Shown here: piece after piece, positions 1 through 64,000 of the stretch | Position numbering within the stretch: the first letter of the stretch is position 1 | Layout: every line of letters starts with the position of its first letter | Source of the DNA: Streptomyces caelestis | Lineage (GTDB): Bacteria > Actinomycetota > Actinomycetes > Streptomycetales > Streptomycetaceae | Length of the DNA stretch: 64,000 bases | NCBI RefSeq assembly: GCF_001279005.1 | Contig: NZ_LGCN01000063.1 | Location: forward strand, 94,087-158,086 | Direction of reading: 5' to 3' | The notes under the pieces: generated by a model | The model's input: the letters and a program-made list of their open reading frames with translations, nothing else | Told to the model about the DNA's origin: nothing | Databases searched by the model: none | Program-made: the position numbers and the translations under genes

Positions 1-3000
1 CGACGCCTCATGACGGAAACGAGCCCGACGGCAGAACCCACCGCCGCCCCACCGAGGCCGACTGGGAGTTGCTCGCCCTCGACGAGCTGGCCGAGCTGGC
101 CTGGCTGCCGGCCTCCGGTAACGCGTTCGCGCCCGGTTCCGATCACCGGAAGTCCTGGGACGACCTGATCCTCTACCCGGACCTCCAGGAGGCGATCGAG
201 CGCCTGAACCCGGACCTCCCCCCGGACGCCGTCCGCGAAGCCGTGGTGACCGCCGCCACCCCCGGCTCCCAGGACACCTACGAGGAGAACCGGGCCGCCC
301 ACCGCCACCTCACCACCGGCATACGCTCGGTCACCTACACCGACTCCCACGGCGCCGAGCACAACCCCACCATCCGCCTCCTCGACCTGGACGACCCGGA
401 CGCGAACACCTACCGCGCCCTGAACCAGGTCACGGTGATCGACGGCGACAGGAACCGCCGCTTCGACGTCATCCTGTACGTCAACGGCCTACCCCTCGCC
501 GCCATCGAGCTGAAGCGCGCCGGCGACGAGGACGCGACGCTCCAGACGGCCCACGCCCAGGTGGCACGGTACGTCCAGGAGTTCCCGACCGCCTTCCGCT
601 ACAACGCGGTCGTCCTGCTCTCCGACGGCATCACCGCGAAGTACGGCACCCCGTTCACTCCGTACGAGCACTTCGCCCCGTGGAACACGGACGAGTTCGG
701 CGCCCGCGTCGACCCGCTGACCGCCGACGGCTTCTCGGAGTCGGGGCAGAACCTGGCACTGCACGGCCTGTTCACCCAGTCCCGCTTCCTCGAACTGATC
801 CAGTCCTTCATCAACTTCGTCCCGTCGAAGCGGATGAAGCGGATCGCGAAGCCGCACCAGTACCACGCGGTCACCCGCGCCGCCGACGCCGTTCGCACCG
901 CATCGGCGAGCGACGGCAAGGCCGGCGTCGTCTGGCACACCCAGGGGTCCGGCAAGTCGGAGGAGATGGTCCTCACCACGACCATGGTGATGAGGGACCC
1001 GGCCCTGCTGAACCCCACCGTCGTGGTCATCACAGACCGTACGGACCTCGACGACCAGCTCTACTCGACGTTCCAGGAGAGCGAGATCCTCCCGGAGACG
1101 CCGAAGCAGGTCGTCACCCGTGCCGAACTGCGGGAGGAGCTCGCGGCGAAGAGGACGGGAGGGATCCTCTTCACCACGCTCCAGAAGTTCGGCAAGACCA
1201 AGGAGGAACGGGAGTCGGGCACCGACCACCCGATGCTCTCCGACCGCCGGAACATCGTCGTGATCGTCGACGAGGCCCACCGCAGCCACTACGACGACCT
1301 CAACGGCCTCGCCCGCCACCTGCGCGACGCGCTCCCGCACGCCACGCTGCTCGCCTTCACCGGCACCCCGATCTCGGAGGCCGACCGCAACACCCGCGAG
1401 GTGTTCGGCGACTACATCGACGTCTACGACCTCAAGCGGGCCGCCGACGACGGCGCGACCGTGAAGGTCTACCACGAGAGCCGTGTGATCCAGCTCGTCC
1501 TGGACCGCGACGTCGACCCGACGACTATCGACGAGGAGGCCGACCGCATCACCGACGGCCTCGACGACACCGAGCGCCGTCGCGTCGAACAGGCCGTGGC
1601 GACGATGAACGCCATGTACGGTGCGCCGGCCCGGATACGCGATCTCGCGGCCGACCTGGTGGAGCACTGGGAGGCCCGCCGCGAGCGGATGAAGCCGTTC
1701 GTCGGCGCCTCCGAGTTGGGCGGGGCGCCCGGCAAGGCGATGGTGGTGTGCGCGACCCGCGAGATCTGTGTCCGCGTCTACGACGCTCTGCGCGAGCTGC
1801 GCCCCGAGTGGCACAGCGACGAGTTCGAGAAGGGCACGATGAAGATCGTCTTCTCCTCGAACTCCCGCAAGGACTCGGACGCCCTGCTCGACCACGCGCT
1901 GACCGACAGCCGCCGCAAGGCCGTCATCAACCGGGCCAAGGACCCCGACGACGAGCTGGAGCTGCTCATCGTCAACAACATGCTGCTGACCGGCTTCGAC
2001 GCCCCGCCGATCCACACCATGTACCTGGACCGGCCGCTCAAGGGCGCCAACCTGATGCAGGCCCTGGCCCGCGTCAACCGCCGCTTCCGCGGCAAGGAGG
2101 ACGGCCTCCTCGTCGGCTACGCCCCGCTGACGGAGAACCTCCAGCGGGCCATCGCCGAGTACACCGAGGCCGACCAGCGCGACCGCACCCTCGGCCAGGA
2201 CGTCGAGCGCGCACTGGACGAGCTGCGCAACGAGTACGACATCCTCACCGGCATTCTGCGCGGCTTCGCGTGGGAACCCCTGCTCGACCGCCCCGGCCCC
2301 CGCGCCTTCGTCGACGCGGCCCTGAAGACCGCCAACCACCTGCGCGACCCCCGCACCAAGGGCAACAACCCCGACCTGCTCGACGACCCGCGCCAGACCC
2401 TGGGCCGCCGCTTCCGCGACCACGCCTACCGGCTGGAGCGCTTCTGGGCGCTGGCGGGCAGCTCGAAGGAGGTGGGGGAGCGGTTCGCGGACACGCCGGC
2501 CTGGAAGCGGCACATCCAGTTCTTCGTCGAGGTCCGCGCCTACATGGCCAAGCTGGATGCCATGGAACGCGAGGCACGCGGCCTCCCGGTGGCCCGCGAC
2601 GTCGAGCTGTACCTCTCCCAGCTCACGTCGTCCGTCGTGGAGACGGGCGGAGTGACGGACCTCTTCGCCGAGGCCGGGCTGGAGACCGCCGACCTCACCC
2701 ACCTCACCGACGCGCTCGTCGCCCAGCTCCAGCAGAGCGCCACCCCGCACCTGGCGGCCGAGGCGCTGCGGCGGCTCGTCGAGCGGAAGATGCGCGAGGT
2801 CACCCGGCACAACATCGTCCGGCAGACCACGTTCTCCGAGCGCCTCCAGGACCTGATGGTGCGCTACATGCGCCAGCAGTACACCAGCGCCGAACTCATC
2901 GCCAAGCTCGTCGAGATGGCCAAGGACGTCATGGCCGACGCGAGCCGGGGGGAGAAGTTCGCTCCGCCCCTGGACTGGCGCGAACTCGCCTTCTACGACG

Positions 3001-3272
3001 CCGTAGCCGACCACGGAACGGCCCGCTCGCTCATGGGCGACGAGGTCCTGGCGGGCATCGCCCGTGAACTCGTCGCCGAGGTCCGCCGCCAGCTCAAGCC
3101 CGACTGGATCGCCCGCGAGTCCGTCCGCGCCCGTCTGCGCAGCACCATCAAGCGCCTCCTGGCCCGCAACAAGTACCCGCCGGACCAGCAGAAGGAGGCC
3201 ATCGACCTGGTCCTCCGTCAGATGGAGCACTTTGCCAACGAGTGGTCCACCAAGGGAGAGATCGACAGCTGA
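1..3272 (+). CDS. hsdR: Type I restriction endonuclease, R (HsdR) subunit, 5' partial
   Basis: This is the motor and nuclease subunit of a type I restriction-modification complex, which translocates and cleaves unmodified DNA. The frame is open to the window edge and reads EADWELLALDELAEL upstream of the first in-window start (TTG at 69), a sequence typical of HsdR N-termini, so the true start lies just outside. Motifs in order: the nuclease core FDVILYVNGLPLAAIELKR near 460-515 (D...ExK), Walker A QGSGKS near 945, VITDRTDLDDQL, the DEAH box VDEAHRSHYDDL near 1265, FTGTPI near 1360, and motif VI QALARVNRRFRGK near 2060-2097. Over 1060 residues are present, normal for the family. The hsdM and hsdS partners are not in the window and should lie upstream. 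All helicase motifs are intact. Confidence 0.95.
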   Translation, partial: TPHDGNEPDGRTHRRPTEADWELLALDELAELAWLPASGNAFAPGSDHRKSWDDLILYPDLQEAIERLNPDLPPDAVREAVVTAATPGSQDTYEENRAAHRHLTTGIRSVTYTDSHGAEHNPTIRLLDLDDPDANTYRALNQVTVIDGDRNRRFDVILYVNGLPLAAIELKRAGDEDATLQTAHAQVARYVQEFPTAFRYNAVVLLSDGITAKYGTPFTPYEHFAPWNTDEFGARVDPLTADGFSESGQNLALHGLFTQSRFLELIQSFINFVPSKRMKRIAKPHQYHAVTRAADAVRTASASDGKAGVVWHTQGSGKSEEMVLTTTMVMRDPALLNPTVVVITDRTDLDDQLYSTFQESEILPETPKQVVTRAELREELAAKRTGGILFTTLQKFGKTKEERESGTDHPMLSDRRNIVVIVDEAHRSHYDDLNGLARHLRDALPHATLLAFTGTPISEADRNTREVFGDYIDVYDLKRAADDGATVKVYHESRVIQLVLDRDVDPTTIDEEADRITDGLDDTERRRVEQAVATMNAMYGAPARIRDLAADLVEHWEARRERMKPFVGASELGGAPGKAMVVCATREICVRVYDALRELRPEWHSDEFEKGTMKIVFSSNSRKDSDALLDHALTDSRRKAVINRAKDPDDELELLIVNNMLLTGFDAPPIHTMYLDRPLKGANLMQALARVNRRFRGKEDGLLVGYAPLTENLQRAIAEYTEADQRDRTLGQDVERALDELRNEYDILTGILRGFAWEPLLDRPGPRAFVDAALKTANHLRDPRTKGNNPDLLDDPRQTLGRRFRDHAYRLERFWALAGSSKEVGERFADTPAWKRHIQFFVEVRAYMAKLDAMEREARGLPVARDVELYLSQLTSSVVETGGVTDLFAEAGLETADLTHLTDALVAQLQQSATPHLAAEALRRLVERKMREVTRHNIVRQTTFSERLQDLMVRYMRQQYTSAELIAKLVEMAKDVMADASRGEKFAPPLDWRELAFYDAVADHGTARSLMGDEVLAGIARELVAEVRRQLKPDWIARESVRARLRSTIKRLLARNKYPPDQQKEAIDLVLRQMEHFANEWSTKGEIDS

Positions 3273-3347
3273 GCTGTCCTCACCGACTCACCGGAATTCT
3301 GGAGACATACAGGGAGGTAGTTCCTCCCGGAAGGTCAGGTTTATTTC

Positions 3348-4181
3348 ATGGCGGGTAAAGAGATGGAAGACCCGGGGTCGCATTTCTCCACGGTGCTGGT
3401 CGCTGCCGCGAAACTTCCGGGTGTGCGTATCAACAGGGAGACGTACCTTCGAAAGGCGCTGTCCCGCCACTGCTCCGAAGAGCAGATCAAGCAAGCGATC
3501 GAAGAGACCCCGGCGGCGGCGGGTATCCCCCTCGACATTCTGGAGAAGGCGGCCAACGACTCCATCAAGTACGAGACCGCCAAGGTCAGCGCCGCTTCCG
3601 CGGCAGCCGGCCTGCCCGGCCTGCTCTTCCTTCCCGCCACCGTCCCCGCCGACCTGGCGCAGTACATGGGTCACATGCTGCGCATCTCGCAGAAGCTCGC
3701 CTACCTCTACAGTTGGCCCGACCTGTTCTCCGGCGACGACATGGACGACGCGACCGAGGGAGTGCTCACACTCTTCGTCGGCGTGATGTTCGGCGCCCAC
3801 ACGGCGACCACTGCGATCGGGAAGGTCGCGGAGGAGATGTCGAAGCACGTCGCCAAGAGCCTTCCCAAGAAGGCACTCACGAAGGGGATCATCTACCCCC
3901 TCGTGAAGAAGATCGCCGGTCACCTCGGTAAGGAGATGACGAAGCAGACCTTCGCAAGGACGGTCTCCAAGGCGGTCCCCGTCGTCGGCGCCGTCGTTTC
4001 CGGCGGTCTCACGTTCGCGACCTTCCGCCCCATGGCGAAGAAGCTGAAGAACCACCTCGCCGGGCTGGACATGACGAAACCCGCCCCGCGGGTCGAGGAC
4101 TTCGAGGTTGTGCTGGAGCGCGAGCCCTCCGCTACGGACTACGTCGAGCGGTCCGACGGGGACGACACTGCCTCCAAGTAG
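3348..4181 (+). CDS. EcsC-like membrane-associated protein, function unknown
   Basis: A 277-aa protein starting with ATG 75 bp after hsdR, on the same strand. An Ala/Gly/Pro-rich hydrophobic stretch around residues 78-110 (AGLPGLLFLPATVPADLAQY) is followed by IAQKLAYLYSW-like sequence. A second hydrophobic part at about 215-235 reads VPVVGAVVSGGLTFATFRPMA. This pattern resembles EcsC-family proteins, which are membrane-associated and of unknown role. I see no signal peptide and no catalytic motif. Its place directly behind hsdR suggests co-transcription with the restriction locus, perhaps as an accessory gene, but this is inference. Upstream, GGAGG near 3311 is too far to be the obvious ribosome site. 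Confidence 0.6.
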   Translation: MAGKEMEDPGSHFSTVLVAAAKLPGVRINRETYLRKALSRHCSEEQIKQAIEETPAAAGIPLDILEKAANDSIKYETAKVSAASAAAGLPGLLFLPATVPADLAQYMGHMLRISQKLAYLYSWPDLFSGDDMDDATEGVLTLFVGVMFGAHTATTAIGKVAEEMSKHVAKSLPKKALTKGIIYPLVKKIAGHLGKEMTKQTFARTVSKAVPVVGAVVSGGLTFATFRPMAKKLKNHLAGLDMTKPAPRVEDFEVVLEREPSATDYVERSDGDDTASK

Positions 4182-4243
4182 AGAGCCCTCAGCTGACGCA
4201 TCCTGGGCATCGTGCCCCCGGATGCGTCAGCTGCGGCCCAGCC

Positions 4244-4459
4244 TCAGACGCGCCGTTCCGACGAGGTCAACCCGATGAGGCCCGCCCATGCCTCACGGGA
4301 GACAGTGAGTACGGGACCGGCGTCAGCCTTCGAGTCACGGACGTGCACAACTGCCGTAGCAGCCGCGACCTCTACGCAATCGCCGCCCTCGGCTCCGCTG
4401 TAGCTGCTCTTGAACCAGGCGAGGCCGGACGCGGCGGTCGAGGACTCAGCGTTGTTCAT
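4244..4459 (-). CDS. DUF397 small protein
   Basis: A 71-aa protein with the DUF397 signature: WFKSSYSGAEGGDCVEVA near residues 15-32, then VHVRDSKADAGPVL and a C-terminal W/F-containing segment. The ATG overlaps the stop codon of the upstream HTH regulator by 4 bases (ATGA type), indicating translational coupling. In Streptomyces, DUF397 proteins sit beside WhiJ-type regulators and are thought to act with them, possibly as a small partner in a toxin-antitoxin-like or developmental switch. The biochemical role is unproven. Confidence 0.92.
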   Translation of the reverse strand: MNNAESSTAASGLAWFKSSYSGAEGGDCVEVAAATAVVHVRDSKADAGPVLTVSREAWAGLIGLTSSERRV

Positions 4460-5403
4460 AGCGATCCCAGCACCCCTTCGATGAACGTCAGTGACTCTCG
4501 CGCGGTGAGAGCCTGTGATCGGATGATCCCATAGCGGGCGGCGGTGAGAGTCGTCTGTTCCGGGTCCGTCTGCAGAGCGCTGGTTCCCTGGGCCTCGGCG
4601 TATACGAACTTCTTGCCGTCCTTGCGTGTGACGATCGTGAACGGCCCGTCCACACCCGCACTTTCCTCGCAGGAGAGGGGCATGATCTGGATGACGACGT
4701 TCGGCTTCTGGCCCATCAGGAGCAGGTGCTCCAACTGCCCGCGCAGCACCTCTCTTCCGCCGTACGGACGCCGCAGTACCGACTCGTCCATCACAAAGCT
4801 CAGCAACGGCGCAGGCCAGCGGTCGAAAATTTCCTGCCGAACCAGTCGTGCCGCCACTCGCTGCTCGATGGTCTCCGGGTCCAGGACCGGTCGCCGCATT
4901 CCCAGCAGCGCTCTCATGTACTCCTCAGTCTGAAGCAGGCCCTTGACCACGAGGGTGTCGTATGAGACCAGCTCAACGGCCTCCTTCTCCAGCACCGCCA
5001 TCCCCTGAAAGAACCCCGGATACTGGGCCCGCTCCACCTGCTCCTTCCACAGGCACAGCAACCCGCCCGCCCCCAGCACCTCATCCGCCCGCTCGATCGT
5101 CCGGGGCGTCGGAATCCTCCGCCCCTGCTCGAACGACGCGATGGTGGACGCCGAGTACCCGAGCCGCCGGCCGAACTCCTCGCGCTCCAGCCCCTCCCGC
5201 ACCCGCAGCGTCTTCATGGTCTGCCCGAACGCGACCACGACACCCCGCCCGGCCTCGTCCTCCGGCCGCCGCCCGGCCCCGCCGTCGTTCTCCCACCCGT
5301 CCCCGAGACTCACGACCGCCGCTCCCGCACCGCCGCCGTCGCCGTGCTCACGCTCCCCGGAAACCACCTCGGCCCCGGCCTCCGCACCCGTGCGCTCCGC
5401 CAT
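4456..5403 (-). CDS. WhiJ-like XRE regulator (HTH + DUF5753)
   Basis: The N-terminal half holds a helix-turn-helix of XRE type (QTMKTLRVREGLEREEFGRR, then LGYSASTIASFEQGRRIPT). The rest is the DUF5753 ligand-like domain (PGFFQGMAVLEKEAVELVSY, VVKGLLQTEEYMRAL, VIQIMPLSCEESAGVDGPF). I chose the ATG at 5403, giving 315 aa. Several GTG codons closer to the HTH are possible, because the 55 residues before it are low complexity and unlike the family core. The gene is coupled to the DUF397 gene downstream and divergent from an anti-sigma-like ATPase. This trio resembles the S. coelicolor whiJ and abaA loci, where such regulators affect development and antibiotic production. Confidence 0.88.
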   Translation of the reverse strand: MAERTGAEAGAEVVSGEREHGDGGGAGAAVVSLGDGWENDGGAGRRPEDEAGRGVVVAFGQTMKTLRVREGLEREEFGRRLGYSASTIASFEQGRRIPTPRTIERADEVLGAGGLLCLWKEQVERAQYPGFFQGMAVLEKEAVELVSYDTLVVKGLLQTEEYMRALLGMRRPVLDPETIEQRVAARLVRQEIFDRWPAPLLSFVMDESVLRRPYGGREVLRGQLEHLLLMGQKPNVVIQIMPLSCEESAGVDGPFTIVTRKDGKKFVYAEAQGTSALQTDPEQTTLTAARYGIIRSQALTARESLTFIEGVLGSL

Positions 5404-5544
5404 GTCCACCACCGCCTTCTCTCGCTCAACGCCCCCGCAAGGGGCGCCGTCACGGCGCACAGCGCCGACACGCGCGTACAACACGGGTACAGCCGCCCCC
5501 TGTCGCTGCGTCACCACTGGTCACGCTACGCGACCGACGGGACC

Positions 5545-6159
5545 GTGAGAGTCGTGACGACGAAACCCATCAATCCCACCGACACCACCCAACCCACCAC
5601 CCCCTGCACCCCCTTGAAGGCGTCCTCGCCACCGGGCCCCGCCTTCGAGATGCGCTTCACCTCCACCCCGCGCGGCGCCCGTCTCGCCCGCCGCCTCGCG
5701 GCCGTCCGCCTGGACGCGTGGGGCATCCCGTACGGCACCGACCCGCACGACGCGATCGTGCTGATCGTCGCCGAACTCACCGCGAACGCCGTGAGCCACG
5801 GCCACGTCCCCGGCCGGGACTTCCACCTCCGCCTCCACGCCACTCCCGACGGCCGCGCCGTACGCGTCGAGGTCACCGACACCCGCACCGAACGCCACCC
5901 CTGCCGCCCCGCCCTCCCGGAGAACACCGCCAGCGTCGAGGAGACCGGCCGTGGACTGCTCCTCGTGTCGCAGCTCGCGGCCCGCTGGGACTGGCACCCG
6001 CGCCCGGACGGCCCGGGCAAGACCGTCTGGGCGGAGTACGAGCAGGTACGCGCCGCTCTGCGGGAGTGGAACGGCTATGACCCCGGTGTGCGCGAGCAGG
6101 CCGCGTTGGACGCCGAATTGGACAGACGGATCGGTGAGGCGAGGGAGCGAACCAACTGA
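5545..6159 (+). CDS. Anti-sigma-factor-like ATP-binding protein (HATPase_c_2)
   Basis: A protein of about 204 aa with the GHKL/RsbW-type ATPase fold. The N box is IVAELTANAVSHG, and a G2-type motif GRGLLLVSQLAARW sits near residues 135-150. This is the usual single-domain serine-kinase-like or anti-sigma-like ATPase found next to WhiJ-type regulators. GTG at 5545 or 5554 is likely; the ATG at 5650 just before FTSTPRGARLARR would give a shorter, more typical N-terminus. The gene is divergent from the HTH regulator, so the 5404-5544 gap probably carries both promoters. A strong hairpin overlaps its stop codon. Confidence 0.8.
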   Translation: MRVVTTKPINPTDTTQPTTPCTPLKASSPPGPAFEMRFTSTPRGARLARRLAAVRLDAWGIPYGTDPHDAIVLIVAELTANAVSHGHVPGRDFHLRLHATPDGRAVRVEVTDTRTERHPCRPALPENTASVEETGRGLLLVSQLAARWDWHPRPDGPGKTVWAEYEQVRAALREWNGYDPGVREQAALDAELDRRIGEARERTN

Positions 6160-6204
6160 TCATCGAGGCGGGTGAACCGGCACTCTCCCCGCCTCGAATG
6201 ATCA
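6157..6204 (+). terminator. Hairpin terminator after ATPase gene
   Basis: Arms TGATCATCGAGGCGGG (6157-6172) and CCCGCCTCGAATGATCA (6188-6204) pair along their whole length with one bulged base and a 15-base loop. The left arm includes the stop codon of the ATPase gene. It probably ends that transcript and separates it from the next gene set. Confidence 0.7.
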
Positions 6205-6223
6205 CTTCGTTGTCGTCAACCGA

Positions 6224-6245
6224 CCTGATAACCGCCGTTATCAGG
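6224..6245. promoter_or_regulatory. Perfect palindrome, possible operator
   Basis: Two 9-base arms, CCTGATAAC and GTTATCAGG, are separated by 4 bases. The site lies 135 bases upstream of the Rad50-like ATPase gene and downstream of the preceding terminator. It is A/T-rich for this genome, and its size and symmetry fit a dimeric repressor site. No regulator gene is adjacent, so the binding protein is unknown. Confidence 0.45.
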
Positions 6246-6379
6246 AAGGAGACATCACACCGCTCCCTTCCGTGCTTACGGTTCCGTTCGTCGACAGGTG
6301 CCCCCAACGGCTCCACCGCCCCGGCGCCTGTCGGTGCTCGCCCCTTCCACGTCAGTACGGGAATCACGGGAGACACCCC

Positions 6380-8821
6380 ATGGACGACGCGACGGACCGG
6401 ACCCCCGACAACGCACTGCCGCTGCCCGAGCTGGTGGAGGCCCGGCTGGCCGGCGACCGGAAGCTCACCGAACCGGCGAAGGTCCTCATCCGCGAGGCAC
6501 TCGGCGACTCCAGGAACGCCGAAGACGGCGCACGCACCTCCGCGGGCCCCCTCTACCTGGGCAAGGTCACCGTCACCGGCTTCCGTGGCGTCGGCTCGGA
6601 GACCCGGCTCAAGCTGAAGCCCAAGCCCGGAGTCACCCTCGTCGTCGGCCGCAACGGCTCCGGCAAGTCGAGCATCGCCGAGGCGATCGAGACCCTGTTC
6701 ACCGGCACCAACGCCCACTGCACCGGCCGGCACCCGAGCCACGCCGTCCGCTGGCGCAATCTGCACCAGGGTGAACGGACCGTCGTCGAGGCCAGGCTGA
6801 CCGTCGAGGGCGACCCGGCGCCGAGCACCCTCACCCGCACTTGGACCGGTGACGCCTTCACCGACTCCGAGGCCGTGCTCAGGCGGCCGGGCCACGGCAC
6901 CGTGCCGCTGGAACAGGCCGGCTGGGAACAGGCGACCCGTGCCCACCGCCCCTTCCTGTCCTACGCAGACCTGGACGACCTGATCAACGGCAAGCCGTCC
7001 GAGATGTACGACAACATCGCCGCGATTCTCGGCCTCGACGCCCTCAACGCCGCCGCGCGACGGCTGACGGCCGCGAAGAAGGAACTCGACGCCGTCGTCA
7101 ACGCCGCGAAGGACAGGAAGCCGCTCCTGCACGCCGCCCTGGAGGAGGTCGGACACGACGACCGGGCGCTCAAGGCCCTGGTGGCGATGGAGGAGAAGGG
7201 CGGGCCCGACCACGCCGTGCTCGACGCCCTGATCGCCGGCGCGTCCACGGCCGACGAGGGCCGACTGCGAGAGGCCCGGCTGGAGGCCGCCGCCGAGGCC
7301 GAGAGCCCCGTCCTCGACCGGGTCGGCGCCGCCGTCGACGCGCTGCGGAGCGCCGTCGCCGACGTCGACGACCTGAAGGGCACCGCGGCCGCCGACGCCC
7401 ACAGCAGGGCCGAACTGCTCCGGGCGGCGCTCCGCCACAGCGACCGCCACGCCGACGGCACGGCCTGCCCGGTCTGCGGCACGGAACAGGCCCTGGACCG
7501 GGAGTGGGCCGCGCGCGCCGAGGCGCAGATCGCCGCCCTCCTCCGTGAGGCCGAGGCCGTACGCGAGGCCGAGGCCCGACTGCGGACCGCGACGCGCGCC
7601 CTGCACGACCTGGTCCTCCCGCCGCGGGAGATCCCGGCCGCGCTCGCCGAACCGTGGCAGGCCTGGGGCGACTGCCGACGGATCACCGACCCCGTCGAAC
7701 TCGCCGAGCGCGCGCTGAAGGCGGCGGTGACGCTGACGGACGCGTGCGCGATCGTGGCCGGGGCGGCGCGCGAGGAACTGGCGGCCATGGACGAACGCTG
7801 GCACGCGGTCGTTGGCCTGCTCGCCGAGTGGACGCACCTCTCCCGGGAGGCCGAGGCGGCAGGGCCCCGCCGGACGGAGGTCAACGCCGCCCTCACCTGG
7901 GTCAAGAAGCTCACGACCGAGGTCCGTGACCTGCGCGTCGACGCCTTCGCCGGCCACACGCAGCGGATCTGGGAGAAGCTGCGCCGGCAGAGCAGCGTCG
8001 ACCTGACCCACGTCGGCCTGCACGGCAGCGAGCGGGCCAACGTCCGCAAGCTGGTCATGGACGTCACCGTCGACGACACCGAGGCCTCCGCCCTCGGCGT
8101 CATGAGCCAGGGCGAACTGCACTCGCTCGCCCTCTCCCTGTTCCTGCCCCGCGCCGCCACGGCCGACAGCCCCTTCGGCTTCGTCGTCATCGACGACCCC
8201 GTGCAGTCCATGGACCCGGCGAAGGTCGACGGCCTGGCCCAGGTGCTCGACGAACTCGGCCGTGACCGGCAGGTCGTCGTCTTCACCCACGACACCCGCC
8301 TCCCGCACGCCTTTCGCGGCCAGGGCCTGCCGGTGACCGTGCTCAAGGTGGAGCGCGGCGAGAAGTCCAAGGTGCACGTCACCTGCGACACCGACCCGGT
8401 CAAGGAGGCCGTCGACAACGCCATGGCCCTCGCCCACACAGAGAACTGCTCCGAGACGGCCCTGCGCCACGTCCTGCCGTCCCTGTGTCGGGAAGCCCTG
8501 GCGACGGCGCTCGTCGAAGCGGCCTGGCTCCGCCGCAACCGCACCGGCTTCCCCGTCGAAGACCTCCAGGCCGCCATCGACACGACCGAACGGCTCCTCC
8601 CGCTCGCGTCCCTCGCCCTCTTCGACGACGGCCCCGTCCACCCCGACGAGGAGGTCCGCGACCGCCTCCGCACCCTCTACGGCCACGAGTGCACGACCCT
8701 CATCCACCAGTGCCAGCAGGGGGCCCACCCCGGCGGCTTCCTCCCGCACGACCCGGTCGCCTTCGTCCGGAGGGTCGAGGCCCTCGCCGCCCGTATCCGC
8801 ACCCCGGAGGCGAACGCCTGA
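6380..8821 (+). CDS. Rad50/SMC-like ATPase with CxxC hook motif
   Basis: An 813-aa protein; ATG at 6380 with GGGAGA about 7 bases upstream. It is an ABC-type DNA-repair-like ATPase split by long helical arms: Walker A GRNGSGKSS (residues 90-98), a single CPVCG motif near 363-367 at the apex of the arms as in a Rad50 zinc hook, the signature MSQGELHSLALSL near 574-586, Walker B FVVIDDPVQSMD near 600-611 and an H-loop VVFTHD near 635. About 170 further residues follow and are not part of the ATPase core. It overlaps the next gene by one base (TGATG), so the two are translationally coupled. It resembles ATPases of phage-defence pairs, but I cannot assign it to a named system. Known Rad50-like enzymes act with a nuclease; none is recognisable beside it unless the C-terminal extension or the small partner supplies that function. 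Confidence 0.8.
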   Translation: MDDATDRTPDNALPLPELVEARLAGDRKLTEPAKVLIREALGDSRNAEDGARTSAGPLYLGKVTVTGFRGVGSETRLKLKPKPGVTLVVGRNGSGKSSIAEAIETLFTGTNAHCTGRHPSHAVRWRNLHQGERTVVEARLTVEGDPAPSTLTRTWTGDAFTDSEAVLRRPGHGTVPLEQAGWEQATRAHRPFLSYADLDDLINGKPSEMYDNIAAILGLDALNAAARRLTAAKKELDAVVNAAKDRKPLLHAALEEVGHDDRALKALVAMEEKGGPDHAVLDALIAGASTADEGRLREARLEAAAEAESPVLDRVGAAVDALRSAVADVDDLKGTAAADAHSRAELLRAALRHSDRHADGTACPVCGTEQALDREWAARAEAQIAALLREAEAVREAEARLRTATRALHDLVLPPREIPAALAEPWQAWGDCRRITDPVELAERALKAAVTLTDACAIVAGAAREELAAMDERWHAVVGLLAEWTHLSREAEAAGPRRTEVNAALTWVKKLTTEVRDLRVDAFAGHTQRIWEKLRRQSSVDLTHVGLHGSERANVRKLVMDVTVDDTEASALGVMSQGELHSLALSLFLPRAATADSPFGFVVIDDPVQSMDPAKVDGLAQVLDELGRDRQVVVFTHDTRLPHAFRGQGLPVTVLKVERGEKSKVHVTCDTDPVKEAVDNAMALAHTENCSETALRHVLPSLCREALATALVEAAWLRRNRTGFPVEDLQAAIDTTERLLPLASLALFDDGPVHPDEEVRDRLRTLYGHECTTLIHQCQQGAHPGGFLPHDPVAFVRRVEALAARIRTPEANA

Positions 8822-9273
8822 TGCCCGCCACCCCCACCGTCGTCGCACTTCTCGCGACCGCTGACGACCTGCTCACCGAAGCCCCGGGTGACGGCGGCCC
8901 GCTGACCCCCGCGGGCCGCGACCGCGGCGCGGCCTACGCCCTCCGCATCGCCCTGGAGGCAGCCGTCGACGCGGCCCTCGCTGCCGAGGAGACGGGACTC
9001 GGCGACCTCCGCAGCATGCGCGCGAAGCTGCTCTGCCTGCACCACTACGCCGGCCCCGCCCGGGCCCGCCGCGCCCACGCCCTCTGGAACCGGCTCAGCG
9101 CGGCCTGCAAGTACCACCACGACGAACTCGGCCCGACCCACGCCCAGGTACGCACCTGGCGGGCAGCCGTCGAGGCCCTCGTCGTGGAACTCGCCGCGCC
9201 CGGAGTGGCCGTGGAGTTCCCGCAGCAGAAGGGATTCGGGAGCCCGCTCCGCAGGGAGACAACGACGCGCTGA
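8821..9273 (+). CDS. 150-aa partner of Rad50-like ATPase, function unknown
   Basis: Starts at ATG 8821, sharing one base with the stop of the ATPase gene, so the two proteins are probably made in fixed ratio. The protein is mostly helical: RDRGAAYALRIALEAAVDAALAAEE in the first half, then LRSMRAKLLCLHHYAG, then LWNRLSAACKYHHDELGP with a conserved-looking KYHHDEL segment, and RTWRAAVEALVVELA. His, Asp and Glu clusters are present, but I recognise no catalytic family. It may be an adaptor or effector of the ATPase. Confidence 0.78.
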   Translation: MPATPTVVALLATADDLLTEAPGDGGPLTPAGRDRGAAYALRIALEAAVDAALAAEETGLGDLRSMRAKLLCLHHYAGPARARRAHALWNRLSAACKYHHDELGPTHAQVRTWRAAVEALVVELAAPGVAVEFPQQKGFGSPLRRETTTR

Positions 9274-9282
9274 GCGGACACG

Positions 9283-9326
9283 CATATCACGGGAACGAGG
9301 GCAACAGGTCCTGACCTGCTGATATG
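9283..9326. promoter_or_regulatory. Nested inverted repeats upstream of HelD-like gene
   Basis: CATATCA (9283-9289) pairs with TGATATG (9320-9326), and inside it CAGGT (9305-9309) pairs with ACCTG (9314-9318). It lies in the 132-base gap between the ATPase pair and the HelD-like gene. It could be a terminator or attenuator for the first two genes, or an operator for the third. Confidence 0.35.
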
Positions 9327-9405
9327 TCGTACGACGTGATAGTTCTGTGAACGGGATCGGGCGCGGTGCGCCCGGAGCGGTCCAGGGACCGTGAGGGAGG
9401 GAACC

Positions 9406-12400
9406 ATGAGCGTGCCCGCGCACGCGGACGTCCACGCGGACGTCATTGCCTTCGAGCAGACGAAGGTGGATTTCGCCTACGACTGCTACGAGGCCCGGCT
9501 GGCCCGGATGAACGGCGAGTCCGTCGCCAAGGCGTCGGCCACCGGGAAGGACGGCATAGCCAACAGGCAGGAGACCGAGAAACAGGCCGAGGCCTACGGA
9601 GGACTGAGCGGCGAGAGCCTGGTCATCGGCCGCGTCGACGCCAGTGACCCGGCCGAAGGCACCACCACCTGGTACATCGGGCGGCGGGTCGTCTGGGACG
9701 ACGACCACAACCAGGTGGTGGTGGACTGGACCAACGGCCTGGCGAAGAAGTGGTTCGACGCGTCACCGGAATCGCCGGGGGAGGTGGTGCTGCGACGGCG
9801 CCTCATCTGCTCCCAGCGGGTCGTCGAGGACTACGCCGACGACATCGCCCCGGCCGCCCCCGTCGCGCCCGCTCCGACCGGTGGCGTTCCCCGGCCGCGC
9901 ACCGCACCGGAGACGGCAGAGCAGCCGTCGACCCCCCGACGGCCGGCCGCCCGGGGCGAGGAAACCGGACGGGACACCCCGGGACGCCCAGCCCCCACCC
10001 CCGGCGACATCGCCCGCATCCAGCGCCGCAAGCCCCAGCAGCCCGACGACTTCCTCCTGCGTGACCTGCAGCGCTCGCGCAGCGGCCGCATGCGGGACAT
10101 CGTCGAGACCATCCGGCGCGACCAGATGGCACTCGTCACCGGGACGCCCTCCGAGATCCTGGTCGTCCAGGGCGGTCCGGGAACCGGAAAGTCGGCGGTC
10201 GGCCTGCACCGTGTGACGTGGCTGGTGAACAACGACCACTTCAAGGCGCGGGACATCCTGGTCATCGGCCCCCACCAGCGGTTCCTCGACTACGTCGGAC
10301 AGGTCCTGCCCACCCTCGGCACCCGCGACGTCAACGCCGTGCAGCTGTCCCGCCTGTGGGACGGCGACATCCGCGGCACCGACAGCGCACGTACCCGGCT
10401 GGTGAAGTCCGACGAGCGCATGGCCGCCGTGCTCCGGAGGCGCGTCGAGGACGAGTACCGTCCGGCGGCCCTGGACGACCTCGTCACAGCGCCCTCCTAC
10501 GAAGGGGACGAACCCGCGTTCGTCGTCACCGTGGGCAGCACGACCCTGCGCGTGGCCCGCTCGGACATCCTCGCCGCCCTGGACGCGGTGCAGCCGGGCG
10601 GCGGCTCCTACCGCGAACGCCGCGACCGGTTCCGCGGTCTGCTCGTCGACCTCCTGCTGCGTGAACTCGTCGCCGTCGCCCCGCGTCGCAGCGGTGACCC
10701 CACGATCCGCCGTGACCTGGAGCGCAACCGGCAGGTCGAGCGCCTCGTCGAACGCGTCTGGCCGTCTCCGGGCCCGGCGGAGGCCCTCCGCACCCTCTAC
10801 GACTCGCCCGCACTGCTCCGGGCCTGCGCCGAGGGCATCCTCGACGAGGCCGAGCAGGAGGCCCTGCACCGCCCCCGCGAGGCCAGGGCCGACGAGGAAC
10901 CGTGGACGCTGGACGACCGGGTCTGCCTCGAGGAGCTCCGCCACCTCATCACCGGCGAGACCCCGCGCCACTACGGGCACGTCATCATCGACGAAGCCCA
11001 GGACCTGACGCCCATGCAGGCCCGTTCGCTGCGCCGCCGCCTCGCGGTCAACGGTTCCATGACCGTGCTCGGCGACCTGGCCCAGGCCACCGGCCCCCAT
11101 GCCTACGCCGACTGGGACCGCCTCGGCACGCTGCTGTCCGACCACGGGGACTGCATGCTGGCCGAACTGAACACGAGTTACCGCGTGCCGGCCGAGATCA
11201 TGGACTTCGCCGCCCCGCTGGCCCGCGCGATCGCGCCCGGGCTGCCCTATCCCCGGGCCGTGCGCGACGCCGGGCCCGACGCCGTCCGCGTGGTCGAGGC
11301 CGGAGCGGACACGCTCGTCGCCGAGACGCTGGCGCACGTCCGCCGCCTGCTCGGCACCACCGACGGCCGCAGCCTGCGCTCCGTGGCGGTCGTCGTCCCC
11401 GACGACTCCGCGTGGGCCGCCGAGATCGAGCACAAGCTGGCCGAGGCGGACGGCATCGCCGCCGAGGAACGCGGAGCCGTCTCCGTGCTCCCCGCCTCGC
11501 AGGCCAAGGGGATGGAGTTCGATCACGTCCTCGTCGTCGAACCGTCCGCGGTCGCCGGCCGTGACCCGGTCGGGCTGCGCCTGCTCTACATCGCCCTGAC
11601 CCGGAGCACCCAGAGCCTGACGATCCTGCACTCCGCTCCTCTTCCGCCGGCCCTGACGGGCGCCGACGACCACCGGCCGGCCGAGACCGGACCCCACCCC
11701 GGCACGGAGACGGAAGGGGAGGAGGTCCCGCGCGTCGGAACCGACCTGCGCGTACGGGTGGTCTCCCTCAGCGGCGGCATGTACCGGGCCGAGCCCGTCG
11801 ACGTCACCGTGGGCCGCCCGCTCTTCCTGGCCGTACGGAACGGTGCCGCGCCGCCCGCCGTCGGAACGGAGTTGGACACGTGGGTCCTGCGCCACTCCGG
11901 AAGCGCCACGTTCGTCACGGCGGACGACTCCGGCCGTCGGCCCATCTCGCCCACCATGCTGGAGCGCTACCTCGACGCGGTGGCGGTCGTCGACGAACTG
12001 ACGACGGGCGAGATCCCGGACGACGTCCGCTCCCGCCTCTCGGAGCTCAAAGGCATGGCCAACCGCTGCGTCAAACTCAACCAGCCTGACTGGCTGGACG
12101 TGTGGCGTGTCCTCGGTCGTCCCGACAAGCCGGGTCTGAACCGGTTGTCGAACCTCTGCGTGAGCACCCACCACGCGCTGAAGTCGGACACCTTCACGTC
12201 CGAGGCGTTCCGGTCGGAGCTGGCGAAGAGCGGCTGGTCGGAGGCGCTCGCCGCAGCACGGGAGACCCTGCGGCAGCGGCTCGCCGCCCCGGCCGAGGAC
12301 ACGGATCCTCAGCCGCGGAGCCCCACTGACACCCCTGAGCCCTCCGAACCGTACGAACAGCCCCGGCAGAGCACGCCGAAGGAGTCCGGCACCATGACCA

Positions 12401-12840
12401 CCACCGCCCCGCAGACAGCCGATCCGGCCACGGCCCTGCTCCGGCACCTGGAAGCGGCTGTCGCCGCCGACCGTACCTGCAAGACGCACGAAGCCGTGCG
12501 GTTCGAACTGATGGCGGCGCTCCTGCGCGCGGACCGGCAGCCCGAGCACTCCGCGGTCGTCGACGTCAGTTGTGTCACCGACACGGGTCTGAACCTCTAC
12601 GAGGTCCTTGGCGCCGGCCGGACGTCCCACGCCGACCTCCGTGCGGGGGCGGCCCGGCTCCTGGAAGTGGACCACGCCCTGCCGGGCAAGGCCGACCGTC
12701 TCTACCTCGTCCTCTCCGAACCGCCCGCCGAGCCGTGGTCCACCGGCTCCCTCCGCGACGTCTTCACGGTCGAGGTCATCTGGCGCACCACCGACGGCTG
12801 GGAGGGCGGCGCAGTCGGTACGGCCCTGGGGACGGGCTGA
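9406..12840 (+). CDS. HelD-like superfamily 1 helicase with large C-terminal extension
   Basis: A 1144-aa protein; ATG at 9406 with GGAGGGA just upstream. The N-terminal 140 residues match the HelD plan: a coiled-coil segment EQTKVDFAYDCYEARL, then WYIGRRVVWDDDHNQVVVDW and EVVLRRRL, the place where HelD reads IGR...DWRAP...RRR. The UvrD-like motor follows: Walker A GGPGTGKSAVG (about 256-266), IIDEAQDLTPMQ (about 527-538), NTSYRVPAEI near 589, SQAKGMEFDHV near 697 and LLYIALTRST near 725. Normal HelD ends about here, but this protein runs on for about 390 residues: a domain from about 780 to 960, a Pro-rich linker and a last block of about 148 residues. HelD recycles stalled RNA polymerase. 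The extension and the setting beside a Rad50-like ATPase and HsdR suggest a defence-related variant, which is inference. Confidence 0.82.
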   Translation: MSVPAHADVHADVIAFEQTKVDFAYDCYEARLARMNGESVAKASATGKDGIANRQETEKQAEAYGGLSGESLVIGRVDASDPAEGTTTWYIGRRVVWDDDHNQVVVDWTNGLAKKWFDASPESPGEVVLRRRLICSQRVVEDYADDIAPAAPVAPAPTGGVPRPRTAPETAEQPSTPRRPAARGEETGRDTPGRPAPTPGDIARIQRRKPQQPDDFLLRDLQRSRSGRMRDIVETIRRDQMALVTGTPSEILVVQGGPGTGKSAVGLHRVTWLVNNDHFKARDILVIGPHQRFLDYVGQVLPTLGTRDVNAVQLSRLWDGDIRGTDSARTRLVKSDERMAAVLRRRVEDEYRPAALDDLVTAPSYEGDEPAFVVTVGSTTLRVARSDILAALDAVQPGGGSYRERRDRFRGLLVDLLLRELVAVAPRRSGDPTIRRDLERNRQVERLVERVWPSPGPAEALRTLYDSPALLRACAEGILDEAEQEALHRPREARADEEPWTLDDRVCLEELRHLITGETPRHYGHVIIDEAQDLTPMQARSLRRRLAVNGSMTVLGDLAQATGPHAYADWDRLGTLLSDHGDCMLAELNTSYRVPAEIMDFAAPLARAIAPGLPYPRAVRDAGPDAVRVVEAGADTLVAETLAHVRRLLGTTDGRSLRSVAVVVPDDSAWAAEIEHKLAEADGIAAEERGAVSVLPASQAKGMEFDHVLVVEPSAVAGRDPVGLRLLYIALTRSTQSLTILHSAPLPPALTGADDHRPAETGPHPGTETEGEEVPRVGTDLRVRVVSLSGGMYRAEPVDVTVGRPLFLAVRNGAAPPAVGTELDTWVLRHSGSATFVTADDSGRRPISPTMLERYLDAVAVVDELTTGEIPDDVRSRLSELKGMANRCVKLNQPDWLDVWRVLGRPDKPGLNRLSNLCVSTHHALKSDTFTSEAFRSELAKSGWSEALAAARETLRQRLAAPAEDTDPQPRSPTDTPEPSEPYEQPRQSTPKESGTMTTTAPQTADPATALLRHLEAAVAADRTCKTHEAVRFELMAALLRADRQPEHSAVVDVSCVTDTGLNLYEVLGAGRTSHADLRAGAARLLEVDHALPGKADRLYLVLSEPPAEPWSTGSLRDVFTVEVIWRTTDGWEGGAVGTALGTG
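12394..12840 (+). other. Possible internal translation start: separate 148-aa C-terminal product
   Basis: Inside the helicase frame, ATG at 12394 is preceded by AAGGAG with 8 intervening bases, a near-ideal ribosome site, right after the Pro-rich linker (about residues 965-992). Translation from here would release the last block (HEAVRFELMAALLRAD, VVDVSCVTDTGLNLYEVLGAG, ADLRAGAARLLEVDHALPGK) as its own protein. The D...YEVLG arrangement faintly recalls a degenerate PD-(D/E)XK fold, but the catalytic Lys is absent. It could also be a fossil of two fused genes. Confidence 0.4.
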
Positions 12841-12859
12841 GGACGGAGCCGGCCGGCCC

Positions 12860-13480
12860 TCAGTGGACCACCACGGGCGGGGCGAGCGGGGCGATCTCCC
12901 GGTCGAAGAAGGCGTGGAAGTCGTCCCCCCGCTCGTACAGCGCGTCGAAGCCGGCCGAGGTCTCCCGGATCAGCGCCCGGTCGGTGAAGCGGTTGGCTCC
13001 CGCCGCGTTCCCGTCCTCGTCGTAGAGCACCTCGTACAGGGCGTCGTCCCCGAGGATCACCACTTCGGGGACCGGACGGCTCTGCTCGATGTCCGCGATG
13101 TCGCGGGCGTCGAGCACCCTGATGTGGTCGCCCAGTTCCACGCGCAGGCGCAGGACGAAGAGCTCCCACTGCACGTACGGGGTCACCGGGAACTCCACGA
13201 CGCGAAGGCGGCGCTCCAGAATTCCCAGCCGTGCGGCGGTGCGGAACTGCCGGGCGTAGACGTCGCGTTTCTCCTGGATGAGGGAGAGTGCGCGGTCCCA
13301 TTCCCCGGCGGCGAAGGCCTCCCAGCTGGCGAACCCGCGTTCCTTGAAATTCTGCCCCCGTTCGAGCTTGTTCAGGTGGCGAATTCCGCTCTCGTAGACG
13401 CGACGGAAGTCCGCATGGTATGTGGGGCGATCCATGCGTTCCGCGCGTTCCGAAGGTCCGTGCGGGAAGGAGTCAAACAT
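12860..13480 (-). CDS. DUF6879-like protein
   Basis: A 206-aa protein, or 191 aa if it starts at the ATG at 13435 before DRPTYHADF. Features consistent with DUF6879: YVQWELFVLRLRVELGDHIRVLDARD, VPEVVILGDDALYEVLYDEDG and a C-terminal HAFFDREIAPL. The family is common in Streptomyces, has no known activity and is often found with small partners and regulatory or defence-like ATPases. Its start overlaps the end of the upstream 91-aa gene by 8 bases. It is convergent with the HelD-like gene, with only 19 bases between the stops. Confidence 0.7.
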   Translation of the reverse strand: MFDSFPHGPSERAERMDRPTYHADFRRVYESGIRHLNKLERGQNFKERGFASWEAFAAGEWDRALSLIQEKRDVYARQFRTAARLGILERRLRVVEFPVTPYVQWELFVLRLRVELGDHIRVLDARDIADIEQSRPVPEVVILGDDALYEVLYDEDGNAAGANRFTDRALIRETSAGFDALYERGDDFHAFFDREIAPLAPPVVVH

Positions 13481-13748
13481 TCGGGATATCCGGTTTCGCT
13501 GCGATCAACATGTTCCTGGGGACGACCACGATCCGCTCGTCCGCTCCGACGGAGACCCCGGCGGGCAGTTTCCCGCCGAGCGGTTCCGTGAGATCACGGC
13601 CTATGACGGCGATGTCGCCGTTCTCGAGCTCCCAGATGTCGGGGCAGTCGGGGTTGTCGGTCGTGTGCCCCAGTTCCTGCGGCGATTTCCCCAGGCGCCG
13701 CTTGAATGTCGTGGCGGGATCCGCTTCCCATGGTCTGCTCATGGCCAT
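13473..13748 (-). CDS. Small protein coupled to DUF6879 gene
   Basis: A 91-aa protein containing FKRRLGKSPQELGHTTDNPDCPDIWELENGD, then IAVIGRDLTEPL and VGADERIVVVPRNMLI. The layout fits the small partner proteins that often precede DUF6879 genes. The 8-base overlap means translational coupling. Its promoter must lie in 13749-13974, shared with the divergent small ORF/STAND unit. Confidence 0.72.
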   Translation of the reverse strand: MAMSRPWEADPATTFKRRLGKSPQELGHTTDNPDCPDIWELENGDIAVIGRDLTEPLGGKLPAGVSVGADERIVVVPRNMLIAAKPDIPNV

Positions 13749-13935
13749 CGCCCCCTCGGATGGATCGGATTCCCGCTACTTTAGCAGTGAACATAACGAC
13801 TTGACCGCGCGAAAAGTGGACACGCTGAGAAATCCGCGACCGTGCCCTCGTTGTCCCGTCCGGCGCGGGGGTGCGACGATGGACATTCATGAAAGGGCGC
13901 CTTGTCGAATCACGGCAGATGCGTGCCAATTAGCG

Positions 13936-13941
13936 TATAAT
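13936..13941 (+). promoter_or_regulatory. Consensus -10 box TATAAT upstream of small ORF/STAND unit
   Basis: A perfect TATAAT, unusual in this high-GC genome, lies 34 bases before the GTG start of the 56-aa ORF. No good -35 box stands 16-19 bases upstream. The surrounding 40 bases are clearly A/T-rich compared with the neighbours. The transcript would start near 13948, leaving a leader of about 27 bases with AGGGGGAA before the start codon. Confidence 0.5.
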
Positions 13942-13974
13942 CTGAAAATTCGAGTGTATCGGGCAGGGGGAACT

Positions 13975-14145
13975 GTGGACCCGGAGACGGCATTACTCGC
14001 GCGGAGCGCGGGAGTCACACCGGTCACGCCGACGACGACCGACGCCCGGGAGCGCGCTCGGGAGAGCGTCCCCCGGCCCGCCGGCGTGTCCGGCCACGCC
14101 CGCATCCGTCAGGCCGGACGAGACCAGCACCACGCCCGGCGATGA
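13975..14145 (+). CDS. 56-aa ORF overlapping start of STAND gene
   Basis: GTG at 13975 has AGGGGGAA 4-11 bases upstream, and the frame stops at 14145, overlapping the ATG of the STAND gene (ATGA, 14142-14145). The peptide reads VDPETALLARSAGVTPVTPT and ends in a basic Arg/His/Gln-rich tail. I recognise no family. The promoter, ribosome site and 4-base overlap together argue that it is translated and coupled to the NTPase, as a leader peptide or small partner. Confidence 0.55.
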   Translation: MDPETALLARSAGVTPVTPTTTDARERARESVPRPAGVSGHARIRQAGRDQHHARR

Positions 14146-16307
14146 CGGCCGGGATGGACGGCCACGCCGAGGACCGTGGCCGGGTCTACCAGACCTCGGG
14201 CGACCAGCACATCAGCGAACACCACCACTACGGCGGACACGGCGGGCCCGGTGACGGGACGGCCGCGCCCCAGGGCCCCGACTCGGTTCGCCGCCCGGCG
14301 GTCGGCCGGCCCCCGGTCGTGCTGCGCGACCGCACCGAGGTGCTGGACCGGCTGCGGGCGAGCGTACGGGAAGAGCGCGGTGGCGAGGTCTACGTGCTGT
14401 ACGGCATGGGCGGCTGCGGCAAGACCGCGGTCGCCTACACGTTCTTCCAGCTGGCCACCGGTGAACACGGCAGGGTGGGACTGTGGGTCAGCGCCTTCGA
14501 CCGCGCGAGCCTGCGTGCGGGCATGCTCGCCGTGGCCGCCGACCGAGGGGCGGGCGACGCCGAGTTGCTGGCGGCCCGCAACGGGCTCCGCCCCGCCGCC
14601 GACCTGGTCTGGCAGCGCCTCGACCGCTCCGCCGAGCCCTGGCTGCTGGTGCTCGACAACGCCGACCACCCCGAGATCCTCCGGGACGGCAGCTGGCTGC
14701 GCACCAGCCCACGGGGCACGGTCGTGGTGACCACCCGCAGGCCGGCCGCCCGCTGGTGGCCGGGGGCGGAGCTGCAGCACATCGGCGTACTGCCGCGGGA
14801 GGACGCCGCGCGGGTGTTACGGGACCTCGCCCCGCACAGCGGCACACAGCAGGAGGCGGCCCGGATCGCGGACCGGCTCGGCCGGCTGCCGCTCGCCCTC
14901 ACGCTGGCGGGCGGCTTCCTCTCCCGGCAAGTGCTCGACCCCTGGACGATGGAGACCTACGGGCGCCGCCTGGAGGAAGGAGAAGGCGTCGAGCTCATCG
15001 ACCGGGGGGCCGACGCCCTGTCCGAGGAGGACCCCCGGCACCTGGTGGGCCTGACGTGGCAGCTGACGCTCGACGCGTTCGAGGCCCGCGGCCTGTCCGA
15101 GGCGACCGCGCTGCTGAGGCTCCTGTCGCGTTTCGCGCCCGAGCCGTTGCCGCTGTCCCTGCTCAACCGCGCCGAGATCGGCGGCGCCCTGCCGCCTGCC
15201 CGTTGCGAGACGGCCCTGAGGGCACTGCTCGACCAGTCGCTGACCGAACTGGTCGACGTCGGTGAGCGGTGCGTGCAGAGCCATGCGGTGCTGCTCGACA
15301 GCGTCGTCGCGGCGACCCCGGCGGACATGGTCCCGGCGCTCCACGCCACGGCGGTCCGACTGCTCGACGCGGCCGTGCCGGGTGTGCCCGACGCCGGTCC
15401 GTACGATCCACGGCTTCGGCTGCTGGTGCCGCACGGACTCGCCCTGCTGCGGCGCGCCGGCGACCCGTCGGCATCGGCCGACGCCCTGGCCGCGGTGATC
15501 AGGCTGTCCACCGCCCTGCACCGCACGGGGGACTACCTGTCCGCCCGGGAGACCGCCCGGGCCGCCGCGGACCTCGGTGAACGGCGGCTCGGCGAGGAGC
15601 ACCGTCTCGTCCTGGCCGCCCGTTCCCGCGTCGGACGGGCGCTCTTCCGGCTGGGCGGGTACGCCGAGGCCGAACGGCTGCTCCGACGCGTCCACACGGC
15701 TCAGGAACGGTTGTTCGGGTCCGACGACCCCGACACGCTGGACACCCGCCACGGCCTCCAGCTCGTCCTCGGAAACCTCGGACACCGTGACGAGGCCGTC
15801 TCGCTCCTCCGTTCCACGGTCGCCGGCAGGCGAAGGACACTGGGCCCCGCCCACCCGCTGACGTTGCGTTCCCGTTCCAGCCTGCTGGTCCTGCTGTCCG
15901 CGCCCGAGCTGGCCGCCGAAGAGGACGGCGAGCTGCTCTCCCTGCCCGCGGAGTGCGTACGGCGCCTCGGCCCCGACCACACGGTGACGCTGGGCGCCCA
16001 CCACAACCACGCCTGGGCGCTGTACCTGCTGGGCCGCTTCGACGAGGCCGACCAGGAGGTCCGGCTCGTCACCGAGGCGTACCGGCGGCGCTTCGGACCC
16101 GACCACCCGCTCGTGCTCTCGGCGCGGCAGCTGCTGTCCCGGACCCGGGCCGCGCAGGGCGACGTGGAGACGGCGGCCGGCGTCATGACGGACGTCGTCG
16201 CCAGGCGGGAACGCGGCCTGGGGGCCGACCACCCGTTCACCGTCGCCGGCCGGCGCCTCCTCGACGATCTCACGTCGGGGCGGTGGCGTCCGCCCGAAGG
16301 CGCCTGA
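14142..16307 (+). CDS. STAND NTPase (NB-ARC type) with TPR repeats
   Basis: A 721-aa protein in three parts. Residues 15-30 (YQTSGDQHISEHHHYG) resemble the short SGDQ-type N-terminal tags seen on many Streptomyces STAND proteins. The NTPase has VLRDRTEVLDRL, Walker A GMGGCGKT (88-95), Walker B PWLLVLDNAD (166-175), a sensor segment GTVVVTTR and the GxP motif RLPLALTLAGGFL. The C-terminal 280 residues hold kinesin-light-chain-like TPR units marked by repeated GPDHP/LGEEH/GSDDPDTL motifs. STAND proteins work as ligand-triggered switches, and several classes recognise phage proteins or control regulators. No separate effector enzyme is seen, so the output could be the N-terminal tag or the 56-aa protein. 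Confidence 0.88.
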   Translation: MTAGMDGHAEDRGRVYQTSGDQHISEHHHYGGHGGPGDGTAAPQGPDSVRRPAVGRPPVVLRDRTEVLDRLRASVREERGGEVYVLYGMGGCGKTAVAYTFFQLATGEHGRVGLWVSAFDRASLRAGMLAVAADRGAGDAELLAARNGLRPAADLVWQRLDRSAEPWLLVLDNADHPEILRDGSWLRTSPRGTVVVTTRRPAARWWPGAELQHIGVLPREDAARVLRDLAPHSGTQQEAARIADRLGRLPLALTLAGGFLSRQVLDPWTMETYGRRLEEGEGVELIDRGADALSEEDPRHLVGLTWQLTLDAFEARGLSEATALLRLLSRFAPEPLPLSLLNRAEIGGALPPARCETALRALLDQSLTELVDVGERCVQSHAVLLDSVVAATPADMVPALHATAVRLLDAAVPGVPDAGPYDPRLRLLVPHGLALLRRAGDPSASADALAAVIRLSTALHRTGDYLSARETARAAADLGERRLGEEHRLVLAARSRVGRALFRLGGYAEAERLLRRVHTAQERLFGSDDPDTLDTRHGLQLVLGNLGHRDEAVSLLRSTVAGRRRTLGPAHPLTLRSRSSLLVLLSAPELAAEEDGELLSLPAECVRRLGPDHTVTLGAHHNHAWALYLLGRFDEADQEVRLVTEAYRRRFGPDHPLVLSARQLLSRTRAAQGDVETAAGVMTDVVARRERGLGADHPFTVAGRRLLDDLTSGRWRPPEGA

Positions 16308-16469
16308 CACGACGTGAGGAGCGCGGGTCGGGGACCGGCTCGGCCCCGGGGCGCAGGACGGCGGCGGTGGTGGCGGTCATGGGGATGTAGCCCACGGGTT
16401 CGGCCGGCTCCGTGCTGTGCCGGAGCTCCGGCCGCCGCGGCCGGTGGGCGCCGTTCACACGGTTGGTCC

Positions 16470-17444
16470 TCACTCCCGCCCGATCAGGAACACCTGGTCG
16501 TCGCCGTCGCGTTCCGCGCAGCGTTCCGCCACGGCCGCCGCGCCCGCCTCCTTTGCACTCCCGCGGATGCCCACGCACAGCCCGCCGTCCCGCGCCGACC
16601 GCAGCCGCCACCGGTCCGTGCCGTCGGCCCGCTCGATGCGGAACCACTGGGAGTCGCCGCCCGCCCGGCAGTCGGTCCAGGGTTCGAGGGTGCCCCGGAA
16701 CGCGCCGTCGCCCAGGACGGTGAGGCAGCCGGGGCCGTGCACCGGGTGGTCGAACAGGATCTGGTACAGGCCGTCGTCCGCCCGCCGGAGGGACACGCGC
16801 GGAGGAACGGCCTCCGTGCAGGGCCGCTGCACCGCGAGCAGCTTGGACTCCCCGGAACCGTCCGCGCGGACGTCCCCGTCGGTCAGGCACAACTCGGGTG
16901 CGCGCGCCGGGCGGACGCGTGAGAAGCCGGCGGCCGGGCCGGGGGCGGCCGACGGACTCGTGGCCGAATCCCCGTGCGCCGCGCCGTCGGTGGGTCTCCC
17001 TTCGTCCTGCGTCAGCAGGACCGCGCCGACGGCGAGCAGTGCCACCGTGCCGAGGGAGGCGACCGCGACGGTCAGGGCGGTCCTGCCGCGGCCGGCGCCC
17101 GCCGGCTCCGGCGGCCGGACCGGGGGTTCCGGTTCCTGATCCGTCCCCTCGGCCCCGGGAACGTCCCCGGCCGCCAGCCGTTCCCTGGCCGCCAGCCACT
17201 CCGGCACGTCCCGCTCGGCGCCGCACGCCCGGACCAGCGCCGCGACCACCTCCGCGCGCGGCAGCGCGTCCCGCCGCAGGACGTCGGCCAGGGTGCTGCG
17301 CGCCAGCACCTCGTGGCGCTCGGCGGCCCGTTGCTCCAACTGACGGTAGGTCAGTCCACTGCGCTCCTTGAGCTCCCGCAGCAGGGCGACGTACTCGCGT
17401 GCGGTTCGTGCGTCCGCGGGATTCACGCCCTCCGAGACCACCAT
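16470..17444 (-). CDS. Membrane-anchored HTH protein with ricin-like lectin domain
   Basis: 324 aa; ATG at 17444, just before VVSEGVNPADARTAREYVAL. The N-terminus is an XRE-like HTH (YVALLRELKERSGLTYRQLE, STLADVLRRDALP). A Pro-rich linker leads to one membrane segment near residues 117-140 (TALTVAVASLGTVALLAVGAV). The outer part has paired Cys and repeats ELCLTDGD..., GCLTVLGDGAF...W..C...QWFRIE and GGLCVGIRG...C...DQVFLI, typical of a ricin-type beta-trefoil. It looks like a transmembrane sensor joining an extracellular sugar-binding domain to a cytoplasmic DNA-binding domain. It is convergent with the STAND gene. Confidence 0.75.
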   Translation of the reverse strand: MVVSEGVNPADARTAREYVALLRELKERSGLTYRQLEQRAAERHEVLARSTLADVLRRDALPRAEVVAALVRACGAERDVPEWLAARERLAAGDVPGAEGTDQEPEPPVRPPEPAGAGRGRTALTVAVASLGTVALLAVGAVLLTQDEGRPTDGAAHGDSATSPSAAPGPAAGFSRVRPARAPELCLTDGDVRADGSGESKLLAVQRPCTEAVPPRVSLRRADDGLYQILFDHPVHGPGCLTVLGDGAFRGTLEPWTDCRAGGDSQWFRIERADGTDRWRLRSARDGGLCVGIRGSAKEAGAAAVAERCAERDGDDQVFLIGRE

Positions 17445-17693
17445 GGCGTCATTCTCGACACCCCCGACACGGGAGGCAACTCCTGTCCGGCGTGTATCGG
17501 ACAACCTGATCGCACGGTCCGGAGGAGCCGTTGACCAGGCCGGACGGCCCTCTCCTGTCCCGGACGCCCCAAACCGTTGCCGGACAGGATCCGCCCGCCA
17601 AGACTCCGGTGCTGTCGCCGCGTTCCGGACCCACGGGGGTGGACCGGACGCGGCGCCGACACCGGACCCGTTCACGACAGAAGGAGTCGTCCC

Positions 17694-18284
17694 ATGCTCA
17701 CGCGCCGTCTGCGCACCCGCATCGCCCCGCTCGCCCTCACCACCGCCCTGGTCGGCGGCCTCGCCGTCACCACGACCGCGACCGCCCCGGACGCCCGTGC
17801 GGCGAGCGGCAGCTACTACCTGTACTTCAAGAAGAACACGTCCGATCCGATCAACTCCAAGCTCTACCTGATGAAGAGCGTCGCCAACGCCAAGGACAAG
17901 GTCGTCGCCAAGTACCGCGCCGGCTCCGGCAACGGCAGCCAGAACGAGTGCGCCGTCAGCAAGGGGTGGCTGCCCGGGACCACCACGAAGAACGGCAAGT
18001 ACACCATCGAGTTCCACCGCACCGACTTCGACGGCGTCATCAACGGCTACGTCATCAAGCTGTCCGACAAGAAGTGCAGCAAGGGCACCAAGCGCACGGA
18101 GCTGTTCGTGCACAGCGAGATGAAGCCGAACGGCAAGCAGGGCACCATCGAGCCCGAGCGCTGGGACGGCACGCGCGACTACTACTCCAACGGCTGCGTC
18201 AAGCTGAAGCCGGCCGACATCAAGGACCTCTTCGCCAAGGCCAAGCGCTACGGCTGGCCGAAGACGCTCTACGTCGTCAAGTAG
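17694..18284 (+). CDS. Secreted L,D-transpeptidase-like (YkuD) protein
   Basis: 196 aa; ATG at 17694 with GAAGGAG at 17680-17686. A clear signal peptide (RRLRTR, then a hydrophobic core) ends at about residue 36 with A-R-A. The C-terminal half has the YkuD-like catalytic layout FVHSEMKPNG...YYSNGCVKL, i.e. a His followed by SxGC with the nucleophile Cys. This predicts a cell-wall cross-linking or related enzyme acting outside the membrane. The body is unusually Lys-rich for this genome. There is no obvious operon partner. Confidence 0.72.
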   Translation: MLTRRLRTRIAPLALTTALVGGLAVTTTATAPDARAASGSYYLYFKKNTSDPINSKLYLMKSVANAKDKVVAKYRAGSGNGSQNECAVSKGWLPGTTTKNGKYTIEFHRTDFDGVINGYVIKLSDKKCSKGTKRTELFVHSEMKPNGKQGTIEPERWDGTRDYYSNGCVKLKPADIKDLFAKAKRYGWPKTLYVVK

Positions 18285-18315
18285 GTCGCGCGGAAGCCGC
18301 CGACTGCAGGCGGGA

Positions 18316-18335
18316 GTCCGCGCGTCAGCGCGGAC
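18316..18335. terminator. Short hairpin between convergent genes
   Basis: Arms GTCCGCGC and GCGCGGAC with a 4-base loop, overlapping the stop codon of the VOC gene on the minus strand. It may terminate the transpeptidase-like transcript. Confidence 0.45.
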
Positions 18336-19128
18336 CCTGCAGCAGTGCCAGCCGTGCCCCCTCCGGGTCCGCCACCAGGGTGACGCGGCCGTGGTCCCCG
18401 TCGCGGGCCGGCGCCAGGACCCGGCCGCCCAGGCGGAGGACCCGGCCCACCGCGTCGTCGGTGTCGGTCACCGTGAAGTACGTCGTCCAGTGCGGGCCCC
18501 GGTCCCGGAGGGGGGCCCTGCCCACGCCGTGGACGCCGGCCACCGGGCGGCCGTCCAGGCGCAGGGTGACGCGGTCGGGGTCGGCGGAGGCCGCCGGCTC
18601 CTCGTCGTAACCGAACACGGTCGTGTAGAACTTGGCGGCGCCGGCCGCCTCGAAGGTCGTCAGTTCGTTCCAGGCCGGTGCGCCGGGCACACCGGTGACG
18701 GCGGTGCCCGGGCTCGCGGCCGCCTGCCAGACGCCGAAGACGGCGCCGCTCGGGTCGGAGCCGATCGCCAGCCGGCCGGTGTCGGCGGCGTCCAGCGGGC
18801 CCACCCCGACGGTGCCGCCGCACGACCGCACCACGTCCGCCGTCAGGTCCGCGTCGTCCGAGGCGAAGTAGGGCGTCCAGGCGACCGGCAGATCACGGTC
18901 CGGCGGCAGCACGCCGATGCCGGCCACCTCACGTCCGTCGAGCAGGGCGCGCACGTACGGGCCGAGCTGCCGGGGGCCGGGCCGGAACTCCCAGCCGAAC
19001 AGCTCTCCGTAGAACTCCTCGGTCGCGTCCAGGCCGTGCACCATCAGGCTCACCCAGCAGGGTGTGCCGGGTGTGTGCCGAGCGGGCGTCCCGCCGTTCG
19101 GGTGGGCGTTCCCCCGTGCGTCGGTCAT
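18325..19128 (-). CDS. VOC (glyoxalase/bleomycin-resistance fold) two-domain protein
   Basis: 267 aa, ATG at 19128. There are two VOC modules: PCWVSLMVHGLDATEEFYGELFGWEF in the first half and APAWNELTTFEAAGAAKFYTTVFGY in the second, each ending in a D-P-x-G/E-A segment (SDPSGAVFGVWQ, ADPEGARLALLQ). The family includes metal-dependent lyases, dioxygenases and drug-binding proteins. The substrate cannot be told from sequence. It is monocistronic and divergent from the sulfurtransferase gene. Confidence 0.85.
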   Translation of the reverse strand: MTDARGNAHPNGGTPARHTPGTPCWVSLMVHGLDATEEFYGELFGWEFRPGPRQLGPYVRALLDGREVAGIGVLPPDRDLPVAWTPYFASDDADLTADVVRSCGGTVGVGPLDAADTGRLAIGSDPSGAVFGVWQAAASPGTAVTGVPGAPAWNELTTFEAAGAAKFYTTVFGYDEEPAASADPDRVTLRLDGRPVAGVHGVGRAPLRDRGPHWTTYFTVTDTDDAVGRVLRLGGRVLAPARDGDHGRVTLVADPEGARLALLQGPR

Positions 19129-19447
19129 CGTCACTCTCTCCTCGGCCGCCGCGCGGTGGCCGTGCTCTCCTCGACCCGGTGGGGCCGCATCGCGTGCGAT
19201 CCGCGGGTGATCCCCGGGCCGGCCGGGGGCCGGCCGCGGTCCGCGCCGGCGCACGCCCCGCGCGGGCCTCGCTCCCGGAGGATGCCCGATACGTGGGTCC
19301 TCGTCCGTTTCGGCGCGCTCGCCGGCGGGTGTCGATCGGTTGTGCATTGTGTGATCGAGTCGATACAACCGGTGATCGGGGTCGTCCGGCCGAGCAGAGT
19401 AGCCGGACGGGGACGGATCGGCCACTCCGTACGCGAGGATGGTGGCC
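19129..19447. other. Divergent intergenic region
   Basis: About 320 bases between the VOC and sulfurtransferase genes. It contains a relatively A/T-rich stretch at 19330-19385 with CGGTTGT (19337-19343) and its inverted copy ACAACCG (19375-19381). No ORF is convincing. Both promoters probably lie here. Confidence 0.4.
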
Positions 19448-20299
19448 ATGAACGCCATCATCTCCGCATCCGAACTCGTGAGCGCGCTGGCGGGCCCCCA
19501 CCCGCCGGTGCTGCTCGACGTGCGCTGGCAGCTCAGCCTGGCCGCGGCGGCCGGCGCGCCGCCGTTCGACGGACGGGCCGCGTACCGGGCCGGGCACCTT
19601 CCGGGGGCCGTCTTCGTCGACCTCGACGAGGAGTTGGCGTCCGCGCCGGGCGGGCACGGCCGCCATCCGCTGCCGGACCTGGAGGTGTTCGGCGCCGCGA
19701 TGCGGCGGGCGGGCGTGTCGTCCGCCGCGCCGGTGGTCGTGTACGACGGGGGCCTGGGCTGGGGCGCCGCCCGCGCGTGGTGGCTGCTGCGCTGGACGGG
19801 TCACCCGGACGTGCGGGTCCTGGACGGCGGGTTGCCGTCCTGGGAGGGCCCGTTGGAGACGTCGGTGCCGCAGCCGGCCGAGGGGGACTTCGTGCCGGTG
19901 CCGGGGGCTGCCGGGCTGCTCGACGCCGACGGCGCGGCGGCGCTGGCGCGTTCGGGGGTGCTGCTGGACGCCCGCGCGGGGGAGCGGTACCGGGGTGAGG
20001 TGGAGCCGATCGACCGGGTGGGCGGGCACATCCCCGGCGCGGTCTCGGCGCCCACGACGGAGAACGTCGGCGCCGACGGCCGTTTCCTGTCCGCCGGGGA
20101 ACTGGGCGCCCGCTTCAAGGAGCTGGGCGTGTCGCAGGGTTCACCGGTCGGCGTGTACTGCGGCTCGGGTGTCTCCGCCGCGCACGAGGTGCTGGCGCTG
20201 GCGGTCGCGGGCATCCCGGCGGCGCTGTACGTCGGTTCCTGGTCGGAGTGGTCGTCCGACCCCGGGCGGCCGGTCGCGGTGGGTCCGGACCCGCGGTAG
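19448..20299 (+). CDS. Sulfurtransferase (tandem rhodanese)
   Basis: 283 aa from ATG at 19448. In-frame ATG at 19439 and GTG at 19442 also exist, but GAGGA at 19434-19438 is best placed for 19448. There are two rhodanese domains: the first, inactive one has LLDVRWQLSL, GHLPGAVFVDLD and VVVYDGGLGWGAARAWWLL; the second has LLDARAGERYRGE, GHIPGAVSAP and the catalytic loop YCGSGVSAA with its Cys. This is the layout of thiosulfate or mercaptopyruvate sulfurtransferases, which pass sulfur through a Cys persulfide. Confidence 0.92.
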   Translation: MNAIISASELVSALAGPHPPVLLDVRWQLSLAAAAGAPPFDGRAAYRAGHLPGAVFVDLDEELASAPGGHGRHPLPDLEVFGAAMRRAGVSSAAPVVVYDGGLGWGAARAWWLLRWTGHPDVRVLDGGLPSWEGPLETSVPQPAEGDFVPVPGAAGLLDADGAAALARSGVLLDARAGERYRGEVEPIDRVGGHIPGAVSAPTTENVGADGRFLSAGELGARFKELGVSQGSPVGVYCGSGVSAAHEVLALAVAGIPAALYVGSWSEWSSDPGRPVAVGPDPR

Positions 20300-20319
20300 G
20301 CCGGCTCCGAAGCGCACGA

Positions 20320-20349
20320 AGGGGCGCCCGCCGCACGGCGGGCGCCCCT
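20320..20349. terminator. Bidirectional terminator between sulfurtransferase and sepH
   Basis: A 14-bp perfect GC stem (AGGGGCGCCCGCCG and its complement) with a 2-base centre lies between two convergent genes. Confidence 0.8.
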
Positions 20350-20392
20350 CACGTCACGTCAACCGGTCGCGGACGCGGACCGCCCGAAGGGG

Positions 20393-21430
20393 CTACTCCT
20401 GCTTCTTCCGCCGCGTCCCGAACACGATCTCGTCCCAGCTCGGCACCGCCGCGCGGCGGCCCGGGCGGACGCCGTCCGCCTCGGCCTGACGGTCGGTCGA
20501 GCCGATGAGCCGGTCCCGGTGGCTGCTGACGGAACGCGGCATGAGGACGTCCGCGTACGCGGCCCCGGCCGAGGCCGCGGGGGCCGGTGGCTCCTCCGCC
20601 TCGGGCTCGGGGTCCGGCTCCTCGGGGGCGGTCTCGGGCGCGCGCTCCGGCACCACCAGGTCGCCCCGGAAGCTCGGCACCGCCTCCAGCAGGCTGGTGA
20701 GCGAGTCCCGTTCACCCGATGCCGTGGCCGTCAGGGACTCCTCGTCGGGCTCGGACGCCTGCGCGGGCAGGCTCGTCCGCTCGCGGTCGCCGGGGCGGTC
20801 CCGCGGCAGCCGGGCGATGCGCGGCACGAACGGGAAACTGGGCTCGGGCGCGGCGAGGTCGTCGGACTCGCCGATCAACGAGCGCGCCTCGTCGTCGACG
20901 GCCTGGACGAGCCGCCGGGGCGGGTCGTACGTCCAGCTAGCCGAGTGCGGCTCGCCCGCGACCAGATAGACCAGCAGCACCTCCCAGGTGCCGTCGTCGC
21001 GGCGCCAGGAGTCCCACTGGACGGTGTCCTTGTCGGCGCCGCGCAGCAGCAGCCGCTCCTGCACCGCCTCACCCAGCGGGGGACCGGAGTTCTCGCCGGG
21101 GCGGCGGACCGGGGTCTTGCGGGCGCGCTCGGCCATGAACGCGCGCTCGGCGAGGACGGGGCCCTCGAAGCGGCGTACGCGGTCCACAGGGATGCCGGCC
21201 ATCTGGGCGACCTCTTCCGCGGTCGCGCCGGCCCTTATGCGTGCCTGGATGTCGCGGGGGCGGAGGTGGCTCTCCACCTCGATCTCGATCTGGCCGAGGC
21301 GGGGACGGTCGCCGCGCACGGCGGCGCGGAGCCGTTCGTCGATCGGAAGCGTGTACTCCGTGCTGTCCGCAGCCTTCAGCACCAGCCGTGTGCCGTCATT
21401 CGAGACGGCCACGACACGCAGTTCCGGCAT
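20393..21430 (-). CDS. sepH: SepH, cell division protein
   Basis: 345 aa; ATG at 21430 with GGGAGG just upstream. The N-terminal DUF3071 region has MPELRVVAVSNDGTRLVLK, YTLPIDERLRAA and a helix-turn-helix RPRDIQARIRAGATAEEVAQ...IPVDRVRRFEGPVLAER. A second conserved patch (DTVQWDSWRRDDGTWEVLLVY) is followed by a long acidic Glu/Pro-rich disordered tail with a conserved end PSWDEIVFGTRRKKQE. SepH is an actinobacterial activator of FtsZ ring assembly in sporulation septation. Its gene closes the local minus-strand unit. Confidence 0.95.
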   Translation of the reverse strand: MPELRVVAVSNDGTRLVLKAADSTEYTLPIDERLRAAVRGDRPRLGQIEIEVESHLRPRDIQARIRAGATAEEVAQMAGIPVDRVRRFEGPVLAERAFMAERARKTPVRRPGENSGPPLGEAVQERLLLRGADKDTVQWDSWRRDDGTWEVLLVYLVAGEPHSASWTYDPPRRLVQAVDDEARSLIGESDDLAAPEPSFPFVPRIARLPRDRPGDRERTSLPAQASEPDEESLTATASGERDSLTSLLEAVPSFRGDLVVPERAPETAPEEPDPEPEAEEPPAPAASAGAAYADVLMPRSVSSHRDRLIGSTDRQAEADGVRPGRRAAVPSWDEIVFGTRRKKQE

Positions 21431-21742
21431 GGGGACCTCCCGGGTGGTGCCTGCCGACGTCACGTGCGTCGCTGCTTCCGCTAGTCGAGTGTGGCCTGCC
21501 CGGGTGCAGCCTGCCACAACCTTGCCGAGTTGCCCGGCGTGTCGGGCGCGGGCCCTGGATCGCCGTTATGGCACGGTTACTTATTCGCAACGCTAAGTGA
21601 CCAACTGCCTCACCCTGTGCAACCAGTCCCCTCCCGGCGGTCCTCGAGGTCCGGGCACCCTGACGGGAGACCGGCCCCAGGGCTCGCAACAGTACTCCAT
21701 TTGGGCCACCTGCGTGGATTGGCACGCCGTGCAACGAATCCT
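21431..21742. other. Intergenic region upstream of sepH
   Basis: About 310 bases with a local drop in GC near 21565-21605 (TTATGGCACGG, TTACTTATTCGCAA). It presumably contains the sepH promoter. No gene is seen. Confidence 0.4.
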
Positions 21743-23062
21743 CTACGACCCCAGGACCCTCCGCAAGTAGTCGTTCCGGAACCGGCGTTCCGGGTCGAGC
21801 CGGTCCCGGAGCGCCGTGAACTCCCCGAAGCGCGGGTACATCCGGGAGAGGTGCTCCGCGTCCCGTGTGTGGATCTTCCCCCAGTGGGGCCGCCCCTCGT
21901 GCGCGGTGAAGATGCGCTCGGCCGCGGTGAAATACCCCTGATAGGGGGTGCCCTTGAACATGTGGACGGCGATGTAGGCGCTGTCCCGGCCGGACGCGGT
22001 GGACAGCGTGATGTCGTCGGCCGGCGCGGTGCGCACCTCCACGGGGAAGCCGACCCGCAGCGGCGAGCGGTCGACCATCGCCTTCAGCTCCCGCAGCGTC
22101 TCCACCAGGGCCTCGCGCGGTACGGCGTACTCCATCTCCACGAAGCGCACCCGGCGCGGCGAGGTGAACACCTTGTACGGGATGTCGGTGTACGTCCGCG
22201 CGGAGAGCGCCCTGCTGGAGATCCGCGCGATGGCCGGAACGCTCGCGGGCACCGCGCGGCCGACCAGGTTGACCGCGTGGAACACCCCGTTGGAGAGGAA
22301 CTCGTCCTCGAACCAGCCCTTGAACCGCGGCACCGGCCGCTCCGGTCCCGCGCTGCGGTTGTTGCGCTTGGTGTTGGTGTTGCCGGTGTGCGGGAACCAG
22401 TAGAACTCGAAGTGCTCGTTCTCGGCGTACAGCTGGTCGAAGTCGGCGCAGACCCGGTCGAAGGGCATCGGCTCCTCGCGGGCCGTGAGCAGGAAGAGCG
22501 GCTCCACGGAGAAGGTGATCGCGGTGACGACGCCGAGGGCGCCGAGTCCGATCCGGGCGGCCGCGAAGACGTCCGGGTTCTCCTTCGCGGAGCAGGTGAG
22601 CACCGAGCCGTCGGCGGTGACCAGTTCCAGGCCCCGGATCTGGGCGGCGAGGGAGGCCGAGTCGCGGCCCGTGCCGTGGGTGCCCGTACTGGTGGCCCCG
22701 GAGACCGTCTGCTCCATGATGTCGCCCATGTTGGTCAGCGACAGGCCCTCCCGCGCGAGGGCCAGGTTCAGCCGTTTGAGCGGGGTGCCGGCCTCCACGG
22801 TGACCGTGCCGGCCGCGCGGTCGACGTGCCGTATGCCCGTCAGCAGGTGAGGGCGGATCAGCAGGCCGTCGGTGGCGGCTATGGAGGTGAAGGAGTGCCC
22901 GGTGCCGACCGCCTTCACCGGCATGCCGTCCTCGGCGGCCCGGCGCACGGCGGCGGCCAGTTCGTCGACGGAGGCGGGCGCGGTCTCCCGCGCGGGACGG
23001 ACGCGGACGGTGCCGCCCCAGTTACGCCATGTGCCGTTCCCCGTGCTCGCTGTGCTGCCCAA
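21743..23062 (-). CDS. FAD-linked lactone/sugar oxidase (D-arabinono-1,4-lactone oxidase type)
   Basis: 439 aa from TTG at 23062, chosen because GGGGAGG sits 5 bases before it and the product begins GSTASTGNGTWRNWGG, like homologues. The N-terminal VAO-type FAD domain has VKAVGTGHSFTSIAATDGLLI, where the His of GHS is the usual covalent flavin site, and GDIMEQTVSGATSTGTHGTG. The C-terminal ALO-like domain has HFEFYWFPHTGNT and ends with HTRDAEHLSRMYPRFGEF. It overlaps the MFS gene by 41 bases on the same strand, which implies coupled translation; the transporter may move the oxidase's substrate or product. Confidence 0.88.
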   Translation of the reverse strand: MGSTASTGNGTWRNWGGTVRVRPARETAPASVDELAAAVRRAAEDGMPVKAVGTGHSFTSIAATDGLLIRPHLLTGIRHVDRAAGTVTVEAGTPLKRLNLALAREGLSLTNMGDIMEQTVSGATSTGTHGTGRDSASLAAQIRGLELVTADGSVLTCSAKENPDVFAAARIGLGALGVVTAITFSVEPLFLLTAREEPMPFDRVCADFDQLYAENEHFEFYWFPHTGNTNTKRNNRSAGPERPVPRFKGWFEDEFLSNGVFHAVNLVGRAVPASVPAIARISSRALSARTYTDIPYKVFTSPRRVRFVEMEYAVPREALVETLRELKAMVDRSPLRVGFPVEVRTAPADDITLSTASGRDSAYIAVHMFKGTPYQGYFTAAERIFTAHEGRPHWGKIHTRDAEHLSRMYPRFGEFTALRDRLDPERRFRNDYLRRVLGS

Positions 23063-24260
23063 CGGAGCCTCCCCGACCCGGAGCCGGCCGCTCGAGCCGG
23101 CGGTACCCGAGGAACCCCACCCCGACCGCGACGGCCCCGGCCACCGCCGGAACCCCGTACCCGGCACGCGCCCCGGCCGCGTCGATCACCCAGCCGGCCG
23201 CGGAGGAACCGGTGGCGATCCCGACCGCGAGCCCGGTGCTCACCCAGGTCATGCCCTCGGTGAGCTGCGCGCGTGGTACGTGCTCTTCGATGAGGGACAT
23301 CGTCGTGATCATCGTCGGAGCGATGGACAGACCCGCAACGAACAGCGCCACGGCCAGGAACGGCAGGTTCCCGACCAGTAGGAGTGGGATCATACTCACG
23401 GCCATGGCGCACACGCCCAGAAGCCAACGGCGTTCCGGCGCCCCCGCGAAGTGCAGCAGTCCGAACACGACGCCCGCCACGCAGGAACCCAGCGCGTACA
23501 CGGCGAGCACCACGCTCGCGGCGGCCTTGTGCCCCTCCTCCTCGGCGAACGCCACGGTGACCACGTCCACGGCGCCGAAGACGGCCCCTGTCGCCACGAA
23601 CGTCGCGACCAGCACCTGGAGGCCCGGGGCGCGCAGTGCCGAGCCGCCGCCCGTGTGCTCGCGCGGGTGCGGCTCGGGCTCGGTGGCGCGCTGCGCGGTC
23701 AGCCAGAAGACGCCGACCGCCAGGAAGCAGGCCGCGAGCAGCGGGCCGGCCTCCGGGAACCAGGCCGTGGACAGTCCGATGGAGACGATCGGTCCGAAGA
23801 TGAAGCACATCTCGTCCACCACGGACTCGAACGAGTACGCGGTGTGCAGCTTCGGGGTGCCCCGGTACAGGGCGGCCCAGCGGGCCCGGACCATCGAGCC
23901 GACGCTCGGCACGCAGCCGATGCCGACGCACGCGACGAACAGCACCCACTCCGGCCACCCGTAGTGCGCGGCGAACAGCAGCACCGCCGCCGCGCTGAGC
24001 GAGACCAGCGTCGCGGGGCGCAGCACCCGCCGCTGCCCGTACCGGTCCACCAGGCGCGAGACCTGCGGGCCCGCCACGGCGGCGGCCAGCGCGATGGTCG
24101 CCGACAGCGCGCCGGCCAGCCCGTACTCCCCGGTGAGCTGGGAGACCATCGTCACGACGCCGATGCCCATCATGGACAGCGGCATCCGGCCGAGGAACCC
24201 CGCGGCGGAGAAGGCCCTGCTGCCGGGGGCGGCGAACAGGGCGCGGTAGGGGCTGGGCAC
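23022..24260 (-). CDS. MFS transporter
   Basis: 412 aa, GTG at 24260 with GGAG upstream. About 12 hydrophobic segments are present, with a motif-A-like loop SRLVDRYGQRRVLRPATLV after TM2 and a large cytoplasmic loop QRATEPEPHPREH between TM6 and TM7. This fits a drug or small-molecule exporter. The 3' end lies inside the start of the FAD oxidase gene. Confidence 0.9.
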   Translation of the reverse strand: MPSPYRALFAAPGSRAFSAAGFLGRMPLSMMGIGVVTMVSQLTGEYGLAGALSATIALAAAVAGPQVSRLVDRYGQRRVLRPATLVSLSAAAVLLFAAHYGWPEWVLFVACVGIGCVPSVGSMVRARWAALYRGTPKLHTAYSFESVVDEMCFIFGPIVSIGLSTAWFPEAGPLLAACFLAVGVFWLTAQRATEPEPHPREHTGGGSALRAPGLQVLVATFVATGAVFGAVDVVTVAFAEEEGHKAAASVVLAVYALGSCVAGVVFGLLHFAGAPERRWLLGVCAMAVSMIPLLLVGNLPFLAVALFVAGLSIAPTMITTMSLIEEHVPRAQLTEGMTWVSTGLAVGIATGSSAAGWVIDAAGARAGYGVPAVAGAVAVGVGFLGYRRLERPAPGRGGSVGQHSEHGERHMA

Positions 24261-24396
24261 GGGGGTCTCCGAAGGTCTCGGTAAGGCGCGACCGCTGTCG
24301 GTACAACTTACGGGTCAGGTCACCCTAATGCACCCGGAAACGCCGTCCCGCGGCTGGTGACACCCCCGCCCCGTCCCGCCCGTCGGCGCCGGGTGG

Positions 24397-24402
24397 CAGG
24401 AT
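24397..24402 (+). promoter_or_regulatory. Possible -10 box (CAGGAT) for leaderless hemH mRNA
   Basis: CAGGAT ends 6 bases before the ATG of the ferrochelatase gene and there is no ribosome-binding sequence in between, the layout of a leaderless transcript. No clear -35 box is seen. Confidence 0.4.
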
Positions 24403-24408
24403 CGAGAC

Positions 24409-25536
24409 ATGCCTGACGTGCTCGATGCCAGCCCTTACGACGCCCTGCTCCTGCTCTCTTTCGGTGGTCCCGAAGGCCCGGACGACGTGGTCCCGTTCCT
24501 GGAGAACGTGACGCGCGGGCGCGGCATCCCCAAGGAACGCCTCAAGGAGGTCGGGCAGCACTACTTCCTCTACGGCGGGGTCAGCCCCATCAACGACCAG
24601 AACCGCGCCCTGCTGGCCGCGTTGCGCGGGGACTTCGCCGACCACGGACTGGACCTGCCGGTCTACTGGGGCAACCGCAACTGGGCGCCCTACCTCACCG
24701 ACACCCTGCGCGAGATGGTCCGGGACGGCCGCCGCCGCATCCTCGTCCTGGCCACCAGCGCCTACGCCTCGTACTCCGGCTGCCGCCAGTACCGGGAGAA
24801 CCTCGCCGACGCCCTCGCCACCCTGGAGGCGGAAGGGCTGGAGCCGCCGAAGGTCGACAAGCTGCGGCACTACTTCAACCACCCCGGCTTCGTCGAGCCC
24901 ATGATCGACGGGGTCGTGCGGTCGCTCGCCGACCTTCCCGAGGACGTCCGGGACGGCGCGCACATCGCCTTCTGCACCCACTCGATCCCCACCTCCGCCG
25001 CCGACACCTCCGGCCCGGTGGAGGGGCACGGCGACGGCGGCGCGTACGTCCGGCAGCACCTGGACGTGGCCCGGCTGATCGCCGACGCCGTCCGTGAGCG
25101 CACCGGCGTCGACCACCCCTGGCAGCTCGTCTACCAGTCCCGCTCCGGCGCCCCGCACATCCCCTGGCTGGAGCCCGACATCTGCGACCACCTCGAGGAG
25201 CGGCACGCGGCCGGGGTCCCGGCCGTGGTCATGGCCCCCATCGGCTTCGTCTCCGACCACATGGAGGTCCTCTACGACCTCGACACCGAGGCCACCGCCA
25301 AGGCGGGGGAGCTGGGCCTGCCGGTGCGCCGCTCGGCGACCGTCGGCGCCGACCCGCGGTTCGCCGCCGCGATCCGCGAGCTGGTCGTGGAACGCGCCGT
25401 CGCCGAACGCGGGCAGGACGTCACGCCGTGCGCCCTGGGCGCGCTCGGCGCCAGCCACGATCTCTGCCCGGTGGGCTGCTGCCCGGCCCGCGCCCCGCGC
25501 CCCGCCGCCGCGGGTGCCGACAGCCCTTACGCGTGA
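24409..25536 (+). CDS. hemH: Ferrochelatase (coproporphyrin III type, CpfC)
   Basis: 375 aa. Inserts Fe(II) into the porphyrin; in actinobacteria the substrate is coproporphyrin III. Motifs: [21 protein letters not shown] at the start, [32 protein letters not shown] with the metal-site His, YQSRSGAP and [17 protein letters not shown] with the catalytic Glu. The C-terminus has [19 protein letters not shown], cysteines that in actinobacterial enzymes bind a [2Fe-2S] cluster. The inositol phosphatase gene follows after 8 bases, so the two form an operon. Confidence 0.96.
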
Positions 25537-25544
25537 GGAGTACC

Positions 25545-26360
25545 GTGACCGACCCCCTGCACGTGGAACTGCTGGAACTCGCCCGGGAGGCGGCCCGCCG
25601 CGCGGGTGAGCTGCTGCGGGACGGCCGCCCGGCCGACCTCGCGGTCGCCGCGACCAAGTCCAGCCCGATCGACGTCGTCACCGAGATGGACATCGCGGCC
25701 GAGAAGCTGATCACCACGCTGATCGCCGAGCGCCGTCCGGAGGACGGCTTCCTCGGCGAGGAGGGCGCCTCCACCGAGGGCAGCAGCGGCATCCGCTGGG
25801 TGATCGACCCGCTCGACGGCACGGTCAACTACCTGTACGGCCTGCCCACCTGGGCCGTCTCCATCGCCGCCGAGCAGGACGGCGAGACCGTGGCCGGGGC
25901 GGTCGCGGCCCCCATGCGCGGTGAGGCGTACCACGCGGTGCGCGGCGGCGGCGCCTGGGCCACCGGCGCCTGGGCGGGCGAGCGGCGGCTGACCTGCCGT
26001 CCCTCGCCGCCCCTGGACCAGGCCCTGGTGTCGACCGGATTCAACTACGTCACCGAGGTCCGCACCCACCAGGCCGACGTGGCGCGGCGGCTGATCCCCC
26101 TGCTGCGGGACATCCGGCGCGGCGGCTCGGCCGCGATCGACCTGTGCGACCTCGCCGCGGGGCGCCTCGACGGCTACTACGAGCGCGGGCTGCACCCCTG
26201 GGACCTGGCGGCCGGTGACCTGATCGCCCGCGAGGCGGGCGCCCTGACCGGCGGCCGCCCCGGAGACCGCCCGTCCTGGGACCTCGCGGTCGCCGCCACC
26301 CCGGGCGTCTTCGAGCCGCTCCAGCGGCTGCTGGAGGACCACGGAGCCTGGCACGACTGA
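25545..26360 (+). CDS. Inositol monophosphatase family protein
   Basis: 271 aa from GTG at 25545 with GAGGAG upstream. Mg2+-dependent phosphatase. Metal-site motifs: DVVTEMDIAAEKLI, GEEGAS, the signature WVIDPLDGTVNYLYG, and the second signature HPWDLAAGDLIAREAGALTGG. Substrate could be inositol phosphate or a related sugar phosphate. It is translated together with hemH. Confidence 0.94.
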   Translation: MTDPLHVELLELAREAARRAGELLRDGRPADLAVAATKSSPIDVVTEMDIAAEKLITTLIAERRPEDGFLGEEGASTEGSSGIRWVIDPLDGTVNYLYGLPTWAVSIAAEQDGETVAGAVAAPMRGEAYHAVRGGGAWATGAWAGERRLTCRPSPPLDQALVSTGFNYVTEVRTHQADVARRLIPLLRDIRRGGSAAIDLCDLAAGRLDGYYERGLHPWDLAAGDLIAREAGALTGGRPGDRPSWDLAVAATPGVFEPLQRLLEDHGAWHD

Positions 26361-26503
26361 CGGGCCGCCGACGGGGGCGACGTCCGACCGGGGCCCGGCG
26401 CCCTCGCGGGCGGACGAGGGGTGAGGGTCCGCCTGCGCCCACCGCCCCCACACGCCGGCCGTGAGAGAACCGTGGGGGCGCGCCGGTGGCGGGACCGCGC
26501 CCC

Positions 26504-26540
26504 TCCCGCTCGAGCGAAGTCGGGAGTGGGGGAGCGCGCA
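26504..26540. repeat. Dispersed palindromic repeat (CTCGAGCG centre)
   Basis: CCCCTCCCGCTCGAGCGAAG faces CGGGAGTGGGG, forming an imperfect hairpin. A related unit occurs at 33590-33625. Such units are scattered in Streptomyces intergenic DNA; their role is unknown. Confidence 0.55.
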
Positions 26541-26610
26541 GGCCCGAAGGGCCGGGCACGGCCGTCTCCTCGACACCGGCTGAGGCGCCCCGTGGGCGGA
26601 CGAGCAGAAC

Positions 26611-26647
26611 GAACGGGCCCCGGCGCTGGATTCGCCGGGGCCCGTTC
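26611..26647. terminator. Strong bidirectional terminator
   Basis: A 15-bp perfect stem (GAACGGGCCCCGGCG and its complement) with a 7-base loop lies between the convergent phosphatase and small-protein genes. Confidence 0.85.
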
Positions 26648-26660
26648 CGTCGAGAGCCGG

Positions 26661-26834
26661 TCAGACGCTGTACGCGCCGACCTCCACGCCGTGTTCGGCG
26701 GCGAGGCGGCGCAGATCGTCGAGTTCGCCCTGCTCCACTTCGACGAGGAAGTCGTCGCCGTCGTCGCGGGCCCGCGAGAGATCGGACTCGGTCGCCTTTA
26801 TGCGCTGCAGAAGTCCTGCGGTGAATGCGTCCAT
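26661..26834 (-). CDS. Conserved small hypothetical protein (57 aa)
   Basis: ATG at 26834 with GAGGGGG upstream. The peptide is one predicted amphipathic helix region, MDAFTAGLLQRIKATESDL then ARDDGDDFLVEVEQGELDDL and RRLAAEHGVEVGAYSV. It is acidic with coiled-coil-like heptads. It is bounded by a strong terminator and is divergent from cutR. No function is known to me. Confidence 0.75.
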   Translation of the reverse strand: MDAFTAGLLQRIKATESDLSRARDDGDDFLVEVEQGELDDLRRLAAEHGVEVGAYSV

Positions 26835-27282
26835 GCTGCGCCCCCTCGTCCTGGGTCGGTGGGTCGGTGGCACGGGGGTGTGCCGTTGGGAAGGGATGAT
26901 CACGTCCGGAGCGGATGCCCGGCGCCGCCCGGCCGGGCGGCGACGGCGCCGGACATCCACGCCCGCTCTGCGGAAGCGGACTGATGCGCACCGCATGGTG
27001 GCGCGGTACGTGCAGAGCGTGATCGCGGGATGTAAAACCCGTCCTCCCCACGCTCTCTTCCGGGGAAACCTCACCGCGCGAGAAATTCTCGTATTCCCGC
27101 CCCGTTCGCCCGGACGTTCCCCGGTCCCGCGCCCGCCCGCCACCGTCCCCTCACCCGCCTTACAGCCGACTTACGGCCGAAAAGGGCAGGATGGAGGTCA
27201 ACACACCCACCCGTACCCCTGCCCGAGTGCGCCCTGAGGCGTTGTCCGAATCGAGGGCGGGACCCGAGGAAGGACAAGCGAC
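26835..27282. other. Long regulatory region upstream of cutRS
   Basis: About 450 bases without a gene between the small protein and cutR. It contains an A/T-rich segment (GATGTAAAACCCG near 27030), a GAGAAATTCTC palindrome near 27080-27090 and tandem repeats at 27160-27181. Confidence 0.55.
27160..27181 (+). promoter_or_regulatory. Tandem 11-bp repeats, probable response-regulator site
   Basis: TTACAGCCGAC is followed directly by TTACGGCCGAA. Two half sites one helical turn apart in direct orientation is the classical binding pattern of OmpR-family regulators. CAGGAT at 27186-27191 could be the -10 box, which would put the repeats over the -35 region. Autoregulation by CutR is the simplest reading. 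Confidence 0.5.
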
Positions 27283-27936
27283 GTGCGCGTACTCGTCGTC
27301 GAGGACGAGCAGCTGCTCGCCGATGCGGTGGCCACCGGGCTGCGCCGGGAGGCCATGGCCGTCGACGTCGTGTACGACGGTGCGGCCGCCCTGGAGCGCA
27401 TCGGCGTCAACGACTACGACGTGGTCGTCCTCGACCGCGACCTCCCGCTGGTGCACGGCGACGACGTCTGCCGCAGGATCGTCGAACTCGGCATGCCCAC
27501 CCGCGTGCTGATGCTCACGGCGTCCGGCGACGTCAGCGACCGTGTCGAGGGTCTGGAGATCGGCGCCGACGACTATCTGCCCAAGCCCTTCGCGTTCAGC
27601 GAGCTCATCGCGCGCGTGCGCGCCCTCGGGCGGCGTACGAGCGTGCCGCTGCCGCCCGTCCTGGAGCGCGCCGGGATCAAGCTCGACCCCAACCGCCGCG
27701 AGGTCTTCCGCGACGGCAAGGAGGTGCAGCTCGCCCCGAAGGAGTTCGCCGTCCTGGAGGTGCTCATGCGCAGCGAGGGCGCGGTCGTCTCCGCGGAACA
27801 GCTGCTGGAGAAGGCCTGGGACGAGAACACCGACCCGTTCACCAACGTGGTGCGGGTGACCGTGATGACCCTGCGCCGCAAGCTGGGGGAGCCGCCGGTC
27901 ATCGTGACCGTGCCCGGCTCCGGATACCGGATCTGA
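27283..27936 (+). CDS. cutR: CutR response regulator
   Basis: 217 aa from GTG at 27283, the length reported for CutR. Receiver domain with acidic pocket VEDEQ, phospho-acceptor Asp51 (YDVVVLDRDLP), LTAS and KPFAF. The C-terminal winged helix has REVFRDGKEVQLAPKEFAVLEVLM and VRVTVMTLRRKLGEPPVIVTVPGSGYRI. CutR, with CutS, controls antibiotic production and envelope or secretion-related genes in Streptomyces. The kinase gene follows after 6 bases. Confidence 0.93.
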   Translation: MRVLVVEDEQLLADAVATGLRREAMAVDVVYDGAAALERIGVNDYDVVVLDRDLPLVHGDDVCRRIVELGMPTRVLMLTASGDVSDRVEGLEIGADDYLPKPFAFSELIARVRALGRRTSVPLPPVLERAGIKLDPNRREVFRDGKEVQLAPKEFAVLEVLMRSEGAVVSAEQLLEKAWDENTDPFTNVVRVTVMTLRRKLGEPPVIVTVPGSGYRI

Positions 27937-27942
27937 TGACCG

Positions 27943-29187
27943 ATGGCCGCCACGCCCGCGCCCCCCACGGCGCCCCCCAAGCCCACCTGGGACCCCCGCT
28001 CGGCGACCCCGCTGCCGTGGCTGCGTCCCACCATCCGCATACGGCTCACGCTGCTGTACGGCGGCATGTTCCTGATCGCCGGCATCCTGCTGCTGTCGAT
28101 CATCTACCTGCTCGCCGCCCAGGCCCTGCGCACCGGCAGCCAGCCCCTGTTCAAGATCGTCGACTTCAACGGCCTGAAGGTCTCCAGCAACGACTGTCCG
28201 GGCATCGCCAACGGCAACCTGGAGCTGTCCGAGTTCAACGCCCGGATCAGCGAGTGCATCGACCACCAGCGCCAGGTCGCCCTGGACAACCTGCTCAGCC
28301 GCTCCCTGCTGGCCCTGCTGGGCCTCGCCGTCATCGCCTTCGCCTTCGGCTACGCCATGGCCGGCCGGGTCCTGTCGCCGCTGGGCCGGATCACCCGCAC
28401 CGCCCGCGCGGTGGCCGGTTCGGACCTGTCCCGCCGGATCGAGCTGGACGGCCCGGACGACGAGCTGAAGGAACTGGCCGACACCTTCGACGACATGCTG
28501 GAGCGGCTCCAGCGGGCGTTCACCGCCCAGCAGCGCTTCGTGGGCAACGCCTCGCACGAGCTGCGCACCCCGCTGGCGATCAACCGCACCCTGCTGGAGG
28601 TGCACCTCTCCGATCCCGGCGCGCCGGTGGAGCTGCAGCAGCTGGGCAAGACGCTGCTGTCCACCAACGAGCGCAGCGAACAGCTCGTGGAGGGCCTGCT
28701 GCTGCTCGCCCGCAGCGACAACCAGATCGTCGAGCGCAAGCCCGTGGACCTCGCCGAGGTCGCCACCCAGGCGATCGACCAGGTGCACGGCGAGGCGGAG
28801 GCCAAGGGCGTGGAGATCCGCGGCGCGCGCCGGCCCGCGGTCGTCCAGGGCAACGGCGTGCTGCTGGAGCGGATCGCGCTGAACCTGGTGCAGAACGCCG
28901 TGCGGTACAACGTGCCCGAGGAGGGCTGGGTCGAGGTCACCACCGAGGTGCAGCACGGCCAGGCGGTCCTGGTGGTGTCGAACACGGGCCCGGTGGTACC
29001 CGCGTACGAGATCGACAACCTCTTCGAGCCGTTCCGGCGGCTGCGCACCGAGCGCACGGGCAGCGACAAGGGCGTCGGACTCGGTCTGTCCATCGCCCGG
29101 TCGGTCGCCCGGGCGCACGGCGGGCACATCTACGCACAGCCGCGCGAGGGGGGCGGGCTCGTGATGCGCGTCACCCTGCCGATCTGA
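27943..29187 (+). CDS. cutS: CutS sensor histidine kinase
   Basis: 414 aa, the length I recall for CutS. A Pro-rich N-terminus is followed by TM1 near 37-59, an external sensor of about 60 residues, TM2 near 119-141, HAMP (GRVLSPLGRITRTARAVAG), HisKA with His205 in GNASHELRTPL, and HATPase (NLVQNAVRYNV, DKGVGLGLSIARSVARAHGG). The small sensor loop has exactly two cysteines, Cys85 and Cys105, which could form a disulfide outside the membrane. That would suit a kinase that senses redox or protein-folding state; this is inference. Confidence 0.93.
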   Translation: MAATPAPPTAPPKPTWDPRSATPLPWLRPTIRIRLTLLYGGMFLIAGILLLSIIYLLAAQALRTGSQPLFKIVDFNGLKVSSNDCPGIANGNLELSEFNARISECIDHQRQVALDNLLSRSLLALLGLAVIAFAFGYAMAGRVLSPLGRITRTARAVAGSDLSRRIELDGPDDELKELADTFDDMLERLQRAFTAQQRFVGNASHELRTPLAINRTLLEVHLSDPGAPVELQQLGKTLLSTNERSEQLVEGLLLLARSDNQIVERKPVDLAEVATQAIDQVHGEAEAKGVEIRGARRPAVVQGNGVLLERIALNLVQNAVRYNVPEEGWVEVTTEVQHGQAVLVVSNTGPVVPAYEIDNLFEPFRRLRTERTGSDKGVGLGLSIARSVARAHGGHIYAQPREGGGLVMRVTLPI

Positions 29188-29579
29188 GATGATGCCGCCG
29201 ACACGATGGGGTGTTCGCTTTGAGCGGAATTTTCGGGGCGCCTCTCCGGTAACCCCATGTGTGATCGATCACAAGCGCGATTCCCGGCCCGTCCACTCTC
29301 CGTGATCATGTATCCCCGAGAAAGTCGGGAAAGTCCCGGTTTTCAGGGGGCCTGATCACGGGAAGTACACGGTGAGGCGCCTTTGATGCGCGACGTTCGG
29401 ACCGTGTACGGTCCCCCTCGCCATCCCAGCCGATCACTCGTGAGGAGTCCGGTTGGGTGTCGATTGAGTAACAGACCTTGATGTGAGGCAAAATCTCCGC
29501 CTCAGGTCGGGCACAAGTCCGGCCTCTCACGCGTTACGTGCGCTGGAGACACCGCATACACCCAGAGGGGGAGAGTGAC
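29188..29579. other. Intergenic region between cutS and DUF4193 gene
   Basis: About 390 bases. It contains the palindrome at 29260-29273 and several A/T-rich patches (GAGCGGAATTTTC; GAGGCAAAATCTCCGCCTC at 29484-29502, which can form a stem of GAGGC with GCCTC). No ORF. Likely the promoter and 5' leader of the DUF4193 gene. Confidence 0.5.
29260..29273. promoter_or_regulatory. Perfect 14-bp palindrome TGTGATCGATCACA
   Basis: A fully symmetric site 65 bases after cutS and 307 bases before the DUF4193 start. It looks like a CRP-type half-site pair but with 4 rather than 6 central bases, so a CRP assignment is doubtful. Confidence 0.4.
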
Positions 29580-29876
29580 ATGGCAACCGACTACGACACT
29601 CCACGCAAGACCGACGACGACGTCGACTCGGACAGCCTCGAAGAACTGAAGGCCAGGCGGAACGACAAGTCGGCCTCGGCCGTGGACGTCGACGAGTTCG
29701 AGGCCGCCGAGGGCCTGGAACTGCCCGGAGCGGACCTCTCGAACGAGGAGCTGGCCGTCCGGGTCCTGCCGAAGCAGCAGGACGAGTTCACCTGCATGAG
29801 CTGCTTCCTGGTCCACCACCGCAGCCAGCTGGCCCGCGAGAAGAACGGCCAGCCGATCTGCCGCGACTGCGACTGA
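29580..29876 (+). CDS. DUF4193 family protein
   Basis: 98 aa from ATG at 29580 after GGGGGAGAG. The N-terminal half is acidic and disordered (DDDVDSDSLEELKARRNDKS). The C-terminal half carries FTCMSCFLVHHRSQLA and ICRDCD, two CxxC pairs that should bind zinc. DUF4193 is an actinobacterial family linked in some reports to transcription machinery; function unsettled. The next gene starts 14 bases later. Confidence 0.92.
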   Translation: MATDYDTPRKTDDDVDSDSLEELKARRNDKSASAVDVDEFEAAEGLELPGADLSNEELAVRVLPKQQDEFTCMSCFLVHHRSQLAREKNGQPICRDCD

Positions 29877-29889
29877 GGCGGGGTCGGCC

Positions 29890-30834
29890 GTGACTGGCTC
29901 GACCCCTCCGCGGAAGCGCCGCTTCTTCGCGAGAGGAGCGGACCCGGGGCCCCAGGAGGGCCCGCAGCACGACACGCGTGACCAAGAGCGGGGCCCAACC
30001 GGTACCGGGGCGGCCTCGCTCGAAGCGGCAGCCGGCCGGGGTGACCTCCCGGCGTCCCCGGAGGTCACCGCGCCCGCGGCGCACCGGCGGGCCGCCGTGG
30101 TCCGCGAGAAGGCCCTGGAAGGCGCCCGCAAGGGCGGCGCCCGCGCCCGCGCGGGACTGGCGCACCTCGCGGACCGGATCATCGAGATCGCCCCGCGGGT
30201 GCCCGTGCGCGACCTCGGGACGCTGCGCCGGCAGTTCCCCGGCCTCGGCCCCGAGGACCTCGCGGACAAGCTCGTCGCGGGCGCGGCGAAGGCCACGGCG
30301 ACGGTCGGGGCCGGAGTCGGCGCGGCGGCCATGATGCCCGTGCCGCCCGCGATGCCGACGGAACTGGCCGCCGAGATCACCGGCGTCGCCGCCATCGAAC
30401 TGAAACTGATCGCCGAACTCCACGAGGTCTACGGCGTACGGCCGGCCGGCGCCCTCGCCCAGCGCAGCACCGTGTACCTCAACTCCTGGTCGCAGGAGCG
30501 CGGGATCGAGGCGACCAGGCCCTCGACCGTGAGCGCGGCGCTGAACAGCCGCATGAAGCGCGAACTGCGCCAGCGGATCCTGAAGCGCACGGTCCGCAAC
30601 CTGCCGAACCTGATGCCGTTCCTGGTGGGAGCCGCCGTGGGCGCCGCCCTGAACCGCAGGGACACCAGAAAGCTCGCCGCACGCATCCGGGACGACCTGC
30701 GAAGAATCCAGGTGCCCTGGGACGCGCTGCCGGCCCTCCCCGCCCTGGAACGCCCCGAGGACGTCCTCCCCGAGGACGCCCTCAAGGAGCTCGGCGGCCA
30801 CCTGGGGAAGGACGACGGGCACCGGGCCCCGTGA
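29890..30834 (+). CDS. Conserved membrane-associated hypothetical protein
   Basis: 314 aa from GTG at 29890. A basic, disordered N-terminus of about 70 residues is followed by a helical region with hydrophobic Ala/Gly/Pro segments: ATVGAGVGAAAMMPVPPAMPTELAAEI near 137-163 and NLMPFLVGAAVGAALNR near 240-256. The pattern of a Pro-containing hydrophobic segment then TELAAEITGVAAIELKLIAELHEVYG recalls the EcsC-like protein at 3348, but similarity is weak. It is probably in an operon with the DUF4193 gene. Confidence 0.7.
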   Translation: MTGSTPPRKRRFFARGADPGPQEGPQHDTRDQERGPTGTGAASLEAAAGRGDLPASPEVTAPAAHRRAAVVREKALEGARKGGARARAGLAHLADRIIEIAPRVPVRDLGTLRRQFPGLGPEDLADKLVAGAAKATATVGAGVGAAAMMPVPPAMPTELAAEITGVAAIELKLIAELHEVYGVRPAGALAQRSTVYLNSWSQERGIEATRPSTVSAALNSRMKRELRQRILKRTVRNLPNLMPFLVGAAVGAALNRRDTRKLAARIRDDLRRIQVPWDALPALPALERPEDVLPEDALKELGGHLGKDDGHRAP

Positions 30835-31095
30835 GCCCTGCGGGCCACACCTCGCCCCCGTGTTCCCCTGCCGCCGTCAAAGTCCGTCCGGCGGATCACG
30901 CCGAAGGCGCGGGGCCCGGCCGGCGCGTCCGTGGTGTCGGCGTCGGTCGCCGGCTTCCCGTCCCGGACCGCGTTCACGTGGGGGACCCTGTCGTGCCGAC
31001 GTCCTTTCGCCCCGTGCGGTCGCACGTGCCGGGTCGTGCTCGCCGGTGCTTCGAAGCGTCGCCGGTTTCCCCGGTGCGATCCCGCCGGGCAGGCC

Positions 31096-31563
31096 TCAGG
31101 CGGCGGCCGCGTCCTTCGCCGCCCGCAGCGCCCGCGCCAGCCGCTCCGGCTCGCGCGTCGACAGGAAGACGTAGGGAGTCGGGTCCGCCGGGTCGGTGAC
31201 GTCCACGCGCAGCGCGCCTGGAATGTACGCCCGCAGCAGCATGAAGCAGCGCGGGTCGGCCTTGTGGGTGCGCCAGGCCCGGGCCTCGTCGGCGTCCAGG
31301 ACCTCCGCCTCGCCCAGCGCCGACACCGGGATCCTCGCCTCGCCCGCGAGCAGGTGGCCGCCCACGACCCGGATGCGCGCCGAGCCGTACGAGCTGGCCA
31401 CGACGGCCGCCGCGGCGGTGCCGCCGGCCAGGCCGGCGAGCATCGGCAGCGTGCCGAACGGCAGCAGGATCAGCGCCAGCGAGACCCCCACCAGGAAGGA
31501 GATCAGCCACCAGGAGCGGGGGGCGGTGAGGCGTTCTTCGTACGGGGCGGCGGAGAGCTGCAT
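31096..31563 (-). CDS. DUF3093 membrane protein
   Basis: 155 aa. Two adjacent transmembrane helices (WWLISFLVGVSLALILLPFG, LAGLAGGTAAAAVVASSYG) are followed by a cytoplasmic domain with the family hallmarks HLLAGEARIPVSALGEAEVLD, RCFMLLRAYIPGALRVDVTDPADPTPYVFLSTR. Function unknown. It is divergent from the thioesterase gene, with 58 bases between the starts. Confidence 0.9.
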   Translation of the reverse strand: MQLSAAPYEERLTAPRSWWLISFLVGVSLALILLPFGTLPMLAGLAGGTAAAAVVASSYGSARIRVVGGHLLAGEARIPVSALGEAEVLDADEARAWRTHKADPRCFMLLRAYIPGALRVDVTDPADPTPYVFLSTREPERLARALRAAKDAAAA

Positions 31564-31607
31564 GAATCCAAGCTTGGCACGGTGTCGGGCCGGGACCCGC
31601 GCGCGGG

Positions 31608-31613
31608 TAAGGT
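31608..31613 (+). promoter_or_regulatory. Possible -10 box TAAGGT for leaderless thioesterase mRNA
   Basis: TAAGGT ends 8 bases before the GTG start at 31622, and no ribosome-binding sequence is present, which suggests a leaderless transcript. No properly spaced -35 box is obvious. Confidence 0.4.
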
Positions 31614-31621
31614 CTGCGGCT

Positions 31622-32206
31622 GTGAGTGGTAATTCCGCAGCTCTTCAGCCCCCGGACGACGCCGTGGCCCCCGTGCGCCATCCGGACGCCCCCGCACCCG
31701 GCGAGCTCCTGGGCGCGCACTACGGCCAGTGCTTCGGCTGTGGCGGCGAACAGCCCCACGGACTGCACCTGGAGGCCCGCGCCGGCGAGGGCGTGTCGAT
31801 CACCGCCGAGTTCACCGTGCAGCCCGCCCACCAGGGCGCCCCGGGACTCGCGCACGGCGGGGTGCTCGCCGCCGCCCTGGACGAGACGCTCGGCTCGCTC
31901 AACTGGCTGCTGCGCACGATCGCGGTGACCGGCAGGCTGGAGACCGACTTCGTCCGGCCCGTGCCGGTCGGCACCGTGCTGCACCTGGAGGCCGAGGTGA
32001 CGGCGGTGGCCGGACGGAAGATCTACTGCACCGCCACCGGACGCATCGGCGGCCCCGACGGGCCGGTCGCGGTCCGCGCCGACGCCCTGTTCATCGAGGT
32101 CAAGGTCGACCACTTCGTCGACCACGGCCGCGAGGAGGAGATCCGGGCCGCCATGGAGGACCCCGACCAGGTCCGCCGCGCCCGCGCCTTCGAGGTGAAC
32201 CCGTGA
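31622..32206 (+). CDS. PaaI-type hotdog thioesterase
   Basis: 194 aa from GTG at 31622. The hotdog core contains HYGQCFGCGGEQPHGLHLE, HQGAPGLAHGGVLAAALDETLGSL (the HGG active-site segment), LETDFVRPVPVGTVL and GRKIYCTATGRI. Probably an acyl-CoA thioesterase, substrate unknown. Its stop overlaps the dut start (GTGA), so thioesterase, dut and the DUF3710 gene form one operon. Confidence 0.9.
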   Translation: MSGNSAALQPPDDAVAPVRHPDAPAPGELLGAHYGQCFGCGGEQPHGLHLEARAGEGVSITAEFTVQPAHQGAPGLAHGGVLAAALDETLGSLNWLLRTIAVTGRLETDFVRPVPVGTVLHLEAEVTAVAGRKIYCTATGRIGGPDGPVAVRADALFIEVKVDHFVDHGREEEIRAAMEDPDQVRRARAFEVNP

Positions 32207-32748
32207 GCGCGCTCGAGGTGCTGATCCGGCGCGTCGACCCCGACGTACCGCTTCCGGCGTACGAGCACCCGGGGGACGCGGGGGCCGACCTGCGGACCAC
32301 CGAGGCCCGCGAACTGGCTCCCGGCGAGCGGGCCGTACTGCCCACGGGAGTGTCTGTGGCGCTGCCCGACGGGTACGCGGCCTTCGTGCACCCGCGATCC
32401 GGTCTCGCCGCCCGCTGTGGCGTCGCCCTGGTGAATGCCCCGGGGACGGTTGATGCCGGGTACCGTGGGGAGATCAAGGTGATCGTGGTGAATCTCGACC
32501 CGCGCGAGACCGTGCGGTTCGAGCGCTTCGACCGGATTGCCCAACTGGTCGTCCAGCAGGTCGAGAGGGTCCGCTTCGTGTCGGTCGCGGAGCTTCCCCC
32601 CTCGGCCCGGGCCGAGGGGGGCTTCGGGTCCACCGGCGGCCACGCCGCGGTGGAAGGTAAGAGCGGCACAAGCGTTCAGGCCGCCGTGGGCGGTACAGCG
32701 GGTGGGAATCGATACGCTTCGGTCGTATCCGACCGGGAAGGACAGTGA
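32203..32748 (+). CDS. dut: dUTP diphosphatase
   Basis: 181 aa from GTG at 32203. Hydrolyses dUTP to dUMP, keeping uracil out of DNA. Trimeric dUTPase motifs in order: DAGADLRT, HPRSGLAARCGV, VNAPGTVDAGYRGEIKVIVVN, FDRIAQLVVQ, and the C-terminal flap ARAEGGFGSTGGH. About 30 residues follow the flap, a longer tail than usual. The DUF3710 gene starts 2 bases after its stop. Confidence 0.97.
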   Translation: MSALEVLIRRVDPDVPLPAYEHPGDAGADLRTTEARELAPGERAVLPTGVSVALPDGYAAFVHPRSGLAARCGVALVNAPGTVDAGYRGEIKVIVVNLDPRETVRFERFDRIAQLVVQQVERVRFVSVAELPPSARAEGGFGSTGGHAAVEGKSGTSVQAAVGGTAGGNRYASVVSDREGQ

Positions 32749-32749
32749 C

Positions 32750-33508
32750 GTGTTCGGACGTCGCAAGAAGAAGGATGCCGCCGACGGTGCGGCCGGCGAG
32801 GCCGAGCAGGTCGTCGACGGTGTCGACGCTGAGGCGGGCGAGGAGGCCGAGCGGCTGAGGCTCGAGCCGGCGCCGCGGCCCGACGGACCCTGGGACAGCA
32901 GCGAGGTCAGCGAGCCCGGCGAGGGCCGGGTCGATCTGGGCGGCCTGTTCGTGCCCGGTGTCGACGGCATGGAGCTGCGGGTGGAGGTCGCGGGCGACGC
33001 GATCGTCGCGGCCACCGTCGTGCTGCGGGACAGCGCCATCCAGTTGCAGGGCTTCGCCGCGCCCAAGCGGGAGGGCATCTGGGGCGAGGTGCGCGAGGAG
33101 ATCGCGGCCGGCATCACCCAGCAGGGCGGCATCATCGACGAGGTCGAGGGTCCGCTGGGCTGGGAGCTGCGGGCCCAGGTGCCGGTGCAGCTGCCCGACG
33201 GCACCGGCGGCTTCCAGGTCGTGCGGTTCGTCGGCGTGGACGGCCCCCGCTGGTTCCTGCGCGGAGTGATCTCGGGCCAGGGCGCGGTGCAGCCGCAGGC
33301 CGCCGGGCTCCTCGAGCAGATCTTCCGGGACACGGTCGTGGTGCGCGGCGAGGGCCCGATGGCCCCGCGTGACCCGATCGTCCTGAAGCTGCCGAACGAC
33401 GCGCAGATGGTCCCCGAGAACGTGCAGCAGCAGGAGGAGGGCGGCTCCCGCTTCGCCGGCGGCATGGGCCAGCTCCAGCGCGGACCGGAGATCACCGAGG
33501 TGCGCTAG
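32750..33508 (+). CDS. DUF3710 family protein
   Basis: 252 aa from GTG at 32750. A basic start FGRRKKKD and an acidic linker are followed by the conserved part: GPWDSSEV, RVDLGGLFVPGVDGMELRVEV, FAAPKREGIWGEVREEIAAGI, GWELRAQVPVQLPDG and RFVGVDGPRWFLRGVISG. It commonly follows dut in actinobacteria. Its role is unknown. Confidence 0.93.
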   Translation: MFGRRKKKDAADGAAGEAEQVVDGVDAEAGEEAERLRLEPAPRPDGPWDSSEVSEPGEGRVDLGGLFVPGVDGMELRVEVAGDAIVAATVVLRDSAIQLQGFAAPKREGIWGEVREEIAAGITQQGGIIDEVEGPLGWELRAQVPVQLPDGTGGFQVVRFVGVDGPRWFLRGVISGQGAVQPQAAGLLEQIFRDTVVVRGEGPMAPRDPIVLKLPNDAQMVPENVQQQEEGGSRFAGGMGQLQRGPEITEVR

Positions 33509-33589
33509 CCGGGTTCCCGGCGGGTCGAGGGGCCGCGCCCCCGGGCGGGGTGCGGCCCTCTTCGCGTGCGCGAGCCGGTGCCGGCGGGC

Positions 33590-33625
33590 GCCTCCCGGCT
33601 CCGCTCGAGCGGGAGGTCCCCCTCG
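33590..33625. repeat. Dispersed palindromic repeat, second copy
   Basis: CTCCCGGCTCCGCTCGAGCG followed by GGAG forms a hairpin related to the unit at 26504-26540. It lies between the DUF3710 gene and the ABC ATPase gene. Confidence 0.5.
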
Positions 33626-33678
33626 CCCTGCGGCCCTCGTGTGCACGTCCGTGTGCCGGAGGCGATCCGGTCCGACCG

Positions 33679-33708
33679 TTGATCGACCGGGCGCCGGGCG
33701 GGGATACT
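33679..33708 (+). promoter_or_regulatory. Probable promoter of ABC ATPase gene
   Basis: TTGATC (33679-33684) and GATACT (33703-33708) are 18 bases apart, close to the sigma-HrdB pattern, 30 bases before the start codon. Confidence 0.45.
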
Positions 33709-33738
33709 GGCACCCGGTCCACGGGGGAGGGCAGCCGT

Positions 33739-34431
33739 ATGCGTCAGGTGGTCACCGAGACGATGGTGCGTGTCGAGGACGTGCACAAGTCGTACGGCAC
33801 GGGAGCCGCCGCCGTCCACGCGCTGCGCGGCGTCTCCTTCGAGGTCCCGCGCGGCGAACTGGTCGCCCTCAAGGGCCGCTCCGGATCCGGCAAGACCACG
33901 CTCCTGAACATCGTCGGCGGCCTCGACGCCCCCGACCGGGGGCGGGTCCGCGTCGACGGGAGCGACCTCGCCGACCTCGACGAGAACGGGCTGCTCGCCC
34001 TGCGCCGGGACCACATCGGCTTCGTCTTCCAGTCCTTCGGCCTCATCCCCATCCTCACCGCCGCCGAGAACGTCGGCGTCCCGCTGCGGCTGCGCCGCGC
34101 CGACCCGCGCGAGCGCGAGGAGCGCGTCGAGCTGCTGCTGTCCCTCGTCGGCCTCGCCGACCACGCCGCCCAGCGGCCCGGCGAACTCTCCGGCGGCCAG
34201 CAGCAGCGGGTCGCCCTCGCCCGCGCCCTCGCCAACCACCCCTCCCTGCTCATCGCCGACGAGCCGACCGGCCAGCTGGACGCGGAGACCGGGCACGCCG
34301 TGATGGAGCTGCTGCGCGCGGTCGTCCGCAGCGAGCACGTCACCGCGCTCGTCGCCACCCACGACACCACCCTCCTCGACCTCGCCGACCGCGTCCTGGA
34401 GCTGAGCGACGGCGGGATCGTCGAGCACTGA
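33739..34431 (+). CDS. ABC transporter ATP-binding protein (MacB/LolD type), orphan
   Basis: 230 aa from ATG at 33739 with GGGGGAGGG about 8 bases upstream. Complete ATPase: Walker A GRSGSGKTT, Q-loop FVFQSFGLIP, signature LSGGQQQR, Walker B LLIADEPTGQLD and H-loop ATHDTT. The YGTGAAAVHALRGVSFEVPRGE start is typical of MacB/LolD-type export ATPases, which pair with an FtsX-like permease. No permease is adjacent, so its partner must lie elsewhere. Confidence 0.93.
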   Translation: MRQVVTETMVRVEDVHKSYGTGAAAVHALRGVSFEVPRGELVALKGRSGSGKTTLLNIVGGLDAPDRGRVRVDGSDLADLDENGLLALRRDHIGFVFQSFGLIPILTAAENVGVPLRLRRADPREREERVELLLSLVGLADHAAQRPGELSGGQQQRVALARALANHPSLLIADEPTGQLDAETGHAVMELLRAVVRSEHVTALVATHDTTLLDLADRVLELSDGGIVEH

Positions 34432-34483
34432 CCCCGCCGGGGCCCCGCGCCCGGCCGGGTGTCAGGGGGAAGACAATGAGGCC

Positions 34484-37033
34484 ATGGGACGCGGCAACCT
34501 TCGGATCCACCTCGGCGCGGCACCGGGCGTCGGCAAGACGTACGCGATGCTCTCCGAGGCCCACCGCCGTGCCGAACGCGGCACCGACTGCGTGGTGGCC
34601 TTCGCCGAGCCGCACGGCAGGCCCCGCACCGAGGCGCTGCTGCGGGGCCTGGAGCTGATCCCGCACCGGGAGGTGGAACACCGCGGGGCCGTCCTGACGG
34701 AGATGGACCTCGACGCCGTCCTCGCCCGCCGCCCCCGGGTGGCCCTCGTCGACGAGCTCGCCCACACCAACGTCCCCGGCTCGCGCAACGCCAAGCGCTG
34801 GCAGGACGTGGAGGAGCTGCTCGCGGCCGGGATCGACGTCCTGTCCACGGTCAACATCCAGCACCTGGAGTCGCTGGGCGACGTCGTGGAGTCGATCACC
34901 GGCGTACGGGAGCGGGAGACCGTACCGGACGAGGTGGTGCGGCGGGCGGACCAGATCGAGCTGGTCGACATGACGCCCGAGGCGCTGCGCCGCCGCATGG
35001 CGCACGGCAACATCCACCGGCCGGACGAGGTCGACGCCGCCCTGTCCAACTACTTCCGCCCCGGCAACCTCACCGCGCTCAGGGAGCTGGCGCTGCTGTG
35101 GGTGGCCGACCGGGTCGACGCCCACCTCCAGCGCTACCGCAGCGAGCACGAGGTCTCGGCGATATGGGGCTCCCGCGAGCGGATCGTCGTCGGCCTGACC
35201 GGCGGTCCGGAGGGCCGCACCCTGCTCCGGCGGGCCGCGCGGCTGGCGGAGAAGGGCGCCGGCGGCGAACTGCTCGCCGTCTACATCTCCCGCAGCGACG
35301 GGCTCACCGCGGCCTCGCCCCGGGAGCTGGTCGAGCAGCGCACCCTGGTGGAGGACCTCGGCGGCACCTTCCACCACGTCGTCGGCGACGACATACCCGC
35401 CGACCTGCTCGCCTTCGCGCGCGGGGCCAACGCCACCCAGATCGTGCTCGGCTCCTCGCGCCGCCCGGCCTGGCAGTACGTCTTCGGGCCCGGCGTCGGC
35501 GCGACCGTCGCCCGGGACTCGGGACCCGACCTGGACGTGCACATCGTCACCCACGAGGAGGTCGCCAAGGGCCGCGGACTGCCCGGCGCACGGGGCGCAC
35601 GGCTCGGGCGCTCCCGGCTGGCCTGGGGCTGGGCGGTCGGCCTGGCCGGCCCGGCGGCGGTGGCGGCGCTGCTCAGCGCCGTGGACCTCGGACTCGCCAA
35701 CGACATGCTGCTCTTCCTGGCCCTGACGGTGGCGGCGGCCCTGCTCGGCGGGCTCTGGCCGGCGCTGGCCTCCGCGGCGGTCGGCTCGCTGCTGCTGAAC
35801 TACTTCTACACCCCGCCCCTGCACCGCTGGACCGTCTCCGACCCGAAGAACATCATCGCCATCGTGATCTTCGTCGCGGTGGGCGCGGCGGTGGCGTCCG
35901 TGGTCGACCTCGCGGCCCGGCGCACCCACCAGGCGGCCCGGCTGCGGGCCGAGTCGGAGATCCTGTCCTTCCTCGCCGGCAACGTGCTGCGCGGGGAGAC
36001 CGGTCTGGAGGAGCTGCTGGAGCGGGTGCGGGAGACCTTCGGCATGGAGTCCGCCGCCCTCCTCGAACGCGCGGGCGACGTCGAGCCGTGGACCTGCGCC
36101 GGCCGGGCGGGGCGCGGACGCCCGGTCGAACGGCCCGAGGACGCGGACGTGGAGGTGCCGGTCGGCGACCACATGGCGCTGGCGCTGACCGGCCGGGTGC
36201 CGCCCGCCGAGGACCGCAGGGTGCTGGCCGCCTTCGCCGCGCAGGCCGCCGTCGTCCTGGACCGCCGCCGGCTGCGCGAGCAGGCCGGCCGGGCCCTCGC
36301 CCTCGCCGAGGGCAACCGCATCCGCACCGCCCTGCTGGCCGCCGTCAGCCACGACCTGCGCACCCCGCTGGCCGGTATCAAGGCCGCCGTCTCCTCACTG
36401 CGCTCCGAGGACGTCGAGTGGTCCCCCGAGGACCGGGCCGAGCTGCTGGAGGGCATCGAGGACGGCGCCGACCGCCTGGACCACCTGGTGGGCAACCTGC
36501 TGGACATGTCCCGGCTGCACACCGGCACGGTCACCCCCCTGATCCGGGGGACCGACCTGGACGAGGTGGTGCCGAGGGCGCTCGGCGGGGTGCCCGAGGA
36601 CAGCGTGGCCCTGGACGTCCCCGAGGCCCTGCCCATGGTCGCCGCGGACCCGGGGCTGCTGGAGCGGGCGATGGCCAACGTGATCGAGAACGCCGTGAAG
36701 TACAGTCCCCCCGGCCTGCCCGTCCTGGTCGCCGCCAGCGCCCTCGCCGACCGGGTCGAGGTGCGGGTGGTGGACCGCGGTCCCGGCGTCCCCGACGAGG
36801 CCAAGGAGCACATCTTCGAACCCTTCCAGCGGCACGGTGACGCACCGCGCGGGGCCGGCGTCGGTCTCGGACTGGCGGTCGCCCGGGGCTTCGCCGAGGC
36901 CATGGGAGGCACCCTGAACGCCGAGGACACCCCCGGCGGCGGCCTCACGATGACGCTCACCCTGCGCGCCGCGGCGCATCCGGAGGACCAGCAGGCCGCA
37001 GCGGCCGCAGAACCCGAAAGGCAGCCCTCATGA
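34484..37033 (+). CDS. kdpD: KdpD-type sensor histidine kinase
   Basis: 849 aa. KdpD N-terminal domain residues 2-210 with P-loop GAAPGVGKTYAML and LVDELAHTNVPGSRNAKRWQDVEELL; a universal-stress-like domain to about 370; four close transmembrane helices near 380-480; a GAF-like segment; HisKA with SHDLRTPLAGIKA (His about 622); HATPase with NVIENAVKYSP and GAGVGLGLAVARGFAEAMGG. KdpD senses K+ limitation or osmotic stress. No kdpFABC pump genes are in the window. The stop overlaps the kdpE start (ATGA). GACAAT ends 6 bases before the ATG, so the mRNA could be leaderless. Confidence 0.95.
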   Translation: MGRGNLRIHLGAAPGVGKTYAMLSEAHRRAERGTDCVVAFAEPHGRPRTEALLRGLELIPHREVEHRGAVLTEMDLDAVLARRPRVALVDELAHTNVPGSRNAKRWQDVEELLAAGIDVLSTVNIQHLESLGDVVESITGVRERETVPDEVVRRADQIELVDMTPEALRRRMAHGNIHRPDEVDAALSNYFRPGNLTALRELALLWVADRVDAHLQRYRSEHEVSAIWGSRERIVVGLTGGPEGRTLLRRAARLAEKGAGGELLAVYISRSDGLTAASPRELVEQRTLVEDLGGTFHHVVGDDIPADLLAFARGANATQIVLGSSRRPAWQYVFGPGVGATVARDSGPDLDVHIVTHEEVAKGRGLPGARGARLGRSRLAWGWAVGLAGPAAVAALLSAVDLGLANDMLLFLALTVAAALLGGLWPALASAAVGSLLLNYFYTPPLHRWTVSDPKNIIAIVIFVAVGAAVASVVDLAARRTHQAARLRAESEILSFLAGNVLRGETGLEELLERVRETFGMESAALLERAGDVEPWTCAGRAGRGRPVERPEDADVEVPVGDHMALALTGRVPPAEDRRVLAAFAAQAAVVLDRRRLREQAGRALALAEGNRIRTALLAAVSHDLRTPLAGIKAAVSSLRSEDVEWSPEDRAELLEGIEDGADRLDHLVGNLLDMSRLHTGTVTPLIRGTDLDEVVPRALGGVPEDSVALDVPEALPMVAADPGLLERAMANVIENAVKYSPPGLPVLVAASALADRVEVRVVDRGPGVPDEAKEHIFEPFQRHGDAPRGAGVGLGLAVARGFAEAMGGTLNAEDTPGGGLTMTLTLRAAAHPEDQQAAAAAEPERQPS

Positions 37034-37710
37034 CCCGTGTCCTGGTGGTCGACGACGACCCGGCCATCGTGCGCGCCCTCGTGATCAACCTCAGGGCACG
37101 CTCGTACGAGGTCGACTCCGCCCACGACGGCGCCGCCGCCCTGCGCACGGCCGCCGCCCGCCATCCCGACGTCGTCGTCCTCGACCTCGGCCTGCCCGAC
37201 ACGGACGGCGTCGAGGTGATCAGGGAGCTGCGCGGCTGGACCCGGGCGCCGATCCTGGTGCTGTCCGCCCGGCACGCCTCCGCCGAGAAGGTCCAGGCGC
37301 TGGACGCGGGGGCCGACGACTACGTCACCAAGCCCTTCGGCATGGACGAACTGCTGGCCCGGCTGCGGGCCGCCGTACGCCGTGCGGAGCCCGCCGGCGA
37401 CGGGGGCGACCCGGTGGTGGAGACCGCCGCCTTCACCGTCGACCTGGCCGCGAAGAAGGTCAACCGCGGCGGCAGGGACGTACGGCTGACCCCCACCGAA
37501 TGGCACCTGCTGGAGGTGCTGGTGCGGGCCGGCGGCAGGCTGGTGGCGCAGAAACAGCTGCTGCGGGAGGTGTGGGGGCCGTCGTACGGCACGGAGACGA
37601 ACTACCTGCGCGTGTACATGGCGCAGCTGCGGCGGAAGCTGGAGGCGGATCCGTCCCATCCGAGGCACCTGATCACCGAGCCGGGCATGGGCTACCGCTT
37701 CGAGAGGTGA
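37030..37710 (+). CDS. kdpE: KdpE-type response regulator
   Basis: 226 aa. Receiver domain with VVDDDP, Asp52 phospho-acceptor (VVVLDLGLPDTDG), LSAR and KPFGM, then an OmpR-type winged helix (VRLTPTEWHLLEVLVRAGGR, YLRVYMAQLRRKLE, LITEPGMGYRF). It is translated together with KdpD through a 4-base overlap. Confidence 0.95.
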   Translation: MTRVLVVDDDPAIVRALVINLRARSYEVDSAHDGAAALRTAAARHPDVVVLDLGLPDTDGVEVIRELRGWTRAPILVLSARHASAEKVQALDAGADDYVTKPFGMDELLARLRAAVRRAEPAGDGGDPVVETAAFTVDLAAKKVNRGGRDVRLTPTEWHLLEVLVRAGGRLVAQKQLLREVWGPSYGTETNYLRVYMAQLRRKLEADPSHPRHLITEPGMGYRFER

Positions 37711-37797
37711 GGGCCGGCGGAGCGACCGCGACGGCGGTCGGGCCGTGCCCGTTCGGACCGGGGCGGCAGCGGGTACGTAACCGTCAGTGCCCCCCGG

Positions 37798-37803
37798 TAC
37801 GCT
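37798..37803 (+). promoter_or_regulatory. Possible -10 box TACGCT for leaderless OB-fold gene
   Basis: TACGCT ends 6 bases before the ATG at 37810; no ribosome site precedes this start. Confidence 0.4.
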
Positions 37804-37809
37804 TCAGAT

Positions 37810-38208
37810 ATGAGTGCTGTTCCTCGACCCGAGAAGCCGGCAGGCCGGTTCCGGCGCATGCTCGACCGGCTCTCCTCGTCTCAGGAGGACCTGGAGTCCG
37901 AGGAGCTGCGTGAGGACGCCGAGACGGCCGGCTGTACGCGGATAGGCGACTGCCGCGACCGGCAGATCGTCACGGTTACTGGTACCTTGCGCACGGTCAC
38001 GCTGCGGCCGCGCGCGGGAGTTCCGGCCCTGGAGGCCGAGCTGTTCGACGGCTCCGCCGCACTCGACGTGGTGTGGCTCGGCAGGCGCTCCATCGTGGGG
38101 ATAGAACCGGGGCGCAGGCTGATCGCATCGGGCCGGATCTCGATGAGCCGGGGCCGCCGGGTGCTGTTCAATCCGAAATACGAACTGAGACCCCTCGGAC
38201 GGGAGTAG
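37810..38208 (+). CDS. OB-fold nucleic-acid-binding protein
   Basis: 132 aa. The core CTRIGDCRDRQIVTVTGTLRTV, AELFDGSAALDVVWLGRRSIVGI and GRRLIASGRISMSRGRRVLFNPKYEL is the OB-fold seen in RecG-type wedge and tRNA anticodon-binding domains. It is common beside DUF3159 genes in actinobacteria and may assist DNA metabolism. The next gene starts 3 bases after its stop. Confidence 0.85.
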   Translation: MSAVPRPEKPAGRFRRMLDRLSSSQEDLESEELREDAETAGCTRIGDCRDRQIVTVTGTLRTVTLRPRAGVPALEAELFDGSAALDVVWLGRRSIVGIEPGRRLIASGRISMSRGRRVLFNPKYELRPLGRE

Positions 38209-38211
38209 CCG

Positions 38212-38976
38212 GTGACGTCACTCGACAAGCCGACGACCGAAGACACATCCGCGGACGACGCCCGGGCGGTGACCGAAGCAGCCCTCTTCGAGGCGTTCGG
38301 CGGAGTGCGGGGCATGGTCGAGACGGTGCTCCCCGGACTGCTGTTCGTCAGCATCTACACGATCAACAAGGACCTGCACATGTCGGCGATCGCGGCGCTC
38401 GCCGTGTCGCTGGTGATGGTCGTGGTCCGCCTGGCGCGGAAGGACACCGTCAAGCACGCCTTCAGCGGCGTCTTCGGCGTCGCCTTCGGCGTGGTCTTCG
38501 CGATGATGACCGGCAACGCCAAGGACTTCTACCTGCCGGGCATGCTGTACACGCTGGGCCTGGCCCTGGCGTACATCGTCACGGCCATGGCGGGCGTCCC
38601 GCTGATCGGGCTGATGCTGGGCCCCGTCTTCCGGGAGAACCTCTCCTGGCGCACCCGCAACCCCGGCCGGAAGAAGGCGTACACCAAGGCCAGCTGGGCC
38701 TGGGGACTGATCCTGCTCGGCAAGAGCGCGATCCTGTTCCCGCTGTACTGGTGGGCGGACACGACCCAGCTGGGCTGGGTGCTGATCGCGCTGAAGATCC
38801 CGCCGTTCCTGCTCGCGGTGTACCTGACCTGGGTGTTCCTGGCGAAGGCGCCGCCGCCGATCGACGTCTTCGCCGAGATGGAGGCGGAGGAACGCGCGGA
38901 GGAGGAGCGCAAGGCCGCCGCCGCGCAGGAGAACGGCGAGACGACGACGGCCGGCCGTCACCGCCGCGAGTCCTAG
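38212..38976 (+). CDS. DUF3159 integral membrane protein
   Basis: 254 aa from GTG at 38212. Five or six hydrophobic helices follow the conserved start LFEAFGGVRGMVETVLPGLLF; other hallmarks are YLPGMLYTLGLALAYIVTAMAGVPLIG and NPGRKKAYTKASWAWGLILLGK. The tail is an acidic Glu/Ala-rich helix. Function unknown. Confidence 0.9.
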   Translation: MTSLDKPTTEDTSADDARAVTEAALFEAFGGVRGMVETVLPGLLFVSIYTINKDLHMSAIAALAVSLVMVVVRLARKDTVKHAFSGVFGVAFGVVFAMMTGNAKDFYLPGMLYTLGLALAYIVTAMAGVPLIGLMLGPVFRENLSWRTRNPGRKKAYTKASWAWGLILLGKSAILFPLYWWADTTQLGWVLIALKIPPFLLAVYLTWVFLAKAPPPIDVFAEMEAEERAEEERKAAAAQENGETTTAGRHRRES

Positions 38977-38986
38977 TCCGTACGAA

Positions 38987-39020
38987 AGAGGGGCGCCCGG
39001 AGAACTCCGGGCGCCCCTCT
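38987..39020. terminator. Bidirectional terminator
   Basis: A 15-bp perfect stem (AGAGGGGCGCCCGGA and its complement) with a GAAC tetraloop lies between the convergent DUF3159 and TrkA genes. The stop codon of the TrkA gene follows 3 bases later. Confidence 0.88.
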
Positions 39021-39022
39021 TC

Positions 39023-39691
39023 TCACGACTCCTTGCGGACCGAGAGCAGGTCCTCCAGCTGTTCCTCGCGTGCCTGGGCGGCCACGAAGAGGAGTTCGTC
39101 GCCGGCCTCCAGGGAGTCCTCCCGGGTCGGCGTCAGGACGCGCGTGCCGCGGATGATGGTGACCAGCGAGGTGTCCTGCGGCCACTGGACGTCCCCGACC
39201 TGCGTGCCGGCCAGCGCCGACTCCTCCGGCAGGGTCAGCTCGACCAGGTTGGCGTCACCGTGGCTGAAGCGCAGCAGCCGGACCAGGTCGCCGACGCTCA
39301 CCGCCTCCTCCACCAGGGCCGACATCAGGCGCGGGGTGGAGACGGCGACGTCCACCCCCCAGGACTCGTTGAACAGCCACTCGTTCTTCGGGTTGTTCAC
39401 CCGGGCGACGACGCGCGGGACGCCGTACTCGGTCTTGGCGAGCAGCGAGACGACCAGGTTGACCTTGTCGTCGCCGGTCGCGGCGATGACGACGTTGCAG
39501 CGCTGGAGCGCCGCCTCGTCCAGGGAGGTGATCTCGCAGGCGTCGGCGAGCAGCCACTCCGCCTGCGGCACGCGCTCGACCGAGATGGCGGTCGGCGCCT
39601 TGTCGATCAGCAGGACCTCGTGGCCGTTCTCCAGCAGCTCGCCCGCGATCGAGCGGCCGACGGCGCCGGCTCCGGCAATGGCGACCCTCAT
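39023..39691 (-). CDS. TrkA-family K+ channel/transporter regulator (second)
   Basis: 222 aa. TrkA-N Rossmann domain with GAGAVGRSIAGELLENGHEVLLID and ATGDDKVNLVVSLLAKTEYG, then a TrkA-C domain (ALAGTQVGDVQWPQDTSLVTIIR). Such proteins bind NAD(H)/ATP and gate K+ uptake systems. It shares one base with the other TrkA gene and was probably duplicated from it. Confidence 0.93.
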   Translation of the reverse strand: MRVAIAGAGAVGRSIAGELLENGHEVLLIDKAPTAISVERVPQAEWLLADACEITSLDEAALQRCNVVIAATGDDKVNLVVSLLAKTEYGVPRVVARVNNPKNEWLFNESWGVDVAVSTPRLMSALVEEAVSVGDLVRLLRFSHGDANLVELTLPEESALAGTQVGDVQWPQDTSLVTIIRGTRVLTPTREDSLEAGDELLFVAAQAREEQLEDLLSVRKES

Positions 39692-40362
39692 CAGTGACCG
39701 CCCTCCTCTTCGGGACCCTTGGCGAACGCCGCCTCGACGCGGTCGATCTCATCGGTGCGCATCATCACATGCACCAGGTCCCCCTCCTGCAGCACCGTCT
39801 GCGAGCTGGGCAGGATCGCCTCGCCGAGCCGGGTCAGGAAGGCCACCCGCACGCCGGTCTCGTCCTGCAGCCTGCTGATCCTGTGCCCCACCCAGGCCGT
39901 GGAGGTGTGCACCTCGGCCAGCTGGACCCCGCCGGTGGGGTCGCGCCACAGCGGCTCGGCCCCCGAGGGGAGCAGCCGGCGCAGCATCTGGTCGGCCGTC
40001 CAGCGCACGGTCGCCACGGTGGGGATGCCCAGGCGCTGGTAGACCTCCGCGCGGCGGGGGTCGTAGATGCGGGCGGCGACGTGCTCGATGCCGAACATCT
40101 CCCGGGCCACCCGCGCGGCGATGATGTTGGAGTTGTCGCCGCTGGAGACGGCGGCGAAGGCGCCCGCCTCCTCGATGCCCGCCTCGCGCAGGGTGTCCTG
40201 GTCGAAACCGACGCCGGTGACCCGGCGGCCGCTGAACGAGGACCCCAGCCGGCGGAAGGCGGTGGGGTCCTGGTCGATCACGGCGACCGTGTGTCCCTGT
40301 TCCTCCAGGGCCTGGGCCAGGTCGGAACCCACCCTGCCGCAGCCCATGATGACGATATGCAT
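39691..40362 (-). CDS. TrkA-family K+ channel/transporter regulator (first)
   Basis: 223 aa, ATG at 40362. TrkA-N with MGCGRVGSDLAQALEEQGHTVAVID and SSGDNSNIIAARVAREMFG, then TrkA-C with AWVGHRISRLQDETGVRVAFLTR and VLQEGDLVHVMMR. It is first in a two-gene operon. The likely transport partner is the divergent APC permease at 41789. Confidence 0.93.
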   Translation of the reverse strand: MHIVIMGCGRVGSDLAQALEEQGHTVAVIDQDPTAFRRLGSSFSGRRVTGVGFDQDTLREAGIEEAGAFAAVSSGDNSNIIAARVAREMFGIEHVAARIYDPRRAEVYQRLGIPTVATVRWTADQMLRRLLPSGAEPLWRDPTGGVQLAEVHTSTAWVGHRISRLQDETGVRVAFLTRLGEAILPSSQTVLQEGDLVHVMMRTDEIDRVEAAFAKGPEEEGGH

Positions 40363-40589
40363 CGCGTCACACCGTGCTTCCTGCAGGCCGTTCGGCCTTC
40401 ATGACCTTCGTGCTCATGTCTCTCTTTCGGCTCGCCAGGCAAACAACGCGGCCTGTGTGCGGGCCGCCGGGCAACATCATGCCGGGGGATCGCGGTCCCG
40501 ACGCCCTCCGGGGCCCGGCCGTCGTGTTCGCGTGCCGGGTCCAACGTATCCGCACCACCCGGGCACGACCGAGGCCCGGGGCAAGGAGG

Positions 40590-41521
40590 GAACCGGCCAC
40601 GACCGCCGAGACCGGCGTCCTCGTCCCGGGCGGTGCGGGCGTGGACACGATCGTGCACGTGTCCGAGCTGCCCGTGCCGCCCGCCGACAGCCACATGATC
40701 CGGCCGGGCATCGTCACCCGCGCGGGACGCGGCGACTTCGTCGCCCTCGGCTCCAGCGCCCTCGGCCTGCGCACCCGCCACCTCGACCTGATCGGCGACG
40801 ACCACGAGGGCGACCTCGTCCGCGCCCTGCGCCGGGACCACGGCATCGCGCTCACCGCTGTACCGCAGCCGTGCGGCACCCAGCGCGCCGTCGACCCGGT
40901 CGGCCCCGACGGCCGGAGGCTCTCCCCGCACGACGCGACCCGCCGGGCCGAGACGGACCGGCTGCCCGAGCGGACGGTGCGCGATCCGGCCGCCGTCAGC
41001 CGGCACGCCCACGTCGTCATCACCCAGCCGTGCGCCGGCGCCCTCCCCGTGCTGCGCGAGGCGGGCGTGACGATCTCGACCGACCTGCACGACCGGGACG
41101 GCGTCGACCCGTCCACGAGCCCTTCGCCCTCGCCGCGGACCTCGTCCTCCTCTCCGCCGCCGCCCCGACCGACCCGGAGGCCGTCCTGCGCGGGGCCGCC
41201 GCGCGGGGCCGGGCCCGGATCGTCGTCGCCACCGCGGGCGCCGGGGGCGCGTACCTGCCGGCCGACGGCGAACCGACCCACGTCCCCGCGGCCGGGCCCC
41301 CGACACCGGTCGTCGACTCCAACGGGGCCGGCGACGCCTTCGCCGCCGCCTTCCCGCACGGCCGGCCGGGCGGCGAGGACGCCCTCCACCGCGCCCGGCT
41401 CGGCACGGTGGCGGGGGCGTACGCCTGCACGGTGCCGTCGACCCGGATGGCCGCCATCGGACCGGAGGCCCTGCGCGCCGGAGCCGCCGGGCGCGCGCCC
41501 GGGACGGTCAGCGGCGCGTGA
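40590..41521 (+). pseudogene. Frameshifted PfkB-family carbohydrate kinase
   Basis: The first part reads GVLVPGGAGVDTIVHVSELP, RAGRGDFVALGSSALGLRTRHLDLIGDDHEGD and HVVITQPCAGALPVLREAGVTISTDLHDRDGVD. At about 41106-41111 the frame must shift for the protein to continue as HEPFALAADLVLLSAAAPTD, then IVVATAGAGGAYL and the anion-hole/catalytic motif DSNGAGDAFAAAF. The substrate-binding GGTGANVA motif is degraded too. No good start codon is evident. It is best read as a decaying ribokinase-like gene; a sequencing error is the alternative. Confidence 0.75.
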
Positions 41522-41603
41522 TGCTGCGCACACTCGCCACGGCGAGGACGCCGAGACCGACGAGGGAGGCCACGGCGCCGATCAGTTGTGCGGTGGTGTG
41601 CAT
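41508..41603 (-). CDS. 31-aa membrane peptide
   Basis: ATG at 41603 has GGAGGT 4-9 bases upstream. The product is one hydrophobic helix (TAQLIGAVASLVGLGVLAVA) with a basic end VRSITRR. Its 3' end overlaps the kinase pseudogene by 14 bases on the other strand. The strong ribosome site, clean start and typical single-span layout argue for a real small protein, perhaps an accessory of the neighbouring transport genes. Confidence 0.6.
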   Translation of the reverse strand: MHTTAQLIGAVASLVGLGVLAVASVRSITRR

Positions 41604-41774
41604 GGGACCTCCACGGGGCGTGGCGACGACGGCCGGGTCAGTCATCCAGGCACAGGACTTCCGCGACCTGCGCGATCCGCGCCCCGCCCGCCGGTGATTT
41701 CACCCGGAGGACGGGGCCGTATGGATGCCGTATGGATGTGGGGCGGTGGTTGGGCGGTCCCTGGCCGAAAGGCT

Positions 41775-41780
41775 TACGAT
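41775..41780 (+). promoter_or_regulatory. -10 box TACGAT for leaderless APC permease mRNA
   Basis: TACGAT ends 8 bases before the GTG at 41789; TTGGGC at 41750-41755 could be the -35 (19-base spacer). No ribosome site is present, so the mRNA probably begins at or next to the start codon. Confidence 0.5.
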
Positions 41781-41788
41781 CCACTGCT

Positions 41789-43834
41789 GTGTCCAAATTG
41801 ACCGACGTGCCCAAACGGATTCTGATCGGGCGCGCACTGCGCAGTGACCGGCTGGGCGAGACGCTCCTGCCGAAGCGCGTCGCACTTCCCGTCTTCGCCT
41901 CCGACCCGCTTTCCTCCGTGGCGTACGCCCCCGGCGAGGTGCTGCTGGTCCTGTCGATCGCGGGCCTGTCGGCGTACCACTTCAGCCCCTGGATCGCCGT
42001 CGCGGTCGTCGTGCTGATGTTCACCGTGGTCGCCTCCTACCGGCAGAACGTCCGCGAGTACCCGAGCGGCGGCGGCGACTACGAGGTGGCCACCACCAAC
42101 CTCGGCCCCAGGTCCGGACTGACCGTCGCCAGCGCCCTGCTCGTCGACTACGTCCTCACCGTCGCGGTCTCGATCTCCTCCGGGATCGAGAACCTGGGGT
42201 CGGCGGTCCCGTTCGTCGTCGAGAACAAGGTGGCCTGCGCGATCGGCGTGATCGTGCTGCTGACGCTGATGAACCTGCGCGGGGTCAAGGAGTCGGGCAC
42301 CCTCTTCGCGATCCCCACGTACGTCTTCGTCGCCGGCGTCTTCCTCATGATCACGTGGGGGGCCTTCCGCGGGATCGTGCTCGGCGACGACATGCGGGCG
42401 CCGACCGCGGACTTCGAGATCAAACCCGAACACCCCGGCCTCGCCGGCTTCGCCCTGGTCTTCCTGCTGCTGCGCGCCTTCTCCTCCGGCTGCGCCGCGC
42501 TCACCGGCGTCGAGGCGATCTCCAACGGCGTGCCCGCCTTCCGCAAGCCCAAGTCCCGGAACGCCGCGACCACGCTCGCCATGATGGGCCTGCTCGCCGT
42601 CACCATGTTCTGCGGCATCATCGCGCTGGCCGCCGCCACCGACGTCCGCATGGCCGAGCACCCCGCCAAGGACCTGATCCACGACGGCGCCCCGCTCGGC
42701 CCCGACTACGTCCAGGACCCGGTGATCTCCCAGGTCGCCGAGGCCGTCTTCGGCCACGGCAGCCTCCTGTTCATGATCCTCGCCGCCGCCACCGCGCTGG
42801 TGCTGTTCCTCGCCGCGAACACCGCCTACAACGGCTTCCCGCTGCTCGGCTCGATCCTCGCCCAGGACCGCTACCTCCCCCGCCAGCTGCACACGCGCGG
42901 CGACCGCCTCGCCTTCTCCAACGGCATCCTGCTGCTCGCCGGCGCGGCCGCGCTGCTGGTGCTGATCTACGGCGCCGACTCCACGCGGCTGATCCAGCTC
43001 TACATCGTCGGCGTGTTCGTGTCCTTCACCCTCAGCCAGACCGGCATGGTGCGGCACTGGAACCGGCTGCTGGCCACCGAGAGGGACCAGGCCAGGCGCC
43101 GCCACATGATCCGCTCCCGGGCCATCAACACCTTCGGCGCCTTCTTCACCGGCCTGGTCCTGGTCGTCGTCCTCGTCACCAAGTTCACCCACGGCGCCTG
43201 GGTCGCGCTGCTCGGCATGTGCATCTTCTACGCGACGATGACGGCGATCCGCAGGCACTACGACCGCGTCGCCGAGGAGATCGCCGCCCCCGAGGTCCCC
43301 GGTGACGACATGGTGCGGCCCTCCCGCGTCCACTCGGTCGTCCTGATCTCCAGGATCCACCGCCCCACGCTGCGCGCGCTCGCCTACGCCCGGCTGATGC
43401 GCTCCGACACCCTGGAGGCGCTCAGCGTCAACGTGGACCCGGAGGAGACCAGGGCGCTGCGCGAGGAGTGGGAGCGGCGCGGCATCGACGTACCCCTCAA
43501 GGTGCTCGACTCGCCGTACCGGGAGGTCACCCGCCCGGTGATCGAGTACGTCAAGGGCCTGCGCAGGGAGTCCCCGCGCGACGTGGTCTCCGTGATCATC
43601 CCCGAGTACGTGGTCGGCCACTGGTACGAGCACCTGCTGCACAACCAGAGCGCGCTGCGGCTCAAGGGCAGGCTGCTGTTCACGCCGGGTGTGATGGTGA
43701 CCTCGGTGCCGTACCAGCTCCAGTCCTCCGAGGCCGCCAGGAAGCGCGCCCGCAGGCGGCAGGAGTGGGCCGCCCCCGGCTCGGTGCGCCGCGGACCGAA
43801 GGAGCGGGCGAAGGGCCCCTCCTCGCACACGTAG
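41789..43834 (+). CDS. APC-superfamily amino acid/K+ permease with cytoplasmic C-terminal domain
   Basis: 681 aa from GTG at 41789. The N-terminus GRALRSDRLGETLLPKRVALPVFASDPLSSVAYAP leads into about 12 transmembrane helices with YPSGGGDYEVATTNLG, VEAISNGVPAF and FLAANTAYNGFPLLGSI. The last 190 residues form a universal-stress-like cytoplasmic domain (RVHSVVLISRIHRPTLRALAYARL, EALSVNVDPEETRAL, VVSVIIPEYVVGHWYEHLLHNQSA). It is divergent from two TrkA regulators, so K+ or K+-coupled transport is a reasonable guess; the substrate is not proven by sequence. Confidence 0.88.
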   Translation: MSKLTDVPKRILIGRALRSDRLGETLLPKRVALPVFASDPLSSVAYAPGEVLLVLSIAGLSAYHFSPWIAVAVVVLMFTVVASYRQNVREYPSGGGDYEVATTNLGPRSGLTVASALLVDYVLTVAVSISSGIENLGSAVPFVVENKVACAIGVIVLLTLMNLRGVKESGTLFAIPTYVFVAGVFLMITWGAFRGIVLGDDMRAPTADFEIKPEHPGLAGFALVFLLLRAFSSGCAALTGVEAISNGVPAFRKPKSRNAATTLAMMGLLAVTMFCGIIALAAATDVRMAEHPAKDLIHDGAPLGPDYVQDPVISQVAEAVFGHGSLLFMILAAATALVLFLAANTAYNGFPLLGSILAQDRYLPRQLHTRGDRLAFSNGILLLAGAAALLVLIYGADSTRLIQLYIVGVFVSFTLSQTGMVRHWNRLLATERDQARRRHMIRSRAINTFGAFFTGLVLVVVLVTKFTHGAWVALLGMCIFYATMTAIRRHYDRVAEEIAAPEVPGDDMVRPSRVHSVVLISRIHRPTLRALAYARLMRSDTLEALSVNVDPEETRALREEWERRGIDVPLKVLDSPYREVTRPVIEYVKGLRRESPRDVVSVIIPEYVVGHWYEHLLHNQSALRLKGRLLFTPGVMVTSVPYQLQSSEAARKRARRRQEWAAPGSVRRGPKERAKGPSSHT

Positions 43835-43901
43835 ACTGGTGGGCTGTCGTCCCGGGCCCTGAGGGGCCTGTCCGCTCTCGATGTTGTGGAGTCACCCCGC
43901 C

Positions 43902-45230
43902 ATGCAGGCAGAACCGAGGAAATCGCTGGTGGGGGAGGAGTACGAGGTCGAGGTCGGCCCCGTCGCCCACGGCGGTCACTGCATCGCCCGTACGTCCGAG
44001 GGCCAGGTCCTCTTCGTCCGGCACACCCTGCCCGGTGAACGCGTCGTCGCCCAGGTCACGGAGGGCGAGGAGGGGGCCCGCTTCCTCCGCGCGGACGCGG
44101 TGCGGGTGCTGGACGCCTCCAAGGACCGGATCGACGCCCCCTGCCCCTTCGCCGGCCCCGGCCGCTGCGGCGGCTGCGACTGGCAGCACGCCAAGCCGGG
44201 CGCCCAGCGCCGGCTGAAGGGCGAGGTCGTCGCCGAGCAGCTGCGGCGCCTGGCCGGGCTCACCCCGGAGGAGGTCGGCTGGGACGGCACCGTGATGCCC
44301 GCCGAGGGCGACAAGGTCCCCGCCGGCCAGGTCCCGGCGTGGCGCACGCGCGTCCAGTACGCCGTCACCGCCGACGGCCGCGCGGGACTGCGCCGGCACC
44401 GCTCGCACGAGGTCGAGCCGATCGACCACTGCATGATCGCCGCGGAGGGCGTCAGCGAGCTGGGCATCGAGAAGCGGGACTGGACGGGCATGGACTCCGT
44501 CGAGGCGATCGCCGCGACCGGCTCCCAGGACCGCCAGGTGGTCCTGACCCCCAAGCCCGGCGCCCGCCTCCCCCTGGTCGAGCTCGACCGCCCCGTCTCG
44601 GTCATGCGCGTCGACGAGCGCTCCGGTCAGCTCCACCGCGTCCACGGCCGCCCCTTCGTCCGCGAACGCGCCGACGGCCGCACCCACCGCGTCGCGGGCG
44701 GCGGCTTCTGGCAGGTCCACCCGAAGGCCGCCGACACCCTCGTCACCGCCGTCATGCAGGGCCTGCTGCCCCGCAAGGGCGACATGGCCCTCGACCTGTA
44801 CTGCGGCGTCGGCCTGTTCGCCGGCGCCCTGGCCGACCGGGTCGGGGAGTCGGGCGCGGTCCTCGGCATCGAGTCCGGCAAGCGCGCGGTGGAGGACGCC
44901 CGCCACAACCTCGCGGACTTCCCCCGCGTCCGCATCGAACAGGGCAAGGTCGAGTCCGTCCTGCCCCGCACGGGCATCACCGAGGTCGACCTCGTCGTCC
45001 TCGACCCCCCGCGGGCCGGGGCCGGCCGCAGGACGGTGGAGCACCTGTCGTCCCTGGGCGCGCGTCGGATCGCGTACGTGGCGTGCGACCCGGCGGCGCT
45101 GGCCCGGGACCTGGCCTACTTCCGGGACGGGGGGTACCGGGTGCGGACGCTGCGGGTGTTCGACCTGTTCCCGATGACGCATCATGTGGAGTGCGTCGCG
45201 ATTCTGGAGCCTGCGGCAAAGGGCCTCTGA
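43902..45230 (+). CDS. TrmA/RlmD-family RNA (uracil-5-)-methyltransferase
   Basis: 442 aa from ATG at 43902; an in-frame ATG at 43881 has no ribosome site. N-terminal TRAM domain (YEVEVGPVAHGGHCIARTSEGQVLF, GERVVAQVTEG), iron-sulfur cysteines in PCPFAGPGRCGGCDWQH, SAM domain DLYCGVGLFAGALADRVG, VLDPPRAGAG and the catalytic VACDPAALARDL with its Cys. It ends with FPMTHHVECVAILEPAAKGL. It methylates uridine in tRNA or 23S rRNA. Its last 20 codons are the target duplicated at 54273 and 63510. Confidence 0.94.
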   Translation: MQAEPRKSLVGEEYEVEVGPVAHGGHCIARTSEGQVLFVRHTLPGERVVAQVTEGEEGARFLRADAVRVLDASKDRIDAPCPFAGPGRCGGCDWQHAKPGAQRRLKGEVVAEQLRRLAGLTPEEVGWDGTVMPAEGDKVPAGQVPAWRTRVQYAVTADGRAGLRRHRSHEVEPIDHCMIAAEGVSELGIEKRDWTGMDSVEAIAATGSQDRQVVLTPKPGARLPLVELDRPVSVMRVDERSGQLHRVHGRPFVRERADGRTHRVAGGGFWQVHPKAADTLVTAVMQGLLPRKGDMALDLYCGVGLFAGALADRVGESGAVLGIESGKRAVEDARHNLADFPRVRIEQGKVESVLPRTGITEVDLVVLDPPRAGAGRRTVEHLSSLGARRIAYVACDPAALARDLAYFRDGGYRVRTLRVFDLFPMTHHVECVAILEPAAKGL

Positions 45231-45235
45231 CCTGC
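45168..45235 (+). repeat. Attachment-like direct repeat, copy A (attL of island 1, in host gene)
   Basis: 68 bases covering the last 20 codons and stop of the methyltransferase gene plus 5 bases. Copy B (54273-54340) matches at 64 of 68 positions and copy C (63510-63577) somewhat less. The best conserved block is GTGGAGTGCGT.GCGATTCTG and the bases just after it. This copy is the one in the intact gene. Confidence 0.88.
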
Positions 45236-45445
45236 TGATTTATTGATTCCCCAGGTGGCGGGCGGGTCGTGCCGACATGTTTCCGCAGGTCTACCGGGTG
45301 GAGCATGTTGAGGTTTCCATCACGTGTTTCACCTGCGACTTCGTAGTGGGGCGTGGGTCGAGAACGCTCTGTTCAACGCCGTCAGGGACGGGTTCCGGAA
45401 ATGTCTTGACGCTCGTTCGACGCTGCATCCGACGGAGTGTCAGGT
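45236..45445. other. Conserved left-end segment of island 1
   Basis: About 210 bases similar to 54341-54555 but not to anything else in the window. The best shared block contains GGAAATGTCTTGACGCTCGT and CCGACGGAGTGT. The 19-base motif TTGACGCTCGTTCGACGCT lies at 45406-45424, itself an internal repeat of GACGCT. No gene. It probably contains recombination or end-recognition sites. Confidence 0.7.
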
Positions 45446-45809
45446 GGTCGTTCCGGATCAGATGGCGCGGGTCAACCGACTTGTCGGGCTCGACCCGTCG
45501 AGCAGTGCGTCGGCCGCGAAGTTCCATGTGGTGACGTGCCGTCCAGGGGACGAGAAATCGGCTGGTCAGCCTGGGTCGGGCACGTGGGTGAGCCGGTCGA
45601 GGGCTGTGGTGATGTGACCGGCCCGGGGCCAGTGCCCGGCCAGGCGGAGGATTGACCGACGACCGGTGGTGACGAGCTGTCCGGCCGTGGTCAGAGGCGG
45701 AGCCGCGGTCGGCGAGGCTCCCAGAGCGGCATCGATGTGCGAGGACGGATTTCCTGGTGCGGGTCTCGCTGAGTGCGGGGCAGGGGCCATGGACCTGTCC
45801 GGCGGCTGG
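45446..45809. other. Non-coding stretch at left of island 1
   Basis: No intact gene; it contains only a short transposase-like remnant (45566-45700) on the minus strand. Confidence 0.5.
45566..45700 (-). pseudogene. Transposase C-terminal remnant (IS1380-like)
   Basis: The minus strand reads LTTAGQLVTTGRRSILRLAG then HWPRAGHITTALDRLTHVP, which resembles the C-terminus of IS1380-type transposases. Everything upstream of this is missing, so it is a short fossil. Confidence 0.45.
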
Positions 45810-46673
45810 CTACGGTTCCAGGAATTCGAGCGCCCGCGGGACGAATCTGGCGTGGTACTGGAAGATCCCGCCGTGTCCGGCGTCGGGGTAGAGGGGTTCG
45901 AGTTGGCCTTGGGGCAACCGGGCCGCCAGGTCGACTGTGTTGACGCTCGGGACCATGCGATCGCTCTCGCCGTTGGCCACCAGGACCGGTTGGTGGATGA
46001 GGGACAGATCGGCCGGTGCCCGGCGGCCCCAGTGGTGGATGGCCTTCAGCTGGGCGCGGAACGATGAGAGCGAGATGGCTTTGTCGCGGTCGTTCGTGCG
46101 TTCCTTCAGCCGGTCCAGGAAGGCGCGGGCCGCTCGGCGGCCACCGGCGGTGTCGGTGAAGAACAGGTACTGCTTGGGGTCCTTGCGGGTCAGGGCGGCC
46201 TTGGTGGTGTCCTTGATGGTGAGGCTTGTGACCTTGTCGATCCCGGGCCCGCCGGCGGGTCCCGTGCCCGCGAGGATGAGTTTGCGCACAAGCCCGGGTT
46301 CTTCCGCCGCGATGACTTGGGCGATGAAGCCGCCCATCGACAGTCCGAGCAGGTCGACCCTGTCGTACCCGAGGGCCCGGATGAACAGCACGGTGTCGCG
46401 AGCCATCGCCTCGATCGTGTCGGGTGTGGAACCGCCGGACGCGCCGACGCCGCGGTTGTCGAAGGTGATCACGGGACGCCGGGCGGCGAGTCCGTTGACG
46501 ACGCGCGGGTCCCAGTTGTCCAGGACTGCGGACAGGTGGTTGAGGAGGATCAGGGGCACGCCGTTGTCCGGGCCGAGCCGCCGGTAGGCGAAGGTCACGC
46601 CACGCACGGACACGGAGCGGTTCGGCGTGTTCTTGTACGACATCGGGGCGGGTGAACTGGGCGGTGTGCTCAT
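45810..46673 (-). CDS. Alpha/beta-fold hydrolase
   Basis: 287 aa from ATG at 46673; ATG at 46643 is an alternative. Oxyanion region LILLNHLSAVLDNWDP, nucleophile elbow GLSMGG, acid NGESDRMVP and His in DAGHGGIF complete the catalytic triad. Close in style to chloroperoxidase/esterase-like hydrolases. Last gene of the TetR-flanked redox set on the minus strand, 92 bases after the quinone reductase gene. Confidence 0.9.
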   Translation of the reverse strand: MSTPPSSPAPMSYKNTPNRSVSVRGVTFAYRRLGPDNGVPLILLNHLSAVLDNWDPRVVNGLAARRPVITFDNRGVGASGGSTPDTIEAMARDTVLFIRALGYDRVDLLGLSMGGFIAQVIAAEEPGLVRKLILAGTGPAGGPGIDKVTSLTIKDTTKAALTRKDPKQYLFFTDTAGGRRAARAFLDRLKERTNDRDKAISLSSFRAQLKAIHHWGRRAPADLSLIHQPVLVANGESDRMVPSVNTVDLAARLPQGQLEPLYPDAGHGGIFQYHARFVPRALEFLEP

Positions 46674-46765
46674 GGCCGGGTCCTGAGGTGGTGTGGCGGG
46701 GGAGTGGGGTGTGCAGGGACTTGTCGCTGTGGGAGGTGACTGGCGCCTGGGACTCGTTTTCACCC

Positions 46766-47770
46766 TTACGTCATCGCGACGACGACTTTGCCGGCCTTTG
46801 CCCGTCCCCTCTCGACGTATTCCATGGCGTGGAGGGTTTCTTCGAACGGGAAGACGCGGTCGACGACGGGGCGGATCTTCCCGGTGTCGATGAGGGCAGT
46901 GAGTTCGCGCAGTTGGTCGCCGCTGGCCTTCATGAACAGGAACGAGTACGTCACGCCGTGGCGTTTGGCGTTGCGCCGGGTTTTGAAGCTGAGGGCGGTC
47001 ATGGCCAGGCGGAGGATCGGGTTCGCGCCCAGTTCGTGGGCGAAGGCCGGGTCGGGCGGGCCCGCGACGCTGATGGCTGTGCCACCGGTCTTGAGAACGC
47101 GCAGGGACTTGGCGAGGTTCTCGCCGCCGAGGCTGTCGAGGACGACGTCGTAGCCGTCGAGAAGCTCTTCGAAGTCCTGGGCGCGGTAGTCGACGACGAC
47201 GTCCGCGCCGAGGTCCTTGGCCAAGTCGACCTTGGCGGTGCTCACGGTGGTGGCCACATGCGCGCCCAGCGCCTTGGCCAGCTGGACGGCGACGGAGCCG
47301 AGGCCGCCGGCGCCCGCGTGGACGAGGACCTTCTGGCCCGGCTGCACGCGTGCCCGCTCGACCAGTGCCTGCCATGCGGTCAGGGCGACCAGGGGGAGGG
47401 AGGCGGCCTCGGCCATGGTGAGGGTGACCGGTTTGGGCGCCAGGTCGTCCTGGTGGACGGCGATGAGTTCGGCGAAGGTACCGATGCGGTCCTTGTCGGG
47501 CCGGGCGTAGACCTCGTCGCCCACCGCGAAGCGGGTGACGGACGGGCCGACCCGGACGACCGTCCCGGCGAGGTCGTTGCCCAGAATGAGCGGGAGGCGG
47601 TATGGCATGAACGCCTTGAAGTCCCCGTTGCGGATCCTGATGTCCAGCGGGTTCACGCCCGCCGCGTGGATCTTGACCAGGACGTCGTCGGCACCTACCC
47701 GGGGGTCGGGTGTTTCGGTGGCACGCATCCCGGCCTGGTCGCCGTACTTCTCGACCAGGAAAGCTTTCAT
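46766..47770 (-). CDS. NADPH:quinone reductase-like MDR oxidoreductase
   Basis: 334 aa from ATG at 47770 with GGAG upstream. Zinc-free medium-chain reductase: MKAFLVEKYGDQAG, AGVNPLDIRIRNG, LGNDLAGTVVRVG, nucleotide-binding VLVHAGAGGLGSVAVQLAKALGA and VLDSLGGENL. Predicted to reduce quinones or enones with NADPH. Fits a detoxification operon with the neighbouring SDR and aldo/keto reductase genes. Confidence 0.92.
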   Translation of the reverse strand: MKAFLVEKYGDQAGMRATETPDPRVGADDVLVKIHAAGVNPLDIRIRNGDFKAFMPYRLPLILGNDLAGTVVRVGPSVTRFAVGDEVYARPDKDRIGTFAELIAVHQDDLAPKPVTLTMAEAASLPLVALTAWQALVERARVQPGQKVLVHAGAGGLGSVAVQLAKALGAHVATTVSTAKVDLAKDLGADVVVDYRAQDFEELLDGYDVVLDSLGGENLAKSLRVLKTGGTAISVAGPPDPAFAHELGANPILRLAMTALSFKTRRNAKRHGVTYSFLFMKASGDQLRELTALIDTGKIRPVVDRVFPFEETLHAMEYVERGRAKAGKVVVAMT

Positions 47771-47905
47771 AGTTGTCTCCGTTCCGTTTCCCGTCCGTGA
47801 AAGGCCGGGGTCTCCGCTCGCCCCGGGCTTCTCCCCGTACGAGACAGCTGTGTTGCTCTCCTGGCTGCGGCGCGGGCGCACCTCGTCCTCAGCCGCGTTC
47901 ACCCA

Positions 47906-48961
47906 TCAGGCCACCGGCACGACCGGGGCGGTGACGCGGTCGGCGGCGCCTCCTTGGAGGCGGTCCAAGGTGGCGGCGATCCCTTCGTGGGGAACGCCGA
48001 GTGGCACCGCGCTGACCTCGGCCAGGCGGGTGTACTGCTCGTCGGTCAGCTGGACGTCGAGGGCGCCGAGGTAGCTGTCGAGCTGGGAGAGACTGCGCGG
48101 GCCGATGATCGGGACGAGCGTGGCAACGGAGCGGGCGGCGCGTTCGCGCACCCAGGCCACCGCCACCTGGGCGGGCGTCACGCCGGTCTCCCCTGCGATC
48201 GCCAGGACGGTGTCGACGACGGCGGTCTTCTGGCCGGTGCTCTCGGTGTGGATGACCATGCCCAGGTCGCTCAGGCGCCCCTCGGCGGAGCCGCGGTACT
48301 TGCCGGTGAGCAGTCCGCCGCCGAGCGGGGACCACAGGGCTGCGCCGAGCCCGAGGCTCTCGGCCATGGGCAGGAGCTCACGGTCGGCCGTGCGCTCGAC
48401 GAGGCTGTACTCGTGCTGGACGCCCACGACAGGGACCCAGTTCTTCAGGTCCGCGAGGGTCACCGCGCGCGAGACGCGCCAGGCGGGGAAGTTGGACAGC
48501 GCGGCGTGATGGATCTTGCCGGCGCTCACCAGGTCGTCGAGCCCGCGCAGGAGTTCCTCCATCGGAGTGAGGTCGTCGGGGAAGTGCACCCACAACAGGT
48601 CGATGTAGTCGGTCCCCAGGCGCTTCAGGCTGGCCTCGACCGAGGCGACCATGGTCTTGCGGCTGTTGCCGGTCTTGGAGATGTCCGGCTGCGGGGCGGC
48701 GCCGAGGGTGAACTTCGTGGCCAGGACGAAGTGGTCGCGGTCGGCGGAGACCAGCTTTCCGGTCAGTTCCTCCGACTCGCCGAACTGGTAGGCGTCCGCG
48801 CTGTCGAGAAAGGTCCCGCCGGCTTCGGCGAACCGGTCGAAGATCCGCCGGGCCTCCTCGGGCTCGGCGCCTGCGCCCCAACCGGTGCCGAAATTCGCGG
48901 TGCCGAGCGCGTACTCGGAGACGCGCAGTCCGGTCCGGTGACCGAAGGTCGTGTAGCGCAT
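47906..48961 (-). CDS. Aldo/keto reductase
   Basis: 351 aa, ATG at 48961. TIM-barrel AKR with the catalytic tetrad visible: FLDSADAY (Asp, Tyr), LATKFTLG (Lys) and LLWVHFPDD (His). The NADP-site sequence AWVRERAARSVATLVPIIGPRSLSQL lies near the C-terminus. It is in the same minus-strand set as the SDR gene (55 bases upstream). Confidence 0.93.
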   Translation of the reverse strand: MRYTTFGHRTGLRVSEYALGTANFGTGWGAGAEPEEARRIFDRFAEAGGTFLDSADAYQFGESEELTGKLVSADRDHFVLATKFTLGAAPQPDISKTGNSRKTMVASVEASLKRLGTDYIDLLWVHFPDDLTPMEELLRGLDDLVSAGKIHHAALSNFPAWRVSRAVTLADLKNWVPVVGVQHEYSLVERTADRELLPMAESLGLGAALWSPLGGGLLTGKYRGSAEGRLSDLGMVIHTESTGQKTAVVDTVLAIAGETGVTPAQVAVAWVRERAARSVATLVPIIGPRSLSQLDSYLGALDVQLTDEQYTRLAEVSAVPLGVPHEGIAATLDRLQGGAADRVTAPVVPVA

Positions 48962-49015
48962 GAGATGTCCTTGCAGGGGTGTGAGGGTGGTCGCGCCGGG
49001 GTGGAGGGGCGAGCG

Positions 49016-49708
49016 TCAGTCCGCGTTCGGCCGGGGTGCCGCGGACAGGCTCTGCTTGACGTACCGGCTGGTCTCGTCGGCGAGGATCTCGGGCAGGCCG
49101 GTCTCGATGCCGTACAGGGCCTGGGCCGCGACGTCGGCGGCGGCGACCTTCTGATCGGCGGGCACGCCGGCGGCCATGTCGGTGTCCATGTAGCCGACGT
49201 GCAGCGCCGAGACGGTGATGCCGCGCGGTGCCAGCTCCTCACGGGTCGCGTCGCTCAGCGCCCAAGCGGCGGCCTTGGACGCGGCGTAGGAGCCGAGTCC
49301 TGCCGGGTGGAACCAGGACAGGGCGGACAGGACGTTGAGCACGGCGCCGCCGCCGTTGCCCTCGATCACGGGGGCGAAGGCTCGGGTCGCGGCGAGCGGG
49401 CCGAAGAAGTTGGTCTCCATCTCCCGGCGCACCTCAGCCACGTCGCCTCCCATCAGCGTCGCGCCGGTGGAGATGCCCGCGTTGTTGATCAGCAGTGTCG
49501 CGTCGGACGCCAGGCGCGCGGCCTCTTGTGTCGACGCCTCGTCCGTGACGTTCAGCCGTAGCGGGAGGACGCCCGGCACGTCGACCGTCTCGGGGCGTCG
49601 GGCCGCGCCGTACACCTTCGCGCCGCGCTCGACGAGCTGGGCGGCCAAGTGCCGCCCGAAGCCCCGATTGGCGCCGGTGACGACTGCGACCGCGTTCCTC
49701 AGTTCCAT
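49016..49708 (-). CDS. SDR-family oxidoreductase
   Basis: 230 aa from ATG at 49708 with AGGAG 6 bases upstream. Cofactor motif VVTGANRGFGRHLA, NNAG (LLINNAGIS), catalytic Ser in NVLSALSWF and YAASK. Length is normal for a classical SDR. It is the first gene of the redox set and is divergent from the TetR gene, with the operator between them. Confidence 0.93.
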   Translation of the reverse strand: MELRNAVAVVTGANRGFGRHLAAQLVERGAKVYGAARRPETVDVPGVLPLRLNVTDEASTQEAARLASDATLLINNAGISTGATLMGGDVAEVRREMETNFFGPLAATRAFAPVIEGNGGGAVLNVLSALSWFHPAGLGSYAASKAAAWALSDATREELAPRGITVSALHVGYMDTDMAAGVPADQKVAAADVAAQALYGIETGLPEILADETSRYVKQSLSAAPRPNAD

Positions 49709-49753
49709 GTGCACTCCTGGTCGTGGCGGGCGCCGTGGGCTACCCGCAGTTTT

Positions 49754-49777
49754 TTTAGATTATGGAGGCAATCTAAA
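49754..49777. promoter_or_regulatory. Probable TetR operator
   Basis: TTTAGATT and AATCTAAA form perfect 8-base arms around 8 bases, in the gap between the divergent SDR and TetR genes. The size and position suit a TetR dimer controlling both promoters. TATGAT at 49786-49791 may be the -10 box of the TetR gene. Confidence 0.75.
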
Positions 49778-49824
49778 CATGAGCCTATGATAGATGCCAG
49801 TCGACATCCAAACGGGAGGTGGTC

Positions 49825-50385
49825 ATGGGCCGCGTATCGCAGGCGCAGGCGGAGGAAAACCGCAGGCGGGTGGTGGACACCGCATCCCGCCTGTTCCGGG
49901 AGCAGGGCATTCAGGTCAGCGTCGCCGACCTGATGAAGGCGGCCGGTCTGACCCACGGCGCTTTCTACAAGCAGTTCGCCTCCAAGGAGGCACTCGTCGA
50001 CGAGGCCACCGCCCACGCCTTCGCCGAGCTCGCCCAGCGCTACAGCGACGGACTTGAGCGGCACGACGGGCAGCGCGCCGCCGCCCAGCAGACGCTGATC
50101 GACGCCTACCTCTCCGTCGAGCACCGCGACGCCCCGGCGGACGGCTGCCCGGTCGCCGCGCTCGCCATCGACATCGCGCGCGAGGGCGGGGGGCGCGAGG
50201 CCCGTCGCGTCTACGCCGAGGGGGTGGCCGACTTCGCCGATTTCCTGGCCGGTGACGACCAGGACGGCATCGTCCGCCTCTGCACCCTGTTCGGTGCGCT
50301 GGTCCTGTCCCGGGCCACCAAGGGCTCCCCGCTCTCCGGTGAGATCCTCGCCGCCGCGCACGCGGCCTTGACTGAAGCGGGCTGA
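49825..50385 (+). CDS. TetR/AcrR-family regulator
   Basis: 186 aa from ATG at 49825 with GGGAGG upstream. N-terminal HTH: RRRVVDTASRLFREQGIQVSVADLMKAAGLTHGAFYKQFASKEALVDEA. The C-terminal ligand domain contains DGCPVAALAIDIAREGG and LCTLFGALVLSRA, typical of the subgroup beside redox enzymes. Probably represses the divergent SDR-AKR-quinone reductase-hydrolase genes until a reactive ligand binds. Confidence 0.93.
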   Translation: MGRVSQAQAEENRRRVVDTASRLFREQGIQVSVADLMKAAGLTHGAFYKQFASKEALVDEATAHAFAELAQRYSDGLERHDGQRAAAQQTLIDAYLSVEHRDAPADGCPVAALAIDIAREGGGREARRVYAEGVADFADFLAGDDQDGIVRLCTLFGALVLSRATKGSPLSGEILAAAHAALTEAG

Positions 50386-50660
50386 TCACGGGCGCGTGGC
50401 CGCGCCGTGACAGGGTGCCTCTGCCGTTTCGGCCGGGTGCGGCGCTCCGGGGAGGAAGGTCACCTGCGGCGCGGTCGTGCGGGGATCAGTAGTCACCTCG
50501 CTTGTCACGCCGTGGACCTCGGCCGGCAGCCGGGACGTGAGGATCTCCACGCGCGGGCCGCCGGCGGCAAGCCGGCCGTGGTCGAGCACGTAGAGGCGGT
50601 CGCAGTGGCAGGCGGCGAGGTTCAGGTCGTGCAGGGCGACGAGCACCGTGGCCGGCAGGG
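50386..50660 (-). pseudogene. 3' fragment of siderophore-type ABC ATPase gene
   Basis: On the minus strand, TVLVALHDLNLAACHCDRLY then VLDHGRLAAGGPRVEILT and AEVHGVTSEVTTDP match the end of FecE-like ATPases (H-loop onward). Walker A, signature and Walker B are missing. At about 50660 it meets a different gene fragment on the other strand. Confidence 0.65.
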
Positions 50661-50663
50661 GGC

Positions 50664-50854
50664 GCGGCGTGTTCAGGAACGGCGACGCCCCCGCCGTCGT
50701 CGCCCAGGCGATCGTCGCGGCGGCGACCGACACGAAGCCGAAGCCGCGCTACACCGCCGGCCCCCTGGCCGGACGCGCACGCGTACTGCGCCGTCTCGCT
50801 CCCGCCGGGGTCTTCGACCAGCAGATCCGCAAGATGAACCGGCTGGCCGGGTGA
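50664..50854 (+). pseudogene. 3' fragment of SDR gene
   Basis: VVAQAIVAAATDTKPKPRYTAGPLAG followed by RRLAPAGVFDQQIRKMNRLAG is the C-terminus of a classical SDR; the cofactor and catalytic parts are gone. Two unrelated gene ends thus lie back to back, showing an old deletion or insertion joint. Confidence 0.65.
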
Positions 50855-51250
50855 CGCACAGGCAACTGCCTGGGCTCTGCGAACAGCCGCCGCACCTCCA
50901 CCAGGCAGAGGACACCTTGATGCAAGAGCGCGGAGGAACGGCGTGCATGGCTAGTGCTGTGACCGGGAACGTTCGACGGGTCGGTGGTTGGGGCGGTTGG
51001 ACGGGCGGTGACGTCGGTTCCGACCGCTGGAGATGTGGTGGCTGAGCCTGTGCGGGTGCGCAGACTGACCGGTCGGGAAGGGCAGAAGCGGTGGCGTCCC
51101 GCCGGGTGGTGTAGCCGATCAAGGTGCCGAAATCCGCAGGTCGAGGGCATCGCTCTCGCCGGACCGGGGGTTCAACTGGCCTCAGCAGGGCGCCACGTGG
51201 GCGACCGCCTCTGCGGAAATCGTCAGGGACCTTGTACCGGAATACGTAAC
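50855..51250. other. Left flank and left end of IS630-type element
   Basis: No gene. It contains the left terminus at 50954 (GTGCTGTGACCGGGAACGTT) and non-coding DNA up to the transposase frame. Confidence 0.5.
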
Positions 51251-52365
51251 CCTTGATCCCCTACACCACGTGGCGGGACACGACCGCAGAAGCTGCAGCA
51301 GATCGTGCGCCGGGGAAGTACCAGCCCGGTGCGCTACCGGCGGGCGATGATGCCGCTGGTCTCGGCCGGCGGGAACCGCGTCCCGGTGATCGCGAAGTTG
51401 GTGCAGGCCGACGAGGACACCATCCGGGACGTGATCCACCGGTTCGACGAGATCGGCCTGGCTTGTCTGGACCCTCGATGGGCGGGAGGCCGTCCCCGCC
51501 AGCTCACCCCTGACGACGAGGACTTCGTCGTCCAGACGGCCACCACCCGCCCCACCAAGCTCGGCCAGCCCTTCACTCGCTGGTCGATCCGCAAACTCGC
51601 CGCCTACCTGCGCCGCGTACACGGCCGTGTCATCCGCATCGGCCGGGAAGCCTTACGGTGCCTGCTATCGCGCCGCGGCATCACCTTCCAGCGCACCAGG
51701 ACCTGGAAGGAGTCCCCAGATCCCGAGCGTGACGCCAAGCTCGACCGGATCGAGCAGGTGTTGGGGCGTTTCCCTGACCGGGTGTTCGCCTTCGACGAGT
51801 TCGGGCCGCTGGGGATCCGGCCCACCGCGGGCTCTTGCTGGGCGAAACAGAGCGAGCCCAACCGGCTGCCGGCGACCTGTCGCCGCACCCACGGTGTCAC
51901 CTACTTCCACGGCTGCTCCTCCGTCGGCGACGACCGTCTGTGGGGCGTCAACCGCCGCCGCAAAGGCACCGCCAACACCCTGGCGGCGCTGAAGTCGATC
52001 CGCGCCCCGCCCGGCCCGACGGAGCTCCGATCTACATCATCCTGGACAACCTCTCAGCCCACACCGGTGCGGACATCCGCCGCTGGGCGAAGAAGAACAA
52101 GGTCGAACTGTGCTTCACCCCGACCTATGCCTCCTGGGCCAACCCGATCGAGGCCCACTTCGGTCCGCTGCGGCAGTTCACCCTGGCCAACTCCCACCAC
52201 CGCAGCCACCCCGCACAGACCCGGGCCCTGCACCGCTACCTACGCTGGCGCAACGCCAACGCCCGCCACCCCGACGTCCTCGCCGCACAACGCCGAGAGC
52301 GTGTCCGCATCCGCAGTGAGAAAGGCATCCGCCGGGGCGGACGCCCCCTCACCCCAGCGGCCTGA
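51251..52365 (+). pseudogene. IS630-family transposase, frameshifted
   Basis: First frame: KLQQIVRRGSTSPVRYRRAM, GGNRVPVIAKLVQADEDTIRDVIHRF (HTH) and VFAFDEFGPLGI with the first catalytic Asp. At about 52015-52025 the protein continues in another frame: IYIILDNLSAHTGADIRRWAKK (second Asp), FTPTYASWANPIEAHFGPLRQF (Glu) and RWRNANARHPDVLA. Together they restore the DDE triad. Either a programmed shift, known in some IS630 relatives, or a dead copy. Confidence 0.75.
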
Positions 52366-52557
52366 ATACAATCCGGCGAACCTAATGCGGTCACAGCACG
52401 AGCAGATGGTTGGTTGCTGTCGAGGCTCAGGATCCTGGGGCTTGGAAAAGGCTTTGACGCGCGGTTCGCTGTTCATCGATGGTGAGCCGGACGTCCGGAC
52501 CGAGCGGTCACGAACCGCCGCGTCGGCGACGGCTACACCACGGTGAGGGAGTTGTGG

Positions 52558-53409
52558 ATGATTGTTGTGTCGGCCGCTTCGGGGGCTTTCGGTCGACTGG
52601 TCATCGACCAGTTGCTGGCCCAGTGCCCGGCTGATCGCATCGTTGCCGCGGTGCGCAATCCCGAAGGGGTCGCGGATCTAGCCGCTCGCGGGGTCCGTGT
52701 CCGCCTTGGTGACTACGATGACCCGGCAACGCTGCGCACCGCGTTCAAGGGAGCTGACCGGCTGCTGCTGATCTCCTCTCCGGAGCTGGAACCCTCCCGC
52801 CGCGCTGGCCAGCACCAGGCAGCCATCGACGCGGCCCGCACCGCCGGAGTCGGTGCGATCATCTACACCAGTTTCCTGGGTGCCGACACTCAGGCCCACG
52901 GTGTCACCGCTGCTCATCACGCCACCGAGCGCACCCTGTTCGCAAGCGGGCTGCCCCACACGCTGTTGCGCCACCCCTACTACAGCGAGGCATTCCTCAA
53001 CGCGGGCCTGCGCGCCGCCGTCACCTCGGGTGAACTGGCCAGCGGCACCGGCGGGCGTGGCATCAATACCGCTTTCCGCAGCGAACTCGCCGAGGCCGCC
53101 GCCCACGTCCTCACCGAGGACTGCCACCTCGGCCGCGCCTACGACTTCACTGGCAACCTGTGGACCTACAGCCAGCTCGCCCACGCACTCAGCCGTATCT
53201 CCGGCAGACCCGTCGTCCACCGAGACCGCCACGGCCGGGCGCCCGGTGCCCAGGGCTGGCTTGAGGACCAGGTACGTGCCGGCGCACTGGAGCGACAGAC
53301 CGACGATCTCCAGCACGTCCTCGGTCACCCAGCCGCCACCCTCGACCAGGCCGTCACCGCAATCCTCACCCAACCCGCCCCACCAGCCGCCAGTCCTGCC
53401 CCGGAGTGA
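52558..53409 (+). CDS. NmrA/QorB-like NAD(P)-binding oxidoreductase
   Basis: 283 aa from ATG at 52558 with GAGGGAG upstream. The atypical SDR cofactor motif is VVSAASGAFGRLVIDQLL, where TGATG is more usual. It continues VAAVRNPEGVADLAARGVRVRLGDYDDPATL, YTSFLGADTQAHGVTAAHHATER and GLPHTLLRHPYYSEAFLNAG, as in quinone reductase 2 (YtfG). It lies between the inner and outer right ends of the IS630-type element. Confidence 0.87.
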   Translation: MIVVSAASGAFGRLVIDQLLAQCPADRIVAAVRNPEGVADLAARGVRVRLGDYDDPATLRTAFKGADRLLLISSPELEPSRRAGQHQAAIDAARTAGVGAIIYTSFLGADTQAHGVTAAHHATERTLFASGLPHTLLRHPYYSEAFLNAGLRAAVTSGELASGTGGRGINTAFRSELAEAAAHVLTEDCHLGRAYDFTGNLWTYSQLAHALSRISGRPVVHRDRHGRAPGAQGWLEDQVRAGALERQTDDLQHVLGHPAATLDQAVTAILTQPAPPAASPAPE

Positions 53410-53519
53410 CATTCTGGCCCTACGCGATGATGTTGCACGGGAGCAGGAGTGGAGAATTTGCATGCCCCGACAACCCGGCGAACCTATGCGGTCACAGCAC
53501 TAGACGGGGTCACCGCCAA

Positions 53520-53800
53520 ATGATCGCCGCGGCAACGGACCCACTGGGTCGCCGAGCAGGTGCTGGACTGGTCCGGCCTCCCGTCAACATCCGCGGAGCG
53601 ATGTTCGTAGAGAACCCGTTGATGACCTGGCCTGCACTGGAGCCGTTGAGCAGGGGCGAACAGCGTTTGCCCTTCGGTGACCATCGGCTCGCCCCATCGC
53701 GGGCTACGACGTGGCGGAACTGTGCGTGAAGATCATGGCCGACCCGACCCCGCACATCTCGAAGTCGACCTCAACGGCCCGGGACTGAAGGACATGCACG
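53520..53800 (+). pseudogene. Degenerate NmrA-family gene
   Basis: Pieces in different frames read WVAEQVLDWSGL, then FVENPLMTWPALEPLSRGEQ and LPFGDHRLAP, then GYDVAELCVKIMADPTPH, as in the middle of NmrA-type reductases. Several frameshifts and stops are needed. Its 5' part is cut off by the outer end of the IS630-type element at 53503, suggesting the element landed in this gene. Confidence 0.6.
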
Positions 53801-54040
53801 GCCTTGGAGCGCACGGAGGCAGCGGTGGCACTGCGAGCGGCAGCACGCAGGCGCCCGCACGTCCAGTCGGCAACCGGGGCGGCGGAACCATCCAGGCTCG
53901 ACCTGCTGTCGTTCAGGGTGCCGTTGAGCGTGGCGGTCGAACAGCCGTGAGTACTACTTCCGCAACGACGCGTCGGCTCTTATCGGCCCGAGTTGGAGAC
54001 TCCATGGGCATTTCCCATTCGGCTACCCTTTGATGTGATC
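53801..54040. other. Non-coding stretch before right end of island 1
   Basis: No convincing gene; TTTCCCATTCGGCTACCC and TTTGATGTGATC near 54013-54042 lie directly before the conserved right end. Confidence 0.4.
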
Positions 54041-54272
54041 TATGGCGGCCGGGACGTCGTGCAGGTGACGATGTGCGAGCCGGCGCTCGGAGTGAGCGGC
54101 GCGGACCCGCGCGGGGTGAGCTGATTGCGGCGGCGTGTTCTGCACGGATCAGGAGGGATGGACTGTGTCGGTCGTGACGCTCGTTTGACGTTCTGGGCGC
54201 CCGCACGCGGGACAGCGAGCCGATAAACCGGCTCTGACCTGGAGTTTTCCGAGACCCGCTCGAGCCGACACC
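54041..54272. other. Conserved right-end segment of island 1
   Basis: Similar to 63275-63509 (shared blocks: TATGGCGGCCGG, CCTGTTCTGC/GTGTTCTGC, GTCGTGACGCTCGTTTGACG, GACCTGG..TTTTCCG, GCCGACACC). The motif TGACGCTCGTTTGACGTT is at 54175-54192, 80 bases before copy B of the attachment repeat. Confidence 0.7.
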
Positions 54273-54340
54273 TTCCCGATGACGCATCATGTGGAGTGCG
54301 TGGCGATTCTGGAGCCTGCTGCGAAGGGGCTCTGACCTGC
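54273..54340 (+). repeat. Attachment-like direct repeat, copy B (junction of islands 1 and 2)
   Basis: 68 bases with the same 20-codon reading as the methyltransferase end (FPMTHHVECVAILEPAAKGL, then TGA). Against copy A there are 4 differences, all synonymous. It is the right end of island 1 and the left end of island 2. Confidence 0.88.
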
Positions 54341-54599
54341 GGCTTTCTCGTGTTTTCCAGATGTGGCCGGTGGTGCTCGACCTGTTTCCCGAAGTTCACC
54401 GCGTGGAGCCTGTTGTAGGTGGCCGCCACGTGGCTCACCTGCGGGTTCGCAGCGGGAGCGTGAGTCCGGAACGCTCTGATCGCCTCCGTCGGAGACGGGT
54501 TCGGGAAATGTCTTGACGCTCGTTCGACGCTGTTTCCGACGGAGTGTGAGGTGGTCGTCCTGGGAATCGCACGCCTATGGACGTTCGCCCTGAGCGTCG
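54341..54599. other. Conserved left-end segment of island 2
   Basis: Similar to 45236-45445 over about 215 bases, with TTGACGCTCGTTCGACGCT at 54513-54531, 173 bases after the repeat (170 in island 1). No gene. Confidence 0.7.
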
Positions 54600-55009
54600 G
54601 ACTCGGCGTGTTGTCGTCGCCTGTGCTGCGAAGGCCGGCCAGTGTCCAGGTAGCCAGGAGGGCATGCTCGGCACTCCCGACCGAGATGTTCCCGACGCCT
54701 TCCGCACCGGCCGGTTCCGGCTGCATCACCCGGTACTCGTCGTAGGCGTCGGCAACGGTGCTCGGCCACGCGGGGGCGTACCCGATCTCGCTCAGCCGCT
54801 CTTCGATGTCGTCGTACCGCTGCTTGTCCGCGGCAAGCAGCGGTACGACCCGGCCTGGACGAGGGGCGAAAGCGTGCAGCTCATGCCGTCCACTACGAGG
54901 ACGATGGCCGGTACCGGCCGGCATTCCTCGACGGCCGACGCGGCGGCGGCCCGGACCGGGTCCACGGTCGCGGTCGTGGACCTCCACGCCACCACGTGGC
55001 AGGCCGAAG
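54600..55009 (-). pseudogene. Unrecognised broken gene downstream of cvnD
   Basis: On the minus strand VDPVRAAAASAVEECRPVPA and IVLVVDGM stand in one frame; HAFAPRPGRVVPLLAADKQR, YDDIEERLSEIGYAPAWPS and TVADAYDEYRVMQPEP follow in another. The switch near 54890 indicates a frameshift. I do not recognise the family. It directly follows the conservon, where a fifth gene is often found. Confidence 0.4.
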
Positions 55010-55600
55010 TCAGCCGGTCGCCGCGACCCCGGCTTTGGCGATGAGCATGTCCAGAAGCGAGAGCAGCGCACCGCGCGCGTCGTCACGGAGGCGGGCATCG
55101 AGCAAGTGGATGGGTGTGTTCGGGTCACGCAGATGCAGCGCCGCCCTGATCTCCTCGACGGTGTAGGGCTGTTCGCCGTGGAAACAGTTCGCGGCGACCA
55201 GGAACGGGACCCCTCGGTTCTCGAAGAAGTCGACGGCCGGGAAACTGCGGTCGAGGCGTCGTGTGTCGACAAGGACAATCGCCCCGAGTGCCCCGTTCAG
55301 CAGGTCGTCCCACATGAACCAGAAGCGCTCCTGGCCAGGTGTGCCGAACAGGTAGAGCACGACCTGTGCGTCGGTGAGGGTGATGCGGCCGAAGTCCATC
55401 GCGACGGTGGTGACCGCCTTGGACTCGATGCCGTCGAGGTCGTCGACGCCGACGCCCGCGCTCGTCAGCCGCTCCTCGGTGCGCAACGGCTCGATCTCGG
55501 AGACCGTCTCGATCAGGGTCGTCTTGCCGACGCCGAATCCCCCAGCGATGAGGATCTTGACGGGGTCCGCTTCATGGGCAGGGGCGTCATATCCAGGCAA
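55010..55600 (-). CDS. Conservon GTPase (CvnD type)
   Basis: 196 aa. Small Ras/Arf-like ATP/GTP-binding protein: G1 AGGFGVGKTTLIETVSEIEP, G3 LYLFGTPGQERFWFMWDDLL, then GAIVLVDTRRLDRSFPAVDFFE and FLVAANCF in place of NKxD. In conservons this protein works with a roadblock protein and a histidine-kinase-like protein as a membrane-bound heterotrimeric-G-protein analogue. It overlaps the CvnC gene by 14 bases. Confidence 0.95.
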   Translation of the reverse strand: MPGYDAPAHEADPVKILIAGGFGVGKTTLIETVSEIEPLRTEERLTSAGVGVDDLDGIESKAVTTVAMDFGRITLTDAQVVLYLFGTPGQERFWFMWDDLLNGALGAIVLVDTRRLDRSFPAVDFFENRGVPFLVAANCFHGEQPYTVEEIRAALHLRDPNTPIHLLDARLRDDARGALLSLLDMLIAKAGVAATG

Positions 55601-55958
55601 GGTTGTCCCTAATTTTCATGAGCAGGTGGACATTGGTGGTCTCGGCCCCTTCCAGGGGTGGCCGGTGCTCGATCAGTCCCCGATCCGCGAGTTCGCCGAG
55701 AAGAAGCGTCATGGGAGTGAGGCGGATGTGCATGCGCGCCGCGATCTCGGCGACCGCCATGCCGCCCGGAGGCGAGCACATCGCGAGGATGGCCTGCCAC
55801 TCGCTGGGCAGGCCGCCGTGGCCGTCCGCGACGGCCACCGCCGTGATCGTGGTGTCCATGGTGAGGGCGGTGTGTGCAGCCGCCGTACGTCCATCGGTCA
55901 GCGCGTACAGCCGCGTCCGGCGGTGGCCTCCCTCTCCCGGCCTGGGCTCGTCCGCCAT
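55587..55958 (-). CDS. Conservon DUF742 protein (CvnC type)
   Basis: 123 aa. DUF742 winged-helix-like protein: RRTRLYALTDGRTAAAHTAL, EWQAILAMCSPPGGMAVAEIAARMHIRL and LLLGELADRGLIEHRPP. The stop overlaps cvnD and the start overlaps the end of the roadblock gene by one base. Confidence 0.95.
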   Translation of the reverse strand: MADEPRPGEGGHRRTRLYALTDGRTAAAHTALTMDTTITAVAVADGHGGLPSEWQAILAMCSPPGGMAVAEIAARMHIRLTPMTLLLGELADRGLIEHRPPLEGAETTNVHLLMKIRDNLAWI

Positions 55959-56359
55959 TACGACGGCTGCGCCTGGCCGCGATCAGGCGTGCTCAGCCAC
56001 TCACCGAGCGCCTGGGCGGTGCGCACGGCTTCACCGCCCAGCTCCCCCAGCCGCGCCTTGCGGGAGGTCACCACGATGAGCGTGCTGCCCTCCCCGCACC
56101 CGACGATGCAGAGATAGCAGTCGTCCATCTCGACCAGCTGGCGGATCACCCGGCCGCCGTCGACCTCCCTGGATATCGCCTTCATCGTGGAAGCGATGCC
56201 GGAGGACGCGGCGGCTATGCGCTCCGCCTGGTCCCGTTCCAGCTCGTACGAGCTGAGCTTGATCCCGTCGTTGGACAGGAGCACGGCTCCCTGGATGCCG
56301 GCGATCCTGCTCAGGTTGTTGTCCAGGACGCTGTAGATCATGTCGTTCGTTGTCGTCAT
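55958..56359 (-). CDS. Conservon roadblock/LC7 protein (CvnB type)
   Basis: 133 aa. Roadblock/LC7 domain: IYSVLDNNLSRIAGIQGAVLLSNDGIKLSS, ASSGIASTMKAISREVDGG, DDCYLCIVGCGEGSTLIVVT. It regulates or recruits the partner GTPase. It overlaps the kinase gene by 4 bases. Confidence 0.95.
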   Translation of the reverse strand: MTTTNDMIYSVLDNNLSRIAGIQGAVLLSNDGIKLSSYELERDQAERIAAASSGIASTMKAISREVDGGRVIRQLVEMDDCYLCIVGCGEGSTLIVVTSRKARLGELGGEAVRTAQALGEWLSTPDRGQAQPS

Positions 56360-58731
56360 GGCTGATCCTGTCGGAGTTCTTCTTCCACTGTCTGAGTCCC
56401 GTGTTCGTAGTCCGCCCAGGCGTCGGCCACTTCTTCGGGTGTCGCCGCATCCTGGTGGACGCCGGTCTCCGGTGCGTGCGGCGCGCGGAGCTGCTCGACG
56501 ATGTGAGCCTGTGGGATCCGCTCAGGGAGGGCCGGCTTCGCGTCACCGTTCCGTGTCGGGGAAGGAACCGACGGCTTGCTCTTCACCGGCCGCTCGGGCA
56601 AGCGCTCCGGCGTCCTGCGGGCGGCCGCCCCGGTCCTCGCGTGCAGGACCAGCCCGGGCTTGCGTTCGTCGAACGGGCCCGGTGCCGGGGCGGGCATCGC
56701 CGCCGCGCGCGGCGCCTCCTTTCCCGCCCGGCCCGGTTCGGTCGGCACAAGGAGTTCCTTGGGAAGGATCACCACGGCCGACGTCCCCCCGTACACCGAG
56801 CGGCGCAGCGTCACTGTGGCCCCGAGCTGTTCGGCGATGTGGCCGACCACGAAGAGTCCGAGCCGGTGCGCGTTCTCCGCCAGGACGGAATACGGCGGGG
56901 CCGAGTGCAGACGCCCGTTCATCTCCTCGTAGGTTGCGGCGGTCACCCGAGGCCCGCGGTCCTCGATGTCGACCAACAGCCCGTCCGTCACCAGTTCGGC
57001 ACGGATGACCACCTTCGACTGCGGCGGGGAGAACCGGGTGGCGTTGTCCAGGAGTTCTGCCAGGAGGTGGCTGATCTCGCTGATCACCCGCGGTGCCACG
57101 CTGATCTCGTCCAGGGCCTGGCGCTCGATCCGCCGGAAGTCCTCGACTTCCGCGGCGGCTTCGCGCAGCAGGTCGGCGACGCGCATGGGCTCGGTGTGCG
57201 GATCGGGGATCTCTCCACCTGCCAGGATGAGCAGGTTCTCGATCTGCCGCCGCATGCCCACCGTCAGCTGGTCGGATCGCATCAACCGGGCGAGAAGCTC
57301 CTCGTCGTGCCCGAAGGCGTCCTGCAGTTCGTCGGTGAGGGCCAACTGGCGGCTGACCAGGTTTCCGGTGCGCGAGGCGATGCCCGCGGCGAACATACCG
57401 AAACCCTGACGCTCGGCCGCGAGCCGCGCATGCCCGTCGACGGATACGGAGACGACCCGGGCGAACGCGTCGCTGATACGTCCGACCTCGTCCTGGTCTC
57501 CGCTCACCGCGGGCAGCGCATCGTCGTCGACGGGCTGCCCGCGCTGGAGCCGGGCGACGACATCCGGCAGCGTGTCCTCGGCAATGGCCACCGTACGTTG
57601 GTGCAGACCGCGCAGGCGGCGGAGCACGGAGCGCGTGGTGAGCACGATGACGGCCGCGACGGCGATGACGGCTGCGCCGTTTCCGACGATCAGCCAGATG
57701 ACCTCGTTCTCCAACTGCGTGGCCTTGGCGTCGGCGTGCACGAGCAGTGCTCGCCCCTGTTTCGCGTTGAGCGCGGCAAGGCGCGGCGCGAACTCGTCGT
57801 ACGCGGCCTGCCAGGCGTCAGCTTCCTCGGGCAGCTCGATGCCGGACGCGGTGCTCTGGTGGTCGGAGATGACCACGTCCTCGAGACGGACCTTCGTCTT
57901 CCAGCCGTCCGAGGCGAAGACCTGGTCGTAGGCCGCTTTGTCCTCGGCCGTCAGATACGGCGCGACCCACTCGTCGTACTGGTACCGCTGGGATCCGACG
58001 GAGTTGACGAATTCGGCGAACCCGGAAGGGCTCAGACGCCTGGACGGCCCGGCCATGGCGAGGATGGTGGTCTCGCGTGCCACCATCTCGGACACCGTGA
58101 ACACCGTGACGACCAGACCGCTCTCCTGGATGAGCTCGGCGTCCTCCGCATGGCTGAACTCGTTCTGGTACACCCGGATGATGCGGTCGACGAGGTCGGA
58201 GTAGTAGCCGATCGTCCGATCCGCGTCCCCGCTGCGGGCGTCCGCGCGCTCGCGGAACGCGGCCAGATCCGCGAGGCTGTGCTTCAGCTCCGCGACGTAA
58301 TGATCGTCCTCGCGCCCGGTCGCCGCCAGAGCTCCGTCCGACACCCGGCGGAACTCGTCCGCGGCCCGGTCCGTGGCCGCGCGCTGCTCGCGCAACTCCT
58401 TCTCGGACACGGAGCCGCTCGCCCACCGTGTGGCGGTCATCGTCCGCTCAGCCTGCAGTTCGACCATCAGCCTGGTCAGGGGTACATCGATCCGCTCAGC
58501 GACTGCCACATCAGCGCGCAGTTGCTTTGACTGGTCTACCAGCGGCTGTGCGGTCATGGCCACTTGGGCACTCATCGCCAGAATAGGGACGATGGCCAGC
58601 CAAATGAGCAGCGTGCGCAGGCGCGGAGTACGCCGCCGACGAGTCGCCGGCTGCCCTCGTGTGCCTTCGGGTTCTATGGGAGACATCAATCCTCGGAGAG
58701 CGGGGAACCAGGGGGACGGCCCGACCGCCAA
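56356..58731 (-). CDS. Conservon sensor histidine-kinase-like protein (CvnA type)
   Basis: 791 aa, or 776 aa from the ATG at 58686 (SPIEPEGTRG). TM1 near LLIWLAIVPILAMSAQVAM; a long external nitrate/nitrite-sensing-like (NIT) helical domain (VELQAERTMTATRWASGSVSEKEL); TM2 VIWLIVGNGAAVIAVAAVIVL; HAMP; then a dimer helix with FGMFAAGIASRTGNLVSRQLALTDELQ, no standard H-box, and HATPase NATRFSPP, GLGLFVVGHIAEQLG-like sequence (HRLGLFVVGHIAEQLGA). A Pro-rich tail ends the protein. First gene of the cvnABCD set; the island context makes this an acquired conservon. Confidence 0.93.
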   Translation of the reverse strand: MAVGPSPWFPALRGLMSPIEPEGTRGQPATRRRRTPRLRTLLIWLAIVPILAMSAQVAMTAQPLVDQSKQLRADVAVAERIDVPLTRLMVELQAERTMTATRWASGSVSEKELREQRAATDRAADEFRRVSDGALAATGREDDHYVAELKHSLADLAAFRERADARSGDADRTIGYYSDLVDRIIRVYQNEFSHAEDAELIQESGLVVTVFTVSEMVARETTILAMAGPSRRLSPSGFAEFVNSVGSQRYQYDEWVAPYLTAEDKAAYDQVFASDGWKTKVRLEDVVISDHQSTASGIELPEEADAWQAAYDEFAPRLAALNAKQGRALLVHADAKATQLENEVIWLIVGNGAAVIAVAAVIVLTTRSVLRRLRGLHQRTVAIAEDTLPDVVARLQRGQPVDDDALPAVSGDQDEVGRISDAFARVVSVSVDGHARLAAERQGFGMFAAGIASRTGNLVSRQLALTDELQDAFGHDEELLARLMRSDQLTVGMRRQIENLLILAGGEIPDPHTEPMRVADLLREAAAEVEDFRRIERQALDEISVAPRVISEISHLLAELLDNATRFSPPQSKVVIRAELVTDGLLVDIEDRGPRVTAATYEEMNGRLHSAPPYSVLAENAHRLGLFVVGHIAEQLGATVTLRRSVYGGTSAVVILPKELLVPTEPGRAGKEAPRAAAMPAPAPGPFDERKPGLVLHARTGAAARRTPERLPERPVKSKPSVPSPTRNGDAKPALPERIPQAHIVEQLRAPHAPETGVHQDAATPEEVADAWADYEHGTQTVEEELRQDQP

Positions 58732-58892
58732 GACCGGACGCAGTCCTGGGTTCAGGACGGGGGAAGTCCGGTTCGGCTTTGACGCGACGTAATGTACCGA
58801 TCATAACCAGCCACACCGGAGAAACGGAGAGATGGCTTCCGTTGATCACGTGTGGTAAAGACGACGAAGCGTTGCCCATCGGACATCGGCGT

Positions 58893-59240
58893 TCACCTGA
58901 CGCCCGGGCACAGGCGTGCTCGTGCAGACAGGGCGACCCGCTCTCCCGGCCGCACGTCTTGGACCGACCGGCGAATGGGGCACCTGAGGCGTCGGGTGAC
59001 GGGCCGACCATCCGAGCGGTAGCGGTTCGTCGATCGTCGGATGAGCATGCGGAGCGTGACGAGAGCGGCGGCGAGGCGGGGGCGGAAGTCCACGGCCTCG
59101 CCGCTCTTCTCGGTGCAGCGCCGGAGCTTGGGGTAGTCGTTCATCCACGAGTGGGTGCGCTCGATCCCCCAGCGCTTGCCGGCCTGGATCGGGGCCGGCA
59201 CGCCCTTGCGGGCGATCTCGGCCGTGACCCCCGGCTGGGC
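58893..59240 (-). pseudogene. IS5-family transposase C-terminal fragment
   Basis: On the minus strand PAPIQAGKRWGIERTHSWMN, DYPKLRRCTEKSGEAVDF and LAAALVTLRMLIRRSTNRYR match the C-terminus of IS5-type transposases (catalytic Glu in ERTHSW). The N-terminal two thirds are absent. Confidence 0.8.
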
Positions 59241-59462
59241 TACCGATACACGGAACTCGGTGCTGTCGTAGCCGCGCGGTCGGCCCGGGCGGTCGTGCCG
59301 GTGGCGGCCCGGCCGGCGCGGCCGTGGAGGTTCGGGGTTGCGTGGTCCGCGGCGACCCGGACCCCTGGTCCGGGAGTGCTGGGTTCACGGAAGCGGTGGG
59401 CCGCGTCGTACGCGTACTCGCTGACGTGTACCACGTCGGGCAGAGGGGGCAGGGCCACCTGG

Positions 59463-59750
59463 TCAAGGGCTGGTGATCGCGCGCCCCGGCGGCTTGTCGG
59501 CATCGTGTTCCGGCGGCTGCAGCCGGCGGAGGACGGAACTCTGCGTTTCGATCTCTCGTGCGGAGAGCTTGTCGGTGAAGCGGCCGCGTACCGCGGCGTC
59601 CAGGCCGGGGTGCACGGTGGTGAGGGCCTGGCGTCCGGTGTCGGTGAGGGTGACATCGCCGGCGCGTTCGCGGGTGACGAGTTGGTGCTCGCCCATGCGG
59701 GTGAGCTGGTGGGAGATGCGTGTGCGGTCCCGGCCGAGCCGGCGGCAGAC
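59463..59750 (-). pseudogene. Truncated MarR-family regulator
   Basis: The minus strand reads RRLGRDRTRISHQLTRMGEH then QLVTRERAGDVTLTDTGRQA, LTTVHPGLDAAVRGRFTDKL and SAREIETQSSVLRRLQPPEH, i.e. the recognition helix, wing and C-terminal helices of a MarR regulator. The first 40-50 residues are missing because the other strand carries IS5 sequence from about 59751. Confidence 0.65.
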
Positions 59751-59944
59751 ACCCGGCCTTCGACCGCGAGCTCTACAAGGCCCGCAACGTCGTCGAGCGC
59801 TGCTTCAACCGGCTCAAGCAGTTCCGGGCCATCGCGACCCGCTTCGACGAACTCGCCGTCCGCCACCGGGCCGGACTCCACCTCGCAGCACTCATCCTCT
59901 GGCTCCGCGAACCCAGCCAAGATCATTTGTCAGACAGGTCCTAG
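59751..59944 (+). pseudogene. IS5-family transposase C-terminal fragment (second)
   Basis: HPAFDRELYKARNVVERCFN then RLKQFRAIATRFDELAVRHR and HLAALILWL is the end of another IS5-group transposase. The terminal sequence TTTGTCAGACAGGTCCTAG at 59926-59944 looks like the IS end. Its insertion cut the MarR gene. Confidence 0.75.
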
Positions 59945-60128
59945 ACCATGGGCCAGCCGGGTAATGCTGTGCTGCCCAGCAGGGCCATCGTCCGAGCCGG
60001 CCGCCTATCCGATGGTGGCGAGGACATCCTGGTCTGGGAGCACGTCCACGCTGGTGCGCCACGACCGGTGCCCGTCCACACGGCAGAGCACCCACAGACG
60101 CAGCACCCCGGCCGCCGCCCGGGCCGGA

Positions 60129-61661
60129 CTAGGCGCGTGCGGGAGGCAGGTCGTAGCGGCTGACGGCCAGGTACGTTTCCGGCGTGGCCGCTTCGAGGAG
60201 ACCCTCGTCGCCCTCCAGGTCGAGCTTCGGCTCCTGAGGACGGCGCAGCAGGTCGCTCCAGTCGCTCGTCGCTCCCCGCTCGTAGGCGTCGCGGAGCAGG
60301 GGGCGCAGCCGTGGGCGGGCTTCCTCCTGCCGCTCCCGGAAGATCCGTCGCTGGGTGAGCCGTTGTACTTCCTGGGCTTCGTCGCTGAGCCCGTGGTAGA
60401 GGGCCGGCTGATCCTCGGCGCGCAGTCCCGGGGTGCGCTGGGCGATGGCCAGATCTTCTTCGTGGAGGCGTGCGCAGGCGGCGAACAGCTTTCTGGACAT
60501 GCCGAGGTGGACCTCGGTTCCAGGGATGCGGCAGGTGAGGAAGTCGTCGAGCCCCCGGGAGCGGATCTCGGCGCGCAGGGTGTGCGACTCGATGTGGAGC
60601 GCCGCTCCGCGGGCGTCCGCCCGCATGGCGAGGGTGAGGTCGTCGTTTTCCAGGGGGGTGGTCAGCCCGGAACGCCGGTGGCGGGAAGTGCGGTCGGCCG
60701 GCACCGGCACTGTGCGCAACTGAGAGGCGGGAGCGGAGCGCAGCGCCAGGTAAGCGAGCATCTGGGCACGGGCCGCGCCGATGAGCGCGTCGTCGCTGTC
60801 CCCGAGGTGGTCTTCGAGGTTGCCGGGGCCGACCGCCGCGTCGTCAGCGCCGGATCCGGCCGGGGGGAGGGGCGGCTCGCCGGAGCGCAGGTCATGGTCG
60901 ATCGTGAGGAAGAGGTCGTCTCCGGGCCGCACGGACGCCCCGACCAGGACGATGCGGTGCTTGTATGAGCCGAGGATCTTGCTGCCGGCCTCCAGTTGTG
61001 CCCACCCTTTGCGGAGCGTGCCGACGCCGACGCTGCCGCCCTTGGCCTCGATCAGCCAGTACATCTCTTCCGCCTCGTGCCGTCCCCACAGGTCGGGCAG
61101 CGTCCTCTTCGGGTCCTTGAACGTGTTGCTCAGGGTGGTGATGGGGCCGCCGAGTTCGAGGTGGTGGGTCTGTCCGAGGCCGAGCAGGGAGCGGCAGGCC
61201 CACTCGGTCATCGTCATGCCCAGCCGGTAGGCGGCGGCGTTCTGTGCGGTGCGCTCGGTGCCGTGCTCGTACACCGGGTTCAGGGTCAGGCGCTGGCCCT
61301 TTGCGCCCGGTACGGGGTGTCGGGGTGTGACGGGGTGGGTGCCGAGGTAGGCGTACAGCGGGGAGACCCGGGCGACGAGTTCCCCGTGCGCGTACCGGGG
61401 CTGGTTCTGCAGGTGCGGGGTGACGTCGCGGCCGACCTCGGTGGCGGCCTTGATGATCTCCCGCCACGTGGTGGTCGGGGCGTACCAGCCATTGGTTGCC
61501 GGGAACCCGTCCGACGCGCTCCACGCCTCATGCTTCGCCGTGCGCCACTGCCTCTTGGGCTTGTTCGAGGGTCCGTTACGGAACAGGACCGGCACGTCGA
61601 AGCTGTCGGCGTAGGTGAGCGGCTGCTCGTCGACGATGTGCGCGGGGATCATGAGGATCAC
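60129..61661 (-). CDS. 510-aa protein with probable PD-(D/E)XK nuclease core
   Basis: Starts at GTG 61661 or ATG 61652. No full-length family is recognised. In the middle, TEWACRSLLGLG (Glu153) is followed by LPDLWG (Asp190), WLIEAKGG (Glu206-x-Lys208) and the helix GWAQLEAGSKIL with Gln222. This acidic-helix, D, ExK, Q order is the active-site plan of PD-(D/E)XK enzymes such as Mrr-like nucleases. The rest is soluble and Arg/Asp-rich, with no membrane segment. It stands alone inside island 2. A restriction-type or other nuclease role is inference from the motif and setting. Confidence 0.6.
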   Translation of the reverse strand: MILMIPAHIVDEQPLTYADSFDVPVLFRNGPSNKPKRQWRTAKHEAWSASDGFPATNGWYAPTTTWREIIKAATEVGRDVTPHLQNQPRYAHGELVARVSPLYAYLGTHPVTPRHPVPGAKGQRLTLNPVYEHGTERTAQNAAAYRLGMTMTEWACRSLLGLGQTHHLELGGPITTLSNTFKDPKRTLPDLWGRHEAEEMYWLIEAKGGSVGVGTLRKGWAQLEAGSKILGSYKHRIVLVGASVRPGDDLFLTIDHDLRSGEPPLPPAGSGADDAAVGPGNLEDHLGDSDDALIGAARAQMLAYLALRSAPASQLRTVPVPADRTSRHRRSGLTTPLENDDLTLAMRADARGAALHIESHTLRAEIRSRGLDDFLTCRIPGTEVHLGMSRKLFAACARLHEEDLAIAQRTPGLRAEDQPALYHGLSDEAQEVQRLTQRRIFRERQEEARPRLRPLLRDAYERGATSDWSDLLRRPQEPKLDLEGDEGLLEAATPETYLAVSRYDLPPARA

Positions 61662-62200
61662 TCTGGCACGGGAGAGGACCCTTCCGAATGCCGGGCAGCG
61701 GGTCGCCGATCTGCTTAACTCCCGTCGTCATGGCGCAGTCGCGGTCATGTCCGATGACAACGGGTGTTGTTGGCCTGCCACCCGCCTCACCGCGATGCGC
61801 CGCTCACGGTCGGTCGGGCCAGAAGGTCGACGAAGGCAGCCAGACGGAGGGCAGCTGTACCGCCCGGATCGGTGCGAGAGCGGCTGCTGCAGCGCGAAGG
61901 CCGACTGACCGCCGGATACGGCGTACGGGTATCCGGCGGCGCCTGGCACGCTGACCTGTTCACGCCGGCTTCTCGACGGCCGAGGACATGGAGACCAGCG
62001 TAGAGGGACTCGATGAGGGCCGGTTCCCGTTGATCACCGTGCCGATAGGGTGGCAGCCTGCCCGCCGACTGATTTCTCCCAGGGCACGGCCTGCCCGGTG
62101 TACTTGACGCGGGACAGACCAGCGATGCCCTGTTTTGCTACCTGCTCATTTCTTGGTTCTTGCTCTGATCGATTGCAGGTGTGGTCTCATCCGGACGTGA
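61662..62200. other. Non-coding stretch inside island 2
   Basis: About 540 bases between the nuclease-like gene and the AbiEii-like gene. No convincing gene in any frame. TTCTTGGTTCTTGCTCTGAT near 62152-62171 is an A/T-rich patch. The upstream region of the nuclease-like gene lies at the left. Confidence 0.4.
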
Positions 62201-62878
62201 TCAGTCGATGTCCGGATCATCGGCCTCTTCCAGGAGACGGGCCGCGAGGTCGTCGGCCCACTCCACAGCCCAAGCGCGAAGCGCGGTGATGGTGGCGTCA
62301 TCGAGCCCGTAGGCGAGGAAGGCTTCGTCGTCGGTCCACTCGGCGCCCGTGAGGTTCGACTGCAGGTCTTCGCGCTCGAAGCGGCCACGGGCATGTCGGC
62401 GGCCGAACTCTTCGAGCTCGGTGTTGGTCCAGCGGCGGGAGGCTGCGAACACGTCGATCAGGTCGCGGGGCGCTCCACGGTCGGCGAGGGCGCGGACCTT
62501 GGTCCCGATCACGTCCTCCTCCGCGAGGACGGGCCCGTACGGGCTCTGGGTGACCGGCCGCCAGAAGATCTCCTTGAGGATGTCGACTTCGCACTCCTGC
62601 CCGGTGGCCGGGTCGGACACGGTGAAGCGGGCGGACAGCGGGGCGGTCTCCAGCGCGTGCACCTTCCAGCCGCGGGCTTCCAGGCCGGCGCGGAGCGTGG
62701 CGGCGATGTCGGCCATGGGCGCCGGGTTCTCGGTGGCGACATCGAGGTCCTGGCTGGGACGGTTGACGAGGCGGTGTGCCCGCACGGCGTATCCGCCGGT
62801 GAGAACCAGTGGATACGGGGAACCGAGTGCGATCACATCCGCCAGGAGCCGCGTGTGCAGCTCCGGCATGTCCGTCAC
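62201..62878 (-). CDS. AbiEii/AbiGii-type nucleotidyltransferase (toxin-like)
   Basis: 225 aa from GTG at 62878, which overlaps the upstream stop (GTGA); ATG at 62869 is an alternative. DNA polymerase beta-like nucleotidyltransferase motifs: PLVLTGGYAVRAHRLVNRPS then QDLDV (the GG...DxD site), ECEVDILKE (third acidic residue), VIGTKVRALADRGAPRDLIDVFA. These are the features of the PF08843 family, toxins of the AbiE and MenT kind that modify tRNA ends. Located at the island's right end. Confidence 0.85.
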   Translation of the reverse strand: MTDMPELHTRLLADVIALGSPYPLVLTGGYAVRAHRLVNRPSQDLDVATENPAPMADIAATLRAGLEARGWKVHALETAPLSARFTVSDPATGQECEVDILKEIFWRPVTQSPYGPVLAEEDVIGTKVRALADRGAPRDLIDVFAASRRWTNTELEEFGRRHARGRFEREDLQSNLTGAEWTDDEAFLAYGLDDATITALRAWAVEWADDLAARLLEEADDPDID

Positions 62879-63267
62879 GCGGCTGCCCGGGTGCGGGAGG
62901 CGAGCTGGGGGAAGGCGTCTTCCCATACGGCGCGGACGGTGCGGCCGACGAGGGTGCGCAGCACCGGCCACAGCTGGAGGAGCAGGTCCTGGTTGAGGTA
63001 GCGGGGCAGGTCGTCGTGCAGGCCCTCGTGCAGGACGGTGCGGTACAGGCCCATGCGCTGACGCGGCTTGCCCAGGTCGTATGAGGTCATCCCGGACCAG
63101 GCCATGTGCAGCGGCAGATCCACGACACCGCGGGCCGGCCCGCGCAACTCGTCCAGCGACTCCGGCAGACGACGGCGGAACTTCTCCCGGTACAGCGCGA
63201 GGTCCTCGGCGACCGCGCCCGAGAGGTCGCTCGGCGTGTGTGCGGGGTGCTGTGGGCTGGAGGGCAT
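62875..63267 (-). CDS. Probable partner (antitoxin-like) of the nucleotidyltransferase
   Basis: 130 aa from ATG at 63267. Contains DLALYREKFRRRLPESLDEL, GVVDLPLHMAWSGMTSYDLG, YRTVLHEGLHDDLPRYLNQD and LWPVLRTLVGRTVRAVWEDA. No known domain that I can name. Its stop overlaps the toxin-like gene (GTGA), as expected for an antitoxin-first pair. CATAAT (63274-63279, minus strand) ends 6 bases before the ATG, so the mRNA may be leaderless. Confidence 0.68.
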   Translation of the reverse strand: MPSSPQHPAHTPSDLSGAVAEDLALYREKFRRRLPESLDELRGPARGVVDLPLHMAWSGMTSYDLGKPRQRMGLYRTVLHEGLHDDLPRYLNQDLLLQLWPVLRTLVGRTVRAVWEDAFPQLASRTRAAA

Positions 63268-63274
63268 GCCTCCA

Positions 63275-63509
63275 TTATGGCGGCCGGAAAAGTGGCGCGG
63301 GTCATGATGGGCGAGCTTGCGTCCGGAGCGAGCGGGAGCGGGCTCGCGGAGGGGATGGAGCTGGTCGTGGCAGCCTGTTCTGCCCGAAGAGGAGGAATGG
63401 ACTCTTGGTCGTGACGCTCGTTTGACGCTCTGGCCGCCCGTACGCAGGGTCGCGAGCTGAGACATAGGTCCTGACCTGGCCTTTTCCGGGACTCGCTCAG
63501 GCCGACACC
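63275..63509. other. Conserved right-end segment of island 2
   Basis: Homologous to 54041-54272. TGACGCTCGTTTGACGCT at 63412-63429 stands 80 bases before copy C, exactly as in island 1. Confidence 0.7.
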
Positions 63510-63577
63510 TTTCCGATGACCCACCACGTGGAGTGCGTGGCGATTCTGGAGCCTGCTGCAAAGGGGGCCTGACTTGC
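63510..63577 (+). repeat. Attachment-like direct repeat, copy C (right end of island 2)
   Basis: 68 bases; about 60 match copy B. It encodes FPMTHHVECVAILEPAAKG then Ala and TGA, so only the last residue differs from the host protein. Right boundary of the tandem array. Confidence 0.85.
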
Positions 63578-63594
63578 GTTTTGTGTGGTCCGTA

Positions 63595-63820
63595 TGGACC
63601 CCACCTCGCCACGCACAGCGTCGTCGGGGAGGCCGTCGTACCGAACACGGTCCTTGCCGAACTGGCCGCCCGGGCAGGAGACGAGAAAGACTGCACGGCG
63701 GTCGGGGAACTGGTCGTCGACACGCCGCTGGTGCTGCCACGCACCGGTGCCCTGCACCTCCGGATCCGCGTCGGCGAACCGGACGCCACCGGCCGCCGGC
63801 TCCTCACCGTCCAGACCTGA
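63595..63820 (+). pseudogene. Polyketide synthase dehydratase-domain fragment
   Basis: HLATHSVVGEAVVPNTVLAE followed by LAARAGDEKDCTAVGELVVD and PLVLPRTGALHLRIRVGEPD matches the first 70 residues of a type I PKS dehydratase domain (catalytic His in THSVVG). It ends with a stop after LLTVQT. Nothing else of a PKS is present. Confidence 0.7.
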
Positions 63821-63933
63821 GCAGCCGCATCTGGACGGCCGACTCCGGAGCTCACCCGCCCCTCACTCACTCGTGACGGCAACAAAGGGGCAGCAACGAC
63901 CTGAGGTTGATCCCCGGGAGTGGACACCGGGTT

Positions 63934-64000
63934 TCATGCGGCGAGTGGCAGAGTACGTGACGTGATCAGTTGTTGTTCGAACTCGACCGGTGTGAGGTGG
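63934..64000 (-). mobile_element. IS3-family transposase, C-terminal end at window edge
   Basis: The minus strand reads HLTPVEFEQQLITSRTLPLAA then stop, a common ending of Streptomyces IS3-type OrfB integrases. TGGACACCGG at 63920-63929 may be part of its terminal repeat. The rest lies beyond the window. Confidence 0.65.

What the first reader, a model, noticed from the sequence alone, without database searches (positions are those of the whole stretch)
45168..63577. Two tandem integrase-less islands at the end of a TrmA-family gene
Three 68-bp direct repeats at 45168, 54273 and 63510 split 18.4 kb into two units of 9,105 and 9,237 bp. The sequence left of copy B resembles that left of copy C, and the sequence right of copy B resembles that right of copy A, so these are two related elements in tandem, each with its own left and right end. 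Classical integrative elements duplicate the 3' end of their target gene in this way, but here no integrase, recombinase or replication gene is recognisable in either unit. This suggests cassettes moved by an enzyme supplied in trans. I do not know a described family with these ends.
Basis: partly seen in the sequence, partly recalled or inferred. Interest (0 to 1): 0.93.

Follow-up and report, generated by a model that had tools for sequence, protein, structure and literature searches.

The report
Tandem islands borrowing another island's integrase
At the end of an RNA-methyltransferase gene in a Streptomyces genome sit two DNA islands in a row, each bounded by copies of that gene's end and without a recognisable recombinase gene; they are likely moved by an integrase that related islands in other Streptomyces genomes encode.

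Summary
Three copies of the 3' end of a TrmA/RlmD-like gene bound two islands in which no recombinase was recognised. They belong to a large island family: 55 of 78 Streptomyces loci examined (a high-scoring, not random, set) show the inner end signature or a second core within the stretch taken. In a close relative, G334, the methyltransferase gene is joined directly to unit 2; its left flank matches copy A (58/60) and its right flank copy B (59/60), as expected of a site without unit 1. In S. griseofuscus the cassette of unit 1 starts exactly at the repeat and lies directly behind an integrase-bearing element. That integrase family has a same-strand core nearby in 39 of 63 loci against 0 of 34 control loci, and the arm-like sites change with integrase clade. 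The own assembly has no close relative (best 34%). Best reading: CIME-like passenger islands moved in trans. Main gap: 23 of 24 distinct integrase-bearing elements have a right-end layout different from the window's units. Recombination itself is untested.

The parts
43881..45230 (+). TrmA/RlmD-like 23S rRNA (uracil-C5)-methyltransferase gene, the target; its last codons lie in core copy A
   Evidence: PF05958 and TRAM; TIGR00479 rumA 200.7 bits, cut-off 183.55
45161..45235 (+). Core copy A (gene-side junction); 68-bp repeat 45168-45235; strand exchange inferred within about 45183-45202
   Evidence: column comparison of cores
45407..45424 (+). Right-end arm-like motif pair of unit 1 (TGACGCT..CGACGCT, class II position)
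   Evidence: background rate of such pairs
45168..50413 (.). Cassette shared with S. griseofuscus (93.8%), G387 and, in part, G151; starts at the repeat
45810..46700 (-). alpha/beta hydrolase (approximate start)
   Evidence: PF00561
46766..47902 (-). zinc-binding alcohol dehydrogenase / quinone oxidoreductase family
47906..48961 (-). aldo/keto reductase
   Evidence: PF00248
49016..49714 (-). short-chain dehydrogenase
   Evidence: PF00106
49819..50385 (+). TetR-family regulator
   Evidence: PF00440
50414..54170 (.). Extra 3.76-kb segment between the shared cassette and the left end; holds an IS630-like transposase (51305-52546) and an NmrA-like protein (52543-53409)
54175..54192 (+). Left-end arm-like motif pair of unit 1, 91 and 80 bp before core B
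54266..54340 (+). Core copy B (junction of units 1 and 2); 68-bp repeat 54273-54340
54514..54531 (+). Right-end arm-like motif pair of unit 2
55010..58731 (-). Operon: GTPase-like (55010-55600), DUF742 (55587-55958), Roadblock/LC7 (55958-56359), NIT-domain histidine kinase (56356-58731); 54894-59019 is 96.8% identical to the first cassette of G334
59720..59944 (+). DDE transposase remnant (below Pfam cut-offs)
62201..62971 (-). AbiEii-like nucleotidyltransferase, part of an end module shared with other elements
   Evidence: PF08843; PADLOC AbiEii models, weak
62875..63267 (-). 130-aa partner of the AbiEii-like gene, no family found
63412..63429 (+). Left-end arm-like motif pair of unit 2
63503..63577 (+). 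Core copy C (distal junction); 68-bp repeat 63510-63577

Best explanation
The two units are tandem islands bounded by copies of the TrmA/RlmD-like gene's 3' end; no recombinase gene was recognised in them, and they were likely inserted, and could be excised, by a tyrosine integrase that related islands encode and would supply in trans. Shown: the repeats and paired ends; the same cassettes in other genomes, starting at the repeat and with other neighbours; a relative whose site lacks unit 1; an integrase family beside the same cores in related elements, mostly with an HTH_17 (excisionase-like) gene directly upstream; no close relative of it in this assembly. Inferred: the integrase reads the outer TGACGC pairs as arm sites and the imperfect inverted repeats of the core, and exchanges strands within about 45183-45202; each insertion restores the end of the gene, so the next element can land at the same place and arrays grow by tandem accretion. 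Inferred: with no integrase in this genome both units are now stranded until an integrase-bearing element arrives, for example on a linear plasmid.
For: Site without unit 1: in G334 the left flank matches copy A 58/60 (B 19/60) and the right flank copy B 59/60 (A 33/60); methyltransferase gene 95.8% identical over 945 bp. Cassette of unit 1 starts exactly at window 45168 in S. griseofuscus, behind an integrase-bearing element. Integrase family: 39 of 63 loci have a same-strand core within the stretch held, 0 of 34 distant-integrase loci; by hand comparison, 44 of 46 genomes have integrase and core on one contig, same strand, within 60 kb. HTH_17 gene upstream in 53 of 60 loci (HTH_17). Core columns: gene-side cores (83) and others (107) differ in columns 1-11 (p down to 5e-41), weakly in 19-22; no later column is below p = 0.0029. 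Arms covary with integrase clade: two or more TGACGCA in 5 of 6 loci of clade A, 0 of 24 others. Motif pairs are rare elsewhere: 29 of 15,552 windows of 270 bp. No serine recombinase in the arrays at the gene in 23 genomes; five of the 23 have none at all.
Against: Right ends of integrase-bearing elements are class I in 23 of 24 distinct elements, while both window units are class II; the one class II case (G159) has an integrase frame with a stop codon. 24 of 63 integrase loci have no same-strand core within the stretch held. Arm and clade covariation may reflect common descent. 23 of 78 loci show neither signature. Homologous recombination between cores could also move or delete units. No excision or integration was observed.
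Confidence: 0.72

Rival explanations
1. The units are decayed remnants of once autonomous elements (deletion derivatives) that are no longer mobile; the arrays are graveyards.
For: Broken integrase copies lie in some arrays or beside cores (G136, G159, G217, G364 fragments; a fragment 160 bp before a core on the S. sp. BHT-5-2 record). Unit 1 carries a 3.76-kb extra segment and unit 2 looks like a chimera.
Against: Ends with cores and motif pairs are kept while cargo varies; the same cassettes occur in different neighbourhoods and on linear plasmids.
Confidence: 0.15
2. Units spread and rearrange by RecA-dependent recombination between the cores and flanking genes, without a site-specific enzyme.
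For: Core copies are similar enough to pair; unit 2 combines two cassettes found apart elsewhere.
Against: It does not explain paired, spaced motifs at both ends, integrase and HTH_17 genes beside the same cores, or element-specific left halves of the cores.
Confidence: 0.08
3. Class II units have their own cognate integrase, not yet seen intact, and the class I integrase family serves only class I elements.
For: 23 of 24 distinct integrase-bearing elements are class I at the right end; the class II case G159 has an integrase of only 58% identity with a stop codon.
Against: Left ends of clade B integrase elements and of the window units are of one type, TGACGCT pairs at about -91 and -80; both classes share the core and the target.
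Confidence: 0.25

Closest known systems
CIMEs, cis-mobilizable elements (PMC5704250, passages read)
   Same: Islands without integration and transfer genes that keep attL and attR and sit in tandem at one target gene
   Different: Described there as decayed ICEs or IMEs; here the related integrase-bearing elements scanned have no transfer genes either, and the target is a TrmA/RlmD-like gene of Streptomyces
PAISt and its 105-kb module at bacA in Streptomyces (PMC4057263, passages read)
   Same: Streptomyces, 3' end of a protein-coding gene duplicated at each junction, tyrosine recombinase, a module that occurs alone without the integrase in other species
   Different: Other target gene and an 8-bp palindrome as site; modules of 105 and 569 kb against bounded cassettes of 0.9-18.9 kb here; whether its integrase is related was not tested
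AICEs and defective AICEs (PMC9513070 and PMC3218068, passages read)
   Same: Streptomyces integrated elements with tyrosine integrase and excisionase, accretion at one site; one AICE in rlmN, a 23S methyltransferase gene
   Different: AICEs carry traB and rep genes; none was found in the units or in the integrase-bearing elements scanned
SCC elements at rlmH in staphylococci (recalled; search listing only)
   Same: Cassettes in tandem at the 3' end of an rRNA-methyltransferase gene, some without recombinase genes
   Different: SCC uses serine recombinases (recalled); none lies in the arrays here

Membership tests
CIME | Flanked by attL and attR of one site | tested here: met
   Cores with left and right ends on both sides of both units
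CIME | No integration and transfer genes | tested here: met
   19 unit proteins against Pfam, whole-genome PF00589 and PF00239 scans; not every small frame was scanned
CIME | Derived from an ICE or IME by loss | tested here: inconclusive
   Related integrase-bearing elements found, but without transfer genes in L293, L305 and L326
CIME | Mobilised by a related element | not testable with these tools
   Needs an experiment; sequence support only
AICE | traB/FtsK-like transfer gene and rep gene | tested here: not met
   None in the unit proteins scanned or in L293, L305, L326
AICE | Tyrosine integrase plus excisionase | tested here: not met
   Absent from the window units; present in related elements
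SCC-like element | Serine recombinase (ccr type) in the element family | tested here: not met
   No PF00239 match in the arrays at the gene in 23 genomes
Prophage or phage satellite | Phage structural or packaging genes, or att and integrase in phages | tested here: not met
   No phage gene among the proteins scanned; best listed integrase identity 36% in phage records and 38% in IMG/VR loci; end sequence not in phages, exact core pattern not in viral contigs

The most novel reading that the evidence does not exclude
The end of one housekeeping RNA-methyltransferase gene is a genus-wide, integron-like depot in Streptomyces: a few small integrase-plus-excisionase islands without transfer genes serve a far larger pool of recombinase-free passenger cassettes (metabolism, signalling, toxin-antitoxin and defence-like genes) that share their att ends, stack in arrays and travel on linear plasmids.
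Probability: 0.45. Interest if true: 0.78.

Novelty: new variant of a known kind. Interest (0 to 1): 0.64.

Why it matters
It would give Streptomyces one predictable address where accessory genes are gained and lost, with a named integrase family to test, and would explain how genes without their own mobility machinery spread between species. An integrase with a conserved natural site would also be a tool: a match to the site lies in 389 of 392 Streptomyces genomes. No paper describing this site or family came up in the searches, which cover open PubMed Central texts only and were not exhaustive.

Tried and rejected
Serine recombinase: none in the arrays at the gene in 23 genomes. A 389-aa tyrosine recombinase of the G136 array was first taken as the candidate; it occurs in 41 of 392 genomes, many on other replicons or contigs, so it was dropped as the general enzyme. 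A 462-aa protein beside class I right ends in 7 loci matches no recombinase family. Phage origin is not supported. Host XerC/XerD acting on a dif-like site was considered and not tested. Gene calls rest on codon-position G+C and are approximate.

Biases and dropped rows: the 78 loci come from printed, high-scoring rows, not from a random draw; L039 (a distal stretch) and the window were left out, and two stretches are short (5.4 and 7.1 kb). Cassette lengths are cut by 20-kb stretches and include the window's two. Of 63 integrase loci 52 went into (11 partial matches left out) and 30 of these had a downstream core; L321 has an open frame but aligns poorly. Of 37 distal cores 22 show the left pair; 9 of the other 15 hit a loose inverted-motif pattern, some of them by chance inside genes. 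Of 25 right ends of integrase-bearing elements read one element was read twice, so 24 are distinct; three were read by eye because a simple pattern missed their core, and an overlooked core between gene and integrase cannot be excluded. In G066 tyrosine recombinases lie 25-34 kb from an off-site core, outside any bounded array. One plasmid record has a 60-80% match to the integrase: a C-terminal fragment 160 bp before a core match on the 2.8-Mb record of Streptomyces sp. BHT-5-2.
Full report
Observation. The three repeats are real and are the 3' end of the upstream gene, a TrmA/RlmD-like RNA methyltransferase (43881-45230; TIGR00479 over its cut-off). In a 75-bp register they are 45161-45235, 54266-54340 and 63503-63577. 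Each junction between units has a left end and a right end. At the left end two motifs of the type TGACGYT lie 91 and 80 bp before the core; at the right end two motifs lie 171-184 bp after it. Pairs of such motifs 9 or 11 bp apart occur in only 29 of 15,552 background windows of 270 bp. Of the unit proteins scanned none is a recognisable recombinase, replication or transfer protein. Unit 1 carries four enzymes and a TetR regulator, plus a segment with an IS630-like transposase. Unit 2 carries a histidine kinase, Roadblock, DUF742 and GTPase-like operon, a transposase remnant and an AbiEii-like gene with a partner.

A widely used site. The core matches in 389 of 392 Streptomyces genomes, as expected of a conserved gene end. 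I took up to 20 kb at this site in genomes with high-scoring matches. Of 78 such loci, 46 have a right-end motif pair next to the gene (21 class II as in the window, 25 class I with motifs at about +51, +62, +71, +82), and 9 more have a second core within the stretch; 23 show neither. G029 has four cores over 67 kb, and G379 has seven core matches, not all at one place. Bounded cassettes are 0.9 to 18.9 kb long, median 7.8 kb, n = 49 (longer ones are missed). Cores also lie far from the gene on some chromosomes and on two linear Streptomyces plasmids that share 17,990 bp at 99.98%. In a sample of the family Streptomycetaceae the left end also matches in at least four genomes of other genera (G406, G411, G412, G449), and G449 holds the integrase (1 of 101 genomes at E <= 1e-60).

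Movement as units. The decisive comparison is G334, whose methyltransferase gene is 95.8% identical to the window's over 945 bp. There the gene is followed directly by the right end and operon of the window's unit 2 (93.8% over 291 bp, 96.8% over 4.1 kb). Its left flank matches copy A in 58 of 60 bases and its right flank copy B in 59 of 60. That is the window without unit 1. The cassette of unit 1 occurs in S. griseofuscus DSM 40191, starting exactly at window 45168 (93.8% over 5.3 kb) and lying directly behind an integrase-bearing element; in G387 as the first cassette after the gene; and in part in G151. In all three the homology ends at window 50413, which is 126-129 bp before the next core there, whereas the window has 3.76 kb more before its left end. 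So unit 1 is that cassette with an extra segment, perhaps a fusion. Unit 2 combines the G334 cassette with an AbiE-like end module that also lies at left ends in L041, L043, L293 and L330.

The integrase. PF00589 scans of the own genome and 22 others placed a tyrosine recombinase inside an array, or directly beside a core, in three: G171, G270 (290 bp before an off-site core) and G136, the last of another family. The first two are relatives. A genus search shows 46 genomes with a relative at 58% identity or more, some broken by stops, plus a few fragments, and then a drop to about 35% (capped list). By hand comparison, 44 of these 46 have a core on the same contig and strand within 60 kb; G269 and G361 do not. 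Among 63 named loci 39 have a same-strand core within the stretch held; 0 of 34 loci of distant integrases have any core. Five complete integrase-bearing elements between two cores are 4.7, 6.1, 7.8, 13.8 and 14.8 kb long. An HTH_17 excisionase-like gene lies upstream on the same strand in 53 of 60 loci and a second integrase-like protein of about 222 aa in 23 of 60. R193, K224, H307, R310, H333 and Y342 are conserved at 98-100%; that these are the catalytic residues is recalled family knowledge. The proteins scanned from L293, L305 and L326 include no transfer, replication or phage gene; of L324 only two proteins were scanned. The own genome's best match to the integrase is 34%.

Mechanism. 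If strands are exchanged at one place in the core, gene-side and other copies should differ left of it and agree right of it. That is seen: 83 gene-end cores and 107 others differ strongly in columns 1-11, weakly in 19-22, and no later column goes below p = 0.0029. This puts the exchange in CAYGTGGAGTGCGTSGCGAT (window about 45183-45202), between imperfect inverted repeats that look like core-type sites. The outer TGACGC pairs look like arm-type sites and change with the enzyme: two or more TGACGCA in 5 of 6 loci with integrases at least 74.6% identical to that of G270, and in 0 of 24 others, which carry TGACGCT. The window's left ends carry the TGACGCT type, which points to a clade B enzyme. 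Common descent of integrase and end is a possible confounder.

What does not fit. Right ends of integrase-bearing elements are class I in 23 of 24 distinct cases, while both window units are class II. The class II case, G159, has an integrase frame with one stop codon. Class II cassettes may be served by the same enzyme or may have had another. This is the main uncertainty, and it is carried as a rival.

Place among known things. It works like CIMEs and like the modular PAISt island at bacA (passages). It is not an AICE, an SCC element or a prophage by the tests made. What I did not find described is the site, the integrase family, the small integrase-bearing elements without transfer genes, and the breadth of use. 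I rate it a new variant of a known kind.

Noticed in passing
window 50414-54170: A 3.76-kb segment sits exactly between the shared cassette of unit 1 and its left end; in three other genomes the cassette ends at 50413 and the left end follows at once. It holds an IS630-like transposase and an NmrA-like gene.
   Followed up: partly
window 62166-63582: An AbiEii-like gene with a 130-aa partner forms an end module that recurs at left ends of several elements (L041, L043, L293, L330), also of integrase-bearing ones.
   Followed up: partly
window 54378-54415 (also after copy A): Class II right ends contain a decayed second copy of the core between the true core and the motif pair.
   Followed up: no
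window 60129-61661: A 510-aa open frame with good codon bias matches no Pfam, NCBIfam or PADLOC family.
   Followed up: no
L293:8852-9520 and L305:8839-9513: A second, 222-224 aa integrase-like protein lies upstream of the HTH_17 and integrase genes in 23 of 60 loci.
   Followed up: partly
L293:11974-17472: An integrase-bearing element carries an 1832-aa frame that matches the PADLOC model TmtA with 1852 bits, so such islands can carry defence cargo.
   Followed up: no
L363 and L364: Two linear Streptomyces plasmids (NBC_01201, Alt3) carry cores of this family and share 17,990 bp at 99.98%.
   Followed up: partly
G136:C1:5672323-5673489 (L155): Another tyrosine recombinase of about 390 aa lies in the G136 array; relatives occur in 41 of 392 genomes.
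   Followed up: partly
G000:C226:27887-27959: The own genome has a stretch 84% identical to the left-end flank, without a core, on another contig.
   Followed up: no
L110, L096, L121 and others, right after the core: A short Fic/Doc-like gene (name recalled from its sequence) recurs close behind the core in 9 loci, with a small antitoxin-like gene in 6 loci.
   Followed up: no
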